From Elusimicrobiota bacterium (GTDB lineage: Bacteria > Elusimicrobiota > Elusimicrobia > UBA1565 > UBA9628): 64,000 nt of DNA. The translations under genes and the position numbers were made by a program. Location: the NCBI GenBank assembly GCA_026388095.1, contig JAPLKL010000064.1:42271-106270 (forward strand). Direction: 5' to 3'. Numbering within the stretch: the stretch's first letter is position 1; every line of letters starts with the position of its first letter. Under the pieces are notes generated by a model. It did not search any database. It saw only the letters and a program-made list of their open reading frames with translations, and was not told where the DNA came from. Shown in pieces: positions 1 to 64,000 of this stretch.

Positions 1-1083
1 GTTGATGGCGATGAGGTCCACGTCGTCGAGGGTGATGCCTTCCTTGGAGAGCAGGCCCCGGATGGCCCGGCGGCAGAAAGACTCCTCGATGGGATAGACG
101 TAGGGCGGGGCGTCCGGAGGCGGCCAGCCGTAGTGGCGCACCCGCGCGAGCTTCTCCTCTTCCACGGCTCCCACGAGCCGGCCGTCCTTGAGCAGCGCGG
201 CCGCGTGCTCCTGCATGGTCGCGACAGCGAGACCGAGGATGTAGCGGGGCTTGCGGCGCGGCCCCGGCTTGGGCAGGAGATAGGACGGCGGCTGCGGGGC
301 GGGCAGGGCCGGCCCGGGCCGGCCCTTGAGCCTGGAGAGCCAGCCGGGCCGCAGCTTCTCCGCGCGCATAGCGCTGGTGTGCGTGTACACCGGCCGCAAA
401 GCGTCCTGGGGACAAGCCTCCACGCACTCGAAACAGCGCAGGCAGCCCTTGGCCCCGCGCTGGGCCAGGCCCGCGGGGCAGACCACGGCGCAGAGGCCGC
501 AGCGGGAGCAGAGCTTCGGCTCTACCGCGATCTGCGCCGGGCCGGAGGCCTTGGCGGCCACGATAGGCCGGCGCAGCACTCCCCATTCGAGTCCGTCGAG
601 CAGGACGCGGAAACCCTTGGGTGCCGCTGCTGAATCGTCCTTGAGCGCCTCTGCCAGCCAGAGGAGTTCGGGAAGTCCTTGGGCGCTGGCGACGAAGCTC
701 GCCGCGCGTCCCACGGGCGATGCGGTCCGGCCCCAGGCGAGGGTGAGTCTGCGCTCGTCCAAGGCGGGCTCGGTCTGCGCCTGCGGAGGCAGCTCTTGGA
801 GGAGTATCGTCTTCAGCGGGATCCGGCGCTCGTCGCGGATGCTCTTGCCCGAGGCCTTGAGGACTCCGTGGTCTATGGGGATCCAGATGAAGCGGTCCTT
901 GAGCCAGGCCAGAGCCGGTTCCAGCCGCGGGCCGGGCCGGGCCTCCAGCACCACCACGTCGTCGCGCAGGACCAGGCGGAACTCGGCCCGCAGGACCTCG
1001 GAGAGCCCCTTGGTCAGATAGTCGGGCGACAGCCTCGTGCCGAACGCGTCGGTGACGGGCCAGCGGAGGACGCGCGCTTCCAT
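1..1083 (-). CDS. Ferredoxin-carbamoyltransferase fusion, 3' end off the window
   Basis: The reading frame is open from an ATG at 1083 to base 1, giving 361 residues without a stop, so the C-terminus lies outside. Residues 1-185 are an unassigned domain. Residues 192-202 and 214-224 hold two CxxCxxCxxxCP motifs, typical of a 2[4Fe-4S] ferredoxin. From about residue 281 (YILGLAVATMQEHAAALLKD) the protein resembles the N-terminal domain of NodU/CmcH-type carbamoyltransferases, including an EEEKLARVRH-like stretch. That family transfers carbamoyl groups from carbamoyl phosphate, but a ferredoxin fused in front is unusual. An AGGA ribosome site sits just before the ATG, and TATCAT at 1093-1098 (read on the minus strand) could be its -10 box. 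It lies beside the nitrogenase-like/radical SAM region, so a role in the same pathway is possible but unproven. Confidence 0.75.
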   Translation of the reverse strand, partial: MEARVLRWPVTDAFGTRLSPDYLTKGLSEVLRAEFRLVLRDDVVVLEARPGPRLEPALAWLKDRFIWIPIDHGVLKASGKSIRDERRIPLKTILLQELPPQAQTEPALDERRLTLAWGRTASPVGRAASFVASAQGLPELLWLAEALKDDSAAAPKGFRVLLDGLEWGVLRRPIVAAKASGPAQIAVEPKLCSRCGLCAVVCPAGLAQRGAKGCLRCFECVEACPQDALRPVYTHTSAMRAEKLRPGWLSRLKGRPGPALPAPQPPSYLLPKPGPRRKPRYILGLAVATMQEHAAALLKDGRLVGAVEEEKLARVRHYGWPPPDAPPYVYPIEESFCRRAIRGLLSKEGITLDDVDLIAIN

Positions 1084-1184
1084 GTCGTTCCTATGATAGC
1101 AACTGCGGGGCGGCCTCGGGAGCGCGCCCCTTGTCCGGCCTGGGCCGGATTTGGGACACTATCCCCGCCACCGTCGGCAATGAC

Positions 1185-2465
1185 ATGACCCCTGCCCAGG
1201 ACCGCCTGCGCGACCTCCTCACCATCGTCGAGAAAGGCCGCTACGAGGGGGCGGCGGAGCGGGCCGTCCTGGCCCATCTGGGCCGCTGCGCCGCCCCCGA
1301 AGACGCGCAGCTCGACTGGCGTCGGCTCTTCTCGGCGCTGGTCTGCGCGCGCCGCTACGCCGCGGCGTTCCGTCTCGGGGAGTTCGTCCTCGACCGGCCC
1401 TGGGGCGCGGCGGCCTCCCACGCCTTCCGCTGGCCCTGGTGGCTGCTCAAGGGGGGCTCAGTCAACGACCGGACGTTCTGCTCCCGCGAGCTGGCGCGGC
1501 TGCGCCGCGCGCCCCCCGGCGCGCGCACCGGGCCGTGGGCAGCGTACCTGCGCGCCCTGCTCTCCTTCAACCTCGGGCGCCCTGCGGACACGCTGGCCGA
1601 GTCCCGACGCGTCGCGGCCGTTGACCCCGGCCGCTACGCCTGGATGCGGCAGGCCTTCGTCCAGCTCAAGCTCGAAGCCGGGGACTTCGCCGCGGCGCGC
1701 GGACTCTGCCGCGGGATCCTGCGCCGCTTCCCGGAGCACTGGTGGGCGCGCTGCCGGCTGGCCCAGGTCCATCTGCTCGAAAGGGACCGCACCTCCGGCT
1801 GGCGGCAGTTCCGGCGCGCCGAGGCTGGCGCCGCCGCCGAGGACCTCGGGGACGTCCTCACCGCGCACGCCGAGGCCCTGCTCTGGCTCGGCCGCTACCG
1901 CGCGGCGCTGGCCAAGCTCGACGAGGCTTGGCGCCGGGGCAGCCGCTCCTTCGTCCTGCGCTGCCGCGGCGCCGCGCGGCTCAAGCTCGGCGAGCCCCGC
2001 CAAGCCCTGCGCGACCTCGACGCCGCTATCGCGGCCGATCCCAGGGACTTTGAGGCCTACATCTGGCGGGGGGCGGCCAACCGGGTCCTCGGCCGGCACG
2101 CCCGGGCGCTGCGCGACCTCGACGTGTTCGTCGCCTTCGCCCCCGACTGCCTCCTGGGGCGGCTGGAGCGCGCCCTGGCCAGGCTCGACGCCGGCGACGC
2201 CCCGGGCGCGGCCGCGGACCTGCGCGCGGTGCGCCGCCGCGACTGGGACCTGCTCGGCGCCAGGCTCGGGCCCGCGCGGCCGCGAGATCGGCGAGGCGGA
2301 CGCCTGCGCCGCTACCTGCTGCGCGCGCTGGACCTGGCGCGGGGCGTGCGCAGCCATGAGCCCTACCTCAGAGCGCTTTGGCTGCGCGGGGCCCGACGGA
2401 AGACGCGGGTCTGGAAGGCCGGCCGGGCGCTCTCGAAGTCCGTCTTGCGCGCGGGCGAGCGATAG
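1185..2465 (+). CDS. TPR-repeat protein of unknown role
   Basis: This 426-residue protein is built mainly of helix-turn-helix repeats rich in Ala, Leu and Arg, with TPR-like spacing. Examples are 'ALLWLGRYRAALAKLDEAW' and 'LGEPRQALRDLDAAIAADP'. No catalytic motif, signal peptide or membrane segment is visible, so a cytoplasmic scaffold is likely. ATG 1185 is preferred because the only upstream in-frame start is a TTG at 1131, and the TPR region begins soon after 1185. It is transcribed divergently from the ferredoxin-carbamoyltransferase gene. Its partner is unknown. The C-terminal 60 residues are very Arg-rich. The downstream region carries a multi-hairpin repeat. Confidence 0.75.
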   Translation: MTPAQDRLRDLLTIVEKGRYEGAAERAVLAHLGRCAAPEDAQLDWRRLFSALVCARRYAAAFRLGEFVLDRPWGAAASHAFRWPWWLLKGGSVNDRTFCSRELARLRRAPPGARTGPWAAYLRALLSFNLGRPADTLAESRRVAAVDPGRYAWMRQAFVQLKLEAGDFAAARGLCRGILRRFPEHWWARCRLAQVHLLERDRTSGWRQFRRAEAGAAAEDLGDVLTAHAEALLWLGRYRAALAKLDEAWRRGSRSFVLRCRGAARLKLGEPRQALRDLDAAIAADPRDFEAYIWRGAANRVLGRHARALRDLDVFVAFAPDCLLGRLERALARLDAGDAPGAAADLRAVRRRDWDLLGARLGPARPRDRRGGRLRRYLLRALDLARGVRSHEPYLRALWLRGARRKTRVWKAGRALSKSVLRAGER

Positions 2466-2484
2466 CTCGCCCGCAACCGACGCA

Positions 2485-2660
2485 CGGAAGCGGGGCGGAA
2501 GAAGCGCGTCGTCAGGTCGAGCGGAAGATGGCGCCTTCGGCGCGACTGGCCCAGACAGGCTGCGCCTGTCCGGGCCAGTTCAAGGACGGACTGCAGCCGG
2601 CTACAAATCGCAGAATCGACTGTGTCCGGACATAGTCCTTACGGACTCGCCATGCAGCTG
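2485..2660 (+). repeat. Multi-hairpin intergenic repeat, copy A
   Basis: It matches the reverse complement of 11.83-11.98 kb. Shared blocks include GCACGGAAGCGGGGCGG, GATGGCGCCTTCGGCGCGAC and GACTGTGTCCGGACA. Three hairpins follow one another: GGCGCCTTCGGCGC, GACAGGC-TGC-GCCTGTC, and GACTGTGTCCGGACATAGTC. The middle hairpin has a different sequence in copy B but still pairs. Copy A lacks the terminal inverted repeats of copy B and may be truncated. Confidence 0.7.
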
Positions 2661-2701
2661 TGGCTATCCTTCGGGTTTCCCGACACCCTACCGCCGGACG
2701 C

Positions 2702-3643
2702 TCACGCGATAGCGCAGAAGTGTCTGCCGAACAGCCTCTGCATGACCTCGCACCCTCTAGGGCACCGCGAGCACGACGCGCAGCCCGACGGACGCGACCG
2801 GCGGACCGCGTCCAGCTCCGGGCTGTACCGCGCGTCGCGCAGGGCTCGCGAGCGGACGTTGCCGAAGGTCCAGGCCGGGACCAGCGTGCAGGCCAGCAGC
2901 TCGCCCGCGGGCATGACCACGAGCTGGTCGACGCCCGCCGGACAGCCGCGCCACGGCCTGCCCTGCCGGATCGGGTGGAAGTAGCCGAACCAGCAGTTCG
3001 GGCCCAGCTCGACCTTGAAGCCGAAGCGCTGCTGCGCCAGGCGCACGAAGCCGGCGATGGTCTTGAGCCCCGCCTCTCCCACGAAGCCCTCGGGGGCCAT
3101 CCGGCCGAGCGGCAGGCAGGGCTGGATGAACCACTCCTGCACGCCGAGGCTGCGGTTGATCTCCGCGATGCGCTCGAGCTCGCCGAGGTTGGACCGGTCC
3201 ACCGCCGTCAGCACGCTCATGCGCCGCCGCGTGCGCGCGCCCAGGACCTCGACGGCCTTGTCGAACGACCCGGCCCCGCGGCGTGCGTCATGAGCCTGGC
3301 GCCCGCCGTCGAGGCTCACCGTGATGGAGAGTTCGCCCCCGCGCAGCGCGGCCGCCGCGTCGACGAGCCTGCGGCCCAGGAAGCCGTTGGTGATGACGGT
3401 CGTGCGGGGGAAGCGCGCCAGCGCGCAGGCCAGGAGCTCCTCCCAGTCCGGCCGGAGCGTGAACTCGCCGCCGCTGATGCACAGGTCCCGGACGCCGAGC
3501 TCGGCGAGTTCTCCCAGGAGCTTGAGCGACTCGCGGGTGTCGAGCTCGCCCGCGGCCTTGCGCCCGGCCCCCGCGAGGCAGTGCGCGCAGCGCAGGTTGC
3601 AGCGCAGGGTCGCTATCCACTCCGCTTTGGACGGAGGCGACAC
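2702..3643 (-). CDS. Radical SAM protein with SPASM-like C-terminus
   Basis: The N-terminal CNLRCAHC motif gives the CX3CX2C ligands for a radical SAM [4Fe-4S] cluster (about residues 15, 19 and 22), followed by GGE in 'ISGGEFTLRPDW', which helps bind SAM. The C-terminal third has clustered cysteines (GCPAG, LLACTL, GCASCSRCPRGC), as in SPASM/twitch auxiliary-cluster domains. Such proteins modify peptides or small cofactors by radical chemistry. GTG 3643 was chosen because it places the cluster motif at the usual distance from the N-terminus; the frame stays open upstream, so the start is uncertain. It ends the minus-strand run that begins with the acyl-CoA dehydrogenase, directly after two NifD/K-like genes. 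Confidence 0.8.
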   Translation of the reverse strand: MSPPSKAEWIATLRCNLRCAHCLAGAGRKAAGELDTRESLKLLGELAELGVRDLCISGGEFTLRPDWEELLACALARFPRTTVITNGFLGRRLVDAAAALRGGELSITVSLDGGRQAHDARRGAGSFDKAVEVLGARTRRRMSVLTAVDRSNLGELERIAEINRSLGVQEWFIQPCLPLGRMAPEGFVGEAGLKTIAGFVRLAQQRFGFKVELGPNCWFGYFHPIRQGRPWRGCPAGVDQLVVMPAGELLACTLVPAWTFGNVRSRALRDARYSPELDAVRRSRPSGCASCSRCPRGCEVMQRLFGRHFCAIA

Positions 3644-3696
3644 GCGCCGCGCGGACGCGCGGGCCTTGCGGACGCCAGCCTTCCGGAGAGGTCGGT

Positions 3697-5016
3697 TCAG
3701 AAGAGCTGGGCGTGACGGATCGTGTTGGCCATGGAGTTGACGAAGGCCACGCAGCCGTTGAAGCCGAGGAACGGATAGGGCGCCAGGGCGTGAGTGAAGT
3801 ACGAGGGGTAGCCGAACTCGCAGACCGGCATGCGCGGCAGCCTGGTGCCGATGTTGCAGGCGACGAGCAGGTCCAACCCCGCCTCGTGCTGCTCCTGGGC
3901 CAGCCGCTTGAGCACCGCCTTCTGCTTCGGGTCGAACTCGGGGACGGGATCCTCGACGGCTTCGCTCCGAGGCCACTGCGACGCCAATCCGGTCAGGAAG
4001 GCGAAGCTGAGCCGCGCGCCGAGCATCCGCGCGATATCCTTGAGCCCGGCCAGGTGATTGGGGTCGCCCACGAACCCGATGGCCGCGTCCTGGAACACGA
4101 AGGGGATCACCCACTCGAGCAAAGGGGCGGTCCGGGACAGCTCGGCTTCGATGAGGCGCTCGGCCTTGGCCTGCCGGCCCGAAGCCTTCCCCACGTCACG
4201 GAGGAACTGCTCGGTCGCCGAGAAGCCGAAGGGCAGGCAGGTCTCGACCAGCGGCACCTTGAGCCTTTCGGCCAGGACGCGGGCCGCCTTGCGCCCATAG
4301 GGCAAAGACACGATCAAGCCGGCGTTCTTGACCCGGGACAGGTCCGCGAGCTTCTGCCCGCTCAGCCAGACCGTCTCGAGCTTCAAGCCCAGGGCGCCCA
4401 GGTACCGGCGCAGCTCGGCCAGGTTCCCGGAATGATCGCCCTCATGACGGTCGAAGAGGTAGCCGACCACGGCCACCTTGTCCTTGGCCGGGGCCGGCGC
4501 TTTCAGGTCCAGTCCCTGGGCCAGGGCCAGCAGCGTCTCTTCGTAGCCGCCCAGCCAGCTGCTCCTCAGGGATTTGGCCGGGATGAAGAAGAGCTTCTTG
4601 GCGGTGCTCTCCCGAGCCTCGCGCAGGATGCGCGGGTAATCCTCGCCGGCGCAGGCGGCCATGGGACGGGCGGTGACGAAGATCCCCCCGGAACCCTTCC
4701 ACTTGGCCAGGGTCTCGATCTGGGAGAGCATCACCTTGCGGCGGGAGAAGACCACGGTGTCGGGATGGGCGCCGGTGGTGACGCAGCGCTGCTGCCCGGC
4801 CACGGTGCTCAGCGTGGAGAACCAATCGTGGTTGCCCTGGATGGCCGGAGTCTTCAGCGGGAAGCAGGGCGGACTGTCCATCAGGATGACGGCATCGGGG
4901 ATGGCGTTGATCGCCAGGTACGCCCCGAGCAGATAGGGCGGGGTGATGACGCTGCTGTAATCCTCTTCCTTGATCGGGGTCCGAGCTGCGGCGTCCGGGA
5001 GTGTTTTCATGGTCAT
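3697..5016 (-). CDS. NifD/K-like (nitrogenase component 1 family) protein, pair 1
   Basis: This 439-residue protein has the feel of a nitrogenase component 1 fold (NifD/K, BchN/B, CfbD families). Three cysteines fall where P-cluster-type ligands would be: C51 in DSPPC, C78 in QQRCVTTGAH and C122 in MAACAGEDYP. A Rossmann-like strand (DKVAVVGYLFDRHEGDHSGN) follows. The C-terminus has CEFGYPSYFTHALAP and FLGFNGCVAF, similar in position to the FeMo-co-side region, but no equivalent of both cofactor ligands can be assigned by eye. ATG 5016 follows a GAGGA site; a second ATG at 5010 is possible. It starts five bases after the preceding NifD/K-like gene, so the two probably form a heterodimer. It has no NifH of its own and may use the one at 19.2-20.0 kb. 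Confidence 0.75.
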   Translation of the reverse strand: MTMKTLPDAAARTPIKEEDYSSVITPPYLLGAYLAINAIPDAVILMDSPPCFPLKTPAIQGNHDWFSTLSTVAGQQRCVTTGAHPDTVVFSRRKVMLSQIETLAKWKGSGGIFVTARPMAACAGEDYPRILREARESTAKKLFFIPAKSLRSSWLGGYEETLLALAQGLDLKAPAPAKDKVAVVGYLFDRHEGDHSGNLAELRRYLGALGLKLETVWLSGQKLADLSRVKNAGLIVSLPYGRKAARVLAERLKVPLVETCLPFGFSATEQFLRDVGKASGRQAKAERLIEAELSRTAPLLEWVIPFVFQDAAIGFVGDPNHLAGLKDIARMLGARLSFAFLTGLASQWPRSEAVEDPVPEFDPKQKAVLKRLAQEQHEAGLDLLVACNIGTRLPRMPVCEFGYPSYFTHALAPYPFLGFNGCVAFVNSMANTIRHAQLF

Positions 5017-5021
5017 TGTCC

Positions 5022-6857
5022 TCAGAAGGCCTTGGCCATCCAGCGGGGTTCGCCATTTTTGTCCCTTTGCAGGAACCGGCCGTATCGGCGATAGTACCCG
5101 GTCTCGCACGCCTGGATGAGGCGCTCGACGGTCCGGATCGCGCCGTCGAATCCGGCCTCGAAGTGCTGCAGGGAGAAGATGGCCTTCCCGGCGCTCGTGA
5201 CCCGCCAGTCGAAGAAGTAGTTCGAGAAGACGGCCCGGCACTTGCTCGCGCAGAGGCATCTCATCATCGACTCGAACGAATTGAAGCGTGAATAGGAGAC
5301 CCGGGCGCTCTTCTTGAGACGGGTCTCCAGCACGGCCCGGGCCTTGGCCGCGGACTGCTCGTTGGCTGAGTGTATGAAGATCTCCAGGCCGAAGCCCATC
5401 TCCTGCAGAGCCGAGAGGACCGGCACGCCGTAGGTGTAGGCGGAGTCCACGAACTGCTCCGCCTCCGAGTCGCGCACCACGATGCCCAAAGTATAGGACC
5501 CGGCCCGCTTCGCCAGCTCTCTCCAGCGCTCCTGCCGGCCGGCCATGACCGCGGCCAAAGACGCTTTCAGCCTCGCGGTCTTGCCGGTCTTCTCGGCCAG
5601 GAGCGCCAGCCAGCGTTTCGTCCCTTCCCAGCCGTAAGGCGCGTCGGGGGCGATGGCGAGCGGGACGCGGGAATCCTGGACGAGCTGCTCGTAGTAGCTC
5701 TGGAAATCGGTGTTCGGGAGCATGACGCTGAGGCCCCCCTGCTCGAAGCGGGTGATGGCCCCCACGTCGATGGTGGGCAGCAGCAGCCCGTTGACCTCGA
5801 TGCCCAGAGCCTTCAAGCTCGCGAGGAGGTCGGCGGTCATCATCCCGGTGTAGCCGACCAGGTTCACGGGGCGCGAGCCGGCGGCGCCGGAGCGCTTGGT
5901 CTTCAAGCGCAGGTCGACCAGGAGCTCGCGGAAGAAATCCTTCAGGTTCTGGTTGTCCCCGCCCCGGAAGTAGAGGACGGGCATGTTGTGCTTCTTCTTG
6001 TAGTGTTCATACACGCGCTGGAGGTTGGAGCCGGTCACCACGCTGACGCAGGCATGGAAGAAGATGACCACTCCCGGCTTCTGGCGGAACGCGTAGTCGC
6101 AGACCGCCCGCTCCTTGGCGTCCGAGCCGGCGATGACGTCCTGCTCGCGCAGGTCGGAGAAGTAGAACTTGAGGTTGTCCGGGGTCGGCTCGGTGTACCG
6201 GGCGGGGGCGTCGGCCGGGCGGCGCCGGTCGCGCAGATGGTTGTCCCAGGGCGCGTTGATGACCATGACCATGGAGAGGCCCAGGTGGGGCAGCCCGAAG
6301 CATTCGCGGTCGCCGAGCTGGATGAGGGTGACCGGGTTGAACCCCCAGAGAGAGATGATCTTCTGGCACAGGATGTCCTCTCGGGCTAGGAAGTTGCTGA
6401 AATCGGGGCCGGCAACGGGCTGGAGCTTGGCCTGCGCCGGCTTCTTGGCGGGGCGCAGCACGGGTTTCGGAGCCTTGGGAGAAGGGTCGCTCCAGGTGTC
6501 CGGGTCGTTGTCCATGACCTGCTCGAGGACCTGGAAGGTGAGCTTGCCGAAACGCGAGGGAACGCTCTGCTGGAGGATCTTCTCGAATTGCGAAGGGATG
6601 GGCGATTCCCCGGCCTTGAAGCTCAGGGCCAGATGCAGCGAGCTGAGGTAGGCTTGCCGCATCTGCTGCCTCGACGCGATCGCCAGGCGGAGGTCCTGCC
6701 CGTCGCGGGGCTTCACCGCGACCTCGAATTCCTTCCCGCCCAGATCCACCGCCCGGACCTGGTAGTCGTCCGCGCGGTCGAGCCCGAGCAGGCCGGCGAA
6801 GTAGGTGCGGCTGCGTTCCCCGCCGTGCCGCCGCAGCGTCGTGTTGGTATCGGTCAT
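5022..6857 (-). CDS. Long NifD/K-like protein with N-terminal extension, pair 1
   Basis: This 611-residue protein is longer than usual NifD or NifK. Residues 1-150 form an unassigned extension ending in a Pro/Lys/Ala-rich linker. The component 1-like core carries C164 (DILCQK), C186 (DRECFGLP) and C270 (FFHACVSVVTGSN); the last resembles the third P-cluster cysteine region before a nucleotide-fold strand. The second half has Rossmann-like segments (VNLVGYTGMMTADLLASL, GIVVRDSEAEQF). The start is firm: an AGAGGTG ribosome site precedes ATG 6857. Its stop lies five bases before the next NifD/K-like ATG, so the pair is co-translated. The position downstream of fixABCX suggests electron supply by that complex. 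Assignment rests on motif layout, so similarity to any characterised member is probably weak. Confidence 0.65.
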   Translation of the reverse strand: MTDTNTTLRRHGGERSRTYFAGLLGLDRADDYQVRAVDLGGKEFEVAVKPRDGQDLRLAIASRQQMRQAYLSSLHLALSFKAGESPIPSQFEKILQQSVPSRFGKLTFQVLEQVMDNDPDTWSDPSPKAPKPVLRPAKKPAQAKLQPVAGPDFSNFLAREDILCQKIISLWGFNPVTLIQLGDRECFGLPHLGLSMVMVINAPWDNHLRDRRRPADAPARYTEPTPDNLKFYFSDLREQDVIAGSDAKERAVCDYAFRQKPGVVIFFHACVSVVTGSNLQRVYEHYKKKHNMPVLYFRGGDNQNLKDFFRELLVDLRLKTKRSGAAGSRPVNLVGYTGMMTADLLASLKALGIEVNGLLLPTIDVGAITRFEQGGLSVMLPNTDFQSYYEQLVQDSRVPLAIAPDAPYGWEGTKRWLALLAEKTGKTARLKASLAAVMAGRQERWRELAKRAGSYTLGIVVRDSEAEQFVDSAYTYGVPVLSALQEMGFGLEIFIHSANEQSAAKARAVLETRLKKSARVSYSRFNSFESMMRCLCASKCRAVFSNYFFDWRVTSAGKAIFSLQHFEAGFDGAIRTVERLIQACETGYYRRYGRFLQRDKNGEPRWMAKAF

Positions 6858-6935
6858 GGTTTCACCTCTGTGCAGACGCTATTCTAGGTCCGTTATTCTA
6901 GGTAATAGATATTCTCCGAGGCAAGCAGCGTAGTC

Positions 6936-7223
6936 CTAACCCTGGAGATAGCACACCCCGAACCCGCCCTTGGGCCAAGCCCAGCGCACGGCGCCCGGCG
7001 CGCACACGACGCGGCAGGCCCCGCACTCCATGCAGCTCTCGGTCGAGACGCTGACCTGCCCGGACTTCTCGTCGCGCTTGAAGTTCCCCGCCGGGCAGCA
7101 GGCCAGGCAGGCATAACCGACGGGGCAGCGCGCGCACACGGCCTCGTCGAGGCTGATGTGCGGCTCCGGGGCCTTGACGAAGGTCACCCGGGAGAGCTTC
7201 TCGTCTATGGGCTCGGCCTTCAT
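6936..7223 (-). CDS. fixX: FixX, ferredoxin-like partner of FixC
   Basis: This 95-residue protein has the two cysteine groups of FixX/ETF-QO ferredoxin domains: CARCPVGYACLACCPAG, then CMECGACRVVC, and the usual end AWPKGGFGVCY. It should carry a [4Fe-4S] cluster that passes electrons between FixC and its acceptors. Its ATG overlaps the FixC stop region (7220-7223), so it is translationally coupled. The order FixA-FixB-FixC-FixX matches diazotroph fix operons, where the complex bifurcates electrons from NADH to ferredoxin or flavodoxin and quinone. Confidence 0.92.
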   Translation of the reverse strand: MKAEPIDEKLSRVTFVKAPEPHISLDEAVCARCPVGYACLACCPAGNFKRDEKSGQVSVSTESCMECGACRVVCAPGAVRWAWPKGGFGVCYLQG

Positions 7224-8617
7224 CCTTTCCCCTTGAGCCGCAGCGCCTTCAGCCAGTCCCAGCCGCCGCGCAGCGAAGGCTGGAGCACCCCCCGCATGAG
7301 CGGCACCAGAGGGAAGCCGCAGGCCTCCAGGACGTCGAGGAGGTCGCGCCGCAGCTCCGCGGGCTTGGCGGCGCGGTTCCAGGCGCGCAGGATGTCCCGC
7401 TCCACCTCCTCCTTGGGCTTCTCCGAGATGGTGAAATGCTCGACCAAGGACTCGACCACGCGCCGCGGGTAGCGCTTGATGAGCTCCGGACAGCGCTCCA
7501 GGAGGTCGGCCAGGCGCGCGTATTTCCTGACGTCCTTGAGCACGAAGCCCGCGGCCAGGCGGGCCGGGTAGCCGGCCAGGCCCGCGCGGCTCGCGTCCCC
7601 GGAGCGCACCGCCTCGACGGCCGTCTCGCCCGCGGCCAGGCCGGAGGCCGTGGCCAGGTTGGTGAGCTCCTTGTAATGCGACATGTTGGCCAGGCGCGCG
7701 GCGTCCCCGGCCAGGAGCAGGCCGTCATGGACCAGCTCGGGCATGTCCCGGCCGCTGCTGGTGGGCAGCAGGTGCGCGCAATACTCCACCGGAACCGCCC
7801 CGCGGATGAGGCGGCGCACCGAGGGGTGCGCCTTGAACCGGTCGAGCAGCTCGTGCGGCCGCAGGGAAGACCGCGACAGGTGCGAGAGGCTCATGGCCAG
7901 GCCCACGGAGAGGCTGTCCTTGTTGGTGTAGATGAAGCCGGAGCCGAAGCCGTCCTGGACCGGGTCGCCGAAGAACTCGAAAGCCTTCCCCTCCCCCCCT
8001 TCGAGGGCGAAGCGGTCCTCCAATAGGCCCCGGTCGAGGCTCAGGATCTCCTTGACCCCCAGCATGGCCTGGTCCGGGGTGGTGCGGGGGCGCAGGCCTT
8101 CTTCTTCGGCGAGCAAGGCGTTGGCCCCCTCGGCCAGGATGACCACCCGGCCGAAGAGCTCTCCCCCCTCGCGTCCGCAGCGCACCCCGGTCACGGCGCG
8201 GCCTTCGTGGAGCAGGGCCTCCACCGTCGTGGCCAGCACGACCTCGGCCCCGGCCTGCCTCGCCTGGTCGAGCAGCCACGGGTCGAAGGCCGTGCGCCGG
8301 ACCGTGTAGCTGTGGTTGTAGTCCGGCGGCGCGTTGAACTCCTCGGCGCGGAGCTCCAAGGAGGCCTGCGCCGTCGCGGTCAAGAACCCCAAGGTCTTGG
8401 ACACGACATGGCGCTCGACCGGCGCTTGGGCGGAAAAGCCGGGCAGCAGGCGCTCCAGCACCGGGGAATAGAGGATGCCTCCGATGACGTTCTTGGACCC
8501 CGCCCGGCGGCCCCGGTCGATGACCGCCACCTTGAGGCCCTGGCGGGCCGCGGTCAGGGCCGCGCTGCAGCCGGCCAGGCCGGCGCCCACCACCACCACG
8601 TCGAAGGCAAGGCTCAT
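7220..8617 (-). CDS. fixC: FixC, ETF-quinone oxidoreductase-type flavoprotein
   Basis: This 465-residue protein starts with a dinucleotide-binding motif (VVVVGAGLAGCSAALTAA) followed by DRGRRAGSKNVIGG, typical of FAD-dependent FixC/ETF-QO enzymes. Conserved downstream features include LLAGDAARLANMSH, the second FAD-contact motif, and a C-terminal helical region. Together with FixX it forms the quinone-reducing arm of the electron-bifurcating FixABCX complex at the inner membrane. The length is normal for FixC. ATG 8617 overlaps the FixB stop as ATGA. An additional upstream open frame exists but lies inside fixB and is not real. Confidence 0.93.
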   Translation of the reverse strand: MSLAFDVVVVGAGLAGCSAALTAARQGLKVAVIDRGRRAGSKNVIGGILYSPVLERLLPGFSAQAPVERHVVSKTLGFLTATAQASLELRAEEFNAPPDYNHSYTVRRTAFDPWLLDQARQAGAEVVLATTVEALLHEGRAVTGVRCGREGGELFGRVVILAEGANALLAEEEGLRPRTTPDQAMLGVKEILSLDRGLLEDRFALEGGEGKAFEFFGDPVQDGFGSGFIYTNKDSLSVGLAMSLSHLSRSSLRPHELLDRFKAHPSVRRLIRGAVPVEYCAHLLPTSSGRDMPELVHDGLLLAGDAARLANMSHYKELTNLATASGLAAGETAVEAVRSGDASRAGLAGYPARLAAGFVLKDVRKYARLADLLERCPELIKRYPRRVVESLVEHFTISEKPKEEVERDILRAWNRAAKPAELRRDLLDVLEACGFPLVPLMRGVLQPSLRGGWDWLKALRLKGKG

Positions 8618-9600
8618 CGGGAGGCCCTGCGGCGCACGGCCTCGGTCAGGCGGGGCACGAGCTCGAAGAGGTCGCCCACGATGCCCGCGTCCGCGCAGCG
8701 GAAGATCGGGGCCTGCGGGTCCGTGTTGATGGCCGCGATGAAGCGGGAGTCCCGTATCCCCGCGCGATGCTGCATGGCGCCGGAGATGCCGCAGGCGAGG
8801 TAGAGCTTGGGGCAGACCACCGTGCCGGTCTGGCCCACCTGGCGCTCGGGAGGCATCCAGCCCGCGTCCACCGCGGCCCGGGACGCGCCGACCGTGCCGC
8901 CCAAAGCCTCGGCCAGCTCGCGCAGCATGGCGAAGGGCCGGCTGCCGCCCAGCCCGCGGCCTCCGGACACCACGACCGAGGCTTCGGCCAGGGGCGGCTC
9001 TCCTTTCCGGGCCTCGATGACCTGCGCCAGTCGGCAGCACAGGGCGCCGAGGGGCTGGAGCTTGCGCACCTCGCACTCGGCGGGGCGGCCGCCGGCGCGG
9101 ACAGCGATGGGGAAGAGGTGCGGCCGCAAGGTCAGCACCCAGGGCCGGCGCGGCCCGAGCTCCACTTCCTCGCACAGCCGTCCGCCGTAGACCGAGCGCG
9201 TGACGCGCAGCATCCCGGATTCAGCCAGCTGCCAGCCCGTTATGGAGCTGGCCATGTCCGCGCCCAGCCGGGCGGCCAGGCGCGCGGCGCGCTCCTGGCC
9301 CCAGGGCGTGGCGGCCGCCAGGACGGCCAGGGGCTTTTCCTCGCGCGCCGCGGGCTCGAGCGCGTCGGCGAACGCGAAGGCCCCGGAGCGGGCCAGCCCG
9401 GCGCTTGAGCAGACCAAAAGCCGGCTGGCGCCGCAGCGCCCGAGCAAAGCGGCGGCGGAGACGGCTTCTTCCTCCAGAGCCACGGCCCAGGCCTGTGCGC
9501 CCAGGCGGCCGGCCAAGGCCGCGGCCTGCCCGACCGCCTCCAGAGAGGCCGGGCTCGGCCGGCCTGCGCTCAACTCCAGGACCGCCCAGACCGAGCTCAT
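8614..9600 (-). CDS. fixB: FixB, electron transfer flavoprotein alpha subunit
   Basis: This 328-residue protein is of normal ETF-alpha length. The C-terminal FAD-binding domain is clear: GGRGLGGSRPF, then DAGWMPPERQVGQTG, then YLACGISGAMQHRAGI, then AINTDPQAPIFRCADAGIVGD. It pairs with FixA to hold the bifurcating and electron-transfer flavins. ATG 9600 overlaps the FixA stop (ATGA), and its own stop overlaps the FixC start the same way, so stoichiometric translation is expected. It should be cytoplasmic. Confidence 0.93.
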   Translation of the reverse strand: MSSVWAVLELSAGRPSPASLEAVGQAAALAGRLGAQAWAVALEEEAVSAAALLGRCGASRLLVCSSAGLARSGAFAFADALEPAAREEKPLAVLAAATPWGQERAARLAARLGADMASSITGWQLAESGMLRVTRSVYGGRLCEEVELGPRRPWVLTLRPHLFPIAVRAGGRPAECEVRKLQPLGALCCRLAQVIEARKGEPPLAEASVVVSGGRGLGGSRPFAMLRELAEALGGTVGASRAAVDAGWMPPERQVGQTGTVVCPKLYLACGISGAMQHRAGIRDSRFIAAINTDPQAPIFRCADAGIVGDLFELVPRLTEAVRRRASR

Positions 9601-10343
9601 GCCTCGTCCCAGGACACGGCCTTGAAGATCTCTCCGAGCAAGGACTCGGCGGCGCCGGGCCCGGCCGGTATCATCTTCCGCGCGCGCTCCTCGCTCGGCG
9701 GCCAAAGGCGCAGCCGCCGCGGCCTTGCCGCGCCGGCCGGCGCGGCCGCCGCGGCCCGGGCCACGGGCTTGGACTTGACGGCGAAGATGTCGGCCATGGA
9801 GGGATAGCGCGGCAGCTCCGGCCCGCGCACGAAAGAGACCAGGCAGGGCAAAGAGCAGGTCACTACATGCGTGCCGCCGCTGCGCCGGCAGCGCAGGCGC
9901 AGGCCGCGGCGTCCGGGCTCCCACTGCGCGGTTTCCACGCCGCAGACCTGCGGCCAGCCCAGAGCCTCGGCCACGAAGGCGCCGACCTGCGCCGCCTCGT
10001 CATCGACCGCGCGCTCGCCGCAGCAGACCAGGTCCGCGGACAGCGACCGGACCAGCGCGGCCAGAGCGGGGGCGGCCGGCAAGCCGCAGATGACGGCCCG
10101 GTCCGCGCCCATGGCCAGGCCGTGGAACACGGTCTCGTCTGCGGGCTCGTCGCTGGCGGTCAGGAGGATCACCTCCCCCTTTCCGGCCGCCTCGCGCAGG
10201 CGCAGGGCGGCCTCCAGAGCGAACTCGTCGTAGGGGTTGGCCACCGGCAGGTAGCCCGAGCCGCGGGGCTCCAGGCCTCCCGGGGAGACCTGGAGCCGCA
10301 CCGAGGTGTCGGGGACCTGCTTTAGGAGGACACAGGCGCGCAT
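9597..10343 (-). CDS. fixA: FixA, electron transfer flavoprotein beta subunit
   Basis: This 248-residue protein begins MRACVLLKQVPDTSV, typical of FixA/EtfB, and contains the AMP/FAD-contact region around ADLVCCGERAVDDEAAQVG. In bifurcating FixAB the beta subunit receives NADH electrons. The C-terminal segment is Ala- and Arg-rich and slightly longer than in simple EtfB. Its start lies 22 bases inside the end of the acyl-CoA dehydrogenase gene, so the two are coupled, which suggests that the dehydrogenase and the Fix complex share electrons. Confidence 0.92.
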   Translation of the reverse strand: MRACVLLKQVPDTSVRLQVSPGGLEPRGSGYLPVANPYDEFALEAALRLREAAGKGEVILLTASDEPADETVFHGLAMGADRAVICGLPAAPALAALVRSLSADLVCCGERAVDDEAAQVGAFVAEALGWPQVCGVETAQWEPGRRGLRLRCRRSGGTHVVTCSLPCLVSFVRGPELPRYPSMADIFAVKSKPVARAAAAAPAGAARPRRLRLWPPSEERARKMIPAGPGAAESLLGEIFKAVSWDEA

Positions 10344-11692
10344 TCCCGGCCCTTGGCCTTGCGGGGCGCCCCGGCGACGTCATGGCCGGCGTCGCTGTCG
10401 AACCCGTGCATGGCCTTGACGAACTCCTGGCGCAGGTTCTGCGCCAGGGCCATGGGCTGGTAGCTCGCGTGAGCCATGATCCCGTGCAGGCGCCGGCGCT
10501 GCATGCCCATGTTTCCGGCGTCGTAGATGGGGAAGCACAGGGCGTCGCGCATGTGCTTCTCCAGCGGGTAATCCTTGATGTAGCTGTTGATCCCCATCAG
10601 GCGCATGGCGTCGCTGATGACCTCGATGGAGAGCTCCCCGCAGTAGATCTTGGAGAGGGCGCCGGCCTCCATGCCGTCGCAGTCGTACTGGTCCAGATAG
10701 TGGGCCGCGCGCCAGGAGAGGTAGCGGGCCGCCTCGATGCGCATCTTCATGTTGGCGAGGAGATAGCCCACGTTCTGGTGCTGGAGGATGGGGTGCCGGC
10801 CGCCCGCCGTGTAGCTGCGGGCCCAGTCCAGGGCCGTGTCGAAGGCCGCGCGCATGACGCCCACGGCCGCGATGCCGGCCACCGGGCCGGACCAGGTGAA
10901 GGCCTTGGTGATGGCCAGGTCCCCGTTGCCCTTGGTCCCCTCGATGAGGTTCTCGGCCGGCACGCGGCAGTTCTCGAAGATGATGCGGGGCTGCACGGTG
11001 AGGCGGTGCCCCAGCTTGTCCAGGATGCTCTCCACGCGGAAGCCCTTGCTCCCCCGGGGGACGATGAAGCAGGACAGCCCCTCCTTGCCGCCCTTGGAGC
11101 GGTCGGTCCTGGCCACCACGATGTTGATGTCCGCGCCCTTCTGGTCCCAGCCCGTGGCGTTCGAGTTCCACATCTTGCGGCCGTTGAGCACGTACTCGTC
11201 CCGGGCCTTGTCGTAGTCCGCGGTGACCTGGATGCCGCAGGGGTGCGCGCCCGGATGGTCGAAGCCGGCCGTGCCTTCCGGCTCGCTGACCACCCAGCCC
11301 ACGATGAAATCCTTCTGCGGGTCCGAGGTCGCCATGGTCAGCCACTTCTTCTTCTGCTTCTCGCTGCCCCACCAGATGAGCGGCATGAGGCCCAGGCCGT
11401 TGACCAGCAAGGTGCAGCCGAAGCCCGGGTCCACGGCGCAGATCTCCTCGCTGGCGATCTGGCTGTCCAGGTTGCTGGCTCCGGCGCCGCCGTATTCCTT
11501 GGGGACGAAGGAGAAGGCCAGCCCCAGCTCGTAAGCCTTCTCATAGGCCTTCTTGGTCATGAGGAATCCCTTCCAGGGGTCGGTGCAGGCATCGGCCTCT
11601 TGGACGATGGGCTTGAGCACCTTCTGGGCGAAATTGCGCACCGTCTTCTGCAGTTCCTTCTGTTCCTTGGTGAGCGTGAAATCGATAGCCAT
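10322..11692 (-). CDS. Acyl-CoA dehydrogenase-type flavoprotein, first gene of the fix block
   Basis: This 456-residue protein has the N-terminal helical, central beta and C-terminal helical layout of acyl-CoA dehydrogenases. Visible landmarks are KEYGGAGASNLDSQIASEE, a VSEPEGTAGFDHPGA segment, the NGRKMWNSNA strand and the C-terminal LMGINSYIKDYPLEKHMRDA. Where medium-chain enzymes carry the catalytic glutamate in IYEGT, this protein reads IYDAGNMG, so the base may be Asp or lie elsewhere. Substrate is unknown. A strong GGAGGAGA ribosome site precedes ATG 11692. FixA overlaps its end by 22 bases, so it probably exchanges electrons with the FixAB flavoprotein. Confidence 0.9.
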   Translation of the reverse strand: MAIDFTLTKEQKELQKTVRNFAQKVLKPIVQEADACTDPWKGFLMTKKAYEKAYELGLAFSFVPKEYGGAGASNLDSQIASEEICAVDPGFGCTLLVNGLGLMPLIWWGSEKQKKKWLTMATSDPQKDFIVGWVVSEPEGTAGFDHPGAHPCGIQVTADYDKARDEYVLNGRKMWNSNATGWDQKGADINIVVARTDRSKGGKEGLSCFIVPRGSKGFRVESILDKLGHRLTVQPRIIFENCRVPAENLIEGTKGNGDLAITKAFTWSGPVAGIAAVGVMRAAFDTALDWARSYTAGGRHPILQHQNVGYLLANMKMRIEAARYLSWRAAHYLDQYDCDGMEAGALSKIYCGELSIEVISDAMRLMGINSYIKDYPLEKHMRDALCFPIYDAGNMGMQRRRLHGIMAHASYQPMALAQNLRQEFVKAMHGFDSDAGHDVAGAPRKAKGRECAPVSS

Positions 11693-11787
11693 GTTATCTC
11701 CTCCCGGGGACGGGCACGAAGATTGTACCGGTCTGGCCTCGGACGGGGAATGGCGCCGGTCAAGACCGGCCTTGACAAATGTCATGA

Positions 11788-12086
11788 GGCGGCCCAGCAG
11801 GCTGCTGATAAACCCTCCAGCGGAAAGGACTGTGTCCGGACACAGTCCTTTCGGTAGCGGGCACCAGTCCGTCCCCGAACTGGCGAGCCGAAGGCTCGCC
11901 AGTCGCGCCGAAGGCGCCATCCTTCGTGCGACTTATCGAATGGGTTCTGCCGCCCCGCTTCCGTGCGCTTTTGCCGCACGGCACCTGCCCGCCTTCCTTA
12001 CGGGCAGGAGCGCGGGGCGGTTGCGCCCGGCAGACGGCCGCCGGGCGCTCGCAGAACGGACTTTATCAGCAGCCTGCTAGGCCGCC
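11788..12086 (-). mobile_element. MITE-like element, hairpin repeat copy B with terminal inverted repeats
   Basis: A 25-bp terminal inverted repeat is present at 11788-11812 and 12062-12086 with 24 of 25 positions matching; its core is TAGCAGGCTGCTGATAAA. No transposase is encoded between the ends. Inside are perfect hairpins: GGACTGTGTCCGGACACAGTCC at about 11827-11848, TGGCGAGCCGAAGGCTCGCCA at 11880-11900, and GCGCCGAAGGCGC. Most of the interior matches copy A at 2.5 kb in the opposite orientation. The right end overlaps the crp/fnr-like gene and supplies its stop codon at 12077. The element separates the acyl-CoA dehydrogenase/fix block from the radical SAM/nitrogenase-like operon. Confidence 0.7.
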
Positions 12087-12745
12087 AAGGACTCCAGCTT
12101 CCTGCGGTCCAGGACCCGCAGGCGCTGGCCCCTGAGCTCGATGACGCGGCCCTCGCGCAGAGCGCGGAACTGGCGCGACACGGTCTCGATGCTGGTGCCG
12201 ATGAGGCTGCCGATCTCCACGCGGGAGAGGGGCAGGACGCCTTCGCCGGCCGGCGCGGGCAGCAGGCGCAGCAGGAAGGCGGCCAGCCGGCCGGCCGCGC
12301 TCTTGGTCCCGGAGTCCAGCAGGGCGTTGCGGGAAGCCGCCAAAGCGCTGGACAGGATCTGGATGACCTCGAAGGAGAGGGCGCGGTTGCCCTCGAGCAT
12401 CTCCTTGAAGCGCGCGGCCTCCAGGAAGCAGAGCTCCGCGTCGGCCACCACCTCGACCGTCTCGTCGTATTCCCCCGAGGCCAGGCTCTCCAGAGCGAAC
12501 ACGGAGCCGGGGCCGTAGAGCGTGATGAGCTGGGTCCTGCCGTTGGGCCCGGCCTTGTAGGACTTCAGCAGTCCGGACTTGATCGCGAAGATGCGCGTGG
12601 CGGGATTGCCCTGCTGGTAGATGACCTGCCGCTTCTTGTACCTGCCGTAGGCCATCAGGCAGACGGCCAGCTTCTTCGTCTCCGGACGCAGGGCCGCGAA
12701 GAAGCTCGCTTTGAGCACCGGGCACCCGACGCAATAGTCCTTCAT
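12077..12745 (-). CDS. Crp/Fnr-family transcription regulator
   Basis: This 222-residue protein has an N-terminal cyclic-nucleotide-binding beta-roll (YGPGSVFALESLASG) and a C-terminal winged helix (IGSLIGTSIETVSRQFRALR) with the usual T-x-E-T-V-S-R recognition helix. Cysteines at C5, C8 and C29, plus one near residue 106, resemble the Fe-S ligands of FNR, so an oxygen or redox signal is likely rather than cAMP. It is the last gene of the radical SAM/NifHDK-like operon, coupled by ATGA to the preceding gene, and may control that operon and the fix block. The stop codon falls inside the inverted repeat of the MITE-like element, so the C-terminus may have been changed by the insertion. Confidence 0.88.
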   Translation of the reverse strand: MKDYCVGCPVLKASFFAALRPETKKLAVCLMAYGRYKKRQVIYQQGNPATRIFAIKSGLLKSYKAGPNGRTQLITLYGPGSVFALESLASGEYDETVEVVADAELCFLEAARFKEMLEGNRALSFEVIQILSSALAASRNALLDSGTKSAAGRLAAFLLRLLPAPAGEGVLPLSRVEIGSLIGTSIETVSRQFRALREGRVIELRGQRLRVLDRRKLESLAA

Positions 12746-14103
12746 CCGCCCTCCGCCGGGCCGGCCGCGGCCCGGGTGTCGTTGATCTGCTCGCCGTCGA
12801 GCGCCAGGGACTTGGCCCGATACGGCCAGCGCGCGCGGCCCAAGCGGCGCAGCCACTGCCGGCAGTCCTCGATGGCGCCCTTGGGGAAGGAGTCGCTCTC
12901 GTACACGCGCCCCACGTCGCGGAAGTCCGCCTTGAGCCCGAACTTCTTGCGCTCGATGAAGAAGCTCGACCAGGCGTCGAGCCGGAAGGTCTGCACCGTG
13001 ATGTTGACCGGCAGGCTGAGGACGAAGGCGATGGTGCGCCGGAAGCCCTCGGGGGTGTCTCCGGGCAGGCCCAGGATCAGCTCGACCTCCGGGGTGGCGA
13101 AGGTGGAGATGAACTCCATGGTCCGGGCCACGGTCTCCGGGTCGTCCGGCCGGCGGCCCAGGCGGATGGCCTGCGGGGTGATGCTCTGCAGCCCCACCGT
13201 CATCACGCTCCACTTGAGCCGGGCCAGCAGCTCCAGCTGGTCCCGGCCGAGGAAGCGCCTGCCGATGGGGCCCACGGCCCCCACCACGGAGACGTCATCG
13301 AGCCGCAGCTCGCGGAAGGTGTCCACCACCGTGGCCATCAGCTCGATGTCGAGGCTCACGCTGGCGGTGTAGAGCCCCAGGACCTTCACCCCTTTCTCCG
13401 CGGCCGCGCGGATGCCCTCGCGCACGCTCTGCTTGCTCAAGCGGCGCATGCGCGGCCGGCGGTAGCAGCACAGGAAGCAGAAGGCGCAGCGGTACAGGCA
13501 GCCCCGCGAGAGGTCCACCCAGCCCGCCTGGGACTGGCGGTGCTGCTTGGGGATGTGGTCGATGGTGACCGGCGGCAGGCTCCCGACATCCTCGACCAGG
13601 ACGAAATCGGACCGCCCCCGCCACCTGCGCGAGCGCGGGTCCCAGGGCACCACTCCCGGCAGGCCGGCGAGGCTAGCCCCACCCGAGGCCAGGCGGTCCA
13701 GCAGCGCGGGCACGATCGCCTCGATCTCGCCGCAGAGCAGGGCGAAGTTCGGGTGGCGCAAGCCCTTGGCGGCCGCGAAGGCGGCGGTGACATAGGGCGG
13801 ATGAGCCACCCAGCCGCACAGGAAGAGGGGCAGCTCCGGGAGCTCCTCGGTCAGAGCGTCGATGAGGTCCACGGTCTCCACGATCTGGGCCCGGTTGGAA
13901 TGCAGGAGCACCAGGTCGGGCGCGGCCTGGCGCAGGGCGCGGACGTTGGCCTGCTGGTCGTCGTGGTCGAGCTGGACCCAGGCCACCTCCCAGCCCTCGA
14001 CCAGCAAGGGGATGCGGTGCAGGCCGAGCTCGAATTGCGCCGCCTCGCCGCAGAACTTGCGCGGGAAGAAGCCGATGGCCAAGGTCCTGGCCTTGGTCCT
14101 CAT
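12742..14103 (-). CDS. Radical SAM protein with cobalamin-binding-like N-terminus (1)
   Basis: This 453-residue protein has an N-terminal Rossmann-like domain (about 1-150) as in B12-binding radical SAM proteins, but without the DxHxxG motif for base-off cobalamin. The radical SAM core follows, with cluster cysteines at C202, C206 and C209 (CLYRCAFC) and an extra CC nearby. A later ILGLPGDTPEGF segment is typical of this family. It is a close paralogue of the next upstream gene. Both begin with a similar 'LAxxFFPxxFxGEAAQxELGLHR' layout, so the pair arose by duplication. ATG 14103 overlaps the stop of that gene; its own stop overlaps the crp/fnr start. Substrate is unknown. Confidence 0.85.
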   Translation of the reverse strand: MRTKARTLAIGFFPRKFCGEAAQFELGLHRIPLLVEGWEVAWVQLDHDDQQANVRALRQAAPDLVLLHSNRAQIVETVDLIDALTEELPELPLFLCGWVAHPPYVTAAFAAAKGLRHPNFALLCGEIEAIVPALLDRLASGGASLAGLPGVVPWDPRSRRWRGRSDFVLVEDVGSLPPVTIDHIPKQHRQSQAGWVDLSRGCLYRCAFCFLCCYRRPRMRRLSKQSVREGIRAAAEKGVKVLGLYTASVSLDIELMATVVDTFRELRLDDVSVVGAVGPIGRRFLGRDQLELLARLKWSVMTVGLQSITPQAIRLGRRPDDPETVARTMEFISTFATPEVELILGLPGDTPEGFRRTIAFVLSLPVNITVQTFRLDAWSSFFIERKKFGLKADFRDVGRVYESDSFPKGAIEDCRQWLRRLGRARWPYRAKSLALDGEQINDTRAAAGPAEGG

Positions 14104-15452
14104 GCGCGCGGCCCCCCCGCCGGGCGCGCGTTGAGATGCTCGCCGTCGAGCGCCAAGGTCCGGGCGCGATGGGTCCAGGGCGCCCGGCCCAGCCGGCGCA
14201 GCCAGTCCCGGCAGTCCTCCAGCGCCGCGGCCGGGAAAGTCGGGCTGCTCCGGATGACGCCGGCGCGGGCGAAGTCGGCCTTGAGCCCGAGCTTCCCCCG
14301 GTCCGCGAGGAAGTCCGACCACGGGTCGAGCCGGAGCGACTGCACGGTGACCTTAACGGGCAGGCCGAGCACGAAGCGCACCGTCTTCCGGAAGCCCTCG
14401 GGCGTGTCGCCGGGCAGGCCCAGGACGATCTCCACCTCGGGCGTGGCGAAGCTTGCGATGCTCTCCATGGTGCGGGCGAAGTCTTCGGGGTCCTCTTTGC
14501 GCCTGAGCAGGCGCTGGGCCTCGGGCGTGAGCGTCTGCAGGCCGATGGTCATGAGGTCCCAGTTCAAGGACGCCAGCAGCTCGAGCGCCTCGCCCCGGGC
14601 GTGACGGGCGTGCACCGGGCCCGCGACCTTGAGCTGGCCGAGCCCCAGCTCCCGCAGGGCGCCCGTCACCGAGCGCAGCAGCTCGACGTCGAAGCTGTTG
14701 CTCGTCGCGAGCAGGCCCAGCACCTCCACGCCCCGCGCGACCGCGGCGCGCGCCGCCGCGCGGATGCGCTCCGGGCCGAAGCGGCGCAGCCGCGGGCGGG
14801 GGAAGGCGCAGCAGAGGCAGAAGGCGCAGCGGTATTTGCAGCCGCGGGCCAGCTCCAGCCAGCCGGCCTTGCTGTCCTTCCAGGCCTTGGGGATGTGCGC
14901 CAGCGCGGCGTCGGGCAGCGCGTCGAGGTCCTCGACGACCGCGTACTCCTGGGAGCCGCGCCACGCGCGCCGGCGCTGGTCCCAGACCACGATGCCGGCC
15001 ACGCCGGCCAGGGCGTCCATGCCTCCGCCATCCGCGAGCTTCTCCAGCGCCCGCGGCATCACCGCCTCCACCTCGCCGCAGAGCAAAGCGAAGCTCGGGC
15101 TGGTCAGCCCGCCGGTGGCCGCGGCCACGGCGTCCACGTAAGGGGGATGCGCCGGCCAGCCGCACATGATCAGCGGCAGTCCGGGCCGGAGCCGGCCCAA
15201 GGCGTTGGCGAAGGCCAGGGCGTCGGCCGCCTGGGTGCGGTGGACGTGCAGCAGGACGGCCGCGGGCGCGCCTTCGGCCGCCGCGCGCGCGCTGTCCTCG
15301 GGAGCCGCGGGCGCGAGCTGGACCCAGAGCGGGCGCCATTGCGTCCCGATCATGCGCGGCAGGCGGTGCAGGCCGAGCTCGTACTGGGCCGCCTCCCCGC
15401 TGAAGGGCGTGGGGAAGAACGCCAGCGCGAGCGTCCGGCTCTTCCTAGGCAT
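14100..15452 (-). CDS. Radical SAM protein with cobalamin-binding-like N-terminus (2)
   Basis: This 450-residue paralogue of the gene at 12742-14103 has the same layout: a Rossmann-like N-terminus containing LLHVHRTQAAD and MCGWPAHPPYVDAV, then a radical SAM core with C205, C209 and C212 (CKYRCAFC) followed by LCC. ILGLPGDTPEGF-like VLGLPGDTPEGFRKT is conserved. It overlaps the gene upstream by eight bases and the one downstream by four, so all three radical SAM genes here are translated together. Such tandem paralogues often act on successive positions of one substrate; that is inference. Confidence 0.85.
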   Translation of the reverse strand: MPRKSRTLALAFFPTPFSGEAAQYELGLHRLPRMIGTQWRPLWVQLAPAAPEDSARAAAEGAPAAVLLHVHRTQAADALAFANALGRLRPGLPLIMCGWPAHPPYVDAVAAATGGLTSPSFALLCGEVEAVMPRALEKLADGGGMDALAGVAGIVVWDQRRRAWRGSQEYAVVEDLDALPDAALAHIPKAWKDSKAGWLELARGCKYRCAFCLCCAFPRPRLRRFGPERIRAAARAAVARGVEVLGLLATSNSFDVELLRSVTGALRELGLGQLKVAGPVHARHARGEALELLASLNWDLMTIGLQTLTPEAQRLLRRKEDPEDFARTMESIASFATPEVEIVLGLPGDTPEGFRKTVRFVLGLPVKVTVQSLRLDPWSDFLADRGKLGLKADFARAGVIRSSPTFPAAALEDCRDWLRRLGRAPWTHRARTLALDGEHLNARPAGGPRA

Positions 15453-16950
15453 GCGCCCTCCGCGGCGGCAGCGCCGTCTGGCCCAGGTAGAGGTAGTCCT
15501 TGTCGTGACGTTTGAGGCTGGCGCCCATCTCCGCGATGCGCCGGCGCACCGTGGGCCGGGGTATCCCGTAGCGGAAGCCCACCGGGAACTCGCCGCAGGC
15601 GCGCGCCAGGCCGCGCAGGGGGGCGGGCAGCGCGCCGCAGTCGAAGTCCTTGAGGGTGATGCCGTAGTCCCGGGCGCGCAGGTGCGTCTCGGAGCCCAGC
15701 GACAGGTAGAACGGGTTGGGCGAGAACTGCACGAGCTTGGTGCGGGCGAAGATGTCCTCGGCCCAGTCCATGGTGCGCCGGTGGTCCGCCTCGGTCTCGC
15801 CGGGGAAGCCCGCCAGCAGGTCGTAGCACATGGAGATGCCGAGCCGGTCGCCGTTGATGATGGCCTGGCGCACCGCCGCGGCGGCCGGGCGCCGGCGCAT
15901 CAGGCGCAGGACGCGGTCCGAGAAGCTCTGCACCCCGAGCTTGAGCAGGACGCAGCCGGACCGGGCCATGGCCTCGAGCCGCTCCGGGGTGAGCCCGTCG
16001 GGCCCGCAGAAGCTCTCCCAGGCGAAGCGGCCGCCGCGCTCCCGGAGCCTGGCCGTGAAGCGGTCCACCCAGGCCGGCGAGGCGTTGATGGTGTCGTCGT
16101 GGAAATGGAAGTTGCCGTGGCCGCGGCGCGCGGCCGCGGCTTCCATCTCCGCGGCCACGCCCTCGACGGCGCGCTGGCGGAAGCGCCCCTTGCCGGGCTC
16201 GGAGCAGAAGCCGCAGGGGCGCGGGCAGCCGCGGCTGGCCAGGATCGGCACGAAGTCGTTGGTGTTCATGCCCCGCCAGGACGGCCGCGGCAGCGAGTCC
16301 AGAGCCGGCAACGGTCCCGGAGGGGTCTGCGCCACCTCGCCCCGGGCGTCGAGGCGCGAGACGCCGGGCAGAGCGGGCTCTTGGCCCAGGGCCAGGCGCT
16401 CCACCAAAGCCGCGACCACGCCCTCGCCGTCGCCCTGCACCACCGCGTCGAAGCTCCCGGAGCGGAGCAGCAGGTGCCGCAGCGGCCGGAAGTCGAGGTT
16501 CGGCCCGCCCGCCGCGGTGCGCTTGCCCGAGGCCCGCAGACGGTAGGCGAGGGCCGCGGCGAAGTACTGCGTCATCATGTTGACGGAGAAGAGGAAGACC
16601 TCCCCCGACTCGCGCACGCTGGGCAGGTACTCCTCGACCTTGCGCACGATGGCCGCGGCGACCGGGCAGAGCCGGCCGAAGAGCTCCGGCCGCACCACCT
16701 GGAGCAGCAGGCCGGGGTCGACCCCGTCGCCCACGCCGCCGCCGATGCGGCGCGACAGCCCCAGGACGTAGTCGTCGTAGAAATCGGTCTCGGCGCGGTG
16801 CTCCGCGAAACTGATGTCGTGGAACGCGGTCTCAAAGCCCTCCCGCTCCAGGACCGCCTGGAGGTAGGCCAGGCCGATGTTCAGGAACTCGGTCTCGCCG
16901 TGGGGCGGGCAGTGCACCAGCACCACGCGGGCGCGGCGCGCGCCCTTCAT
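15445..16950 (-). CDS. B12-binding-type radical SAM protein (3)
   Basis: This 501-residue protein starts with RVVLVHCPPHGETEFLNIGL, the usual beginning of the cobalamin-binding domain in BchE/HpnP-like radical SAM proteins. The second half is a radical SAM core with C242, C246 and C249 (CPRPCGFC) and LLAGFPGETEADHR. The DxHxxG motif is not seen. A gene of this type could methylate, cyclise or rearrange a hydrocarbon or tetrapyrrole-like substrate. It follows the NifD/K-like gene with an ATGA overlap, which ties radical SAM chemistry to the nitrogenase-like enzyme in one transcript. Confidence 0.85.
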   Translation of the reverse strand: MKGARRARVVLVHCPPHGETEFLNIGLAYLQAVLEREGFETAFHDISFAEHRAETDFYDDYVLGLSRRIGGGVGDGVDPGLLLQVVRPELFGRLCPVAAAIVRKVEEYLPSVRESGEVFLFSVNMMTQYFAAALAYRLRASGKRTAAGGPNLDFRPLRHLLLRSGSFDAVVQGDGEGVVAALVERLALGQEPALPGVSRLDARGEVAQTPPGPLPALDSLPRPSWRGMNTNDFVPILASRGCPRPCGFCSEPGKGRFRQRAVEGVAAEMEAAAARRGHGNFHFHDDTINASPAWVDRFTARLRERGGRFAWESFCGPDGLTPERLEAMARSGCVLLKLGVQSFSDRVLRLMRRRPAAAAVRQAIINGDRLGISMCYDLLAGFPGETEADHRRTMDWAEDIFARTKLVQFSPNPFYLSLGSETHLRARDYGITLKDFDCGALPAPLRGLARACGEFPVGFRYGIPRPTVRRRIAEMGASLKRHDKDYLYLGQTALPPRRAHA

Positions 16951-18188
16951 TTGGGACGCCTCCGAAGGTAGAGCGCCGGCACAAAGCCCAGGCGCGACAA
17001 TTCCCGGGACAGCCCCCAGGCCCTGGTGTTGGCGCGGGTCAGGAGGTTGGCCAGGTTGTTGGCCAGGCGCACGGCCCCTTCGAAGCCGAGGTCGGGCTCC
17101 GGGGTCAGGCAGTGTCTGTCGAAGCAGGGGTAGGTGAATTCATACACCGGGACGCGCTCGCCGTGCCGGTATTTCTCCACGGAGCTGCCCACGATGAGGT
17201 CCGCCTCGCCTGAGCCGCGGGCCTCCTCCGGGCGGTCGCTGGCCCGCACCCAGGCCGGCCGCATGCCCAGGTCGCGGAGGAATTCGACCAAGGCCGGCAG
17301 CTTCTGGGATTCGGCGCACACGCCCACGCGCTTGCCCAGGCACGCCGCGCGCAAGGCCTGGATGCGCGGCACCGCCAGGCGCAGTTGCGCCGAGATGTAG
17401 GCCTCCGCGGCCTTGGCCCGGCCCGTGGCCTTACCCAGCTTGCGCAGGAAGGCGCTGCTGCCTCCGAGCCCGATGGGATAGACCGCATGGACCGTGCTCT
17501 GGCCGTAGCGCCGGGACAGGACCTCCGCGGCCTTCAGCCCGTAGTCGAAGGCGACATTGTACTTGGCCGCCCAGGCCCGCCTGAGGCCCCGGGTCTGGCC
17601 CGGGCCCGTGAAGACCGTGTTCAAGCCCAGGCCGATGCCCTCCGCCAGCTCGCGCAGGATGCGCAGGTTGGCCAGATGGTCCTGCTCCTGCCGGTCGCAC
17701 ATGTAGCCGACCAGGTTGATGAGCTTGTTGGAAGGCGCCGCGCCCGGCTGGTCCGTGCAGAGGTCCTGCGCGATGCGCTCCAAAGCGCTGCTGAAGCCCG
17801 CCCACAGGCCGCCCCGGAAGCCCGCGCCGCCCAGCACGATGACCGCGCCGGGAGGGAAGGAATGCGCCACGTCGGCCAGGTCGTCGCCCACGATCTCCGG
17901 GACGCAGCAGGAGACCACGAAGACGCGCGCCTTGGGGGAGCGCTTGCGCAGCCGCGCGATGCGCGCCCGGAGCTTGTCCGCGCCTCCCATGACCGCGTCC
18001 GGGCCTTCCATGGCCGACGTGGTCGCCCGGCCGTGGTCGAAGCCCATCAGGTCGTGGGCGCAGGCGGCGTAGAGCGCCATCTTCATGCAGCCGGCCGGGC
18101 CGTGGAACACGACGGCGGAGTCCCGGATGGGGTGGGCGGCGAAGAAGGCGCCCAAGATGGAGCAGGTGTGGACGCAGTCCTCGTTCAT
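16947..18188 (-). CDS. NifD/K-like (nitrogenase component 1 family) protein, pair 2
   Basis: This 413-residue protein is clearly of the NifD/K fold. HGPAGC (C34), TSAMEGPDAVMGG, then VSCCVPEIVGDDL (C94/C95) match the P-cluster and switch regions of NifK/NifN. FTGPGQTRGLRRAW lies in the middle nucleotide-fold domain. It is shorter than NifD or NifK (about 450-520), nearer BchN/BchB and CfbD. Conserved ligands for a FeMo-type cofactor are not evident. It overlaps its partner at 18185-19192 by ATGA, and the NifH-like gene is just upstream. It probably forms the catalytic component with that partner. Confidence 0.88.
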   Translation of the reverse strand: MNEDCVHTCSILGAFFAAHPIRDSAVVFHGPAGCMKMALYAACAHDLMGFDHGRATTSAMEGPDAVMGGADKLRARIARLRKRSPKARVFVVSCCVPEIVGDDLADVAHSFPPGAVIVLGGAGFRGGLWAGFSSALERIAQDLCTDQPGAAPSNKLINLVGYMCDRQEQDHLANLRILRELAEGIGLGLNTVFTGPGQTRGLRRAWAAKYNVAFDYGLKAAEVLSRRYGQSTVHAVYPIGLGGSSAFLRKLGKATGRAKAAEAYISAQLRLAVPRIQALRAACLGKRVGVCAESQKLPALVEFLRDLGMRPAWVRASDRPEEARGSGEADLIVGSSVEKYRHGERVPVYEFTYPCFDRHCLTPEPDLGFEGAVRLANNLANLLTRANTRAWGLSRELSRLGFVPALYLRRRPK

Positions 18189-19192
18189 GCGGGCCTCTCT
18201 GGCCGCCGGCAGTACGGCCCGTATCTCGCGAAGAAGCGCGAGCCCAGCTCGGCCTCCAGCTCTCCGGCCAGCTCGCGCATCCCCGAATACATCAGAAAAG
18301 AGCCGGGCGGCCGCACGTCGAGCATGGGCGGCCGCGGCCCGGCCCAGGCCAGGCTCCGGCCGCGCAGGCCCGGATGCTCTTCGGCCAGCCGGCGCAGCTC
18401 GCGGCGCCGCCACACCTCCACGAGCGCGGCGCGGCGGGTCCCTCCGCCGCAGGCCTCCACCATGAGCCGGAACATGCGGCTGGTCGCGGCTAGGCCCGAG
18501 GGCCTGGGCACCAGGATATAGGGCGTGCCGAACCTCTCTTTCATCCAAAGCCCGGCCCTGCGTCCCGGGTCGTCGTCTACGATGACGTTGAGCGCGGCCC
18601 GGGGCGCCCGCGCGAGCTCCGCCAGCGATGGGGTCCCGGTCAATATCGCGTTGAGCCGGATATCCAGAGCGGAGAGACAGCGCGCGAGCTCGTCGCGGAC
18701 GCCACGATAGTCGGCCCACGGGAAGGCCAGGAAATTGACGCTGCCCGCGCCGCGGCGGCCCGGCTTCATGAACCCCTCGACCAAAGCCTTGAACACGTCG
18801 ACCGCCGGGTCTCCCGCGCCGCGGTCCACCAGGCCGGAGGTGGGCAGGAAGATGATGGGCACGCCCAGCCGCGCCGCGGCCTGGGCGCAGACGGCGCGGG
18901 CGTCGTCGCCGATGAGCTCGCTGACGCAGGTCCCCAGCACGAAGATCAGCTCCGGCCGGGAGCGCTTGCGCACGGCCGCGAGCTTCGCGGCCAGAGCGTC
19001 CTCCCCGCCCATGATGGCGTCCATCTCGCTGAGGTCCGTCGCGCAGTAGTCGCCCGCCGCCCCTTGGGGGCGGGAGGGCAAAGAGAAATCGGCGCCGCAG
19101 CCGTTGGGGCCGTGCACGATGACGGCCACCGGCCCGGCGATGCAGGTGAGGGTCTGCCAGGCGTAGCGCATCACGCAGCAGGATTCCGACAT
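18185..19192 (-). CDS. Short NifD/K-like protein, pair 2
   Basis: This 335-residue protein keeps the N-terminal half of the component 1 signature: HGPNGC (C32), DYCATDLSEMDAIMGGED (C50) and GTCVSELIGDDA (C89). It is much shorter than NifD or NifK because the C-terminal domain is reduced. ATG 19192 fits a short N-terminus with SESCCVM. It follows the NifH-like gene by five bases and overlaps the next NifD/K-like start by ATGA. The three form a complete reductase-plus-catalytic-component set. The shortened C-terminus makes a buried FeMo-co-type site unlikely; a P-cluster-like centre that reduces a bound organic substrate, as in DPOR or CfbCD, is a better guess. Confidence 0.85.
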   Translation of the reverse strand: MSESCCVMRYAWQTLTCIAGPVAVIVHGPNGCGADFSLPSRPQGAAGDYCATDLSEMDAIMGGEDALAAKLAAVRKRSRPELIFVLGTCVSELIGDDARAVCAQAAARLGVPIIFLPTSGLVDRGAGDPAVDVFKALVEGFMKPGRRGAGSVNFLAFPWADYRGVRDELARCLSALDIRLNAILTGTPSLAELARAPRAALNVIVDDDPGRRAGLWMKERFGTPYILVPRPSGLAATSRMFRLMVEACGGGTRRAALVEVWRRRELRRLAEEHPGLRGRSLAWAGPRPPMLDVRPPGSFLMYSGMRELAGELEAELGSRFFARYGPYCRRPERPA

Positions 19193-19197
19193 GAGTC

Positions 19198-20046
19198 CTA
19201 GCTCCCGGAGCCGGCTGCCTTCAGGATGAGGTCGTCGAGCTCCCGGTCTCCGAGGGGCTTGGGCACGATGACCCGGGGCTTGGCCTCGATGCGGTCGGCC
19301 AGGTCCCGCAGGCTGCGCCCCACGGCGGAGTCGGGCCTGTCCTCGATGATGGTCCGGCCGCGGCGCTCCGCGTCCTGCACCGCGGGGTCGTTCGGGACGA
19401 AGGCCAAGACCTGCGTGCCCAAAGCGCCCGCGAAGGCCTTGATGATCTCGCGCTCTTGCCTCGTGTTCCTCAGGTTGCCGATGATCCCGGCCAGCCTCGT
19501 CGCGCTGCGCCGCGCGTGCCGCTGGATGGCCCGGGTGATGTTGTTGGCCGCGTAGAGGGACATGAACTCGCCCGAGACCACGAGGTAGACCTCGTCCGCG
19601 TAGCCCTCGCGGATGGGGACCGCGAAGCCGCCGCACACCACGTCTCCGAGCACGTCGTAGGCGATGTAGTCGTAGCCGGCGCTGTAGACGCCCAGGCGCG
19701 TCATGATCTCGATGGCCAGGATGATGCCGCGGCCGGCGCAGCCCACGCCCGGCTCCGGCCCGCCGGTCTCCACGCAATGCACGCCCGAAAATCCCCGGTG
19801 CACGAAGTCCTTGGCGCGCAGGGCCGTGGTGGACCGGCACTTCGAGAGGCCGAGCACGCTGGGCAGCCGGCGGCCGTGGAGGAGCAGCCGGCAGGAGTCG
19901 GCCTTCGGGTCGCAGCCGACCTGCAGGACCGGATGCCCCCGCTGGGCCAAAACGGCCGAAAGGTTGGCCGTGATCGTGGACTTGCCGATGCCGCCCTTGC
20001 CGTAGAAAGCGATCTGCCGCGGCCGCTTGTTCATCCTCGCGCGCAT
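19198..20046 (-). CDS. NifH-like reductase (nitrogenase iron protein family)
   Basis: This 282-residue protein has all hallmarks of the iron protein: P-loop GKGGIGKST (16-24), CDPKAD (45-50), C103 in GVGCAGRG and C138 in YDVLGDVVCGGFA. The two cysteines bridge a [4Fe-4S] cluster between subunits, and the Arg after CAG matches the ADP-ribosylation site of NifH. It should hydrolyse MgATP and pass single electrons to the NifD/K-like pair just downstream, perhaps also to the pair at 3.7-6.9 kb. ATG 20046 is used; ATG 20034, preceded by GAGG, is an alternative. It lies four bases after the double radical SAM gene. Sequence alone does not place it among NifH, BchL, CfbC or other clades. Confidence 0.93.
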   Translation of the reverse strand: MRARMNKRPRQIAFYGKGGIGKSTITANLSAVLAQRGHPVLQVGCDPKADSCRLLLHGRRLPSVLGLSKCRSTTALRAKDFVHRGFSGVHCVETGGPEPGVGCAGRGIILAIEIMTRLGVYSAGYDYIAYDVLGDVVCGGFAVPIREGYADEVYLVVSGEFMSLYAANNITRAIQRHARRSATRLAGIIGNLRNTRQEREIIKAFAGALGTQVLAFVPNDPAVQDAERRGRTIIEDRPDSAVGRSLRDLADRIEAKPRVIVPKPLGDRELDDLILKAAGSGS

Positions 20047-20050
20047 GATA

Positions 20051-22348
20051 TCAAGTATATCTAATCGGCTTGCAGCCTTTGAGGCCGAAACGGGCCGCGT
20101 ACTCCTTGGGCAAGCCCAGGCAGCAGCGGTCGAAAGCGCAGCCGCGGCAGGCCCGCGCTTTGACGTAGCCCTTGGAGAAGTCCTCGTACCCGGTCTCATG
20201 CCCCAGGGGCCGGTAGCGCCTCACCTTCTCTTCCCGGAACTCCGCGGGCACCGCGCAAGGCGGGAAAGAAGCATGGGTGGCGCTCAAGGGGCTCTGCACC
20301 GCGATGCCCTGTCCGCTCAGTAGGCGCATCGCCTTCACCAGTTCGGGGACCAGCGTGCCATAGGGGACCAGATAGGAGGCCGCGGCCGGCCTGTGCTCGG
20401 GGCAGGTCAAGGACGAGAAGTGGACCTGGACCTTGTCGTTGGCGCCGATCATCCGCGCCAGCCGCTCGGAGTAGGCTTCCAGCTGCCCGACGTTCCGGCT
20501 GTTGATGACGATGTTGACGATCACGCGGTGGCCGGCGGCAATCAAGGACTCCAGGCCGCGCACCGCCGCGGGCAGCATGCCCCGCGTGCCGGTCAGCTCG
20601 TCGTACAAAGCCGGCTCGAGCGCGTGCAGCGAGACGAAGAACACGAGCTTGGGGTCCGGGCGGAATCCCTTCAGATAGGACGCCTTGGCGAAGGCGACGG
20701 CGTTGGTCTGGACCCTGACCTGCGCGAAGCGCTTCATGCCCAGGAGCAGCCGGACCAAAGCCGGGAGCTCCGGCCTCAGGGTCGGCTCGCCGCCCGTGAG
20801 CGTGAACTGCGCGCCGCAGAACAGCTCCGCGGCCGCCTTGAAGGCCAGCTCCAGCTCACGGGCGGCCGGCTCCCGGGCCGGCCTGGGAGCGGAGCAGAAC
20901 GGGCAGCGCTGGTTGCAGCGGGAGGTGCAGCGGACCAGCACCTCGCCCGGCACATAGGAGCCGGCCTCGTGCCGCTCCACGCTCAGGAAGGGGAAACGGT
21001 CCTGGACCAGGTCGAGGAGCCGGCTCTTGGCCGAGGCGATGGTGTGCCCCCCCTCCGGCCCCTTGATGAGGAGCGGAGAGCTCGCGCGCAGACGCCGCAG
21101 GAACGCCAGCGCCCCCTGAAGCTCCTTGCGCCCCCAGCCGGGCCCGCTCCACAGGTAGGGGATGCCCTGCGGCATGGTGCGCAGGCCCAGGCGCCGCGCC
21201 TTGCGGTGCATCGCGGTTCCCGGGAACACCTGCAAAAGAGAGACGAGCGCCGCGGCCATGGGGGTAGCGCGGTCCTGCGCCAGGCCGTCGAGGTAGCGCA
21301 TGGTCCGCTTGAAGCCGGCGAGGGTGTCGCCCGGCATGCCGAGGATCACGCCGACCGAGGGCGGCTTGATGTCCCGCAGGAGCCGCAGCGCGCTTTCAAA
21401 GCGCCTCCGGTCGAAGGGCTTGCGGCCGGCGAGCCGCAAAGCGGGCGCGCTCAAGGTCTCCATGCCCAGCAGAACCTGGCCGGAGGGGATCTCCGAAAGC
21501 CAGCGGGCCTGCTCTTGGTCCAGCAGCTCGTAGCGCAGGTTGTAGGTGAAGGTCAGCCGGCCTTTGGGATCGGCCTTCTTGAGCGCGCGCACGAACCTGC
21601 GCAAGGTGCTGGTCTCGTAGTTGATGGCCGAATCCACGATGGTGAGGTTGGTCATCCCACGGGCCGCGGCCCAGCGCAGCTCGGCCGCGATCCTCTCTTG
21701 CGAGTGCACCCGGCGGAGCTTCGCCGAGTTCCAGGCGCAGTAGCCGCAGTCGTTGGGGCAGCCCCTGGCCAGCTCCAGCATCATGCCGTCCTTGGGGGGA
21801 TTCAAAATGCCTGCCAGATAGGGCGAGGGGATGCGGTCGATATCCGCCAAAGGGCCTCCGACAGCGGCGTCGGGCCGCAGGCCCGCCTTGAGCCAGCGCG
21901 CCAGCGGGACCTCGGCCTCGCCCGCTATGGCGACATCCACGCCGGGCTGCGCCGCGGCCGGGGGCCGGCCGCCCAGGACCGTGATCAGCGAGGGCTTCCT
22001 CGCCTTGAGCAGTCGGCAGGCCTCGAGCGCCGCCGCGAAGTTCCAGCAGTAGCCGGAGAAGCAGACCGCGGCCGGGTTCCCGCGCAGCAGGTCCTCGACC
22101 GCGCCCAACGGCAGGACGGCCTCCTCGCGCGAGCCGCCGGAGCGGTCCGCGATGTTCACGACCCGGATGTCGTAGCGCGCCCGGATGCCGGGGATCGAGT
22201 CGCAGTAGGCTTTCAGATAAGCCGTGCCCAGGCTGTAGGGCTCGCTGGCCAAAGCGTCGATGTAGGCGCCGGGCTCCGGCCGGCCGGCGCCGCGCCTGGG
22301 GAAGGCCCGGAAAAGGCCGACGAGCTTGATGACCTTTCTGGCGCTCAT
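20051..22348 (-). CDS. Double radical SAM protein (1)
   Basis: This 765-residue protein contains two complete radical SAM domains. The first half has a Rossmann-like domain (about 1-160) and a cluster motif at C197, C201 and C204 (CPNDCGYC), with LGMPGDTLAGF. The second half has C478, C482 and C485 (CNQRCPFC), TGGEPTLRPEL for SAM binding, and a C-terminal cysteine group (CRGCAFDRCCLGLPKEY) like a SPASM/twitch auxiliary cluster. Thus a B12-type radical SAM enzyme is fused to a SPASM-like one. The two would share substrate or act in sequence. It is coupled by ATGA to another double radical SAM gene upstream and precedes the NifH-like gene by four bases. Confidence 0.85.
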   Translation of the reverse strand: MSARKVIKLVGLFRAFPRRGAGRPEPGAYIDALASEPYSLGTAYLKAYCDSIPGIRARYDIRVVNIADRSGGSREEAVLPLGAVEDLLRGNPAAVCFSGYCWNFAAALEACRLLKARKPSLITVLGGRPPAAAQPGVDVAIAGEAEVPLARWLKAGLRPDAAVGGPLADIDRIPSPYLAGILNPPKDGMMLELARGCPNDCGYCAWNSAKLRRVHSQERIAAELRWAAARGMTNLTIVDSAINYETSTLRRFVRALKKADPKGRLTFTYNLRYELLDQEQARWLSEIPSGQVLLGMETLSAPALRLAGRKPFDRRRFESALRLLRDIKPPSVGVILGMPGDTLAGFKRTMRYLDGLAQDRATPMAAALVSLLQVFPGTAMHRKARRLGLRTMPQGIPYLWSGPGWGRKELQGALAFLRRLRASSPLLIKGPEGGHTIASAKSRLLDLVQDRFPFLSVERHEAGSYVPGEVLVRCTSRCNQRCPFCSAPRPAREPAARELELAFKAAAELFCGAQFTLTGGEPTLRPELPALVRLLLGMKRFAQVRVQTNAVAFAKASYLKGFRPDPKLVFFVSLHALEPALYDELTGTRGMLPAAVRGLESLIAAGHRVIVNIVINSRNVGQLEAYSERLARMIGANDKVQVHFSSLTCPEHRPAAASYLVPYGTLVPELVKAMRLLSGQGIAVQSPLSATHASFPPCAVPAEFREEKVRRYRPLGHETGYEDFSKGYVKARACRGCAFDRCCLGLPKEYAARFGLKGCKPIRYT

Positions 22349-24552
22349 CTGCGGGCGGCCTTCTGCCGGTAGTACCGCTCGTACTCCTGCCTGTAGAAGC
22401 CGAGGCAGGCGATGTAATCGGTGCAGAGGAGGCATTCCTCCGGCTTGCTCTTGAGCGGCCTGATCCGGCCCAGTTGGAACACGGGCAGCGGCGCCAGCTT
22501 GTCCCGGAACCCGGCGGGCATCAGGCAGAACGGCATGCCCTGGACGGAGATGTCCAGGTCCGCGAACTGGCTCAAAGCTTCGCTGAGCACCGGCCGGGCC
22601 GCGGCGAACGGGAGGATGAGGGCCGGGTCGGAGGCGACCTTGCCCAGCGGCGCGGGGAAGCGCAGGTGGATCGAGCGCAGCCCCAGGTCCTTCAGGAAAC
22701 CGATGGTGGCCACGAGCGTGGGCAAAGTCTGCGCGGTGATGCGGATGGTGACGTCCAGGTGCTCCAGCCCGGCCGCCCGGAGGTTCCTGATGCCCGCCAC
22801 CGTCTGCACGAAGCTGCCGGGCACGTTGGTGACCGCGTCGTGGACGTCCGGCCGCAGGGAGTTCAGCGCGGTGCTGACCTGGTTCATGCCGCCGCCCACG
22901 ATCCTCTCGGCCAGGTGCTTGTAGACGAAGCTCCGCGCGTTCGTGGCCAGGCAGCGCCGCACATAGCCCGCGGCGCGCCCCGCTCCGGCCAGCTTCACCA
23001 GAAGTCCGGGCTCCAGCGTGGGCTCCCCGCCCAGGACGAGCAGGTCCCGGGCGCCTGCCTGCTTGCGCTCGCGCAGGCGGCGCAGCAGCTGCCGCGCCCC
23101 GGCATTGCCTTGGCCCAGGAGGCCGGCGACCTCGCAGTGCCGGCAGGAGTTGTTGCAGGGCAGGCCCAAGTCCAGGACGCAGACGGTATCCAAAGCGTCG
23201 AGCACGTGCTTGAAGAGCTCTTTCATGCGCAGCACGTCCTGCGGGGTGAAGCGGTCGGTCTTGATCACCGGGCGCTGCTCCAGCGCCCAGCCCATGAGCT
23301 TGTCGGGATGCTCGGCGAACCAGCCCTTATCTTCGCAGGACCGGTACAGCGCGGTGCCCCGGAACGGTATGGCGTGCTGCAGCAGCGGCCAGGCCCCGTG
23401 GATCTCGTAGAGCGCCTGGGCGAACTCCAGCGTGCGGTTCATCTGCTTCTTGTCCTCGCCGGGCATGCCGATGATGTAGTGCACCTGGCTGGGCAGGCCG
23501 ACGGCCTGGCAGTCCTTGACCGTCTGGATCACTGATTTGAGGTCGAGCCGCTTGTCCACGATGCCGGAGAGCACGCGCGGGTCGCCCGATTCCGCGGAGA
23601 CCGTGAGCTTGGTGTTGCCGGCCCGCTTGATGCGCCCGATGTCCTCCTTGGTGAGGCGGTCGGCCCGGAAGCCGTTGACCGCGTCCCAGGCGATGTTCTT
23701 GGCCGCGAGGAACCTGGTGAGCCGCTGGAACCGGTCCGCCTCCAGGTTGATGTTGTTGTCCAGGAAGAAGAACCGCTCCACCTTGAAGCGCCGGCGCAAG
23801 TCCAGGATCATCTTCTTGAGGTAGCCGACCGAGTGTCCGCGCCAGGGCATGCCCAGGACCTGCTGGGTGCAGAAACTGCAGGAGTACTTGCAGCCCCGGC
23901 TGGTCATGAGGGCCAGGAAGCGCTCGGGCTTGTGGTACTCGTGCACCAGGTCGAGGCGCACGGCGTCGGCCAGCGCGGACTGGTAGTTGTCCATGTCCAG
24001 CAGGTCGTAGGCCGGATAGGGCAGCTCGTCGAGGTCCGCGATGGGCGCGGCCGGGGCTTTCTTGCCGGCCAGCGCGGCGATGAGCTTGAAGTCGGCCTCG
24101 CCGGTGAGCACCGAGTCGAGCTGGGGGACCTGCTTCATGAGCTTCTGGGGGTCGTAGGGGAAGTAGTTCATCCCGCACACGTAGCAGTCAACGGCCATGA
24201 TGCGCGCCTTGGGATAAGACCGCCGGGCGGCTTCGGCGACCTCCTTAAAATAGGTCTCGTGGAGCTTGTACACGTCGGAGAACATGGTGATGACGAGCAC
24301 GACCACGTCGGCCTGGCGCCGCTTCATCTCAGCCTCGATGTCGACGAGCTCGGCCCCCACGTGGAAGAGTCCGTCGGAGATCGGCCGGTAGTTGAGGCGC
24401 GGCCGCAGATACAGGGCGTCCAGGACCGAGACCTCGTGGCCTTGGGCGCGCGCCAGGGCGGCGTTGGTGAGCATCCCGATGTTGGAGAACATGGGATAGT
24501 GCGCGAAGACCTTGGGGAGCTGGATCGGCGGGCTGACGAAGAGGATCTTCAT
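22345..24552 (-). CDS. Double radical SAM protein (2)
   Basis: This 735-residue protein has the same double design as its downstream neighbour. It starts MKILFVSPPIQLPKVF, a typical cobalamin-binding-domain start. The first cluster motif is C221, C225, C228 (CKYSCSFC) with IIGMPGEDKKQ. The second is C466, C470, C473 (CNNSCRHC) with VLGGEPTLEPGL. The C-terminus has EECLLCTDYIACLGFYRQEY, another possible auxiliary cluster site. Its partner shares the same order of domains but little obvious sequence, so the fusion is old or arose twice. The start overlaps the preceding stop by ATGA. Confidence 0.85.
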   Translation of the reverse strand: MKILFVSPPIQLPKVFAHYPMFSNIGMLTNAALARAQGHEVSVLDALYLRPRLNYRPISDGLFHVGAELVDIEAEMKRRQADVVVLVITMFSDVYKLHETYFKEVAEAARRSYPKARIMAVDCYVCGMNYFPYDPQKLMKQVPQLDSVLTGEADFKLIAALAGKKAPAAPIADLDELPYPAYDLLDMDNYQSALADAVRLDLVHEYHKPERFLALMTSRGCKYSCSFCTQQVLGMPWRGHSVGYLKKMILDLRRRFKVERFFFLDNNINLEADRFQRLTRFLAAKNIAWDAVNGFRADRLTKEDIGRIKRAGNTKLTVSAESGDPRVLSGIVDKRLDLKSVIQTVKDCQAVGLPSQVHYIIGMPGEDKKQMNRTLEFAQALYEIHGAWPLLQHAIPFRGTALYRSCEDKGWFAEHPDKLMGWALEQRPVIKTDRFTPQDVLRMKELFKHVLDALDTVCVLDLGLPCNNSCRHCEVAGLLGQGNAGARQLLRRLRERKQAGARDLLVLGGEPTLEPGLLVKLAGAGRAAGYVRRCLATNARSFVYKHLAERIVGGGMNQVSTALNSLRPDVHDAVTNVPGSFVQTVAGIRNLRAAGLEHLDVTIRITAQTLPTLVATIGFLKDLGLRSIHLRFPAPLGKVASDPALILPFAAARPVLSEALSQFADLDISVQGMPFCLMPAGFRDKLAPLPVFQLGRIRPLKSKPEECLLCTDYIACLGFYRQEYERYYRQKAARR

Positions 24553-26372
24553 TCTTCGGGGATCTTGATCAGCTTCAGGAGCCACTGGTTGCTGGTCCCG
24601 GGCCGCACCGGCCGGTGGGTGTTCAGCTTCAGCGGCAAGCCCTTCTTCCGGATGAACTCGAGCACCTGCTCGGAGCTCCAGTTGCGGTAATGCTCGAAGC
24701 CCGGCCCCGCGGCGCGGCGGGCGCGCCGCGTCTGTTCCTTGGAGCGCAGGAGCCCGAAGGGCACGCATTCCGCGATGACCACGATGCCGAAATCCCGCAC
24801 CAGCGCGGTCATCGCGGCGAAGGCCTGCTCCAGGTCCCGGAAGTGGTTGAGCGAGCGCAGCGCGAAGATGTAGTCGAAGTAGCCGTCCTGGAACGAGAAG
24901 TCCTCGATGGGCGAATCGTGGACCCGCGCCCGCGGATGCCGCTTCTTGAGCTGGGCCAGCGCCCGGGCGTCCACGTCGAGGCCGTGGTACTCGATCTTGC
25001 CCTCGGCCAGCAGCTTCTCCACCGTGTCCCGGTAGAAGCGCAGGTCGCCGCAGCCGATGTCCAGCACCCGGCCGGAGAGCCTGCGGATCTCCTGCCTCAG
25101 CCAGCGCTCCTCCCGCTCGAAGGGGATCCCTTCCAGCACCCCGTAGCAGACGCCGCAGCGCTCCTTCTTGGCGCAGTCCCGGCAGACCTCCTGCATGCCC
25201 AACTGCCGCACGTCGTTCTGGAAATCGTCCAGCATGGCCTTGTCCGTGATGTCCAGGTAGAGCTGCTCGCGGGAGAACTTCACCGCCTGGAGCTCGGCGT
25301 CGCTGAAGCTGCGGGTGTCGGTCCGGTAGAGGGAGAGCTTGCCCCCCCGGTCGAGGTACACGCTGCGCAAGGGGGCGTTGCCCTTGATGAGCGAGTCCCC
25401 CGGGCACGCGGTCCGGACGGGCCGGAAGCCCTTGAGCTCCCGGTCGAAGGTGTAGTCGAAGGAATTGGAGCGCACCTCTTTGAGCGGCTTGACCGCGTCG
25501 AAGGCGAAGAGCTCCACGGCCTTCCGGAACACGCCGGGGCAGGTCTGCTCAAGGGAGCACTCGCTGCAGAGCAGGGGCTGGGCGTAGTCCGCCGGAGCGG
25601 GGAGGTCCAGGCAGGTAAGCCCCTGTCCGTCCAAAGACTTGAGCCGGTCCGCGCCCAGCCCGGCTGAGGAGTCCTTCCCCATGAGGCAAAGCGGCAGGCC
25701 TTCGCAGTACGCCCGCAGGCCGGCCCTCTGGAAGGCCCGGAGCGCCTGGGCCGCGAGCTCCGCGGCCGCGTCCGGGGCCAACAGGCGCTCCTGCGCCGCC
25801 TTCCCGGACAGGCGCGGCAGCGGGTAATAGAACGTGAAATAGAGGTCCGCCTTCTTCTGTTTTGCGAGCCGCAGGAACAGCTCCGCCGGCGCGGGGTGGA
25901 ATCCCCGGATGAGCGGCAGCCGGAGCTCGACGGTCAGGCCGCGGCGCGCCAGGAGCTGCCGCGCCGCGGCCGCGGCCTGCAGGAACGCGCCCTCGGTGCG
26001 GGCCAGGGCGTCATGGCCGGCGGCGTCGGAGGAGAAGAGGTTCACGATGACGGAATCGAGCCCGTTGGCCAGCAGGGCCGAGCGCGGCTCGGGGTAGAGG
26101 AGCATCCTCGCGTTGGTCGCCAAGCCCACGGACAGCCCCTTGGACCTGGCGCAGGCGGCCAGCTCCACGATGTCCTTGCGGAGCAGCGGCTCTCCGCCCA
26201 CGAAGATGACGCGCTTGGCCCCGAGCCTGGCGGCGTCCGCGATGGCCTTCTTGATCGCCGGGGCGGGGACCACGGCCTTGGTCCCGCGGATGGGGCAGAG
26301 CACGCAATTGAGGCTGCAGAGTCCGCCGCAGTAGACGAGGGTCCCTTCTATGATCCTGCCGGAAGCGCCCAT
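24549..26372 (-). CDS. Radical SAM-methyltransferase fusion
   Basis: This 607-residue protein begins with a radical SAM domain: C19, C23 and C26 (CSLNCVLC), then FVGGEPLLRKDIVEL. Two later cysteine groups (LLCSECSLEQTCPG and CRDCAKKERCGVCYG) suggest auxiliary clusters. From about residue 435 a class I SAM methyltransferase follows (GRVLDIGCGDLRFYRDTV, then HGLDVD and IFALRSLNHFRDLEQA). One protein could thus use SAM both as radical source and methyl donor. It is coupled by ATGA to the double radical SAM gene downstream and lies four bases from the YVTN gene upstream. Substrate is unknown. Confidence 0.85.
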   Translation of the reverse strand: MGASGRIIEGTLVYCGGLCSLNCVLCPIRGTKAVVPAPAIKKAIADAARLGAKRVIFVGGEPLLRKDIVELAACARSKGLSVGLATNARMLLYPEPRSALLANGLDSVIVNLFSSDAAGHDALARTEGAFLQAAAAARQLLARRGLTVELRLPLIRGFHPAPAELFLRLAKQKKADLYFTFYYPLPRLSGKAAQERLLAPDAAAELAAQALRAFQRAGLRAYCEGLPLCLMGKDSSAGLGADRLKSLDGQGLTCLDLPAPADYAQPLLCSECSLEQTCPGVFRKAVELFAFDAVKPLKEVRSNSFDYTFDRELKGFRPVRTACPGDSLIKGNAPLRSVYLDRGGKLSLYRTDTRSFSDAELQAVKFSREQLYLDITDKAMLDDFQNDVRQLGMQEVCRDCAKKERCGVCYGVLEGIPFEREERWLRQEIRRLSGRVLDIGCGDLRFYRDTVEKLLAEGKIEYHGLDVDARALAQLKKRHPRARVHDSPIEDFSFQDGYFDYIFALRSLNHFRDLEQAFAAMTALVRDFGIVVIAECVPFGLLRSKEQTRRARRAAGPGFEHYRNWSSEQVLEFIRKKGLPLKLNTHRPVRPGTSNQWLLKLIKIPEE

Positions 26373-26376
26373 AAGC

Positions 26377-27294
26377 TCAGCCGAATATCACTCCGAGCGG
26401 CGAGATGCCGACGGGAATGTGCCCGAGCACCTTCCTCTTGGCGACATCCACCAGCGAGACCGAGTTGGCGGCCCGGTTGCTGACCGCGGCCAGCCTGCCG
26501 TCCGGGCTCATGGCGAGCTCCGAGGGGTTCTCCTGGCAGGTGAGCTCGCCCACGGCCTTGAGGGTCTTGCGGTCCACGATGGAAACCGTGTCTTGGTCGG
26601 CGTTGGTGACGTAGAGCGCTTGGCCGTCGCGCGTGCACTCGATGCCGATGTGCCTGGTCCCCACCGCGAAGGTCTTGGTGACTTTGCGCAGCCGGGCGTC
26701 GAGGACCGCGACCCGGGGCGACATGAAGTCCGCGACGTAGAGCTGCCGGTCGTCCGGGGACAGGGCGATGCCGAGCGGCCCCTCGAAGAGGCTCACGGTG
26801 TAGTCCACATTGAGGCTGTCGGGGTCCACGATGGATACGTTGTGGGACTCCTCGTTGGTGACCGCGATGAAGCTCCCGTCCGCGGGCATCACGGCCACGC
26901 AGGGCGAGTGGCCGATCGCGATGGTCCGCTCCACGGTGAGGGAGCGCAGGTCTATGACGCTCAGGGAATGCGCGTATTCATTGGCCACGTACGCCTTGCG
27001 GCCGTCCGGCGCCACCACGACCCCGGCCGGCCCGTCCTCGCCCGGCAAGGTCTTCTTGACCGTCAGGGTCTTGAGGTCCACGACCGAGGTGTCGCAGGTG
27101 TCCCGGTTGGTGACCAGCAAGAGCTTGCCGTCGGGGGTGATGTCGGCGATCATGGGGCAGCCGCCGACCTTGACTTTCGTCTTGACCTTCAGGGTCCGCA
27201 ATTCTATCACGGACAGGTCGTCGCTGCCGTTGTTGGCCGTGAAGATATAGCGATACGGCCGGGCTCTCCGCGGGGGCCTTTTCCCAGGGGGCAT
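26377..27294 (-). CDS. YVTN-type beta-propeller, first gene of the nitrogenase-like operon
   Basis: This 305-residue protein is made of about seven repeats of the YVTN family, e.g. 'DLSVIELRTLKVKTKVKVGG' and 'VSIVDPDSLNVDYTVSLFEG', each with a following SPDG/TPDGKLLLVTN-like strand. No signal peptide is visible: the start is basic (MPPGKRPPRRARPYR), so it appears cytoplasmic, whereas many YVTN proteins are exported. It may bind or shield a cofactor or substrate. It is the first gene of the 27.3-12.1 kb run. TATCAT lies six bases before its ATG, with no ribosome site, which fits a leaderless mRNA. Confidence 0.85.
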   Translation of the reverse strand: MPPGKRPPRRARPYRYIFTANNGSDDLSVIELRTLKVKTKVKVGGCPMIADITPDGKLLLVTNRDTCDTSVVDLKTLTVKKTLPGEDGPAGVVVAPDGRKAYVANEYAHSLSVIDLRSLTVERTIAIGHSPCVAVMPADGSFIAVTNEESHNVSIVDPDSLNVDYTVSLFEGPLGIALSPDDRQLYVADFMSPRVAVLDARLRKVTKTFAVGTRHIGIECTRDGQALYVTNADQDTVSIVDRKTLKAVGELTCQENPSELAMSPDGRLAAVSNRAANSVSLVDVAKRKVLGHIPVGISPLGVIFG

Positions 27295-27346
27295 ACGGAT
27301 ATGATAGCTCTTCCAGACTCCGACCCGCGTGCGCTATAATCGGCCC
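27295..27346. promoter_or_regulatory. Divergent promoter of the nitrogenase-like operon and the 27.4 kb gene
   Basis: On the minus strand TATCAT (27306-27301) ends six bases before ATG 27294. On the plus strand TATAAT (27335-27340) lies six bases before an ATG at 27347. The two -10 boxes are only about 30 bp apart. Neither has an obvious TTGACA box. A Crp/Fnr-type site could lie between them, but I see no clear TTGAT-N4-ATCAA. Confidence 0.5.
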
Positions 27347-27366
27347 ATGCTGGCGAGGAACGGGCT

Positions 27367-27774
27367 TTGAATCCGCGGATCGTTTTTCTCCAGCTGCCGC
27401 GGCTCGATCCGGATATCTCCATGCCGGGAGAGAACGTGATGCTGGCCGCTATCGAGGCCGAGGCGGAACGGCGCATCGGGGGGTTCGACTCGCCGACGCG
27501 GTGTTTCGTGGGCACACGCCTGCCGGATCTGTTCCCGGAGCGGGTCCGGGGTCTTGAGGCCTGGGGCTCGTCAAACCGCCGCGCGGCGATCTTCTCAGGC
27601 GCCGACCTTTTCGCGCGGCGCGAGGCGATCACGGGCTGGATGAAAGAGGCGGTGCGCCGAGAGCCGGACATCTTGTGGCAGTTCGTCTTTGAGCCGCAGG
27701 ACCAGGAGCCGCTGGACCTGCTCTTCGCGGCCATCGCCGCGGTGGACGGTCTGCTGGCCAGCGTGTTTCACTGA
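27367..27774 (+). CDS. Short protein, probable remnant of a radical SAM gene
   Basis: The frame opens with TTG (27367), preceded by a GAGGAA site, and encodes 135 residues. The beginning, PRIVFLQLPRLDPDISMPGE, looks like the start of a B12-binding radical SAM protein, but the cobalamin and radical SAM domains are missing. The rest (ending LFAAIAAVDGLLASVFH) resembles no family I recognise and could be the end of the same parent gene. A 7-codon ATG frame (27347-27370) overlaps its start. An internal deletion product of a once larger gene is the best reading; a functional small protein cannot be excluded. Confidence 0.45.
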   Translation: MNPRIVFLQLPRLDPDISMPGENVMLAAIEAEAERRIGGFDSPTRCFVGTRLPDLFPERVRGLEAWGSSNRRAAIFSGADLFARREAITGWMKEAVRREPDILWQFVFEPQDQEPLDLLFAAIAAVDGLLASVFH

Positions 27775-27900
27775 AGGTAGAGCCCGAGACCTCAGGAATC
27801 AAGTTTGGCGATATCGTCAGCAGAGTCTCGGTCTGCGGGACGTGCAAGTGATTGTTGCTTTTATCCCGTCAAATATATTGCTTTTATACCTCTCTCATTG

Positions 27901-27941
27901 TTGCAAATATCCCCCTAATTATATAAAATGATATCTTATAT
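27901..27941 (+). promoter_or_regulatory. AT-rich promoter of the DUF4143 ATPase gene
   Basis: An AT-rich patch in GC-rich DNA. TTGCAA (27901-27906) could be a -35 box and TATAAA (27922-27927) a -10 box, 15 bp apart; TATCTT at 27932 is an alternative directly before the ATG at 27942. No ribosome site is seen. Confidence 0.45.
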
Positions 27942-29192
27942 ATGGCTTATTTAAATCGAATAGTAGAAGACGAGCTGGCCCGCAAACTCGCCTCCACAGG
28001 CGCGGTGGTCATAGAGGGACCAAAAGCCTGCGGCAAGACGGCCACGGCCAGACAGGCCGCGGCCAGCGAAGTGCTTCTTGACGTGGATGCCGCCGCCCGC
28101 CAGGCGATCTCCATAGATCCCGCCCTGGTCCTAGCTGGGCGGACTCCGCGGCTCATCGACGAATGGCAAGTGCAGCCTGCCATCTGGAACCACATCCGCC
28201 GGGCGGTCGACGATCGCGCCAAGCCGGGCCAGTTCATCCTGACCGGATCCGCCGTGCCCGCCGATGAGGTCACGCGCCATGGCGGGGCCGGACGCCTGAC
28301 CCGCCTGCGGATGCGGCCCATGGCTCTGGCCGAAAGCGGCCACTCGACGGCCGCGGTCTCGCTGAAGTCTCTGCTCGACGGACAGGCCGCTCGGAGCGCG
28401 GACCCCGGCCTCTCGATCGCGGCCCTGGCGGAGCGCGTCGCGAGGGGAGGCTGGCCAGGCCTTCTCGACCGGAGCCTGGAGGAGTCGCTGCAGGCGGTGA
28501 GGGATTATCTCGAAGAGATCCGCCGCGTCGACGTCGGGCGCGTCGAGGGGCGGCGCCATGACCCGGAGAGAGTGGGCCGTCTGCTTCGCTCGCTGGCCCG
28601 CAACCAGGCGACTTACGCTTCGACGGCTACGCTCGCGGCGGACACGGGCGGGGGCGAAGGGCCCATCAAGGATGAGACCGCGCAAGCCTATCTCGACGCG
28701 CTGGGCCGGCTGATGGTCTCGGAGGACCTGCCGCCCTGGGCGCCTCAGCTGCGCTCGAAGTCCCGGGTCAGAAGCGCGCCCAAGCGTCTCTTCGTGGATC
28801 CGTCGCTGGCCGTGGCCGCCTTGCGCGCCACCCCGCGGCGCCTGCTGGGAGACCTCAACCTCCTGGGGTTCCTATACGAATCGCTCGTCATCCGGGACCT
28901 GCGGGTCTATGCGCAGGCCGCTGACGCGCAGGTGCTCCAGTATCGGGACAATACCGGCCTGGAGGTGGACGCGATCGTGGAAGCGGCGGACGGCCGCTGG
29001 GCCGCCTTCGAGATAAAGCTCGGTTCGGCCATGGCCGATGAGGGGGCGGCGAATCTGCTCAAGCTCGCGCAGCGCGTAGACGCTGCCAAGAGCGGCAAGC
29101 CGAGCGCGCTGGCGGTGATCGTCGGCTCCGGCTACGGCTTTGCGCGCCCTGATGGAGTCTTGGTGATCCCGATCGGCGCCTTGGGCGCCTGA
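27942..29192 (+). CDS. AAA ATPase with DUF4143 domain
   Basis: This 416-residue protein belongs to the large AAA_14/DUF4143 family. The P-loop-like GPKACGKTATARQ is near residue 27, a Walker B-like RLIDEWQ near 70, and FILTGSA is the sensor strand. The C-terminal DUF4143 domain has nuclease-like YRDNTGLEVDAIVE and FEIKLGS, close to a PD-(D/E)xK fold. Family members are common in genomic islands and have been proposed to act in toxin-antitoxin or defence functions; the exact role is unknown. The first gene of the accessory island on the plus strand, it has its own AT-rich promoter and no partner gene. Confidence 0.85.
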   Translation: MAYLNRIVEDELARKLASTGAVVIEGPKACGKTATARQAAASEVLLDVDAAARQAISIDPALVLAGRTPRLIDEWQVQPAIWNHIRRAVDDRAKPGQFILTGSAVPADEVTRHGGAGRLTRLRMRPMALAESGHSTAAVSLKSLLDGQAARSADPGLSIAALAERVARGGWPGLLDRSLEESLQAVRDYLEEIRRVDVGRVEGRRHDPERVGRLLRSLARNQATYASTATLAADTGGGEGPIKDETAQAYLDALGRLMVSEDLPPWAPQLRSKSRVRSAPKRLFVDPSLAVAALRATPRRLLGDLNLLGFLYESLVIRDLRVYAQAADAQVLQYRDNTGLEVDAIVEAADGRWAAFEIKLGSAMADEGAANLLKLAQRVDAAKSGKPSALAVIVGSGYGFARPDGVLVIPIGALGA

Positions 29193-29345
29193 AGCTGCGC
29201 AGAGCATCCGCTGTCTGGCGCCCGCGATCCGGTCAGCGGCAGCACCCGACCGGGTACCCGCATCCGGGTGCCCATGGGCGGCCGAAAAGGCGTACACCCC
29301 CGGGTACGTACCCCCCTTTTCCCTAGGAAAAACACCTCAGTACGG

Positions 29346-29424
29346 ACTATAGAAACACTATAGAAAAGACTACAGAAAAGCTATAGAAACACTATACAAG
29401 CACTATAGAAAGACTATAGAAAAA
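29346..29424 (+). repeat. Seven short tandem repeats, ACTATAGAAA-type
   Basis: Units of 10-12 bp with consensus ACTATAGAAA(A)G start at 29346, 29357, 29369, 29381, 29391, 29402 and 29413. The array lies just beyond the 3' end of the minus-strand regulator gene, whose stop codon sits in the next palindrome CGCGTTTTAACGCG (29425-29438). Upstream at about 29293-29319 is a small GGGTAC-rich palindromic patch. The array could be iteron-like binding sites or slippage products. Confidence 0.75.
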
Positions 29425-29430
29425 CGCGTT

Positions 29431-30477
29431 TTAACGCGCCGGGATGCGCGCGAAAACGGCCCTGCCCCTGGCCGTCAGCCGGTACTGCTGGAGCTTGCTT
29501 TTGGGCTGGTCCGGGATGGTGAGCTCGACCAGGCGGGCTTGCATGGCGGGCTTGAGGTAGCGTTTGTGGAGGTTGACCCGGTCTTCCAAGCCGATCCGTT
29601 TGAGGATCTGGGCGGCATTCAAGGGGCCATGCTTGCCCAAGAGCTGGACGACCTCGTAGATCGGGAGCGGAAGGGTCTGGGGGTCTGGTATGGGCTCGGG
29701 CTTTGGGCGTTTTGGTTTGGGCATGGCCGGCGGGGCGGGCAAGGGCCCGGGCTCGGGGGTCGCGGGCGGGACAGGCGATTGCTCCTTATGCTCAGGCGCC
29801 AGATGCAGGATGGTCACGAAGAAGCCGCCGCGGAGCTGGAACTCGGGCTCCGGCAGCCCGTGCTTCCTGCAACTGGCGATCATGTCGGTGGTGCCGGCGC
29901 CTCTTCTTCTCTTGCCGCAAAGGGCCATGGCCTCGGCCAGCAGGGGGTTGTTGGGCACGGAGCTGTGAGGCCGGCGCAGTTGGTCAAGCGAAAGGTCAGG
30001 CGGCAAGCCGCCGGCGCTGACGACCTCGATGCGGTCGGGGTAGACGTTTACCTGGGTCCTCTCGCGGACGCTGTAGTCGCGGTGGATGGCGGCATTGAGG
30101 ACGGCTTCGCGCTGGACTTGGCTGGGCATCCTGGCGCCGAGGGCTTGGTCCAGGAGATAAAGGGCCATGTCCGTGCCTTCGAATATGGTGCCGCCGCAGG
30201 TCAGCGTTTCGCTGGGCGCGCCGCCTTGGGTGTCGCTGAAGCGGTTGAAGACGATGTCTGAGCCTTTGAAGCGGGTCTGGGGCCTATAGCCGAACAGGAG
30301 GATGGCGGCGTTGGTCACGAGGCCGTCGCGGACGACGTGGAGGGCTTCAAGGGTACTGCGGCAGCCGGGGCCGGGGAAGCCGCGGGGGCTGGACAGGGCC
30401 AGGTAGCGGCCGAGTCTTTCGGGAGAGAGCTCGTCCAGCTTTGCGGCCGCGCAGATGGCGGAGTCAAAACCTTTCAT
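29431..30477 (-). CDS. AlbA/Schlafen-type regulator lacking its N-terminal domain
   Basis: This 348-residue protein matches the ATP-binding C-terminal part of the 'AlbA_2 plus HATPase_c_4' regulators found at 46-52 kb: NAAIHRDYS, YPDRIEVVSAGGLPP and GAGTTDMIASC. A Pro-rich linker and a winged-helix end (IYEVVQLLGKHGPLNAAQ) follow. The usual N-terminal AlbA_2 domain (EFKxS, GGxxxxGV) is missing, so the gene is truncated or the domain was lost. ATG 30477 is used. The family is widespread in islands next to mobile or defence genes. It could be a broken regulator. Confidence 0.7.
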   Translation of the reverse strand: MKGFDSAICAAAKLDELSPERLGRYLALSSPRGFPGPGCRSTLEALHVVRDGLVTNAAILLFGYRPQTRFKGSDIVFNRFSDTQGGAPSETLTCGGTIFEGTDMALYLLDQALGARMPSQVQREAVLNAAIHRDYSVRERTQVNVYPDRIEVVSAGGLPPDLSLDQLRRPHSSVPNNPLLAEAMALCGKRRRGAGTTDMIASCRKHGLPEPEFQLRGGFFVTILHLAPEHKEQSPVPPATPEPGPLPAPPAMPKPKRPKPEPIPDPQTLPLPIYEVVQLLGKHGPLNAAQILKRIGLEDRVNLHKRYLKPAMQARLVELTIPDQPKSKLQQYRLTARGRAVFARIPAR

Positions 30478-30506
30478 TGGTCTGTGGAAGGACTATTATA
30501 CAGCTC

Positions 30507-30719
30507 TCAGGCACTCTTGGGCGGCTTGAGCCCGATCTCGGCCAGCTTGCCTGCGAGCGCCACATTGGCCGCGATCATCCTGCGCATGCGGTTGAAGGCC
30601 CGCACGATCTGGATGCTGGCCGGGATGGCGACCGGGCTTTTGAGGACGTTTGCGAGCATGACCACGCCGTCTTCGGTGAAGGAGTAAGGGCGGTAGCGCG
30701 AGTTGCGCTTGGCTGCGGT
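30507..30719 (-). pseudogene. Fragment of an ORF6N/KilA-N domain gene
   Basis: On the minus strand a frame from about 30719 to TGA 30507 reads RNSRYRPYSFTEDGVVML, then VLKSPVAIPASIQIVRAFNR, then ANVALAGKLAEIGLKPPKSA. This is the second half of an ORF6N domain (typical FTEQGVAMLSSVLNS, NIQIMRAFVRLRE), a phage-type DNA-binding domain. No start codon and no first half are present, so it is a 5'-deleted remnant; the break coincides with the three-hairpin element upstream. Confidence 0.7.
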
Positions 30720-30729
30720 CGCAAATCGG

Positions 30730-30813
30730 GGACCGCATCCCCCCCATCGAACTCCGCACCGCAGGTGCGGAGTCCCGCGGGCTCCTGAGCCCGCGGAAGA
30801 ACCGCTGCGGTCC
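30730..30813. repeat. Three-hairpin (cruciform-like) element
   Basis: An outer stem GGACCGCA (30730-30737)/TGCGGTCC (30806-30813) encloses two perfect hairpins: CTCCGCACC-GCA-GGTGCGGAG (30752-30772) and CCGCGGGCTC-CT-GAGCCCGCGG (30775-30796). No coding sense is seen. Its build resembles the multi-hairpin repeats at 2.5 and 11.9 kb, but the sequence differs. Confidence 0.7.
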
Positions 30814-30830
30814 GCGTCTTGCCCCTGCCG

Positions 30831-30890
30831 ATTTAGGGTGATTTGGGGTTGTTTGGGGTGGTTTTGGGCGATTTGGGGTCATTTGGGGTG
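30831..30890 (+). repeat. Six perfect-period 10-bp repeats, ATTTGGGGT type
   Basis: Six 10-bp units start at 30831, 41, 51, 61, 71 and 81, consensus ATTTGGGGTG. Each has a run of three or four G on the plus strand, so the block could fold into a G-quadruplex. It ends 12 bp before TATAAT (30903-30908), the -10 box of the next gene, and could influence that promoter. Confidence 0.8.
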
Positions 30891-30902
30891 AGGCTTTTGC
30901 GC

Positions 30903-30913
30903 TATAATCGCCT
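30903..30913 (+). promoter_or_regulatory. -10 box TATAAT directly before an ATG
   Basis: TATAAT at 30903-30908 is followed after five bases by ATG 30914, with no ribosome site. The same GCGCTATAATCG string occurs at 27331-27342. The mRNA would be leaderless. Confidence 0.55.
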
Positions 30914-31387
30914 ATGCTTCAGAATTACCTGCGCCGCGTGGTTTGTCTTCCGCCTATTGGTGAGTCGGGCTTGGAGGCGGGCCGCCCGGAGCCCCATACT
31001 CTGCGCCAGGCGCTTTATCCTCTGGTGCTCCTTTATACAGCGGCCTACCTGGGCTTGGAGCTGCGGGAGTTTTGGAGCTCGACTGGGTCGCGGTTCTTGA
31101 GTCCGGAGATGTATACGGGGCTGCTGGCGGCGTATGCGGGCGATCATGAGCTGAGGCGCTGGACGGGGAGGGCGGATAGGTATGCGCTGGCGGCCGAGTC
31201 GGTGATCTATGCGTGGTGGCTGGCGTTCTTGGCGATGCTGCTATGGGTGAACCTGCGGTGCGGGTGTACGCGGGTGATGCCGGGGGATATGGCGGCGATT
31301 TGCAAGCAGGTGATCGTGGTGTTCTTTGGGGCGGGGGTGTCGAGGTATTTTCATTTGAAGGAAGGGGGGCGGGAGAAGGCCGCGTGA
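30914..31387 (+). CDS. Small membrane protein of unknown function
   Basis: This 157-residue protein has hydrophobic segments near 33-50 (LYPLVLLYTAAYLGLEL), 95-112 (IYAWWLAFLAMLLWVNL) and 128-140 (QVIVVFFGAG), so two or three membrane spans are likely. The loops are Arg-rich and the end is basic. No family is recognised. It stands alone on the plus strand behind the G-rich repeat and a TATAAT box, flanked by phage-type remnants. A holin-like or stress membrane protein is possible but unsupported. Confidence 0.55.
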   Translation: MLQNYLRRVVCLPPIGESGLEAGRPEPHTLRQALYPLVLLYTAAYLGLELREFWSSTGSRFLSPEMYTGLLAAYAGDHELRRWTGRADRYALAAESVIYAWWLAFLAMLLWVNLRCGCTRVMPGDMAAICKQVIVVFFGAGVSRYFHLKEGGREKAA

Positions 31388-31578
31388 GCGCGGGGGATTG
31401 CCCTGGGCGGTGGATCAGGCCGCTCAACTCTCGGGTTAGGTGCAGTTGCACATGCCCATTGGATTCTCCTAGGCCGGTGGCCCCCCCGGGCCTGAGTGGA
31501 GCCTGGCAATGGGGACGATTCCAAACTTCGGGGGAGTGAGCCGCTTGATCAGGAATGAACTGTCGGCCACAAATAATT

Positions 31579-31596
31579 TATAATCGCTAAACGAAC
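31579..31596 (+). promoter_or_regulatory. TATAAT -10 box of the zinc-ribbon/membrane gene pair
   Basis: TATAAT (31579-31584) lies 12 bases before ATG 31597 in an AT-rich patch. The remaining 190 bp upstream (31388-31570) shows no gene, tRNA or clear repeat. Confidence 0.5.
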
Positions 31597-31857
31597 ATGC
31601 CATTATCGCCAGAACAGCGCCAGCAAATTGCGAATGCACTTCAGGAACGTGGTGCGAATCGCGCATGCGAAGCCTGCGGTAATGGAGAATTCGCCGTTGC
31701 CGATGAAATTGCTCAGCTCCGGATTGCGCCGATGCCGAATATGATTGGGGGCCCCACGATTCCTGCGGCGGCTGTCGTTTGTCGCCGCTGTGGCAATGTC
31801 CGTTTTCATGCCCTTGGCCTCCTGAATCTCTTAGCTCTCGGGCGAAGAAATGGCTAA
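31597..31857 (+). CDS. Small zinc-ribbon protein
   Basis: This 86-residue protein has two CxxC pairs, CEAC near residue 24 and CRRC near residue 62, as in a zinc ribbon, with an Ile/Pro-rich loop between. Its stop overlaps the ATG of the membrane protein gene by eight bases, so the two are coupled. The pair converges with the ubiquitin-like operon. A role as sensor or adaptor for the membrane partner is plausible but not shown. Confidence 0.6.
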   Translation: MPLSPEQRQQIANALQERGANRACEACGNGEFAVADEIAQLRIAPMPNMIGGPTIPAAAVVCRRCGNVRFHALGLLNLLALGRRNG

Positions 31858-32284
31858 CGGCGCGGGGACTCCACCAGGTGCAGTGCCGCAACCAGGCATG
31901 ATTAGCGCCAACCCCCTTACAGGTATTACGAACCAAGCACATCCGGACTATGCGAACATCAAATGGGTCCCGTCCTGGGTCGCCACATCACGAATCCAGG
32001 GGGTTGTATCTCTAATCGGCGCAATTGGAGGAGTGTTCTTGGGAGCAGGCCTCCAACCCAAAGCCACGGATATCTCAGTTTCCACGACAGTGGTAAGATT
32101 GGTAGCGCAGGCCTGTGTGGCCAACGCACAAGAATGTACCGCCTTGCATATTGGTGGCCAGGCCCCAGGGGTCAACTTCTACTTCTGGATTGGCCTCGTC
32201 TTTCTGACAATTTTCGGAGTCGCTACTTGTCTTAACCTGTTCTCTACTAAGCAATCAAAAACTGCGCCAGAATCGGCTGACTGA
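31850..32284 (+). CDS. Membrane protein coupled to the zinc-ribbon gene
   Basis: This 144-residue protein has a Pro/Gly-rich N-terminus and two clear hydrophobic segments, near 50-68 (IQGVVSLIGAIGGVFLGAG) and 110-130 (FYFWIGLVFLTIFGVATCL). Between them lies a domain with two cysteines (CVANAQECT) that could form a disulphide if it is outside. The end is hydrophilic. No family is recognised. It converges on the E1-like gene, 70 bases away. Context in a defence-type island allows an effector role, but there is no direct evidence. Confidence 0.55.
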   Translation: MANGAGTPPGAVPQPGMISANPLTGITNQAHPDYANIKWVPSWVATSRIQGVVSLIGAIGGVFLGAGLQPKATDISVSTTVVRLVAQACVANAQECTALHIGGQAPGVNFYFWIGLVFLTIFGVATCLNLFSTKQSKTAPESAD

Positions 32285-32353
32285 TTCGCTCGGAAAAAGC
32301 TGGCTCCCGCAAAGCATATCCCGGAATCTTCGCGAGCCCCATCGCCTGGGGCA

Positions 32354-33844
32354 TCACCCACCGTATACCTGATGCCGGAACAATTCGATGTTCCGTCGTC
32401 GCGTAACGCAGACACAGTCTGACCGGCGGATTTGGGGCAGGCTGGTTCCAAAGGACGGCCCCCGCAAGACATCAAGCTGGAAGCGCGGCTCCAGCGAAGC
32501 TCCCCATCCCTGCGTCCACTTGATGAGTTCAGACACCATCATGCAAGCACTCAGGACAGCGACGAAGGGGACGGAAGGCTGGAACCCTTCCGAATAAGCG
32601 GCCTGCGAGATTTCTTGGAGCACAGCCTCCCCGATTACTGAGCAAATCTTTCTACCAATCCTTTGCCTGAGCCAGTCGCGCCGTTCTGGTGGCGCGATGT
32701 CAACATCGCTCTCTGTGATGGGTTCTTCGGCATCGATGACCCTCGCTTCTGGCAACCCAGTAAGGCGACTCTGCCTCACATGTGCCGGTTCTCCTGTCGG
32801 CTCCTGAAAGAGACACAGCATGCAGGCAATATTTTCCTTCCATGGATGTCGGCTAGCCTGACACACGAAGTCCCCAATCGCACCGTCAATCACCATGTCC
32901 GGCCATAGACGTTGGACATCATGCCGGGTCTCGATATTGTCTACTGCACTGAGCACTACGCGAGGATAGGGCACGTCACGTCCCATCTTCTCCTTCAACT
33001 GGGCCAATTCCATTCTGAAGCCCCGGGCGGTGACGCCACTTCTCAGACCTTCAGCCACAAGGGTGGCTTTGTCCTTGCCTATATCTCCGGGCCCAATCAG
33101 CATGCATGTGCCGAGATTCTCCCTTTGAAAGTCCTGCCGATCAACCACTTGAATCTCTCCGCGAATGGGTAAGCGGCTCAGAAGGTATCCAACACCATTC
33201 CCGATTGCCCCCGCACCCAAGAGAAGAGCATCGATACGAATCTCCGCAGGCAAAGCCGGCCCGGGGTCGTCAGGCGCCAGCTGATATTTATAGAAGCTGA
33301 ATCCCACCTCATCCAGCAATCCTCCGCGCTGTTCCTTCAACGAGATGAGACGCTTGAACATCTCAGACACGCCGAGACAGGCAGCCGCAACAGCCCCTAC
33401 TGGATTCTCCTGATTTGTAGATCCGTCGATTGCTTCCCGCACCGACGCGACTCGCGCTAGCCAGCCGTTAGAATTAATAGTAGTCATCGGCAGGGAAGGA
33501 TTTCGTCTCGTGCCCACAGAAAGTATGGCGGCGAAATCAGACATCCCATTTTTCGCGGATTCAAACTCGACGGGGGCCGCAAATGACAACCGAGCAGCCA
33601 GAGCCTCCGCTTCTGCACGAAGAATCTGGCATTCCGCCGGCAATGCGACCGTAACGTTAGGGCAGACCCGTATGAGAAGGCGAAGGCTCGAGAGGAAGCT
33701 CTCGCATCCATTTGGTGTCAGCAATGTGTCGGCTTCTCCTGTCAAGAGAACCTTCTTAGTCATGAAGCAGTGTCTGTCCACTGCAAAATCGCCAAGCCCC
33801 TCCGCCGTCTTTATGGGCCGGCTATACCCCGGATCCGCTGTCAT
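32354..33844 (-). CDS. E1-like (ThiF fold) adenylating enzyme of a ubiquitin-like system
   Basis: This 496-residue protein has an unassigned N-terminal domain (1-200) and a ThiF/E1 domain. The nucleotide loop is GAGAIGNG (210-217), followed by VDRQDFQRENLG, GDIGKDKATLVAEGL and LSAVDNIETRHDVQ, as in E1, MoeB and ThiF proteins. It would adenylate the C-terminal glycine of the ubiquitin-like protein at 34.8-35.1 kb. CMLC near residue 335 could be a zinc or catalytic site. ATG 33844 overlaps the JAB stop by ATGA. The gene order Ubl-E2-JAB-E1 resembles bacterial ubiquitin-like conjugation operons (Bil-like and related), some of which defend against phage. Confidence 0.85.
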   Translation of the reverse strand: MTADPGYSRPIKTAEGLGDFAVDRHCFMTKKVLLTGEADTLLTPNGCESFLSSLRLLIRVCPNVTVALPAECQILRAEAEALAARLSFAAPVEFESAKNGMSDFAAILSVGTRRNPSLPMTTINSNGWLARVASVREAIDGSTNQENPVGAVAAACLGVSEMFKRLISLKEQRGGLLDEVGFSFYKYQLAPDDPGPALPAEIRIDALLLGAGAIGNGVGYLLSRLPIRGEIQVVDRQDFQRENLGTCMLIGPGDIGKDKATLVAEGLRSGVTARGFRMELAQLKEKMGRDVPYPRVVLSAVDNIETRHDVQRLWPDMVIDGAIGDFVCQASRHPWKENIACMLCLFQEPTGEPAHVRQSRLTGLPEARVIDAEEPITESDVDIAPPERRDWLRQRIGRKICSVIGEAVLQEISQAAYSEGFQPSVPFVAVLSACMMVSELIKWTQGWGASLEPRFQLDVLRGPSFGTSLPQIRRSDCVCVTRRRNIELFRHQVYGG

Positions 33845-34371
33845 AATCCATCCCCGACAACCGAGGTTCCGCCCTTCGCCGAACGAGTCATTGAGATACA
33901 CCGTCGCAGTTCTTCTGGGGGAAGCCGCCGATAGCCTCGGCCGTCCTCAAACACATGCACGCCACATTGACTGATGGCCGTCTTCTTCCGGAGCGCGAAG
34001 TCAGGAGCAACAACAGAGAGGTAGTATGGAACGGCAAATCCATAGCGCCGATCCGTCAGCGACAGATTGGTGCCGTATTCCTCGCCATGCGAATGAATCT
34101 GTCCTATGAGGGCCCGCCCGAGTTCCAGTGCTTTGTCTGCGACATCATTGAGCAGCGCCGGTGAAATCTGCAGGAAGTCAGGCTCCTTGACGACACCCGG
34201 CCCCCGCAGGAGGACGAGATTGGTTATCTTGGCCAGCCGCTGAGTGCGTTCACCGAGCCATAAGGCGACCCCCTCATTCCCCTTGCGACCATCGATTGCC
34301 ATCTCTGCCAATGACTCGGTGAGCACCCATTCCGGAAGCTCCCATCGTTCGACTTCTGGAAAAAAACTCAT
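33841..34371 (-). CDS. JAB/JAMM-type deconjugating protease
   Basis: This 176-residue protein carries the JAMM zinc site: an upstream Glu (E33 or E41), HSH at 93-95, S104 and D107. The spacing H-x-H-x8-S-x2-D is one residue longer than the usual H-x-H-x7-S-x2-D. It should cleave the ubiquitin-like protein from targets. The ubiquitin-like protein already ends in Gly, so maturation is not needed. ATG 34371 overlaps the E2-like stop by ATGA, and its own stop overlaps the E1-like start. Confidence 0.85.
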   Translation of the reverse strand: MSFFPEVERWELPEWVLTESLAEMAIDGRKGNEGVALWLGERTQRLAKITNLVLLRGPGVVKEPDFLQISPALLNDVADKALELGRALIGQIHSHGEEYGTNLSLTDRRYGFAVPYYLSVVAPDFALRKKTAISQCGVHVFEDGRGYRRLPPEELRRCISMTRSAKGGTSVVGDGL

Positions 34372-34808
34372 TTTCTGAACCTCCCTGCGCAGGTCTCATC
34401 CAACACATCTTGCAGGAACCGCAGGACTTTGAGCAGCACGCTGCCGCCAGAATCCCAACGAAATTTCGGATCGGCCCTCCACTCTGGGTGGAGCGAGAAT
34501 CCCTCGCTACTCCAACTCACGCAGGCATCAAGGTTCCCTGGGCGAAACCCCTTCGCGACCGGCCATGCTGTTGGCATGTCCAATCGCCCCGTCGCAGGGT
34601 CCTGAAACTTCAAAGATGGCGGGTTGTCGGGATATGCGGCCCACAGGAGCCTTGCCTCAAAGACCTCCTTTGGGAACAGGACCGATGACAATGCCACAGT
34701 CACCGCCAGAGGTTCGATGAGTTTGAGCGTCCATCGGGCAGCGTCCTTACATTTGAGAGCCTCCTCAAAATCCTGCTTTAGATTAAGGGCTGAGATTGAT
34801 TCTCCCAA
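34368..34808 (-). CDS. E2-like conjugating enzyme
   Basis: This 146-residue protein fits the E2/UBC fold: LLWAAYPDNPPSLKFQDP is the beta-sheet region, and C96 in DACVSWSSEGF is the likely catalytic cysteine, followed by LHPEWRADPKFRW. E2-like proteins of bacterial ubiquitin-like operons have this order. It starts with TTG, two bases after the stop of the ubiquitin-like gene, with GGGGT upstream. It would take the activated ubiquitin-like protein from the E1-like enzyme. No E3 is seen, so target choice may lie in the E2 or E1. Confidence 0.8.
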   Translation of the reverse strand: MGESISALNLKQDFEEALKCKDAARWTLKLIEPLAVTVALSSVLFPKEVFEARLLWAAYPDNPPSLKFQDPATGRLDMPTAWPVAKGFRPGNLDACVSWSSEGFSLHPEWRADPKFRWDSGGSVLLKVLRFLQDVLDETCAGRFRK

Positions 34809-34810
34809 GG

Positions 34811-35101
34811 CTACCCCTGCGTCACCTGCTGACTGAGTTTCAACTCCAGGCCCTTCCCGGTGCCGGCCAATTCGCCCAGAGTCTGCGAGGGGTTTTCCAA
34901 AGGACTCTTCTTGAAGTAGAGAGTGTAAACGACGTTTCCTTCCACCAAGTTGAATGCTTTTAGGACCGCAGCCTTGAGTTGTCCAACCGTCTCCGACCGC
35001 GGGAGTTGCTCATGATACGGCTTCGCTGCGGCGGGGTAGTTCACCGTAACTTCCAACGTATCCTGATGCGAATTACCCTGCGACTGATTTTGGTTTTCCA
35101 T
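34811..35101 (-). CDS. Ubiquitin-like beta-grasp protein ending in Gly
   Basis: This 96-residue protein has a Gln/Asn-rich tail at its N-terminus and a beta-grasp domain: LEVTVNYPAAAKPYHEQL (strands 1-2), SETVGQLKAAVLKAF (helix), NVVYTLYFKKSPLE, then the end LELKLSQQVTQG. The exposed C-terminal glycine suits adenylation by the E1-like enzyme. ATG 35101 has an AAGGAG site; an earlier GTG/ATG-like start would lack one. It is followed by E2-, JAB- and E1-like genes at 2, -4 and -4 bases. Confidence 0.8.
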   Translation of the reverse strand: MENQNQSQGNSHQDTLEVTVNYPAAAKPYHEQLPRSETVGQLKAAVLKAFNLVEGNVVYTLYFKKSPLENPSQTLGELAGTGKGLELKLSQQVTQG

Positions 35102-35185
35102 TTGTCTCTCCTTAGTTATGTAGCTCACCGCATTCCGGATTAGCATCTCGTTCACTGAATCTGATTAATGGCAAAGCAAAAAAAA

Positions 35186-35770
35186 TCACCCCCGCACCGA
35201 GCTGTAAAAATGTTCCCTTCCTCCACTTTTGGCTACACCCTCATTCCGTTGGAGCAATCCCATTTCCCAAAGCCCTTTCAACTTGTTCGACGCATTTGGC
35301 ACGCTGACCTTCGCGACTCCGAAATGCTGGCTGATTTCTCGCGAAGTTATTGAATCGCGCGAATCAGCAAGCTTCAAAATCTCAAGAAGATCCTCGGCAA
35401 GCCCTATTCCAATAGTCCGAAACCCGTGGGCGTCGCGAACGATGCCTATTGCATTTCTCTTCTCAAAAGCTATCGACAAATTTTCCTCTATTGTCTCATT
35501 GTCGATATTCGTGAGCACAAAAAATTTGCGGCCACGAAATTTTTGCATCAATTCGACCACAGCCTCTTGAGGGAAAGAGGCATCCAGCTTCTTCAGTCCT
35601 CCAAAGTCAAGAACGAAGACCCTCACGGTCGAGTCCGTCTTCTCCTTTTCAAAGATCACGTCCTCCAGTCTGCGGCAGACTTGTCGGCCTTGCTCTCTGC
35701 CCCACGCCTCAGAGGACTGGGTGAAGTCTAAGATGCGGAGACGGGCCGCCATCTCAGTCACCGGTTTCAC
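35186..35770 (-). CDS. STAS-like DUF4325 protein with winged-helix end
   Basis: This 194-residue protein has an N-terminal STAS-like part (FVLDFGGLKKLDASFPQEAV, then RKFFVLTNIDNETIEENL), as in DUF4325, and a C-terminal winged helix (ITSREISQHFGVAKVSVPNA). DUF4325 proteins are often encoded next to HATPase proteins and may be anti-anti-sigma-like partners. The GTG at 35770 or ATG at 35752 may be the start; neither has a strong site. It sits between the HATPase and the ubiquitin-like gene and may regulate the operon. It could also be its target. Confidence 0.75.
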   Translation of the reverse strand: MKPVTEMAARLRILDFTQSSEAWGREQGRQVCRRLEDVIFEKEKTDSTVRVFVLDFGGLKKLDASFPQEAVVELMQKFRGRKFFVLTNIDNETIEENLSIAFEKRNAIGIVRDAHGFRTIGIGLAEDLLEILKLADSRDSITSREISQHFGVAKVSVPNASNKLKGLWEMGLLQRNEGVAKSGGREHFYSSVRG

Positions 35771-35792
35771 TTAGCATAATGTAGCAGAGGAA

Positions 35793-36764
35793 CTAGCTTT
35801 TGTCAAGGGTAAATTCGAAACAGAGATGTGTTCCCCTGAGATGCCCGAGTTCGGACTGGTAGAAGGCCTTGTTCTTCTCAAGCCTCGTGCGTCCTGGTCG
35901 TAGGTATACCTGGTCACTTGGGGTCCGCACCCGCAAATTCGCAGAGTGCTTTAGGGAGATTTGACCGCACCTATAAAGGCCGCAGCTTCGCCCAGTCCCA
36001 TCACCATGGCGGGAAATCCCCTCGTTGAAGACATCAATGAGTAGCTCGGGATCGGTTCTGTCACGAAAATCCTTCGGCCGATCTCGCCGAATCGTATGCG
36101 TTATTCCCAGACCACTGTCCGATATGGCGACCCAGACACTATTGGTCTTCGCGTAGGTCTGAGCAACAACATATCCAGGGATATCACTCTCACTGTGCTC
36201 AAAGTAATTCCCGATCAGTTCAGAGAAAACGGTGAACATCTCGGCCACAAAATCATCATTGCTTGCTGTCCCAAAACCAAGGACAGAGGCAATCCTGTCG
36301 GCCAGCTTGCCGGGAAGGTCTTTGGCATCAACCTCGCGGCCAGGATTTAGAACGCTGATTTCCACAAGTTGATGGTTCCCACCGAAATATAGGCTGTGCG
36401 CCGACACAATCGGTCGGCGCGGTAGTACCGTTACCTGTGGTGCCAAGGCGTCAAAGAAACCCATCCGGTCCAGATAACCCAGCAATCCGTCGTCTCTAAA
36501 ATCGGTCGCGACGTTTTTCCCGTCACTGACCAACTGATTGGCGAGCGAAAGTGTCTTCAGTGCGGAGTCAATCAGCAGGGCGCAACCCTTTGGGAAAGAC
36601 AGCCGTATATCTTTCTCAGTCTCGCAAGCGGGATTTTGGGTTGCCAGAAGATTTTCAAATTCTCTAGCTCCGACCCAGCTTCTTGGGAATTCGATTTCCA
36701 CGCGAATACACTCTGCAAAGAGAATGGGCTCAAGAACCCCCCAGGCACCTGCGGGAGTTGGCAA
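35793..36764 (-). CDS. GHKL (HATPase_c) regulatory ATPase
   Basis: This 323-residue protein has an unassigned first half and a histidine-kinase-type ATPase in the second: the N box ELIGNYFEHS, G1 box ISDSGLGI and G2-like GDGTGRSCGLYRCGQ. No phospho-acceptor His domain is visible, so it is like RsbW/anti-sigma-type or DUF4325-partner ATPases. The frame starts with TTG 36764; no better start is found because an upstream stop blocks extension. It opens the minus-strand run of regulators and ubiquitin-like genes. Confidence 0.75.
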   Translation of the reverse strand: MPTPAGAWGVLEPILFAECIRVEIEFPRSWVGAREFENLLATQNPACETEKDIRLSFPKGCALLIDSALKTLSLANQLVSDGKNVATDFRDDGLLGYLDRMGFFDALAPQVTVLPRRPIVSAHSLYFGGNHQLVEISVLNPGREVDAKDLPGKLADRIASVLGFGTASNDDFVAEMFTVFSELIGNYFEHSESDIPGYVVAQTYAKTNSVWVAISDSGLGITHTIRRDRPKDFRDRTDPELLIDVFNEGISRHGDGTGRSCGLYRCGQISLKHSANLRVRTPSDQVYLRPGRTRLEKNKAFYQSELGHLRGTHLCFEFTLDKS

Positions 36765-36972
36765 AAGTATAGCACCAAAACGCCGTCAGTGTGAGCTCCC
36801 AGATTGGGGATGAAAGGTTAACCGGGAGACATCAAGGCAGCGCCGTGGCTCACCGGATGACAACCCATGTTCCAATGTTGACCGGTGCGACCCGCCACCG
36901 CTCGTTGCCGCCGAGTGGGAATCATCGGCCGGAGGGAGATCGACTGGCTGAGCGCGGTTGCAGGCTGAACGC

Positions 36973-37836
36973 TCAGGAATTTTTAGACGGAGATTTCTTC
37001 GGGAACCTCCTCAGGTGCTCTTGCATATATGAATCCCACTCGTGCCGTATTTCCGAAAAGACCTTTCGAAGCTGATGGTCGATCTTTTCGTCGCGGCTAT
37101 ACAGACTCATAAAAAGAGGCAACAAAAGGGTTAATAGCACTATCTGGACACCAACCTGCAAAGCACCAATATTCTGCAATGCCTTCGTCATCGCAGGCAA
37201 AGGCCAACTGCCAATAGTTGAAAGCATTCCCAGGCTAAACAAGACGGCTTCTCGAAATGTACCCGAGGTTGGAGCAAGATACCAATAGAATGAACCAAAG
37301 AAGACCACTAGCGATGCAAGAAGGGATACCACTTTGGCGGAAAGCACGACCAAATCTATCCGCGCTGCGGTCTCCCTCAAAAGGGTCTGGCCTATTTTCC
37401 CGTTAAGAACCAATATTAGGAACCGCACTATAGAAGCGTCCTTTGCCGACACGCCGGAGACCACCAGCGGCGGCTCAAACAAGCGAAAAGTCGCCCGTCT
37501 TAGGCGTCTTCCCAGAAGACGCAATTCGAAGGATTGCCCACTAGTGTTACCCGGCATGAGAAGCGATGCAAGCAAATTCTTGCTGTTGGAAAGGAACGCT
37601 AATCCCGTCAACAAAACGACGCCTAGTCCTGCCCATGAGGATTTTGTCTGAATCAAGTAGGAACTCAGGAATGCTGCGACAAATGAAGTTGCGGCGGTCC
37701 AAACCACAATCCCGCAGGCCTCGCGCCAATGCGGCGGCACCACCTTCTTCCACTTATGCTTAAAGAGCTTCTCAATTCTGTCCCCATGCGTCCGAAACAG
37801 CCGGAAACAAAGTTGCGCGATTCCGAGGTAAGTCAC
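36973..37836 (-). CDS. Membrane protein with a potassium-channel-like pore region
   Basis: This 287-residue protein has hydrophobic segments near 42-62 (IVVWTAATSFVAAFLSSYL), 69-82, 168-188 (LVVLSAKVVSLLASLVVFF) and 225-247. Between the last two lies FREAVLFSLGMLSTIGSWPL, which follows the pore-helix/filter layout of two-helix potassium channels (usually ...TTVGYGD), but with a changed filter, TIGSW. A basic, acidic-rich cytoplasmic tail follows. It stands upstream of the HATPase gene by about 200 bp on the same strand and may be part of the same system as an ion-leak effector. That is inference; a non-channel membrane protein is possible. Confidence 0.5.
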   Translation of the reverse strand: MTYLGIAQLCFRLFRTHGDRIEKLFKHKWKKVVPPHWREACGIVVWTAATSFVAAFLSSYLIQTKSSWAGLGVVLLTGLAFLSNSKNLLASLLMPGNTSGQSFELRLLGRRLRRATFRLFEPPLVVSGVSAKDASIVRFLILVLNGKIGQTLLRETAARIDLVVLSAKVVSLLASLVVFFGSFYWYLAPTSGTFREAVLFSLGMLSTIGSWPLPAMTKALQNIGALQVGVQIVLLTLLLPLFMSLYSRDEKIDHQLRKVFSEIRHEWDSYMQEHLRRFPKKSPSKNS

Positions 37837-38007
37837 TGTTTTGATCCTTAAGGAATTACTGTATGCCTGCGGTCAAGCGGAGACATGCTTACGTGATCGC
37901 GCAGCATGTGGGTAGCGGGGCAGGTCCCCATGGGGCGATTATAGCGGAAAATGCGTGGCGCCTGCGGACCTGGAATTTGTTAGGATTGGGGCGGAGCACG
38001 ATATTCC

Positions 38008-38976
38008 ATGCGGTTCTGGTGGGTTAACCAAGGACAAACATTCGACCACGAATTCCACGGCGGCTATCTTTGGTCTCCAAAAAAGAAAGCACATGGTGTA
38101 CGTCATCAATTTTATGAGAATATGCGCGAGGTGGCGCCGCAGGACGTAATCTTCTCTTTCCGCGCTCGCAAGATTGTTGCGGTCTCAGTGGCCCAGTCTT
38201 ATGCCTACGAGAGCCCGAAACCAGCGGAGTTCGGTTTGGCAGGGCCGAACTGGGAGAAAATTGGGTGGCGAGTTGATGTCGCGTATATCGTCCCCCACAA
38301 CCAGATCGAGCCGCGCGAGCACATGGCTGTTCTTGCGCCATTGCTGCCGAAGCGTTATGCGCCGTTGCAACCAAATGGGGACGGGTTACAAGGAGTCTAT
38401 CTAGCAGAAGTGCCGCGCATATTCGCAGAGGTACTAGCGGGGTTAATCGGTGAGGATGTGCGGCAACTGGTCTCAGTGGTTGCGGATCGGCCGTCGGTGG
38501 TTGGATCTGCTGCAAAGGGGCTCGATGAATGGGAAGAGCACATTCAGATGGACCTTGTGAAGGACAGGTCGATTCCCGAAACAGAAAAGTCTGCGATCAT
38601 CAAGGCGCGGCGTGGGCAAGGACTATTTAAGCAGCATGTGATGGAGATTGAGAAAGAGTGTCGCATCACGAAGGTGGACAATCCTGTGCATCTGATCGGG
38701 AGCCACATCAAGCCATGGCGAGATTCGTCGAACGAGGAACGGCTCGATGGTGAGAATGGGCTTTTGCTGACCCCTTCCATTGATCATCTATTTGACCGCG
38801 GATTTATTTCTTTTGAGAACAACGGGGATGTCTTGGTTTCACGGGTGGCCGATGATGTTTCGTTGACGCGGATGGGGGTTCGGGCAGGGGAAAGGGTGAA
38901 TGTCGGGGGCTTCACGCACCAGCAGAGGCTTTACCTAGATTTCCATCGCGAATCAGTTTTTTTGCAGGCGCAGTAG
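38008..38976 (+). CDS. EVE-domain HNH endonuclease (modification-dependent type)
   Basis: This 322-residue protein begins with an EVE/PUA-like domain (RFWWVNQGQTFDHEFHGGYL, FYENMREVAPQDVIFSFRA), a fold that binds modified bases, and ends with an HNH domain: CRITKVDNPVHLIGSHIKPW, then LDGENGLLLTPSIDHLFDRG. This EVE-HNH order is known from enzymes that cut DNA with modified cytosine, so a restriction role against modified phage DNA is likely. No methylase is encoded nearby, as expected for this class. It converges with the GIY-YIG gene five bases away. Confidence 0.85.
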   Translation: MRFWWVNQGQTFDHEFHGGYLWSPKKKAHGVRHQFYENMREVAPQDVIFSFRARKIVAVSVAQSYAYESPKPAEFGLAGPNWEKIGWRVDVAYIVPHNQIEPREHMAVLAPLLPKRYAPLQPNGDGLQGVYLAEVPRIFAEVLAGLIGEDVRQLVSVVADRPSVVGSAAKGLDEWEEHIQMDLVKDRSIPETEKSAIIKARRGQGLFKQHVMEIEKECRITKVDNPVHLIGSHIKPWRDSSNEERLDGENGLLLTPSIDHLFDRGFISFENNGDVLVSRVADDVSLTRMGVRAGERVNVGGFTHQQRLYLDFHRESVFLQAQ

Positions 38977-38981
38977 ACCCC

Positions 38982-39812
38982 TCAATCATTCAGGCGCCGA
39001 TTCACCAAGCGTATATTTCGTTCGCGCAGCGGTCTGACGCCCACTTCGTTTTCCATCAACGCCGCATAAGCCCGAATGACGAAGGATTCTATCTGCTCAA
39101 TGAAGGGCGCATACTTGGGATGTATCTCAAAAAACATGAATTTGTCCCAGTCTCGCGCCAAGCCCACGCGCCCCTGCCCCACCTGCACACGGTTGCCCAA
39201 CTGATTCGCCTTCCCGACATACAATTGCTTTCTCTCGGAATTGCAGAGCAAATAGATCACGTTGATACGATTCTCGTAATTCCGTAGTTCTGCGACAGGA
39301 ATCCAGTGCCTGGCAAAATCTATGAAAAAATTCTCCGGTACCCCTTGCCTGACGCTCTTCCAATACGCGAAGAGATTCTTGTCTTCCATCAAGCTGAGCA
39401 TGTGGTCGAAATCAGTTTTTTGTCGGGAGATGACCTTCACAATGAAGGCATTGCCTCTCTTAGGAACCAGCTCAATCAGTTCCTTTAGAAGCGGCTTCCC
39501 CTTATTAATCGTCGAGGCATAGCTATAAATAAGCAACTTGCGTAACGCCTTTAGAGTTGTGTATTCGCGCTCGTAGTAAATTTGCACGACGGACCGATTG
39601 GGGAAACGTTTGGTGGTTATATTGACGAGACGGATCTTCGCAGGGTAACGCTTGCCGTGAATCAGAAGAGTGATACTTTTCGTTTGCGGCCCCTTACGGA
39701 GCCTGAAATACCGCATGAATTCCGGAGCCTCGCGTTGCGGGACAGTGAAACCCCAATAGAAGAATGTGTACCCCGGGATCACGTAAAAACTATTCAACTT
39801 AGCCTGAGACAT
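38982..39812 (-). CDS. GIY-YIG-type nuclease with unassigned N-terminal domain
   Basis: This 276-residue protein has a C-terminal GIY-YIG domain: NVIYLLCNSERKQLYVGKAN (VIY and LYVG in place of GIY and YIG), RVQVGQGRVGLARDWDKFMF, and a distant E/R pair. The N-terminal 150 residues are unassigned but may be a DNA-binding or PUA-like domain. ATG 39812 is preceded by AGGAGG; an ATG at 39854 overlaps the helicase stop (ATGA) and is the alternative. It is coupled to the double helicase gene, and a joint role in DNA processing is likely. Confidence 0.75.
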   Translation of the reverse strand: MSQAKLNSFYVIPGYTFFYWGFTVPQREAPEFMRYFRLRKGPQTKSITLLIHGKRYPAKIRLVNITTKRFPNRSVVQIYYEREYTTLKALRKLLIYSYASTINKGKPLLKELIELVPKRGNAFIVKVISRQKTDFDHMLSLMEDKNLFAYWKSVRQGVPENFFIDFARHWIPVAELRNYENRINVIYLLCNSERKQLYVGKANQLGNRVQVGQGRVGLARDWDKFMFFEIHPKYAPFIEQIESFVIRAYAALMENEVGVRPLRERNIRLVNRRLND

Positions 39813-39850
39813 TTCTATCTTGCCTCCTTTCCCTGCCGCACCCGGACGAA

Positions 39851-42800
39851 TCATGCATAGTGGGCCGCGGCCTCCATCGCCTTGCAGGGCGCCCCGACAA
39901 GATACAGCTTCACCATGGCGCGCGATGCCGCGACATACAGCAGACAACGCCTGACTTTCTCAAAATCTCTCACGTCCTTCATCCAAGAGAGGTTCTCCAC
40001 GTCCTGAACATTGCCAAATACCACGACAGGACTCTCATGCCCCTTGCAAGAGAATACCGTCGTACACCTCACAAATTTATGGTCTTGGGCCGGCATCCCT
40101 TCTGGCGGTTCGTTGCCTGTGCCGCCAAATGCCTTGGCTGGAATGCCCTGTGCCCTAAGAGCTGCCGCGAAGATACCCGGCTTATGCACGGAGACCACCA
40201 TGATATCGCTAGGATCCACAGCCTCCCTCTGGATAAGCTCCTTGATAAGGATCGCCGTCTTCTGAGCCACAGCCCCAACGTTCGCCTCCATCACGATCTC
40301 CGGCTTTACCCCAACCCGGTCTGTGTAATGGACATGGTACAGGCCGTCGGCCGATTCCTCTGCCCGCTGAAGGAGCCCTTTATTGGCCAGCTCCGCAACT
40401 TTGAAGTATCCCAAAAGGCCGGATTTAGCCGGCCCATAAATCGCCTTTGGGTCCAGGGCAAGGTTCAGAGAAAGATCGAGGATCGCTCGCGTGGAACGAT
40501 AGGTTTCTTGCAAAACGAAGCTCCGGCCTGAAAAACTGAAATCCTCAGAGAGACGACCCTTAAGCTCTTCAAGGGTCTCCCGGCCGTAGATATTCTGTGA
40601 ATCATCAGAGAACAGAATGAAGGACCGCAACGACTGTCCCTTACCATTAGGCCGCGGCTCGCAAGCATCGTGAAGCCGCGCAAGGTCATTTGACAGGATA
40701 TCCTGTGCCTCGTCTACAAAGACCGCCTCGAATGTCCTGTCCGGATCTACCCGCCCCACCCATTGGACTTCAAGTTGGTTGTCGAGGAGTCCTTTCTCAA
40801 TCCAAAGCGACTTGCGCACGCTTTCCAGCATAGCCGAGAGCATGCTGGACAAGCCCTTATTGAAGTACGTAATAAGGACCCGGTCCTTGGGCCGTCTTTG
40901 CAGATGACGTAGGGCCCAATTGGCCAGGACCAAAGTTTTTCCACTGCCGGCAACCCCGCGAACCAAATAGTGCCCCTGTCCCAGATTCCGCTCGATAAGC
41001 TCCAACTGTTCTTCTGAGTAAAGCGGCAGTCTCTGCTTCAGCGCGCGGATCTCGTCGCCTAATGTCAGCGCAAGGCCCGCCGCAGACGCCGTTTCCAGTT
41101 TGACCGGGGCGCCAGCCGAACGCAGATTCAAGGCCTGCTGCCCCTCCTCATCCACCACCGTGACCGATATCGCATCCTCTTGCAGGTGCGCGGCGAATCG
41201 GCGCAGCACGCGAGACTTCAGCTCCGCCCGAGATGCAATGAGGATGAACGAGGCTCGGGCACGAGACAACGCGACGTTGAGGAGCATCTCGATCTCCTCA
41301 TCCTTCCACGCAGTGGCTGCATTGACGAGATCAAGAATCACCACATCCCGCTCAGCACCCTGTTGGCGGTGTATCGTACCCACTGTCAACGCCGGGCCGT
41401 CATATTTCTTTTCAACAAGGTTGCGAATCAAACGGACTTGGGCTCGATAAGCCGTCAGGGCCAGGCATTGCAGGCCCTTATCGACAGCGGCCAAAGCCAA
41501 CGCCGCGACAATGCGGGCAGAGGTTCGCCGCTCATAGCCCTTTCCCTTCGCGCGGCTATGCGCCGCCGCATTCGGCGAGCCGGCCAATTCATCAAGCACG
41601 ACGAAGGCCGCGCGCTTGGTCGGAAAGCCCTTTGGCAAGATGATCCCGGTCGTGCGCTCGGCCACACCCTCGGCGTCCCTCAATAGGCCATCGTAGGTGA
41701 ATCGGCTGACCGCGCGGCAGATGTCCGGATGCATCCGATGTTGGCATTCAAGGAACCTGACATTCTTAGGCAGCGCTGCAGGGGACTTAAGATGGCTGAG
41801 CGCAGAATGCGTCAGCCACTTACGCTCTGAAAGCGAAAGCCCGACGCGAGCAGGGCAGATGGGGCCGATCTGCTTAGGATCCCCGGCCAAGAGCACGGTC
41901 TCGCCAAGACAGCTGGCGGCAAGGCATGCGGCACGAGACACCATTCCCGCCTCATCGACCAAGACCTTGGACACAACGGGCAAGGACTCCTGCGAAGCGA
42001 CCAAGCTCAGTGCCTTCTGGACCGTTGCGAAGATCAGTTTCTGCGGGCCGGCCTCCAGCGCCCTGATCGTTTCATCCCGCACCTTCTCGAATTCAGCCTT
42101 TAGTTCGCGAGCTGCCTTAGCCACTTCGCCGTGGCGATTGCTTCGGATGAGCCGTTGAAGCCGACGCCGCATCTGTTCAACTCCCGATGTTGAGCGACTC
42201 TCCAAATGGGCATCCTTTCCCACCACTTGCGGGAAAGCCTTTAGCAACTCATCGTCAACCCCTCGTCCACCACGAAAAACACGACAATTGCCCTGCTTAT
42301 CAAAGAGGGTTTTGCTCTTAGACATCTTCTGACAAACACGCGAAGTAATCTCATTAACCGCGCGGTGCGTGGGGGCCAAGATCAAAACCTTGCCCTTTGT
42401 CGTCGCGCCGACATGCGCGAGCGCGTCTGCTAGGCACTCTGTCTTCCCAGTGCCTGGCGGCCCCCATACGATTCCCCATTTATGATCCCACAAGTCCAGC
42501 GCGACGTTTCCGGAGGCTTGATTCTCAGCCACAGCTGCGCCCACTGCGAACGAAATGCCGGGAGCGGCGGCCCCCAGGACACCCTTTAGGCGCTCCCCCA
42601 GAAGACCTTCTGTTGCCTTATTGAGAATCTCATAGGCCTTCGTCAGCGCCTTTCCGTAGGGGATTGGGTCGTAGGATAGCCGCTTGCCGTCAAAATCACT
42701 GGGCGTGAAGCCGTCCCCCCAGTTGATGCCATCCACCAAGATCGCGGCGTTGTCCGGATCGAAGTGAAGAATCTCTCCTTCGAGGACAAGCTCCCTCTCT

Positions 42801-43000
42801 GGTGTCCGCAGGGTTAGGTGACCACCGACCCAACCTTCATCAGGTGATGGCTCAGGCGATAGGCGCAGGACGCCATCCTCAAAACCGAGGACCTCCCAGC
42901 GCTGAAGGACTACCGGAGCATGCTGGGCATGAACGAGCTCAAGACAATTTTGGAGGTCATCGGGAAGCTTACCAAACCCTGGAAGGTCACCGTTGCTCAA
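39851..43000 (-). CDS. Double superfamily 1 helicase (UPF1/DNA2-like plus UvrD-like)
   Basis: This 1049-residue protein contains two SF1 helicase modules in series. The first (about 140-630) is of UPF1/DNA2 type: GPPGTGKTECLADAL (180-187 is the Walker A), VLVDEAGMVSRAACLA, GDPKQIGPIC, FLECQHRMHP and TIHRQQGAERDVV. The second (about 660-1040) resembles UvrD-type NTPases: VRGVAGSGKTLVLANWALRH, FVDEAQDIL, LQETYRSTRAILD and VFSCKGHESPVVV. Each has its own Walker A and B. TTG 43000 is the start. Such long double motors occur in defence islands. It is followed by a coupled GIY-YIG gene, so a helicase-nuclease pair is likely. Confidence 0.85.
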   Translation of the reverse strand: MSNGDLPGFGKLPDDLQNCLELVHAQHAPVVLQRWEVLGFEDGVLRLSPEPSPDEGWVGGHLTLRTPERELVLEGEILHFDPDNAAILVDGINWGDGFTPSDFDGKRLSYDPIPYGKALTKAYEILNKATEGLLGERLKGVLGAAAPGISFAVGAAVAENQASGNVALDLWDHKWGIVWGPPGTGKTECLADALAHVGATTKGKVLILAPTHRAVNEITSRVCQKMSKSKTLFDKQGNCRVFRGGRGVDDELLKAFPQVVGKDAHLESRSTSGVEQMRRRLQRLIRSNRHGEVAKAARELKAEFEKVRDETIRALEAGPQKLIFATVQKALSLVASQESLPVVSKVLVDEAGMVSRAACLAASCLGETVLLAGDPKQIGPICPARVGLSLSERKWLTHSALSHLKSPAALPKNVRFLECQHRMHPDICRAVSRFTYDGLLRDAEGVAERTTGIILPKGFPTKRAAFVVLDELAGSPNAAAHSRAKGKGYERRTSARIVAALALAAVDKGLQCLALTAYRAQVRLIRNLVEKKYDGPALTVGTIHRQQGAERDVVILDLVNAATAWKDEEIEMLLNVALSRARASFILIASRAELKSRVLRRFAAHLQEDAISVTVVDEEGQQALNLRSAGAPVKLETASAAGLALTLGDEIRALKQRLPLYSEEQLELIERNLGQGHYLVRGVAGSGKTLVLANWALRHLQRRPKDRVLITYFNKGLSSMLSAMLESVRKSLWIEKGLLDNQLEVQWVGRVDPDRTFEAVFVDEAQDILSNDLARLHDACEPRPNGKGQSLRSFILFSDDSQNIYGRETLEELKGRLSEDFSFSGRSFVLQETYRSTRAILDLSLNLALDPKAIYGPAKSGLLGYFKVAELANKGLLQRAEESADGLYHVHYTDRVGVKPEIVMEANVGAVAQKTAILIKELIQREAVDPSDIMVVSVHKPGIFAAALRAQGIPAKAFGGTGNEPPEGMPAQDHKFVRCTTVFSCKGHESPVVVFGNVQDVENLSWMKDVRDFEKVRRCLLYVAASRAMVKLYLVGAPCKAMEAAAHYA

Positions 43001-43362
43001 TGGGAGGCTCCCGCCGCGTCATTGCTCATGCCTTGATAGGCCAATCATAGCAAACAAAATCAGGCAGTCAGCCCCACAGAATCAACGTCCCAGGACGAAC
43101 CTTCCGCAATGACGAAAACCCGGGCTGAGACCAATGAAGGAGAAACCGGACCCCCGGCCGCTACGTCTTTACCAAAGTCTAGATTAAAATATCGCTTTTA
43201 TTGACCATTTCTGTTGTTTTAAGCCACTAATTTGCAGATTATGCCAATCTTGCAATCGCGACATTTTGTCGTGAAGAGTGTCGCGATTTTACATAAGCCG
43301 CAAATTTACGCACGAATCGCGACACAGTGTCGCGAAATCTGTCGCATTAAAGAATCTGGCGA
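43001..43362. promoter_or_regulatory. Intergenic region with palindromic TCGCGACA sites, upstream of the helicase gene
   Basis: No gene is seen here. An AT-rich part (43180-43250) leads to two inverted repeats: AATCGCGACA (43254-43263) with TGTCGCGATT (43279-43288), and the perfect TCGCGACACAGTGTCGCGA at 43317-43335. Half-sites TCGTGA and TGTCGCA lie nearby. The region is upstream of the helicase/GIY-YIG genes and downstream of the deaminase fusion gene, so an operator for the former is the simplest reading. Confidence 0.55.
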
Positions 43363-45276
43363 CTATTCATAATCCTTCAAATCTTCAGGATCAAAATCAG
43401 GCAAAAGCTCAGCGGCGGTCCTATCCTTCTTCAACCTTTCAAGATACGCCAGATGTTTGTCGATGGATTGCTCAAGACCTCCCATTGTCTCCCCATAGAA
43501 GATCTGTCCCGTGAAGGGCGAATAGTTCACAAAGTCATTTCTAGCCTTACCACCAAAAGCGATATGAATCGCCTTCGCGACATTGTCGATCCAATCCTTT
43601 GTGACTCCAATTTGGGTCTTGCGATTTTCGGGCGATATGCCTCTCTTGATTCCATTCGCCTGAGAAATCTTCACATCCAAGAACGCCTTAAACTTCTGGA
43701 ACCTCGTTCTCGGCTGAACAGGTGCCGTGACACTTGCCTCCGCAGGGGCCTGCCCCTGCACCACATACTCCGTGGCAGGACCGCGACCAACGCGCGACAG
43801 GAGCCCCAGCTCAACAAAACGCTTCAAATGCCGCTGCGCCTTACGGACGTCAAATCCCATGTGCTGCGCGTATTCGGCCATCGTGGCAGAAATCTTCGAG
43901 GCCAGGAACTCCCAGCCCTTGAGCTCAGCACTGTTGAGTTCCTCCAGGAAACTCTTCGGCAAGGCGTGTACGGCGCTCTCTGGGCTGCGGTAAAGGACCA
44001 GCCTGAGGTACGGGTCCTCCAGAAAGTACTTCGGCAGGGGAAGCCCATGCTGCTGTGACACGCTTCTCATGGACTGCATGCCCAACCCGCGCTCCTCTGC
44101 CAACTCCATCCGGGCAAACACGTAGTGCAATTGGGGGTTCCGACTCAGCATCGGCGCGTTGAATTCCTGGAGCTGCCTCAGGGTAATCGGGGCAATAGGA
44201 CCGCCTGGGCTGCTTATCGTGATTGTGTCCCTAGTGATGGAGAGCTGGCACTTCGCCCCCGCGATAGCGTAGTCCCGATGAACCAGGGCGTTGACCACGG
44301 CCTCGCGGACAAGCTCCAATGGGATATCCGGCCCCTGCTTCCGCCGCATCTGACCCCTGTCGGCGATGTCGGGGAGCTTGTCCTTCAGCCACTTCTCGAC
44401 CAATTCCGGGATAAGAACGATGGGCCCGTCAAAGTCGCGGAGCTCCTCTTGACCGTTGGCGTGGTGTATTGTCGCAAGCAGCCCGGCCTGTGGCAGCACA
44501 TCGCGGGGTTTTGTGCCAAAGAGGAGGCACCCAAAGCCTGTCGGGTTGAGGTGCCCATCATTGTCTTCTTTCAGCAACCCCTGCTGGAGGAGGCGCTTCC
44601 GAAAAGAGGGGGAGTCCACTAGATCTGTGATCTTCGCAGTGCTGCGGTATCGTTCCAGAGCTTCCCCTGAAAGCTCTCCTGCGTCGACGGTAACGATCGG
44701 GTCCTCCAGCTCCGAGAGTTTCACCAACTTGGACTTCTTTTGGGCTGCATGCGCAGCCTTTCGTTCCATAGCTTGATCGATGAAGTCCCGATTCTCAGTA
44801 GTTATGATGCCCTGGAGGTCCCGGTCGAATATGTCCACCTCAACATCATTGTCCAGAAGATAGGTTATCCCCTTGCGATCAACAGTGGGGTCAGGATCCT
44901 CCAGTCCGATCCAGACTTTCTTCACTCTCGCCAGAACGATACGCTCGGCGCAGCTCAGTTTTGGTTCGCGGCGCGACCCCGGGGCGCAAGGCTCCAGAGT
45001 GGTAAACAGAAAGGAGCCATCAAGCTTCTTGTCCCTATTCTTCCTTTCAAGCAGCGTGAACTCGGCATGGTCACCGAACCGAAGTTCTCCCCGATGCGCC
45101 GTCTCAATTGTCCCATCGGGCTTCCATATGGCCACACCGACCAAAGGGCTCGCCTTGCCGTCTTTGCGGGGCTCAGAGACCGATTTCCGCATGGCCTCGA
45201 TGGCCTTCTCCATCATCTCCCTGGGTTTGAAGGGGAGGCTTGCTGTCGCTAGCGCGTCGGTCTTCTTCTCAGCCAT
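43363..45276 (-). CDS. Nucleoside deaminase-HATPase regulator fusion
   Basis: This 637-residue protein starts with a cytidine/deoxycytidylate deaminase-type domain (about 20-170): GDHAEFTLLERK and FTTLEPCAPGS, then KLSCAERI, giving His and two Cys zinc ligands plus the catalytic Glu. The middle (200-430) is the ATP-binding part of the AlbA/RecG-C-like regulators: VREAVVNALVHRDYAIAG, DTITISSPGGPIAP and ELAEERGLGMQS. A winged helix and a C-terminal domain follow. The deaminase takes the place normally held by the AlbA_2 domain. The start is ATG 45276. It may sense or alter nucleotides during phage infection; that is inference. Confidence 0.8.
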   Translation of the reverse strand: MAEKKTDALATASLPFKPREMMEKAIEAMRKSVSEPRKDGKASPLVGVAIWKPDGTIETAHRGELRFGDHAEFTLLERKNRDKKLDGSFLFTTLEPCAPGSRREPKLSCAERIVLARVKKVWIGLEDPDPTVDRKGITYLLDNDVEVDIFDRDLQGIITTENRDFIDQAMERKAAHAAQKKSKLVKLSELEDPIVTVDAGELSGEALERYRSTAKITDLVDSPSFRKRLLQQGLLKEDNDGHLNPTGFGCLLFGTKPRDVLPQAGLLATIHHANGQEELRDFDGPIVLIPELVEKWLKDKLPDIADRGQMRRKQGPDIPLELVREAVVNALVHRDYAIAGAKCQLSITRDTITISSPGGPIAPITLRQLQEFNAPMLSRNPQLHYVFARMELAEERGLGMQSMRSVSQQHGLPLPKYFLEDPYLRLVLYRSPESAVHALPKSFLEELNSAELKGWEFLASKISATMAEYAQHMGFDVRKAQRHLKRFVELGLLSRVGRGPATEYVVQGQAPAEASVTAPVQPRTRFQKFKAFLDVKISQANGIKRGISPENRKTQIGVTKDWIDNVAKAIHIAFGGKARNDFVNYSPFTGQIFYGETMGGLEQSIDKHLAYLERLKKDRTAAELLPDFDPEDLKDYE

Positions 45277-45377
45277 CAACCAGGAGGTTTCCAGACGGTC
45301 TGACTATGTCGGATTCTACCACTTCTCGCATCCCCCCCGCATTTCGTCCCCACCCCCCACCGTTTCCTCATCCACCC

Positions 45378-46264
45378 TGCGCATAACCGCAGCCAACAAC
45401 AACATCATCATCAGCGCCGCCTTCTCCTTCCTAGAAGACCAAACCAAACTCCACGGCGACGAACTCCCCCGCGACCTCCTCCTCAAAGGCTTCCTCTTCG
45501 ACACCCATCGCGTCCCCCTCCTCGGCCCCCAAGGCATCTTCAAGCCCGCCATCATGGAGCTGCCCCTCAGCATATTCACCGCACCCCTCGACCCCGCCAA
45601 GCAGCGCCCCTACAACGACAGATTCGATGACCAAGACCGCGTCCTCTACTGCTACCGCGGCAAAGACCCCCTTCACCGCGACAACGTCGGCGTGCGCTCT
45701 TTTTGAAGCCCCAGCCGCTACCTAGTCGCCGGCCCAGCCTACATCATCAACGACGACCCCCAACACCTCGTCTTCACAGTCCAGGTAGACGACCCATCCA
45801 TCTTAAGAAGGCCCCACGACGCCACCACCGCGGGCGAGATCGCCCTGCGCCGCCACTACATCACCACCGAAGTCCAGCAGCGCGTCCACCAGCGATCCTT
45901 CCGCGAGCGCGTCCTCAAAGCCTATCAGGAACAATGCGCCATCTGCCGACTGCGCCACCAAGAGCTCCTCGACGCCGCCCACATCCTTCCTGACAGCGAC
46001 CCCAGAGGCGAGCCCATCGTCTCCAACGGCCTGGCCCTGTGCAACCTTCATCATGCGGCCTATGACCAGAATATCTTGGGCGTCACGCCCGAGTTGAAAG
46101 TCGAGGTGCGGCTCGACGTCTTAGAAGAGAAGGACGGACCCATGCTGGAGTGGGGCTTGCAGCACTTTCATGGGGCGGACTTATACGTGCCGAAGCGGGC
46201 CGAATGGCAGCCCAACCGAGAGTTCGTGGCCAGCCGGTACGAGGCGTTCCAAAAGGCGCATTAG
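45378..46264 (+). pseudogene. HNH endonuclease gene, broken copy 1
   Basis: The frame gives ITAANNNIIISAAFSFLEDQ, DELPRDLLLKGFLFDTHRV and so on, then DNVGVRSF and TGA at about 45704, and resumes in the same frame with PSRYLVAGPAYIINDDPQHL. Compared with copy 2 at 51.9 kb, the stop coincides with a deletion of about a dozen codons that encode MQLQKPLIYIAGI. The HNH domain after it is intact (CAICRLRHQELLDAAHILPD, GLALCNLHHAAYD). A start is not clear; a CTG near 45378 fits. It is the longest copy of the HNH gene whose pieces recur through the array. Confidence 0.75.
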
Positions 46265-46381
46265 GCGAGCCGAGGAATGGCCCTGCCTCCCTTCGGGAGC
46301 CAGGGCGGGTCCCGCGCTAACGGCGGCGCGGGACCTCGGAACGGCGAGGGAACTTTTTTGGCCTGAGATCGTATGTATTGT
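46265..46381 (+). promoter_or_regulatory. Cassette leader L1
   Basis: It holds a CTCCC-TTCG-GGGAG hairpin within CCCTG...CAGGG, then a GTCCCGCG...CGCGGGAC stem (here with a loop change), then GGGAACTTTTTTGGCC and CGTATGTATTGT ending at the ATG. The same order recurs before five other genes. TATGTATTG may be a -10 box, in which case mRNA would begin near the ATG. Confidence 0.7.
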
Positions 46382-47707
46382 ATGGGCCTCCCAACACCGG
46401 CCGACGACCGCGAGCAGCGCCTCGCCCTGCTTCTCCAGCAAGGCGAAGGCCCCAGCCTGGAGTTCAAACGCTCCACCGGAGAGCTCAAGGAGGCCATGCG
46501 GAGCCTCTGCGCCTTCGCAAATGGAGCCGGCGGCACCGTCCTCTTCGGCGTAGGCCCGGAAGGCGATGCCGCCGGCCAGAAGGTCTCTGACCAGACCCTG
46601 CGCGACATCTCGCAGGCGGCCCAGCGCTTCGAGCCTCCTGTCCATCTCCACATTTGGCGCGCCCAGGCCGCGGCGGGCCTGGAGATCGTCGCCGCCGCCT
46701 GCGAGAGCGGCAAGGACTCCGGCCCCCACACCTACGACGGCCGCGCCTATGAGCGGGTGGGCAGCGCCACCCGCCGGATGCCGCAGACGCGATACGAACG
46801 CCTGCTCCTGGACCGCGCTCACGGCAGGAACCGTTGGGAGAACGCCCCCGCCGTAGGCGTCCTTCCCGGACACCTCGACCGGGACCAGGCCCTGCGCCTG
46901 GCGCGCTTCCGGGGAGTGGACAAGACCGAGTTCCTCGACCAGCGCCAGCTGCGCGGCCCCGCGTTCAAACTCCTGGAGGAGGCCGAGCTCTTCTGCCAGA
47001 GGCACTTCCCCCTGCCCGGCAAGATCGTCCCGGGCCGCCTGCAGCGGGTGGACACCCCGCTCATCCCGCCCGACGCCATGCGCGAGATCCTGGTCAACGC
47101 CCTCATCCACCGCGACTACTCCATAGCGGGCGGCGCCGTGTCCTTGGCCATCTTCGACGACCGCGTCGAGGTCTGGAGCGCCGGAACCTATCCCTCCGGC
47201 ATCACGCCCGACATGCTCGCCGGCAGCCACCAGTCCGTCCAGCGCAACCCGATAATCGCCGACATCTTCTTCCGCGCCGGCCTCATCGAGAAATGGGGCC
47301 GCGGCACCAACCGCGTCATCGCCATGTGCCGCGAGGCTGGGATAGCCCCGCCGAGCTTCCAGGAGATCTCCGGCGCGGCCTTGGTGACTTTCCGGGTCAA
47401 GGTAGCTGAGCCGACCGCGCAAGTCACCGGACAAGTCACCGGACAAGTCGCCGGACAAGTCACCGGACAAGTCCTCCGCTACTGCCAGACTCCGCGAAAG
47501 GCAATCGAGATTCAAAGGACACTTAGACTTCGACATAGGGAGACCTTTCAAGACAACTACCTCAAGCCGCTCCTGGCTAAAGGCTGGCTGGCACGGACCA
47601 TCCCCCAGAAGCCCCACAGCCGCCTGCAAAAATACCTCGCGACCGAAGCCGGGCGCAAGGCGCTTGCCGACGCCCGTCCCGGGAACTCGGAAGAAATACA
47701 GACATGA
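46382..47707 (+). CDS. AlbA/Schlafen-type ATP-binding regulator 1
   Basis: This 441-residue protein has the AlbA_2 domain (LEFKRSTGELKEAMRSLCAF, GTVLFGVGPEG) in residues 1-130, then the HATPase_c_4 part (MREILVNALIHRDYSIAGG, VEVWSAGTYPSG, EKWGRGTNRV), a repeat hinge, and a winged helix (KPHSRLQKYLATEAG). The hinge is four TGQV-type 4-residue repeats encoded by 12-bp repeats of CAAGTCACCGGA. ATG 46382 is directly at the end of leader L1; ATG 46373 is the alternative. Its end is joined to a piece of the HNH gene. Family function is unsettled. Confidence 0.8.
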   Translation: MGLPTPADDREQRLALLLQQGEGPSLEFKRSTGELKEAMRSLCAFANGAGGTVLFGVGPEGDAAGQKVSDQTLRDISQAAQRFEPPVHLHIWRAQAAAGLEIVAAACESGKDSGPHTYDGRAYERVGSATRRMPQTRYERLLLDRAHGRNRWENAPAVGVLPGHLDRDQALRLARFRGVDKTEFLDQRQLRGPAFKLLEEAELFCQRHFPLPGKIVPGRLQRVDTPLIPPDAMREILVNALIHRDYSIAGGAVSLAIFDDRVEVWSAGTYPSGITPDMLAGSHQSVQRNPIIADIFFRAGLIEKWGRGTNRVIAMCREAGIAPPSFQEISGAALVTFRVKVAEPTAQVTGQVTGQVAGQVTGQVLRYCQTPRKAIEIQRTLRLRHRETFQDNYLKPLLAKGWLARTIPQKPHSRLQKYLATEAGRKALADARPGNSEEIQT

Positions 47708-47719
47708 ATTCAGGCCCCC

Positions 47720-47893
47720 GACCTGGAGGTCGAGGTGCGGCTCGACGTGTTAGAAGAGAAGGACGGGCCAATGCTCCAGTGGGGCTTGCAGCACTTTCAT
47801 GGGGCTGACTTATACGTACCGCGGCGGGCCGAGCAGCGGCCCAACCCCGACTTCCTCGCCGACCGCTACGCCATCTTCCAGCAGGCGCATTAA
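47720..47893 (+). pseudogene. HNH 3' fragment (copy 3)
   Basis: The reading PDLEVEVRLDVLEEKDGP, then WGLQHFHGADLYVP and finally FLADRYAIFQQAH plus stop is the last 57 residues of the HNH protein, without the HNH motif. It follows 12 bases after the regulator 1 stop. The break is in the same conserved DNA block that occurs in the other copies. Confidence 0.75.
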
Positions 47894-47967
47894 GCTAACC
47901 CCCGCCTCATAGCCCGCCGGCGCCAAAGGGAGATGGAACTTTTTGGGCCCGAGCTCGTATAGATGGT
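47894..47967 (+). promoter_or_regulatory. Cassette leader L2 (short form)
   Basis: GGAACTTTTTGGGCCCGAGC and CGTATAGATGGT directly before ATG 47968. The two hairpins found in L1, L4 and L5 are absent here. Confidence 0.65.
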
Positions 47968-48526
47968 ATGGGCCAACAGAACCTCCCGGCAGCACAATCC
48001 CCCCAGAAGCTCCTCGGCGACATCCGCGCCCTGATCGAATCGGCTCGCAGTCAAGTCGCCCAAGCCGCGAATGCCGGCCTGGTCAGGCTCTATTGGAGCG
48101 TAGGCCGGCGGGTCCGCCAGGACATCCTCAAGGAGAAACGCGCCGATTATGGCGAAAGGATAGTGTCGACACTGTCGACACAATTGGCGCCCGAATACGG
48201 CCAAGGGTTCGGCCATCGCAACCTCTGGCGGATGGTCCGCTTCGCCGAAGTCTTTCCAGACCCTGCGATTGTGTCCACGCTGTGGACACAATTGAGCTGG
48301 TCCAAATTCTGCGAAATCATCGCGCTCAAAGACCAGCTCCAGCGCGACTTCTACGCCGAGATGTGCCGCCTGGAGAACTGGAGCGTGCGCTCCCTCCGCA
48401 AGAAGATAGCCGACATGCTCTTCGAGCGCACAGCCCTCTCCAAGAAACCCGCCGAGCTCGCCCGCACTGCGGCCCAACCCAGAGTTCCTCGCCGACCGCT
48501 ACGCGATCTTCCAGAAAGCCCACTAA
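47968..48526 (+). pseudogene. DUF1016 (YhcG-type) nuclease gene 1, truncated
   Basis: The first 168 residues match the N-terminal DUF1016 domain of the two later copies (SPQKLLGDIRALIESARSQV, QGFGHRNLWRMVRFAEVFPD, DFYAEMCRLENWSVRSLRKK). After KKPAELA the frame leaves the family, and the DNA joins the last codons of the HNH gene (in another frame: FLADRYAIFQKAH, stop at 48526). The C-terminal PD-(D/E)xK nuclease is gone. An open frame runs on to 48807, but it overlaps the next gene and is not expected to be meaningful. Confidence 0.8.
48160..48292 (+). repeat. Palindrome pair in DUF1016 gene 1
   Basis: ATAGTGTCGAC-ACT-GTCGACACAAT at 48160-48184 (10 of 11 arm pairs) and ATTGTGTCCAC-GCT-GTGGACACAAT at 48268-48292 (11 of 11). 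The centres are 108 bp apart. Both lie in codons for an I-V-x-T-L-x-x-Q-L motif. Confidence 0.85.
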
Positions 48527-48580
48527 GCCCCCTACCGGCGGCAAAATGGAACTTTTGCGGCCCGAGCTCGTATGTATTGT
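48527..48580 (+). promoter_or_regulatory. Cassette leader L3 (short form)
   Basis: GGAACTTTTGCGGCCCGAGC and CGTATGTATTGT directly before ATG 48581. It follows the HNH end fragment without the hairpins. Confidence 0.65.
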
Positions 48581-50005
48581 ATGGGCCGACTGCCCCTCAT
48601 CGACAAGATCGCGCTCCTCATCCGCGAAGGCGAAGGCCTCCTTGCCGAATGCAAGGAGCGCTACACCTCCCGCATAGACGAGGACATCGTCGCCTTCGCC
48701 AACACCAAGGGCGGGACCCTGCTCTTGGGAGTGCGCGACGACGGCAGCATCCGCGGAGAACAGCTCACCAACGACCTCAAAGCCCGCATCAACAGCCTGG
48801 CGCATAACTGCAAGCCGGCCATCGCCGTGGAGACGGCCCAGGCCGGCGGCCTCGTCGCCATCGAAGTGCCGGAAGGCTCCCAGAAGCCCTACAGCTGCGC
48901 CTCCGGCTACTACCGACGGCTCGATGGAAGCACCCAGAAGATGGGCCACGAAGAGCTCCGCCTCATGTTCCGGGAGCACGACGCCTGGCCCTTCGAGGCG
49001 CGGCCGGCACCGGTCCCGGGCTTTGCCGGGATGTCCCGGGCCAAGGCCCTGGCCTTCGCGGCGGAGGCCGGCATCAAAATCGCCCGCACCCCCACAGCCG
49101 ACTTCCTGCGCAGCCTCAAAGTCGCCGATGCCAACGGCGTCAACAACGCCGGCGCCCTCTTCTTCGCCAAGCAAGTCCGCGACTCCCTGCCCCAGGCGCA
49201 GACCACTTTGCTCGCCTTCAAGGGGACCGACCGGGTCCACATTTACGACCGGCGAGACGTCCGCGACGACCTCTTCACCCAGTTCCAGGAAGCCATGCAG
49301 TTCCTGGAGAAGCACCTCAACGTGCGCAGCGAGATCAAAGGCGTGGACCGGCAAGACATCTACGAGCTGCCCCTTGAGGCCCTGCGCGAGGCCGTGGTCA
49401 ACGCCCTCATGCACCGCGACTACAGCGTCACCGGGACGCAGGTCAGCGTCGACGTCTTCGATGACCGCGTCGAGATCACCAACCCCGGCGGGCTGCCCAA
49501 GGGCCTTGCGCCCGGCGCCCTGGGCAAGGGCGTCTCAATCAGGCGCAACGAGCTCGTGGCGGACCTCTTCGCGCGCCTGCACAAGGTCGAAAGGGCTGGG
49601 ACCGGCATCCAACGCATGCGGGCGGCCATGGCCGCGGCGGGGCTCCAGGAGCCGGAGTTCGAGACACACGGCTTCTTCAGGACGGTGCTCTACCGATCCC
49701 CCGAATTCGCCCTCTCGGCCCCGGGGACTAGGGTGGAAACTAGGGTAGAAACTAGGGTAAAAACTGGGGTAGAAACTGTGGTAAAGGCCCGCGCGCTGAT
49801 GCTCGAGCTCATCAGGTGCGATCCGGCCATCACGGGACCCAAAATGGCCGAGAGCACCGGATTGACGCTGAAAGGCGTAGAGTGGAATCTTGACGCGCTC
49901 AAAAAACAGGGCGTCCTCAAGCATGTCGGCCCCAGGAAAGGAGGCCGCTGGGAGGTCCTGACGCCGCCAAGCGATCCGCCCGCCGCCCCTCATCCACCGG
50001 CATAG
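48581..50005 (+). CDS. AlbA/Schlafen-type ATP-binding regulator 2
   Basis: This 474-residue protein has the AlbA_2 domain (LLAECKERYTSRIDEDIVAF, GGTLLLGVRDDGS) and HATPase_c_4 region (LREAVVNALMHRDYSVTG, VEITNPGGLPKG, VERAGTGIQRM). The hinge is built of ETRV-type 4-residue repeats from 12-bp repeats of GTAGAAACTAGG. The winged helix (ESTGLTLKGVEWNLDALKKQ) differs from that of regulator 1 and ends PPSDPPAAPHPPA. Those last codons and the following bases CGGCATAGCGGC also end regulator 3 and two DUF1016 genes. ATG 48581 ends the leader; ATG 48572 is an alternative. Confidence 0.82.
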   Translation: MGRLPLIDKIALLIREGEGLLAECKERYTSRIDEDIVAFANTKGGTLLLGVRDDGSIRGEQLTNDLKARINSLAHNCKPAIAVETAQAGGLVAIEVPEGSQKPYSCASGYYRRLDGSTQKMGHEELRLMFREHDAWPFEARPAPVPGFAGMSRAKALAFAAEAGIKIARTPTADFLRSLKVADANGVNNAGALFFAKQVRDSLPQAQTTLLAFKGTDRVHIYDRRDVRDDLFTQFQEAMQFLEKHLNVRSEIKGVDRQDIYELPLEALREAVVNALMHRDYSVTGTQVSVDVFDDRVEITNPGGLPKGLAPGALGKGVSIRRNELVADLFARLHKVERAGTGIQRMRAAMAAAGLQEPEFETHGFFRTVLYRSPEFALSAPGTRVETRVETRVKTGVETVVKARALMLELIRCDPAITGPKMAESTGLTLKGVEWNLDALKKQGVLKHVGPRKGGRWEVLTPPSDPPAAPHPPA

Positions 50006-50012
50006 CGGCGAT

Positions 50013-50263
50013 CCCATCGTCTCCAACGGCCTGGCCCTGTGCAATCTTCATCACGCGGTCTATGACCGCAATATCTTAGGCGTCACCCCCGAGTTGAAAG
50101 TCGAGGTGCGGCTCGACGTGTTAGAAGAGAAGGACGGACCATGCTGCAGTGGGGCTTGCAGCACTTTCACGGGGCTGACTTATTCGTGCCGAAGCGGGCC
50201 GAATGGCAGCCCAACCGAGAGTTCGTGGCCAGCCGGTACGAGGCCTTCCAAAAGGCGTATTAG
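50013..50263 (+). pseudogene. HNH 3' fragment (copy 4), frameshifted
   Basis: It begins PIVSNGLALCNLHHAVYDRN in mid HNH motif directly after the regulator 2 tail. One base is missing at GGACCATGCTG (GGACCCATGCTG in the other copies), so the end FVASRYEAFQKAY is in another frame. It is a non-functional remnant. Confidence 0.8.
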
Positions 50264-50401
50264 GCGGGCCGAGGGAGGGCCCTGCCTCCCTGCGGGAGCC
50301 AGGGCGGGTCCCGCGCTTCGCGCGGGACCTCAAAACAGAGAGGGCGAGGGAACTTTTTCGGCCTGAGATCGTATGTATAGTGGGGGCTTCCCCCCACCAG
50401 C
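50264..50401 (+). promoter_or_regulatory. Cassette leader L4
   Basis: The full form: CTCCC-TGCG-GGGAG hairpin, a perfect GTCCCGCGC-TT-CGCGCGGGAC-type hairpin, GGGAACTTTTTCGGCCTGAG and CGTATGTATAGTGG. A GGGGGCTTCCCCCC insertion follows before ATG 50402. Confidence 0.7.
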
Positions 50402-51820
50402 ATGCGCCAAAAAGAATCCGAGACCGTCGAGCTCAAGAGATCCACGGCCGAACTCAAGGAGGCCGTCATCTCCGCCGCCGCCATCCTCAACAAGCACCGC
50501 GCCGGCCGGCTCATCTTCGGCCTGCGCAACGACGGCGCCCCGGCCGGCCAGATCGTCTCCGAGCAGACCCTCCGGGACGTCGCGCGAGCTTTCGCGGAGC
50601 ACATCGAACCCCGCCTCTACCCCCGGGTCCGCAAGATCCGGCGCGAAGGCCGGGATTGCGTGGAAGTCCGCTTCGCCGGCAATGACGCCCCCTATCTCGC
50701 CTACGGCCGAGCCTACATACGCGTCGCCGACGAAGACCGCCAGCTCTCGGCCCGGGAGCTCGAGCGCATGTTCCTGCGGCGCGCCAAGGACGCCTCCCGC
50801 TGGGAAGCCGAGCTCTCGGACAAGACGCTGCGCGACGTGGACGCCGCGGCCGTGCGCCGGCTGGTCAAGAAAGGCCGGCTGGCCGGCAGGCTCGACTTCG
50901 CCTTCGCCGGCGTAAAAGCCACGCTCAACAAGCTCAAGCTGCTCCGAGGGCCCCGGCTGCTCAAGGCCGCGCAGGCCCTGTTCTGCAAAGACAACGACCT
51001 GCGCCTACAGGCGGCCGTCTTCGCCGGCACGGACAAGAGCACATTCCTCGACCTCAAGGAGTTCGGCGGGAGCATCTTCAGCGTCCTGGAGGCCGCCGAA
51101 GCCTACATCAAGGAGCACATCGATTGGCGCGTCGGGTTCGGCAGGCTGGAGCGCGAGGAGGTCCCCGAAATCCCCTTAAGCGCCGTGCGCGAGGCGCTGG
51201 TCAACTCCCTCTGCCACCGCGACTACGCGGACCTCAAAGGCAACGAGATCGCCGTGTTCAAGGACCGGGTGGAGATATACAATCCCGGCGAGTTCCCGGA
51301 AGGCTTCACCCCCGAGGACTTCATCGCCGGCCAGGAGCGCTCGGTGCCGCGCAACCCGCTCATCGCCCGGGTCCTGTTCCGGTCCAAGGACGTCGAGGAA
51401 TGGGGCTCCGGCCTCAAGCGGATCTCCCAGGACTGCGCCAGGACCGGCGTCCGGGCGGATTTCAAGGTCCTCAAGAGCGGATTTCTGGTGACTTTCCACC
51501 GCGCTCCGGCCGCGGCGGGAACCGGGAAGCGGTTGGGAGAAAAGTTGGGAGAAACAGTCGGAGAAAGGTTCGGTGTAAAGTTCGGAGAAAAGTTCGGTGT
51601 AAAGTTCGGAGAAAACCAGCGTCGTATACTGGAGCTGGTCCTGGAAGACCCGACCGCGACGGCCCAATCTCTTTCCAAACGGCTCAAGATCAGCACGAGG
51701 GCAACGGAGAAGAATCTGGCCGACTTGAAGAAGAAAGGCCTGCTGCGCCGCGCCGGCCCGGACAAGGGCGGCCATTGGGAGGTCATCGGCCCACCCGCCG
51801 CCCCGCATCCACCGGCATAA
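50402..51820 (+). CDS. AlbA/Schlafen-type ATP-binding regulator 3
   Basis: This 472-residue protein has the AlbA_2 domain (VELKRSTAELKEAVISAAAI, GRLIFGLRNDGA) and HATPase_c_4 region (VREALVNSLCHRDYADLKG, VEIYNPGEFPEG, EEWGSGLKRIS). The hinge has GEKFGVKF-type 4-residue repeats from 12-bp repeats (AAGTTCGGAGAA). The winged helix (LSKRLKISTRATEKNLADLK) is followed by the shared end APHPPA. Sequence similarity to regulators 1 and 2 is moderate, so these are diverged members, not recent copies, whereas their flanks are nearly identical. Confidence 0.82.
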   Translation: MRQKESETVELKRSTAELKEAVISAAAILNKHRAGRLIFGLRNDGAPAGQIVSEQTLRDVARAFAEHIEPRLYPRVRKIRREGRDCVEVRFAGNDAPYLAYGRAYIRVADEDRQLSARELERMFLRRAKDASRWEAELSDKTLRDVDAAAVRRLVKKGRLAGRLDFAFAGVKATLNKLKLLRGPRLLKAAQALFCKDNDLRLQAAVFAGTDKSTFLDLKEFGGSIFSVLEAAEAYIKEHIDWRVGFGRLEREEVPEIPLSAVREALVNSLCHRDYADLKGNEIAVFKDRVEIYNPGEFPEGFTPEDFIAGQERSVPRNPLIARVLFRSKDVEEWGSGLKRISQDCARTGVRADFKVLKSGFLVTFHRAPAAAGTGKRLGEKLGETVGERFGVKFGEKFGVKFGENQRRILELVLEDPTATAQSLSKRLKISTRATEKNLADLKKKGLLRRAGPDKGGHWEVIGPPAAPHPPA

Positions 51821-51887
51821 CGGCAAGCCCATCATCAACCGCGGCAAAGACCCCCTTCACCGCGACAACGTCGACCTGCGCCAATGC

Positions 51888-52484
51888 ATGCAGCTCCAAA
51901 AACCCCTCATCTACATCGCCGGCATAGCCCCCAGCCGCTACCTAGTCGCCGGCCCAGCCCACATCGTCAACGACGACCCCCAACACCTCGTCTTCACGGT
52001 CCAGGTAGACGACCCCACCATCCTCAGGAAGCCCCACGACGCCACCGCCGCAGGCGAGATCGCCCTGCGCCGCCACTACATAACCACCGAAGTCCAACAG
52101 CGCGTCCATCAGCGCTCATTCCGGGAGAGAGTCCTTAAAGCCTATCAGGAGCAATGCGCCATCTGCCGACTGCGCCACCAAGAGCTCCTCGAAGCCGCCC
52201 ACATCCTGCCTGACAGCGACCCCAGAGGCGAGCCCATCGTCTCCAACGGCCTGGCCCTGTGCAACCTTCATCATGCGGCCTATGACCAGAATATCTTGGG
52301 CGTCACGCCCGAGTTGAAAGTCGAGGTGCGGCTCGACGTGTTGGAAGAGAAGGACGGGCCCATGCTGCAGTGGGGCTTGCAGCATTTTCATGGGGCTGAC
52401 TTATACGTGCCGCGGCGGCCCGAGCAGCGGCCCAACATGGAGTACGTGGCCAGCCGGTACGAGGCGTTCCAAAAGGCGTATTAG
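51888..52484 (+). CDS. HNH endonuclease, 5'-truncated copy 2
   Basis: Homology begins at about 51839 (RGKDPLHRDNVDLRQCMQLQ), right after the tail of regulator 3; the first half of the gene is absent. From ATG 51888 198 residues remain with an intact HNH domain: CAICRLRHQELLEAAHILPD, then GLALCNLHHAAYDQNILGV. The zinc cysteines and catalytic His are kept, so a short nuclease could be made, but no clear promoter is present. It may instead be a remnant. It is the reference for the pieces at 47.7 and 50.0 kb. Confidence 0.65.
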   Translation: MQLQKPLIYIAGIAPSRYLVAGPAHIVNDDPQHLVFTVQVDDPTILRKPHDATAAGEIALRRHYITTEVQQRVHQRSFRERVLKAYQEQCAICRLRHQELLEAAHILPDSDPRGEPIVSNGLALCNLHHAAYDQNILGVTPELKVEVRLDVLEEKDGPMLQWGLQHFHGADLYVPRRPEQRPNMEYVASRYEAFQKAY

Positions 52485-52596
52485 GTTGGCTGAAGGAGGG
52501 CCCTGACTCCCTTCGGGAGCCAGGGCGGGTCCCGCGCTTCGCGCGGGACCTCAAAACGGCGAGGGAACTTTTAAGGCCCCAGCTCGTATAGATGGT
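52485..52596 (+). promoter_or_regulatory. Cassette leader L5
   Basis: Full form: CCCTG-CTCCC-TTCG-GGGAG-CAGGG type hairpin, GTCCCGCG-CTTCG-CGCGGGAC hairpin, GGGAACTTTTAAGGCC and CGTATAGATGGT before ATG 52597. Confidence 0.7.
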
Positions 52597-53664
52597 ATGG
52601 GCCAAGCGAACCTCCCGGCAGGACAGACCCCACAAAAGCTCCTTGGCGACATCCGCGGACTCATAGAATCGGCTCGCAGCCAAGTGGCCCAGGCCGCAAA
52701 TGCCGGCCTGGTCAGTCTCTACTGGAGCGTCGGCCGTCGGGTCCGCCAGGATATCCTGAAGGAGAAGCGGGCCGGGTATGGGCAGAGGATAGTGCAGACG
52801 CTGTCTGCACACTTGGCTCCTGAATATGGCCAGGGATTCAGCCAGCGGAACCTCTGGTGGATGATTCGATTCGTGGAAGTCTTCCCGGACTCCAAGATTG
52901 TGTACGCGCTGAGTACACAATTGGGCTGGACACATTTCCGGACTATCATTCCCATCAAAGACCCCCTCAAGCGCGACTTCTACGCCGAGATGTGCCGTAT
53001 CGAGCACTGGAACGTACCGACGCTCCAGAAGAAGGTCTCCGACATGCTCTTTGAGCGCACCGCGTTGTCCCGCAAGCCCGCCCAACTTGCCGCCCTGGAG
53101 CTCAAGAAGCTCCGTGAGCAAGACCAGTTCACCCCGGACCTCGTCTTCCGAGACCCCGTGCTGTTGGGTTTCCTCGGGCTCAAGGATACTTATCACGAGA
53201 AGGACCTCGAGGCCGCCATCCTGCGCGAGCTCGAGAGCTTCCTCGTCGAGCTCGGAAGCGACTTCGCCTTCGTGGCGCGCCAAAAGAGGATATCCGTCGG
53301 GTCGGAGGACTACTACCTCGACCTGCTCTTCTTCCATCGCGGCATGCGGCGCCTGGTGGCCATCGAGCTCAAGCTCGGCAAGTTCCAGGCCGCGGACAAA
53401 GGCCAGCTCGAGCTCTACCTGCGCTGGCTCGACAAGCACGAGAGGCGCCCCGGCGAGCGCTCCCCCATCGGGCTGATCCTCTGCGCGGAAAGCGACGCCG
53501 AGCACGTGGAATTGCTGCAGTTGGAGAAGAGCGGGATCCGCGTGGCGCAGTACATGACAGGACTCCCGGATCGGGGGCTGCTGAAAAGCAAGCTGCATCA
53601 GGCCATCCGCCTGACCCGCCAGCGGCTCGCAGCCGCGCCCGCCGCACCGCATCCACCGGCATAA
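52597..53664 (+). CDS. DUF1016 (YhcG-type) PD-(D/E)xK nuclease 2, intact
   Basis: This 355-residue protein is complete: an N-terminal DUF1016 domain (1-175) and a C-terminal nuclease with DYYLDLLFFHRGMRRLVAIE and LKLG, the D...ExK catalytic set. Related proteins are common in genomic islands; some are Holliday-junction- or restriction-related in proposals, but a clear role is not established. It ends LAAAPAAPHPPA, as do other genes in the array. It has two palindromes in its first half. Codon use is like that of the neighbours. Confidence 0.85.
   Translation: MGQANLPAGQTPQKLLGDIRGLIESARSQVAQAANAGLVSLYWSVGRRVRQDILKEKRAGYGQRIVQTLSAHLAPEYGQGFSQRNLWWMIRFVEVFPDSKIVYALSTQLGWTHFRTIIPIKDPLKRDFYAEMCRIEHWNVPTLQKKVSDMLFERTALSRKPAQLAALELKKLREQDQFTPDLVFRDPVLLGFLGLKDTYHEKDLEAAILRELESFLVELGSDFAFVARQKRISVGSEDYYLDLLFFHRGMRRLVAIELKLGKFQAADKGQLELYLRWLDKHERRPGERSPIGLILCAESDAEHVELLQLEKSGIRVAQYMTGLPDRGLLKSKLHQAIRLTRQRLAAAPAAPHPPA
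52789..52921 (+). repeat. Palindrome pair in DUF1016 gene 2
   Basis: ATAGTGCAGAC-GCT-GTCTGCACACT at 52789-52813 (9 of 11; inner eight perfect) and ATTGTGTACGC-GCT-GAGTACACAAT at 52897-52921 (10 of 11). The centres are 108 bp apart, as in copy 1, but the arm sequences differ. Confidence 0.85.
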
Positions 53665-53676
53665 CGGCAATCCCAT

Positions 53677-53764
53677 CCCTTCGGGAGCCAGGGCGGGTCC
53701 CGCGCTTCGCGCGGGACCTCAGAACGGCGAGGGAACTTTTTCGGCTCGAGCTCGTATAGATGGT
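53677..53764 (+). promoter_or_regulatory. Cassette leader L6
   Basis: It begins in the middle of the first hairpin (CCTTCGGGAGCC), then has the complete GTCCCGCG-CTTCG-CGCGGGAC hairpin, GGGAACTTTTTCGGCTCGAG and CGTATAGATGGT before ATG 53765. Confidence 0.7.
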
Positions 53765-54757
53765 ATGGGCCAAGAGAACCTTCCGGCAGCACAATCCCCC
53801 CAGAAGCTCCTTGGGGATATCCGCGGACTCATAGAATCGGCTCGCAGACAAGTGGCCCAGGCCGCCAATACCGGCCTGGTCATGCTTTATTGGAGCATCG
53901 GCCGGCGCATCCGGCAAGATATCCTGGGGAACCGACGAGCCGCCTACGGACGCCAGATTTTCTACACACTGTCTAGAAAATTGACGCAAGAATATGGGCC
54001 CGGGTACAGCATGGCCAATCTGTTCCATATGGTGCGCTTTGCCGAAGTCTTCCCTGACCCCAAGATAGTGTCAACGCTGTTGACACAATTGAGCTGGTCA
54101 AAATTCCGCGAAATCATCGCCCTCAAAGACCCCCTCCAGCGAGACTTCTACGCCGAGATGTGCCGCCTGGAGCACTGGAACGTGCGCACGCTTCATAAGA
54201 AGATCGCCGACATGCTCTTCGAGCGTACCGCCCTATCGCGCAAGCCCGCAGAACTCGCCGCCATCGAGCTCAAGGAACTCCGGGAGCAGGACAAGCTCAC
54301 CCCGGACCTCGTCTTCCGCGACCCCATCATGCTGGACTTCCTCGGCCTCAAGGACGCTTACAGCGAGAAAGACCTCGAATCGGCCATCCTGCGCGAGCTG
54401 GAGAGCTTCCTCATCGAGCTGGGAGGCGATTTCGCCTTCGTGGCGCGCCAGAAGAGGATCACCATAGACCAGGAGGACTACTACATCGACCTGCTCTTCT
54501 ATCACCGCGGCATGCGCTGGCTCGACAAGCACGAAAGGCGCTTGGGCGAGGAGTCCCCGCTGGGCCTCATCCTGTGCGCGAAAAAGTCGCCGGAGCACGT
54601 GGAACTCCTGGAGCTCGAGAAGAGCGGCATCCGCGTGGCGCAGTACATGACCGAACTCCCGGCCCGGGGACTGCTGGAAAACAAGCTGCACCAGGCCATC
54701 CGCCTGGCCCGCGAGCGGCTCGCAGCCGCGCCCGCCGCCCCGCATCCACCGGCATAG
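53765..54757 (+). CDS. DUF1016 nuclease 3 with catalytic deletion
   Basis: This 330-residue protein aligns with copy 2 throughout, but after YHRGMR it jumps to WLDKHERR, with 25 residues removed in frame, including the IELKLG motif that carries the catalytic Glu and Lys. TGCG at both borders suggests a microhomology deletion. The fold may survive, but the nuclease should be inactive. It may act as a binding-only form. The N-terminal domain is complete and has its two palindromes. Its end is LAAAPAAPHPPA. Confidence 0.82.
   Translation: MGQENLPAAQSPQKLLGDIRGLIESARRQVAQAANTGLVMLYWSIGRRIRQDILGNRRAAYGRQIFYTLSRKLTQEYGPGYSMANLFHMVRFAEVFPDPKIVSTLLTQLSWSKFREIIALKDPLQRDFYAEMCRLEHWNVRTLHKKIADMLFERTALSRKPAELAAIELKELREQDKLTPDLVFRDPIMLDFLGLKDAYSEKDLESAILRELESFLIELGGDFAFVARQKRITIDQEDYYIDLLFYHRGMRWLDKHERRLGEESPLGLILCAKKSPEHVELLELEKSGIRVAQYMTELPARGLLENKLHQAIRLARERLAAAPAAPHPPA
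53957..54089 (+). repeat. Palindrome pair in DUF1016 gene 3
   Basis: ATTTTCTACAC-ACT-GTCTAGAAAAT at 53957-53981 (10 of 11) and ATAGTGTCAAC-GCT-GTTGACACAAT at 54065-54089 (10 of 11). The spacing is again 108 bp. The first has changed its outer bases on both sides at once (TTGTGT to TTTTCT, and ACACAA to AGAAAA). Confidence 0.85.
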
Positions 54758-54773
54758 AAGATCTATGGGCCAA

Positions 54774-54798
54774 GCGCCAGCAGCGCTAGACAGAATCA
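54774..54798 (+). pseudogene. Start of a further DUF1016-type cassette
   Basis: CTATGGGCCAAGCG is the usual end of the leader and first codons (M-G-Q-A) of the DUF1016 cassettes, then a stop comes after nine codons (ATGGGC...GCGCTAG). The rest of the gene is absent. Confidence 0.5.
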
Positions 54799-54893
54799 CG
54801 AATTTAGAGAGTTTACTGCCATGACAGATAAACTCCACATAATCGCACCTCGCACCCGCTGAGCATGGGCCTCCCGCCTCGCGTAGGCCCCCC

Positions 54894-55045
54894 CACTGAA
54901 CAAAACGTCATTTCGTCGAATAATATCGATTTTAGAATCGGTTTTTTACGACATTTAAGCGGCAACAGATTTTCACTGAACAAAACGTATTTTCATCGAA
55001 TTACATCTGTTTTAAAACACCTTTTCTATGACATTTAAGCGGCAA
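54894..55045 (+). repeat. 80-bp direct duplication of a promoter and gene start
   Basis: Two copies, 54894-54965 and 54974-55045, share CACTGAACAAAACGT and GACATTTAAGCGGCAA at identical spacing, while the part between has diverged. The second copy carries ATG 55028 of the next gene; the matching position in the first is ACG (54948). It is AT-rich unlike the flanks. Confidence 0.8.
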
Positions 55046-56188
55046 GCCATTCTATCTCAACTCCAAGAGAACCTTGCGCGGCCAGTCCATCTCCTCCAAA
55101 TCCTGATGGGACCGCGGCAGGTCGGCAAGACCTTCGCGATCCACCAATTCCTGGAAGAATGGCCGGAGTCGAAGATCTACGAGACCGCCGATCGATTGGC
55201 CCCCCCGGACTCGCGCTGGCTGGCACGGCTCTGGCGCCAAGCCAGGGACCAGGCCGGACGCATGCCCCTGCTGGTCATAGACGAGATCCAAAAAGTGCCG
55301 CGCTGGAGCGAGGCCGTGAAGAAGCTCCATGACGAGGACGTGCGCCAGCGGCGGCCCCTGCGCGTGATCCTCCTCGGCTCGTCAGCCCTCCTGATTCAGC
55401 ATGGGATGCGGGAGAGCCTCGCGGGACGCTTCCAGCTCATCCCCTGTCCTCATTGGAGCCATGCGGAATGCCGGGCTGCGTTCGGCTGGGACCTCGACCA
55501 CTTCCTGTTCTATGGCGGCTATCCCGGAGCCGTCCCCTTCATCGGCGATTTCGCCGCCTGGAAGGACTACGTCCAGAACTCCCTCCTGGAGACGGTCATC
55601 GGCCGCGACATCCCCGCCGTGCGGCGCATCGAGCATCCCGCGCTGTTCCGCCAGACCCTCGGGCTGGCTTGCCAGCATCCCGCCCAGATCATCAGCCTCC
55701 AGAAGATGCTGGGACAACTGCAGGACCGAGGCAGCATCAACACGCTGGCCAACTATCTCGAACTCATCGCCGGCGCCTTCCTGGTCGAGTCCATCCGCAA
55801 ATTCAGCCCTCAGGCCGCCCGCGTGCGGACCTCCAGCCCCAAGCTTATCGCGCGCAACAACGCGCTGGTCACGGCGCTGCGCGGAGTGCCGTTCGAGGAA
55901 ACCCTCAAGGACAGGGCTTTCTATGGCCACCTGGTGGAGAATGCCGTCGGAGCGGCCCTGCTCAACGCCGGAGAGCGCGTCTTCTACTGGTCCGATCGCG
56001 ACAATGAGGTCGACTTCGTCGTCCAGCGCGGACAGACGGTCCTGGCGATCGAAGTCACGGCCGGAGAAGGACACCCGGTTCCCGGGCTGCGCACCTTCCA
56101 GCGCCGCTATCCGGAGGCCAGGGCCGTCCGCATCGGCGGCGCGCAGGCCGACCTCTCCGTAGCGGAATTCTTCGAACGCGGGATCTGA
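55028..56188 (+). CDS. AAA ATPase with DUF4143 domain (second)
   Basis: This 386-residue protein is of the AAA_14/DUF4143 family: LLQILMGPRQVGKTFAIHQF is the Walker A, LLVIDEIQKVPRWSEAVK the Walker B and VILLGSSALLIQHGMRESLA the sensor. The C-terminal DUF4143 nuclease-like part reads YWSDRDNEVDFVVQRG and AIEVTAGE. It differs clearly from the protein at 27.9 kb. ATG 55028 follows an AT-rich duplicated region with no ribosome site. The family is typical of islands, and its role is unknown. It closes the array on the right before the regulator remnant. Confidence 0.88.
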   Translation: MTFKRQAILSQLQENLARPVHLLQILMGPRQVGKTFAIHQFLEEWPESKIYETADRLAPPDSRWLARLWRQARDQAGRMPLLVIDEIQKVPRWSEAVKKLHDEDVRQRRPLRVILLGSSALLIQHGMRESLAGRFQLIPCPHWSHAECRAAFGWDLDHFLFYGGYPGAVPFIGDFAAWKDYVQNSLLETVIGRDIPAVRRIEHPALFRQTLGLACQHPAQIISLQKMLGQLQDRGSINTLANYLELIAGAFLVESIRKFSPQAARVRTSSPKLIARNNALVTALRGVPFEETLKDRAFYGHLVENAVGAALLNAGERVFYWSDRDNEVDFVVQRGQTVLAIEVTAGEGHPVPGLRTFQRRYPEARAVRIGGAQADLSVAEFFERGI

Positions 56189-56235
56189 GTCAAGAACGCC
56201 CGGGGCGCCAGAAGAGGGCTAGATGATGGGTGTCC

Positions 56236-56285
56236 AATTCTGTCTATTTCCGTCTAATTCCGTCGAATTGCGTCGAATTCGGCCC
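56236..56285 (+). repeat. Five 10-bp repeats, AATTCCGTCT type
   Basis: Units AATTCTGTCT, ATTTCCGTCT, AATTCCGTCG, AATTGCGTCG and AATTCGGCCC at 56236, 46, 56, 66 and 76. It leads into CAGCTCGTA, a leader remnant, and the regulator fragment. Confidence 0.75.
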
Positions 56286-56293
56286 AGCTCGTA

Positions 56294-56599
56294 GTGGCTG
56301 AGCCGACCGCGCAAGTCACCGCGCAAGTCACCCCGCAAGCTACCCCGCAAGCTGCCCCGCAAGTTACCCCGCAAGTCATCCGTGTATTGCAGACTGCGGC
56401 GCGAGGCTCCAAGACGCGGGCAGAATTGCAGCAGGCAGCCAGAATCAAGGACAGGGAGTATTTCCGCAAAGCCTATATAGAGGCATTGTTGGCCGCGGGG
56501 TGGTTGGAGCGGACTGTCCCCCAAAAGCCCCGCAGCGGGCTGCAGAGATACCGCACCACCGAAGCGGGGCTCAAAGTGCTCGCCGACGCTTCACGATAG
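56294..56599 (+). pseudogene. 3' remnant of an AlbA-type regulator
   Basis: This 101-codon frame corresponds to the hinge and winged helix of regulator 1: VAEPTAQVTAQV, TPQ-type repeats, then KPRSGLQRYRTTEAGLKVLA. It is joined directly to a leader end (GGCCCAGCTCGTA), the whole AlbA_2 and ATPase part being missing. The junction shares GTA with both sides, as in a short-homology deletion. Codons remain open, so a small DNA-binding protein is conceivable. Confidence 0.75.
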
Positions 56600-56633
56600 C
56601 GCCCCACTCAGACGCCACCGTGGGTTTGTAGAG

Positions 56634-57542
56634 TCAGCGTCCCCAGGCGAGGGCGCAGCGGAAGCCCGTGTCGTTGAACCAATGGCGGGGGTCGCCCCAC
56701 ATGCGCTTGGAGGAGCGCATGTTCTCTTGGCCGGGCTCCATCCAGCCGCCGCCGCGGATCACCTTGCGCGTGCTCCGCTCGTTGCCCGCGGCCGTGCCGG
56801 TGCGCGCGAAGCGCTCCTCCGGAGGGGCCCCATCCTCCGGCCCCTTGGGGTCGCGCGCCACGCCCCGGGCGGCCAGGGCCTCGTAGTAGTAGCGGTCGTA
56901 CCAGTCCGCGACCCATTCCCACACGTTGCCCGCCATGTCCAGAGCGCCGTAAGGGCTGGCCCCTTGGGGTAAAGAGCCGACCCGGGCCGGGCCGGCCAGG
57001 ACGTCCGAGTCCACATGGGCAAGTCCTTCCTTCGTCTCGTCGGCCCTCGGAGCCGTCCGCGCCATGCCTTCCTTCCACTCGTTGCCCCAGGGATAGGTCC
57101 GGCCGTCCGTGCCCCGGGCCGCGAACTCCCACTGCGCCTCGGTGGGCAAGGCCCGGCCGGCCCAGGCCGCATAGGCGGCCGCGTCGTGCCAGGTCACGAA
57201 CCGGACCGGCAGTTCCTCGCTGCCTGGCCCCGCTCCCCTTTGCCAAGGCCCCTCGGGCGAGTAGGCCGCCTCCTTTATGAACCTCTGGAACTGGGCGTTG
57301 GAGACCTCCAAGCGGTCGATCAAAAAGGCTCCCAACCGCACCTTGTGCGGCGGAGCCTCGTCATAGCTGCCCTGCGCGCTGCCCATGAGGAAACTCCCCT
57401 CCGGGACAGGCACCAGCTCCATCCCGTCCTTGTCGCTGAAGTAACGGTCCGCGCGCAGGCTCACGCCCGGAGGCGGCGCGGGCCGCGGCCCGCAAGCGGC
57501 CAGGCCCAGCAGCAGCCCCGCCCAGAGCCCTATTCGGCGCAT
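56634..57542 (-). CDS. Formylglycine-generating-enzyme-like lipoprotein
   Basis: This 302-residue protein begins MRRIGLWAGLLLGLAACG, a lipoprotein signal (lipobox LAAC). The body is a SUMF1/FGE-sulfatase domain: VPEGSFLMGSAQGSYDEAP, then RLEVSNAQFQRFI, LPTEAQWEFAARG, TYPWGN, MAGNVWEWVADWY, VIRGGGW and GFRCALA. The pair of active-site Cys of true FGE is not evident, so it may be a binding or modified form. ATG 57542 lies 13 bases inside the previous gene. It is the last gene of the four-gene envelope operon. Confidence 0.88.
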   Translation of the reverse strand: MRRIGLWAGLLLGLAACGPRPAPPPGVSLRADRYFSDKDGMELVPVPEGSFLMGSAQGSYDEAPPHKVRLGAFLIDRLEVSNAQFQRFIKEAAYSPEGPWQRGAGPGSEELPVRFVTWHDAAAYAAWAGRALPTEAQWEFAARGTDGRTYPWGNEWKEGMARTAPRADETKEGLAHVDSDVLAGPARVGSLPQGASPYGALDMAGNVWEWVADWYDRYYYEALAARGVARDPKGPEDGAPPEERFARTGTAAGNERSTRKVIRGGGWMEPGQENMRSSKRMWGDPRHWFNDTGFRCALAWGR

Positions 57543-58249
57543 CGGAACCCCAAGGAGAAGTACCTGAACTCGCGCTCGCGCGCCTTCCTGGCCGCGGGCC
57601 GCACCGAGCTCGGATACGAGTCCGAGCCGCCGCCCTTGACCACGCCCTCCAAGACCCACTCCGCGACGTTGCCGGCCATGTTGCGCGCGCCGTAGGGACT
57701 CGCCCCCTGCGGGAAGCTGTTCACGGGAGCGGCGTAGATGTAGCCGTCGCGCTCCCCGTGCAGCTCATAGCCGCCGCTGTTGCACTTCTGGAAATCCCAG
57801 GCGTTGCCCCAAGGCCAGGTCCGGCCGTCCGTGCCCCGGGCCGCCTTCTCCCACTCCGCCTCCGTGGGCAGGCGCTTGCCGGCCCAGCGGCAGTAGGCGT
57901 CGGCATCGTACCAATCGACCCCCACCACCGGGCGGTCGTCCTCGCGGAAAGTCTTCTCGCTGAAGCGCCGCAGGCCGGCGAGCCCGGTCTTCTTGAGCAG
58001 GGGCGGGATGAACTCCTTCCAGTAGCGCGGAGTGTGGTCCTTGCCGTCGCCGTGGGTCCTCGCCCACTCCAGGAACTTCCGGTACCGCGCGTTGCTCAGC
58101 TCGAAGGTGTCGATGCGGAACGCCTGCACGGAGACCGCGCGCCGGTCCTCGCCCATGAGGAACGGCCCGCCGGGGACCGCGGTCATGGGGGCGTCGTCCC
58201 GGCCCAAAGCCAGGGACGAGAGGACCACGGCCAGGAAGAAGGGGCTCAT
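57530..58249 (-). CDS. Formylglycine-generating-enzyme-like exported protein
   Basis: This 239-residue protein begins MSPFFLAVVLSSLALGRDDA, a signal peptide. The FGE-sulfatase domain shows VPGGPFLMGEDRRA, FELSNARYRKFLEWA, LPTEAEWEKAARG, TWPWGN, MAGNVAEWVLEG and FRYFSLGFRC. It is shorter than its neighbour. ATG 58249 overlaps the preceding stop by ATGA. The upstream open frame is not real. Similar domains are often encoded with multihaem cytochromes, where they may help maturation or form part of the complex; this is not established. Confidence 0.87.
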   Translation of the reverse strand: MSPFFLAVVLSSLALGRDDAPMTAVPGGPFLMGEDRRAVSVQAFRIDTFELSNARYRKFLEWARTHGDGKDHTPRYWKEFIPPLLKKTGLAGLRRFSEKTFREDDRPVVGVDWYDADAYCRWAGKRLPTEAEWEKAARGTDGRTWPWGNAWDFQKCNSGGYELHGERDGYIYAAPVNSFPQGASPYGARNMAGNVAEWVLEGVVKGGGSDSYPSSVRPAARKAREREFRYFSLGFRCAE

Positions 58250-61200
58250 TCGATGCTCAGCAGGAAATTCTCCAGGTCCTGCACCTGCAGCGCGTGGAGC
58301 TGGCTGGTCGCGCCGTGGGTGTCCATCATGTAGGTCTTCTCCTTGAGGAAGCTCTGCTCGTTGAAGCCGCGCTCCTTGCCCCCGGGCCGGACCTCCTCGC
58401 CGCCGCTGAGCGGGCTGTATTTGAACTTCCTCAGAGAGTAGTGGTCCGGCACCGCGAAGGTCTCGCGGACCGACAGGGCCCGGCCGTGGTGCAGGAAGAC
58501 GAAGGGGCGGTCGAAGAGCCCGCGCAGCGAGAAGGTCGTGACCATCCCCTTCCTCTTGACCCCTCCCGGCTCCCAGGGCTCCAGGTCCCGGACGTAGCCG
58601 TTGACGCCGTCCATATAGTGCGGCCCCACGAGGGTGAAGGCCCCCTCCCGGGGCGAAAACGAGATGAGGGAGGGCAGGACGCGCGACTGGTTGTGGTAGA
58701 GGGGCTCGCTCTTGTCCGTGAAATGAGGAGGCTTGTGGCAGACCACGCAGCCCACGGCAAGATCGTTGAACAGGAGCCGGCCCCTGGCCGCGGACGGGCT
58801 GCGCTGGTCGAAAGGATTGGGCATAAGCCGCGTCTCCGCGGCCTGGAACTCGCCGATGAAGCGCTGCAGATCCCGAAAATCGAAGGCCTTGCCGAAGTAC
58901 CGCATGGTGAGCCTGCGGATGAGCTCGTCGCGGCGCTCCTCCAGGTCCAGGTAGGACCGGCCCCAGGAGGCGGTGGACGTCTTGTCCTGGATCTCCTCGT
59001 GCTCGGCCCGGCCCGCGCGCGCCGAAGCGGGGCGGCGCAGCGCGGTGAAGTCGCCCTGCGGGTTGGGAGCCGTGAAAGCCTGGAGCGGCACGTGCTCGCG
59101 CGCGTCGTCGAACTGCCCAGCGAAGGCGCTGTGGGTCCCCTCGAAGTAGAAGGGCTGGACCGCGAAGAGGTTCTTGATCTGGGGGATGCCCAGCAGGCCG
59201 CCGTTGACGAAGTGGCCGTCGCGCATCTGGCCGATGGCCTGCCCGGCCCCCCAGCCCCGCGCGTCGCTGGTGTCGTAGATGTGGCAGGACATGCAGGAGG
59301 TGTCCCGGTCCCCGGAGAAGACGGCGGTGTTGACGAACATCTGGCCGCGCTCGGCGTTGGTGTCCGGGAAGGGGCGGGAGCGGCCGCCGACCGCGTATTC
59401 CCGCGAGGTCCCTCGCCGCGTGTCGATCACGCTGACGGACTCGCCCAGGTAGTTGGTCACCAACGCCAGCCCCTCGGCCGGCGTGCCCCGGGGCCCGAGG
59501 GCGACGTTGCGGGGCATGATCCCGGTCGGGTAGACCGCGACGGGAGTCAGGAGCTCGGAGGGCTCGCCCGCGCGCGGGGAGAGACGGTATTCGACGAGCT
59601 CGTAGGTCCCCAGCATGACCACGAAGACCCGGTCTCCGTCCACGACCAGGCTCTCCGGGAACGCGCCCACCACACGCTGCAGTTCGGGAGAGATGTCGCC
59701 GGCCGCGTCCTGGGGCAGGACCTCCGCGGAATCCGAGGTGTAGCGCACCCAGTCCGCGTGGGCCTCGTAGCGGTTGGCGCGCAAGGCGTAGCTGAGCGCG
59801 CCGTCCGGAGAGCGCGGCGGCACGCGCAGGCGGCTGGCGTCCAGTACCGTGATGTCGTTCTGGATGTCGCCCATCTTGGACGCCGCGGTGCCGTCTACGG
59901 CATCGAAGGGCCCGAGCACCTCCTGGTCCTTGAGCGGCAGGGGCTCGGTGGTGCTGGTGTCGCGCAGCACGGTGAACTGCGCCGCCGCCTGGCGGCGGTC
60001 CGAGGTCTCCCCGCCGTAGGGGTCGCGCTCCTTGGCCGCGCCGAAGCCGATGCCCATGGACAGGGCGATGAGGCGGTCGTGCCCGGCCGAGGTGTGCAGG
60101 GCCAGGTCGGTGATGACGTTCTGGGTGTAGATCCCGGTGACCTCCTCGCCGCGCTCCAGGTCCACCACCGAGATGTCCTGGGTGCCCTGGTTGCCCACGA
60201 AGAGCCGCCGCTCGTCGCTGCTCAGGGCCAAGGCGTAGGGCTTGGAGCCGAAGTTGCCCACCGGGATGCCGGGGCCCTGGCGCGCGGCCGCGATCCAGGC
60301 CGCGGCGCGGCGGTAGTCGGGGGAGGACTTGCGCCAGACGGACCGTCCCCCGGCGTGCATGTTGTTGCCCGCCCGGTCGTCGGCGAAGCCGTTGTCGGCC
60401 GCGGGCAGGGCCGCCCGCAGCAGCACGCTCTGCGCGGGGTCGCCCGCGGTCGAGTTCTCGAGCGCCGAGAAGAAAGCCTTGCGGGCGTCGTCTCCGGCAT
60501 AGAACCCGCCCCGGGTCCGGCCGTGGCATTGCAGGGCGCCGCAGCTCCGCCTCAGGACCTGGTGCAGGTTGTCGTGGAAGGCCGCCTCGTCGAAGCCCCC
60601 CAGAGGACGGACCGCGGCGCGATAGGCGCCGCCGCGCGCGTCCACGTCGAGGACGAGGATCTGGTTGAGGTAGCGGTTGCTCACATAGGCCCGGGTCCCC
60701 GCCTTGTTATGGACCAGCCTCATGCAATAGAAGTCCAGAGGGATCTCGCCGGTCACTTTGTCGGAAGCCGTGTCGATCACCGAGGCGTAGTTGGAGAAGC
60801 GGTTGAGCACCACCAGGAATCTCCCGCCGGGGTGCGCGGCGATGGACCAGGGGCTCGAACCCACCGTGATCCTCTTGACCACTTTCCGCTTCGCGACATC
60901 GAAGACCGCGACCTCGTGGCCCGGCCGCGCCTCGCTGCCGGGCAAGGTGACGTACGCTTTCTTGCCGTCCGGGGTCAGCGCCAGGTCGAAGGGATGGTCG
61001 CGCCAAGGCTTGGGCTCGGGGTGGGGGTTGGTGTTGGCGACCGGCTTGAGGTCTTCCTTCTTGAAGGCCGCGCCGTAGGCCCACCGGGAGCTGGTGAGCA
61101 GGCCGTACTTGGAGGGCAGGCTCCCCGGCTCCGGGTCCCGGGGCCGGCCGCAGGCCGCCGCCGCGGCGAACAGCATCAGCAGGAGCATTGGGGGTCTCAT
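58246..61200 (-). CDS. YVTN-propeller/MauG-type multihaem lipoprotein
   Basis: This 984-residue protein starts with a lipoprotein signal (LLMLFAAAAACG). YVTN-type propeller repeats (VAVFDVAKRKVVKRITVG) fill the first part, interrupted near residue 220 by a haem-like insert with CGALQCH (CX4CH). The later part is a cytochrome c peroxidase/MauG-like domain with CMSCH and CVVCH. An envelope redox enzyme is likely. It starts one base after the HzsA-like gene stop region and overlaps the next gene by ATGA. The mixture of propeller and peroxidase domains in one chain is known but not common. Confidence 0.85.
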   Translation of the reverse strand: MRPPMLLLMLFAAAAACGRPRDPEPGSLPSKYGLLTSSRWAYGAAFKKEDLKPVANTNPHPEPKPWRDHPFDLALTPDGKKAYVTLPGSEARPGHEVAVFDVAKRKVVKRITVGSSPWSIAAHPGGRFLVVLNRFSNYASVIDTASDKVTGEIPLDFYCMRLVHNKAGTRAYVSNRYLNQILVLDVDARGGAYRAAVRPLGGFDEAAFHDNLHQVLRRSCGALQCHGRTRGGFYAGDDARKAFFSALENSTAGDPAQSVLLRAALPAADNGFADDRAGNNMHAGGRSVWRKSSPDYRRAAAWIAAARQGPGIPVGNFGSKPYALALSSDERRLFVGNQGTQDISVVDLERGEEVTGIYTQNVITDLALHTSAGHDRLIALSMGIGFGAAKERDPYGGETSDRRQAAAQFTVLRDTSTTEPLPLKDQEVLGPFDAVDGTAASKMGDIQNDITVLDASRLRVPPRSPDGALSYALRANRYEAHADWVRYTSDSAEVLPQDAAGDISPELQRVVGAFPESLVVDGDRVFVVMLGTYELVEYRLSPRAGEPSELLTPVAVYPTGIMPRNVALGPRGTPAEGLALVTNYLGESVSVIDTRRGTSREYAVGGRSRPFPDTNAERGQMFVNTAVFSGDRDTSCMSCHIYDTSDARGWGAGQAIGQMRDGHFVNGGLLGIPQIKNLFAVQPFYFEGTHSAFAGQFDDAREHVPLQAFTAPNPQGDFTALRRPASARAGRAEHEEIQDKTSTASWGRSYLDLEERRDELIRRLTMRYFGKAFDFRDLQRFIGEFQAAETRLMPNPFDQRSPSAARGRLLFNDLAVGCVVCHKPPHFTDKSEPLYHNQSRVLPSLISFSPREGAFTLVGPHYMDGVNGYVRDLEPWEPGGVKRKGMVTTFSLRGLFDRPFVFLHHGRALSVRETFAVPDHYSLRKFKYSPLSGGEEVRPGGKERGFNEQSFLKEKTYMMDTHGATSQLHALQVQDLENFLLSIE

Positions 61201-61201
61201 C

Positions 61202-64000
61202 CTAGCGCGGCCCCCGGAACGGCGCCCCCAGGTCGATCCATAGGGCCATGAGCCGACGCTGCGCCTCGCTCAGGGGCGCCGGCGCGAGTCCCCGCGCCCG
61301 GAAGAGCTCCGGGCTGGGGTGGGGCCGGTCTCCGGACAGCGGGCGCTGGGCCTTGAGCTGCCGCCCTTCGAGCTTGGCGATGAGGTAGCTCTCGATGGCC
61401 ATGGCGTCGCGTTCGCTGACGTACTTCTTGCGCCCGTACCAGCGGCTGGCGGGCTCCTCGAGCCGCAGCAGGCTCTCGTAGGCGTCGTTGTAGTAGCGGG
61501 TCTTCTCGCCGGTGAGCGTCAGTCCCGCGGGCGCGCCGGCGCCGCTGTGGCAGGCGGCGCAGTGCCGGTCGAGCATGGGCTGGATGTCGCGCTCGAAATC
61601 CACGGAGCGCCGGTCCTGAGGTCTGGCCCCCAGCGTCGCGGCGGGGGCCGCGCCGGGGGCGAGCGCCAGGACCGTGCCTTGTCCCGGGAAGGGGTTGGCC
61701 GGCCCGAAGAGCCGGGCCGGGTTGCCGCTCATGGCGCCCATGCAGGCCCCGCAGGTCTGGAAGGTCTCGCTCGGCGAGGGCGAGATGGTGAAGGTCTCGT
61801 TGGGCGCGAAGAAGTAGTACCGGGCGTCCTGGTGGATTACCAGCCCGTCCTTATTGATGCTCTGGATGATCATGGGAGTGTTGGAGGGCACCCAGGCGGA
61901 CACGGACCCGTCCGGAAAGACCCGGGCCTCCCCCAGGACGCGCTTGAGCGGTGTGATGCCGTTGGCCACCAGCGTGCTCTCCGGGTCGCGGTTGCGGATC
62001 GCGTCCGTCGCGACCGGCCGGGCCAGCTCGGGGGTCATGGGCAGGGCCTCGACCATGCGCACGGCCGCGATCCGGTCGAGCGGGTCGGTCGGCTTGCCGG
62101 TGACGGGATCGATCTCGTAGCGGACGCTCTTGCCCACCGGCGTGGGGTCGCGCATGATGGCGTCGATGACGAGGAAGTTCCGCTCCAGGTACCGGGCCGG
62201 CCGGGTGTCCGCGGGCTGCCCCGGGTACCGGATGAGATGCTCGCGCTTGGGCCGGGTCGCGGCGTTGATCTTGGGCTTGAGCCGCACCAGGATCGGGCAG
62301 GCCTGCACCTCGCTGGCTCCGGCCGAGCTGGCGGCCGAGATCCTGGTCTTGCGCACCTTCGGGATCCCCTTGCCGCCCACGGGCTGCAGACTCGGGTCTC
62401 CCCGGAGCACGTAGAGGTCGAAGTCCGGGTCCGCGCGCGGGTCGAGGTGGTTCAGCGGCGCCCGGGAGTGCGCGACCAGGATGCCCCCGTCCGGCAGCGG
62501 CACGGGGTCCCGGAACGCCCCGCCCGGGGAGAAGCCGGTCCGAGACACCGCGCCGGGGCCGCGCTCCGGGAAGAGGGGCGTGTTCTTGAACACGAAGCGC
62601 GGGTGGGACGGGGCCTTGCCCTTGAAGATGAAGCGGGTGTTGGTGAGGTCGGGGCGCAGGCTCGGGGGGACGCCCTCCTCGTCGAACATGCCCGCGGCGT
62701 AGGTGTTGGGATTGCGCTCCTCGATGTCCGGGCCGAACTGATGGTCGCTGATGGTGAGGCTCCCGCTCTCCCAGAGGGTGTCCGGGTCGAGGCCCGCGTG
62801 GATGTCCGTGCCGTTGGGCAGCTCATGGCTGCCCGCGGTGATGAGGGTCTTGGAGCGGTTGCCCTGATGGGTGGGGAAGCTGAACCTGGTGTCCAGGTGG
62901 CGCCGGCAGCTGGCCATGTTGAAGATGGGCCGGCCGCGCTTGTCGCAGCCGGAGCGCTGCGAGACGAAGAACACCTCCCCGGTGCTGCGCACGCTGAGGT
63001 CGAGCTCGTCGGGACCCCAGGTGATGCGGGTGAGGGTCTGTGCGAAAATGGACTTCTCCCGGCCGGGCTCGGGGTCCTTCATGCCGTAGACGGAATAGGA
63101 GGGCAGGAAGCCCGGCTGGGTGCCGGGGTCCCGCTCGATCACGTAGATGGTGGACTCGTCGACCGGATGGGGGAAGGGCCGGTCCACGCTGATCCAAGAC
63201 CGGCGCTTGCCGGTGAAGAGCCCGCTCTTGAAGGCGGTGATGGTGCGCCAGGAGCCTTGGTCGGTCCCGTCCACGATGAAGATGCGCCGGCCCACGAAGC
63301 TGCCCTCCGGCTCCGGCCGGTCGAAGTCCACGATGGTGGAGGCGTCCCCGCCGGCCGCTTCACCGAGGATGCCCCGGGGTGCTGCGCGCGTCACCTCGCC
63401 GGCGAGGCTGGAGGCGAAGACGATGTCCGCCCGGTCGAGGTTGAGGCCGCCGGCCGCGGCGTTCTCGTCGAGGGGGTCGGGCACGTAGACGGGGTCGGTG
63501 TAGTGGGCCTTGCCGCCGTGGGCGTCTGCGGGCTGGTAGGTGAGCTTGCGCAAGCTCCCCTCGCGGTAGTCGAGGTCTTCGTCCAGGGCGAGCTCATAGA
63601 TGTTCAGGTTGTCCGCTTCGCCCACGCGCATGGCGAAGAGCACCGCCCGGCCGTCGTAGCGGACGTCCGGCTTGCGCACGTCCGCCTCGCGGCCGGGGTG
63701 GAACCGCGCGGTCAGGTTGACGGGCCGGGAGGAGGCCGTCTCCAAAGTCTCGCCGTCCTTGAGCTTGAGCAGGTAGAGGTCGCCGCCCGGGAGGTAGCGG
63801 CCCACGTCCAGGTATCTGCGGTGGTTGCGCTTCGGGGTGCGCACGAATACGATGCCGCGCAGCTTGCCCACCAGCGCCTCGGGAACGGGCTTGCCCCCGA
63901 TGCGGAGCTTGGCGACAGCCTCCTTGCGCTCAAGGCCGATCCAGCGCTTGAGCGCCTGGTAGTCGGGGTCCTCCGGCCCGGTGAAGAACTGGTCGTTGCC
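61202..64000 (-). CDS. PD40/cytochrome c protein, possibly HzsA-like, 5' end off the window
   Basis: The frame stays open to base 64000 (start GNDQFFTGPEDPDYQ), so the N-terminus lies outside. The first part has TolB-like PD40 strands (GGDLYLLKLKDGETLE, KPDVRYDGRAVLFAM, NIYELALDEDLDYREG). A middle domain precedes SVSAWVPSNTPMIIQSINKD, a layout seen in the hydrazine-synthase alpha (HzsA) family. CGACMG then takes the place of a CxxCH haem site and lacks the His. The last 150 residues have one normal haem motif (HCAACH) and an Arg/Pro-rich end. A hydrazine-synthase role is not implied. It heads the four-gene operon within view. Confidence 0.7.
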   Translation of the reverse strand, partial: GNDQFFTGPEDPDYQALKRWIGLERKEAVAKLRIGGKPVPEALVGKLRGIVFVRTPKRNHRRYLDVGRYLPGGDLYLLKLKDGETLETASSRPVNLTARFHPGREADVRKPDVRYDGRAVLFAMRVGEADNLNIYELALDEDLDYREGSLRKLTYQPADAHGGKAHYTDPVYVPDPLDENAAAGGLNLDRADIVFASSLAGEVTRAAPRGILGEAAGGDASTIVDFDRPEPEGSFVGRRIFIVDGTDQGSWRTITAFKSGLFTGKRRSWISVDRPFPHPVDESTIYVIERDPGTQPGFLPSYSVYGMKDPEPGREKSIFAQTLTRITWGPDELDLSVRSTGEVFFVSQRSGCDKRGRPIFNMASCRRHLDTRFSFPTHQGNRSKTLITAGSHELPNGTDIHAGLDPDTLWESGSLTISDHQFGPDIEERNPNTYAAGMFDEEGVPPSLRPDLTNTRFIFKGKAPSHPRFVFKNTPLFPERGPGAVSRTGFSPGGAFRDPVPLPDGGILVAHSRAPLNHLDPRADPDFDLYVLRGDPSLQPVGGKGIPKVRKTRISAASSAGASEVQACPILVRLKPKINAATRPKREHLIRYPGQPADTRPARYLERNFLVIDAIMRDPTPVGKSVRYEIDPVTGKPTDPLDRIAAVRMVEALPMTPELARPVATDAIRNRDPESTLVANGITPLKRVLGEARVFPDGSVSAWVPSNTPMIIQSINKDGLVIHQDARYYFFAPNETFTISPSPSETFQTCGACMGAMSGNPARLFGPANPFPGQGTVLALAPGAAPAATLGARPQDRRSVDFERDIQPMLDRHCAACHSGAGAPAGLTLTGEKTRYYNDAYESLLRLEEPASRWYGRKKYVSERDAMAIESYLIAKLEGRQLKAQRPLSGDRPHPSPELFRARGLAPAPLSEAQRRLMALWIDLGAPFRGPR

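Follow-up and report, generated by a model that had tools for sequence, protein, structure and literature searches.

To our knowledge, nitrogenase-like enzymes fall into two kinds: those with a large iron-sulphur cofactor and those that act reductively on tetrapyrroles. Nitrogenase paralogues associated with radical SAM (rSAM) genes in Elusimicrobiota, designated group VI, were reportedly described by Meheust in 2020, with a predicted tetrapyrrole role.

In PMC9391474, group VI is classed as ‘putative tetrapyrrole cofactor biosynthesis’. The [Fe8S9C] ligands of MarDK comprise the same six cysteines as the P-cluster of NifDK, together with Cys270/His429; DPOR, COR and CfbCD have [Fe4S4] clusters only, plus tetrapyrrole sites, and tetrapyrroles are the substrate of every characterised superfamily member without a large cofactor (PMC12552129). 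Several nitrogenase-like systems (NFLs) are paired with one rSAM protein, for example IsrB or MarB (PMC11423573).

Here we analyse a 64,000-nucleotide stretch of an Elusimicrobiota genome (the whole of which we call the window) where NifH-, NifD- and NifK-like genes (H, D and K; together HDK) lie amid rSAM genes. A preliminary description of this DNA had proposed a new reductive biosynthesis and had mentioned nifH paralogues beside rSAM genes in Elusimicrobiota. Reductive biosynthesis is still the best class of reading, but this kind of locus had already been reported, as group VI.

Results

Operon anatomy and neighbourhood

The minus strand carries a run of 11 intact genes at 12077-27294, all open and with coding-type GC3 (0.90–0.97); their positions and families, backed by Pfam and NCBIfam matches, agree with those first described. 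An early remark that nearly all of them are joined by ATGA was slightly generous: this holds for six of the ten junctions; of the other four, one overlaps by 8 nt and three leave spacers of 4, 4 and 5 nt.

On that strand, the run opens with a YVTN/YncE-type beta-propeller protein of 305 aa (26377..27294; TIGR02276 196 bits, PF21783 88 bits) and continues with rSAM-MT (24549..26372; 607 aa), which combines an rSAM domain (PF04055, CxxxCxxC at C19) with a class I SAM methyltransferase (PF13649). Two double-rSAM proteins follow, each with two PF04055 stretches: rSAMx2_A (22345..24552; 735 aa; motifs C221 and C466), with a B12-type and an HxsC4/NirJ2-like half, and rSAMx2_B (20051..22348; 765 aa; motifs C197 and C478; TIGR03977 69 bits), with a B12-type and an HxsC-like half. 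After H (19198..20046; 282 aa; PF00142 339 bits), D (18185..19192; 335 aa; PF00148 156 bits) and the full-length K (16947..18188; 413 aa; PF00148 214 bits) come the B12-rSAM type protein rSAM_C (15445..16950; 501 aa; PF04055 78 bits, rSAM motif at C242), rSAM_D (14100..15452; 450 aa; PF04055 55 bits), with a CxxxCxxCxCC motif, and its tandem paralogue rSAM_E (12742..14103; 453 aa; 53%; DNA repeats D1/D2). The last gene encodes a Crp/Fnr-family regulator of 222 aa (12077..12745; PF00027 and PF13545), for which the best NCBIfam match, FnrL/FixK, is below cut-off.

As the preliminary description had stated, the run contains no NifB, NifE, NifN, NifU or NifS gene. Also absent from the operon are a chelatase, a SUMT-type methylase and a decarboxylase, as well as an HxsA precursor, HxsB, HxsD and any tandem-repeat peptide; no precursor peptide or HxS repeat occurs in the window, and no Rfam riboswitch match (e.g. 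cobalamin) was obtained upstream of the operon.

In a stretch that the preliminary description had missed, the minus strand goes on past the regulator with an adjacent unit, putatively linked to HDK, of an acyl-CoA dehydrogenase (10322..11692; PF00441/02771/02770), FixA/ETF-beta-like (9597..10343; PF01012) and FixB/ETF-alpha-like (8614..9600; PF00766, PF01012) proteins, a FixC-like flavoprotein (7220..8617; PRK10157 FixC 309 bits and PRK10015 327 bits, neither reaching its curated cut-off) and a FixX-like ferredoxin (6936..7223; PRK15449 FixX 40 bits, below cut-off; Fer4_10). A second, diverged FixC copy is encoded elsewhere in the genome. An inverted repeat element separates the FixABCX unit from the operon, and such a unit lies beside nitrogenase-like genes only here among the 57 genomes searched, so FixABCX was rejected as a conserved NFL partner. 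Next on the strand are a second D/K pair of group VI type and another rSAM gene: D2 (5022..6857; PF00148 50 bits) lacks an adjacent H and is matched at about 30% by homologues from group VI loci of Elusimicrobiota, and K2 (3697..5016; PF00148 137 bits) shows 36–45% to group VI K proteins of the phylum. In total, the genome encodes five NifH-like proteins and seven D/K-like pairs, so that sharing of H is likely.

Ligands and structure of H, D and K

H retains the two cysteine ligands of the NifH cluster (C103 and C138), along with the P-loop and an intact Walker motif. In an alignment with Nif, Mar, NifE, Bch, Cfb and group VI proteins, D (C6, C32, C89) and K (C9, C34, C95) between them retain all six P-cluster cysteines of NifDK and MarDK, whereas D2/K2 have lost most of theirs; the cysteines reported at the outset for H and for D/K are thus borne out. 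At the cofactor-anchor position (C275/C270) the same alignment has Asp in D and Ser in the ortholog from genome G230; the substitution in D is likewise visible when it is aligned with NifE. D is short, a feature that the preliminary description had overlooked, with domain III mostly gone (HMM positions 313-402 absent; about 85 aa lost in frame against NifD-type proteins), and the His442/His429 region is therefore missing too, so that D has neither of the nitrogenase cofactor ligands Cys275 and His442. The G230 ortholog extends into domain III.

The AF2 model of D is confident for residues 5-281 and disordered for 282-335. Foldseek with this model matches NifEN and MarD, and by sequence and predicted fold D is closest to NifE and MarD. 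The best PDB sequence matches are NifE for D and AnfK for K, at identities of only about 19–27%; the D/K proteins scanned score far below nif equivalog cut-offs, and the window proteins below those for CfbC/CfbD. The pattern of six P-cluster cysteines, no anchor cysteine and a reduced D occurs in no characterised class compared, and no characterised enzyme known to us combines six P-cluster cysteines with the lack of a catalytic cofactor.

Phylogeny and conservation

The trees sampled Nif, Mar-type (from group IV), Cfb, Bch and group VI sequences, and relatives’ loci were assigned to group VI by phylum and rSAM context. H and D each form their own fully supported branch outside the Nif, Mar, Cfb, Bch and Elusimicrobiota group VI clades. 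The Nif plus Mar clade (100/98) leaves out H, which is likewise apart from group VI; the NifD/E (100/99), Mar-type (97/96; tree without Isr) and group VI (96/96) clades leave out D, which falls nearest group VI without significant support. H and D also lie outside the CfbC/D clades (100), and H is not placed with BchL/X. AU tests did not reject a Cfb sister position, a joining of H with BchL/X (p-AU 0.225) or a joint clade of H and group VI (p-AU 0.30). LG+R4 trees gave 95–100% support for sister groups of H and D, but neither a mixture model nor AU tests singled out one sister, and a specifically Nif/Bathyarchaeal-like affinity of H was therefore discarded. The initial view that the set matches no known nitrogenase-like enzyme holds among the classes sampled, on the branching of H and D and on the cysteine pattern; the phylogenetic check proposed with it places H and D outside the sampled characterised clades but leaves those several joinings unrejected. 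As judged from its sequences, HDK is related to nitrogenase, rare and deep-branching.

In a set of 341 Elusimicrobiota genomes, a second H-D-K occurs in G230 alone (locus L061; H 76–78%, D 52–55%, K 61%, the K being G230:C270). Conservation of the three genes and their cysteines there indicates that the unit is maintained. A synteny comparison, also suggested earlier, recovers the trio, but its neighbours in G230 differ, and close homologues of rSAM_D/E are lacking from the 341 genomes: HDK is a conserved unit and the surrounding rSAM set is not, which makes a new biosynthesis by this particular set a one-genome hypothesis. The refuting condition of varying neighbour genes, named in the preliminary description, applies in part.

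Radical SAM proteins and the HxsA4 link

The operon encodes six rSAM proteins, a large set such as marks group VI. rSAM_D is predicted to adopt a cobalamin-rSAM fold with CxxxCxxC: its AF2 model is of moderate quality (pLDDT 73.8), and Foldseek matches it to CysS, TokK and TsrM (E about 1e-12 to 1e-13). HxsC/HxsC4 models recur on halves of rSAM-MT, rSAMx2_A and rSAMx2_B, and NirJ2/AhbD/BchE/BzaD models are among the sub-threshold matches of some rSAM halves.

Homologues of rSAM-MT lie beside HxsA4 peptides (L206-L208), and full-length homologues of rSAMx2_A are found in only three of the 341 genomes (G230, G005 and G004), all within HxsA4 cassettes. In these three the two homologues are adjacent, in the same order as here and directly following HxsD-HxsB-HxsA4-type genes, at only about 28–32% identity to the window pair. 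By homology and gene order, then, rSAM-MT and rSAMx2_A correspond to the gene pair beside HxsA4 in three relatives, which is new here. Within the window’s own genome, contig C57 encodes an HxsA4 peptide (NF038313 138 bits) next to a D/K pair of group VI. A defence-system reading was rejected, as viperin/rSAM and methyltransferase matches are only weak and generic.

Discussion

With group VI the locus shares its phylum, H/D/K paralogues amid many rSAM proteins and the lack of a cofactor-anchoring Cys, but H and D fall outside the group VI clades and the window DK keep cysteines that D2/K2 lost. MarHDK and IsrHDK (group IV) likewise combine an H-D-K operon with an rSAM gene, and Mar has the six P-cluster cysteines; Mar differs in possessing Cys270/His429, where the window D shows Asp and lacks domain III, and in having one rSAM gene rather than many. 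NifEN and NifDK resemble it in the NifE match of D and the P-cluster cysteines of NifDK, but D lacks the cofactor ligand and the run is free of nif genes. DPOR (BchLNB), COR (BchXYZ) and CfbCD offer a working analogy, in that electrons pass straight to an organic substrate with no large cofactor; yet BchB has an Asp ligand where K has Cys, CfbD has Cys at two of three positions, and CfbCD consists of H and D only (homodimeric CfbD), whereas the window has K, branches outside all their clades and has no tetrapyrrole genes in the operon. HxsA4/HxsC4 RiPP cassettes contain a homologous pair of rSAM-MT and double-rSAM genes in the same order, accompanied by the HxsA4, HxsB and HxsD that the window lacks.

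Most likely, HDK drives one hard reduction in a biosynthesis rather than nitrogen fixation. We regard it as somewhat more probable than not that HDK is an ATP-driven two-component reductase without a FeMo-co or L-type cofactor, for which the rSAM proteins make or methylate an organic substrate. This reading draws on the six retained P-cluster cysteines, the lost anchor Cys and domain III, the lack of NifB in the operon, the retention of H-D-K in G230, the predicted B12-rSAM fold of rSAM_D and the adjoining FixABCX. Against it count the want of a characterised precedent for its cysteine and cofactor combination, the loss from D of a domain that contributes to the cavity in solved relatives, the uniqueness of the FixABCX unit and its separation by the inverted repeat, and the lack of conservation of the rSAM neighbours in G230. 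An H homodimer with one [4Fe-4S] cluster on C103/C138 would take up low-potential electrons, for which FixABCX is a candidate donor, and on ATP hydrolysis would hand them to an Fe-S cluster common to D and K on the six P-cluster-type cysteines. By the logic of DPOR, COR and CfbCD, they could then pass directly to an organic substrate in the site where nitrogenase holds its cofactor. The rSAM set (three B12-type proteins, two fusions of B12-type and SPASM/HxsC-like halves, and one rSAM-methyltransferase), presumably using cobalamin, would build or methylate that substrate, and Crp/Fnr may act as an anoxia switch.

As a special case of this reductase, the substrate might be a (modified) tetrapyrrole supplied by the B12-rSAM enzymes, which HDK would reduce to give a new cofactor. 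The substrates of the characterised members without a large cofactor, the filing of group VI and the sub-threshold NirJ2/AhbD/BchE/BzaD matches point that way, but we think it unlikely: the rSAM matches are of a generic sort and score far under equivalog cut-offs, the six P-cluster cysteines are unlike the Bch/Cfb pattern, and the operon lacks chelatase, SUMT-type methylase and decarboxylase genes. The genome does encode 5-aminolevulinate dehydratase, but HemB, which 36 of 38 relatives have regardless of NFL genes, does not discriminate. If HDK and the rSAM proteins instead acted in trans on an HxsA4-kind ribosomal peptide, HDK would reduce a modified residue. The cassette position of the homologous pair in G230, G005 and G004, the recurrent HxsC/HxsC4 matches and the HxsA4 gene on C57 favour this idea; we nevertheless hold it to be quite improbable, given the low identity of the pair and the lack of a precursor in the window, and because G005 has the HxsA4 cassette but no NifH was found there, and HxsA4 accompanies just one of the roughly 20 NFL loci.

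A D/K pair with an L-cluster-like cofactor, resembling Mar, Isr or NifEN and either reducing a small molecule or building a cluster, would fit the likeness of D to NifE and MarD, the Nif/Mar-type cysteines and the pairing of several NFLs with one rSAM protein; with the anchoring Cys missing in both orthologs, the His region deleted and no NifB-like gene in the operon, we consider it very unlikely. Least likely is a partly decayed locus in which D is a deletion remnant, HDK no longer works and H mainly serves D2/K2. The in-frame loss in D, set against the longer G230 ortholog, and the shortfall of H genes relative to D/K pairs speak for decay, but every gene is open with a strong coding signature, and the six cysteines, the Walker motif and the translational couplings are intact. 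Returning to the cofactorless reductase, we see only a small chance of an additional mode of action in the nitrogenase superfamily, in which a P-cluster-type relay without an active-site metallocofactor works through an opened two-domain alpha subunit on a large substrate produced by the rSAM enzymes, for instance a His-Xaa-Ser-type ribosomal peptide; such a nitrogenase-like enzyme would have a peptide or protein as its substrate.

For these Elusimicrobiota clusters, the HxsA4 cassette link supplies a concrete alternative to the published tetrapyrrole guess. If the cofactorless reading is true, a lineage with a full P-cluster ligand set, no cofactor site and a battery of rSAM proteins would uncouple the evolutionary histories of the two nitrogenase clusters, and the same lineage would point to a new reduced natural product or cofactor.

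Operon organisation

The source genome, a 4.6-Mb metagenome-assembled genome in 79 contigs, carries the window on contig 64. Read along the minus strand from 27294 to 12077, the operon encodes a YVTN propeller, a radical SAM-methyltransferase (rSAM-MT), double radical SAM proteins A and B, the NifH-, NifD- and NifK-like proteins H, D and K (HDK), rSAM_C, rSAM_D, rSAM_E and a Crp/Fnr regulator. All eleven genes are open (GC3 0.90–0.97), six of the ten junctions are ATGA overlaps and the protein families were confirmed with Pfam and NCBIfam; the gene set, order and families in the preliminary description are therefore correct. The tandem paralogues rSAM_D and rSAM_E are 53% identical.

Subunit D is shortened: its HMM match is interrupted at model positions 312–403, and relative to NifD about 85 residues of domain III are missing, with the terminal helix retained. 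The ortholog in another Elusimicrobiota genome, G230, continues into domain III until its contig ends. An AlphaFold2 model of D (mean pLDDT 77.4), confident over residues 5–281 and disordered beyond, was grouped by Foldseek with NifEN, MarD and NifD.

Overlooked in the preliminary description, the same strand continues beyond the Crp/Fnr gene with acyl-CoA dehydrogenase and FixA, FixB, FixC and FixX (6936–11692), a second NifD/K-like pair of the Elusimicrobiota group VI type, D2/K2 (3697–6857), and a SPASM radical SAM protein. This stretch is probably a separate unit from the HDK operon, since it is flanked by inverted copies of a palindrome-containing element of about 150 bp (2481–2644 and 11820–11967). 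D2/K2 lack an H of their own and probably share that of HDK or another copy. The FixC here is a second copy in the genome; contig C41 carries the common one. At the left edge, a 4Fe-4S ferredoxin and NodU-like carbamoyltransferase protein fused to an HxsC-like radical SAM domain (L037:14980–18354, minus strand) extends into window positions 1–1083; such ferredoxin/carbamoyltransferase genes adjoin nitrogenase-like genes in two genomes (also L205:2180–4039).

Cluster ligands and phylogeny

We aligned about 90 D/K proteins, including NifD, NifK, NifE, Mar-type, BchN/B/Y/Z, CfbD and Elusimicrobiota paralogues. All six P-cluster positions are cysteine in the window proteins (D C6, C32, C89; K C9, C34, C95), whereas D2/K2 and the other pairs shown from the source genome have lost most of them. 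Methylthio-alkane reductase (Mar) has exactly these six plus Cys270/His429 (PMC12552129), but its Cys270 anchor (NifD Cys275) is replaced by Asp in D and by Ser in the G230 ortholog. Six P-cluster cysteines without a cofactor anchor were found in no characterised class in the alignment.

Mixture-model trees, built without isethionate reductase or several subclusters of group IV, join H and D each to their G230 ortholog at 100/100. Both fall outside the starred clades (Nif(+Mar) H, CfbC, NifD/E, Mar-type D, CfbD, Bathyarchaeal nitrogenase-like proteins and group VI D), which, for the enzymes sampled, supports the earlier view that the set matches no known nitrogenase-like enzyme. Simpler models placed H as sister to Nif/Bathyarchaeal H (95) and D as sister to the Elusimicrobiota D radiation (100), but AU tests rejected no alternative placement tried. 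In these trees H and D each form a distinct branch, for which we claim no named sister.

Distribution and related loci

Among 341 Elusimicrobiota genomes (E ≤ 1e-20), D has one clear ortholog, in G230 (55% identity); remaining matches reach 32–35%. The G230 H is 76–78% identical, and its K (61%) starts a different contig from H and D, so the H-D-K order is probably kept across the contig break. The surroundings in G230 differ from those in the window: a radical SAM gene on the opposite strand precedes H, and K is followed by radical SAM and carbamoyltransferase genes, the latter of the kind at the window's left edge. No close rSAM_D homologue was found in the phylum. The HDK unit is conserved, but the same radical SAM set is not evident around it in G230.

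The source genome encodes five NifH-like (PF00142) and 14 D/K-like proteins (PF00148), the latter in seven pairs, four of them within a 31-kb stretch of the window's contig; its nitrogenase-like loci are C64:31099–48461 and others on C57, C69 and C40 (L037, L038, L040, L223). Several relatives also carry multiple NifH-like genes. NifH-NifD fusions of about 750–850 aa occur in Elusimicrobiota group VI loci and Bathyarchaeota (L038:9653–12149, L045:8863–11221, L050, L065:9968–12220), and in G230 a radical SAM domain is apparently fused to a group VI NifD-like domain (L061:1459–3490, plus strand). Plasmid pTS2 of the cultured spirochaete Treponema saccharophilum (L111/L171) encodes NifH, NifX-like proteins and two Mar-like D/K pairs, and one of the K proteins is clearly related to MarK (9d9u_C, 342 bits).

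Apart from the source genome, only G230, G005 and G004 have full-length homologues of double-rSAM A, each in the order His-Xaa-Ser (HxS) precursor peptide, rSAM-MT homologue, double-rSAM A homologue. These precursors have about 20–30 HxS repeats, mostly HGS, and HxsB and HxsD genes are also present (G230 HxsB: NCBIfam 531 bits, cut-off 370). On contig C57 the source genome has an HxsA4 precursor (L223:12174–12677, minus strand; about 30 repeats; NCBIfam 138 bits, cut-off 55) that runs towards a convergent D/K pair of group VI. The HxsB of this cassette is apparently split (ORFs 12696–13154 and 13166–14218).

Proposed function

The mechanism we favour makes HDK a reductase that is driven by ATP and lacks a large cofactor. 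Electrons would pass from H to a cluster held by the six cysteines of D/K and on to an organic substrate, which radical SAM enzymes of the B12 and HxsC/NirJ-like types would provide; the rSAM_D model matches CysS, TokK and TsrM. The neighbouring FixABCX is a plausible electron source, but this role is inferred: it is an extra copy, and of 57 genomes searched this is the only one in which it adjoins nitrogenase-like genes.

The substrate may be a tetrapyrrole, a prior drawn from all relatives that lack the cofactor and from group VI, which PMC9391474 lists under 'putative tetrapyrrole cofactor biosynthesis'; the clusters of DPOR, COR and CfbCD are of the [Fe4S4] type only, alongside sites for tetrapyrroles (PMC12552129). 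A peptide is a real rival because homologues of rSAM-MT and double-rSAM A sit in HxsA4 cassettes and the source genome's own cassette converges on group VI D/K, but no HxS-repeat precursor was found in the window operon and the link is an association of families at about 30% identity. A nitrogenase-like enzyme with a single radical SAM protein is known for isethionate (PMC11423573), whereas the window operon has six. HDK may instead act on another small molecule.

Elusimicrobiota nitrogenase paralogues with many radical SAM proteins are already known, reportedly from work by Meheust in the ISME J in 2020; HDK is a rare lineage apart from these and carries a ligand pattern of its own.
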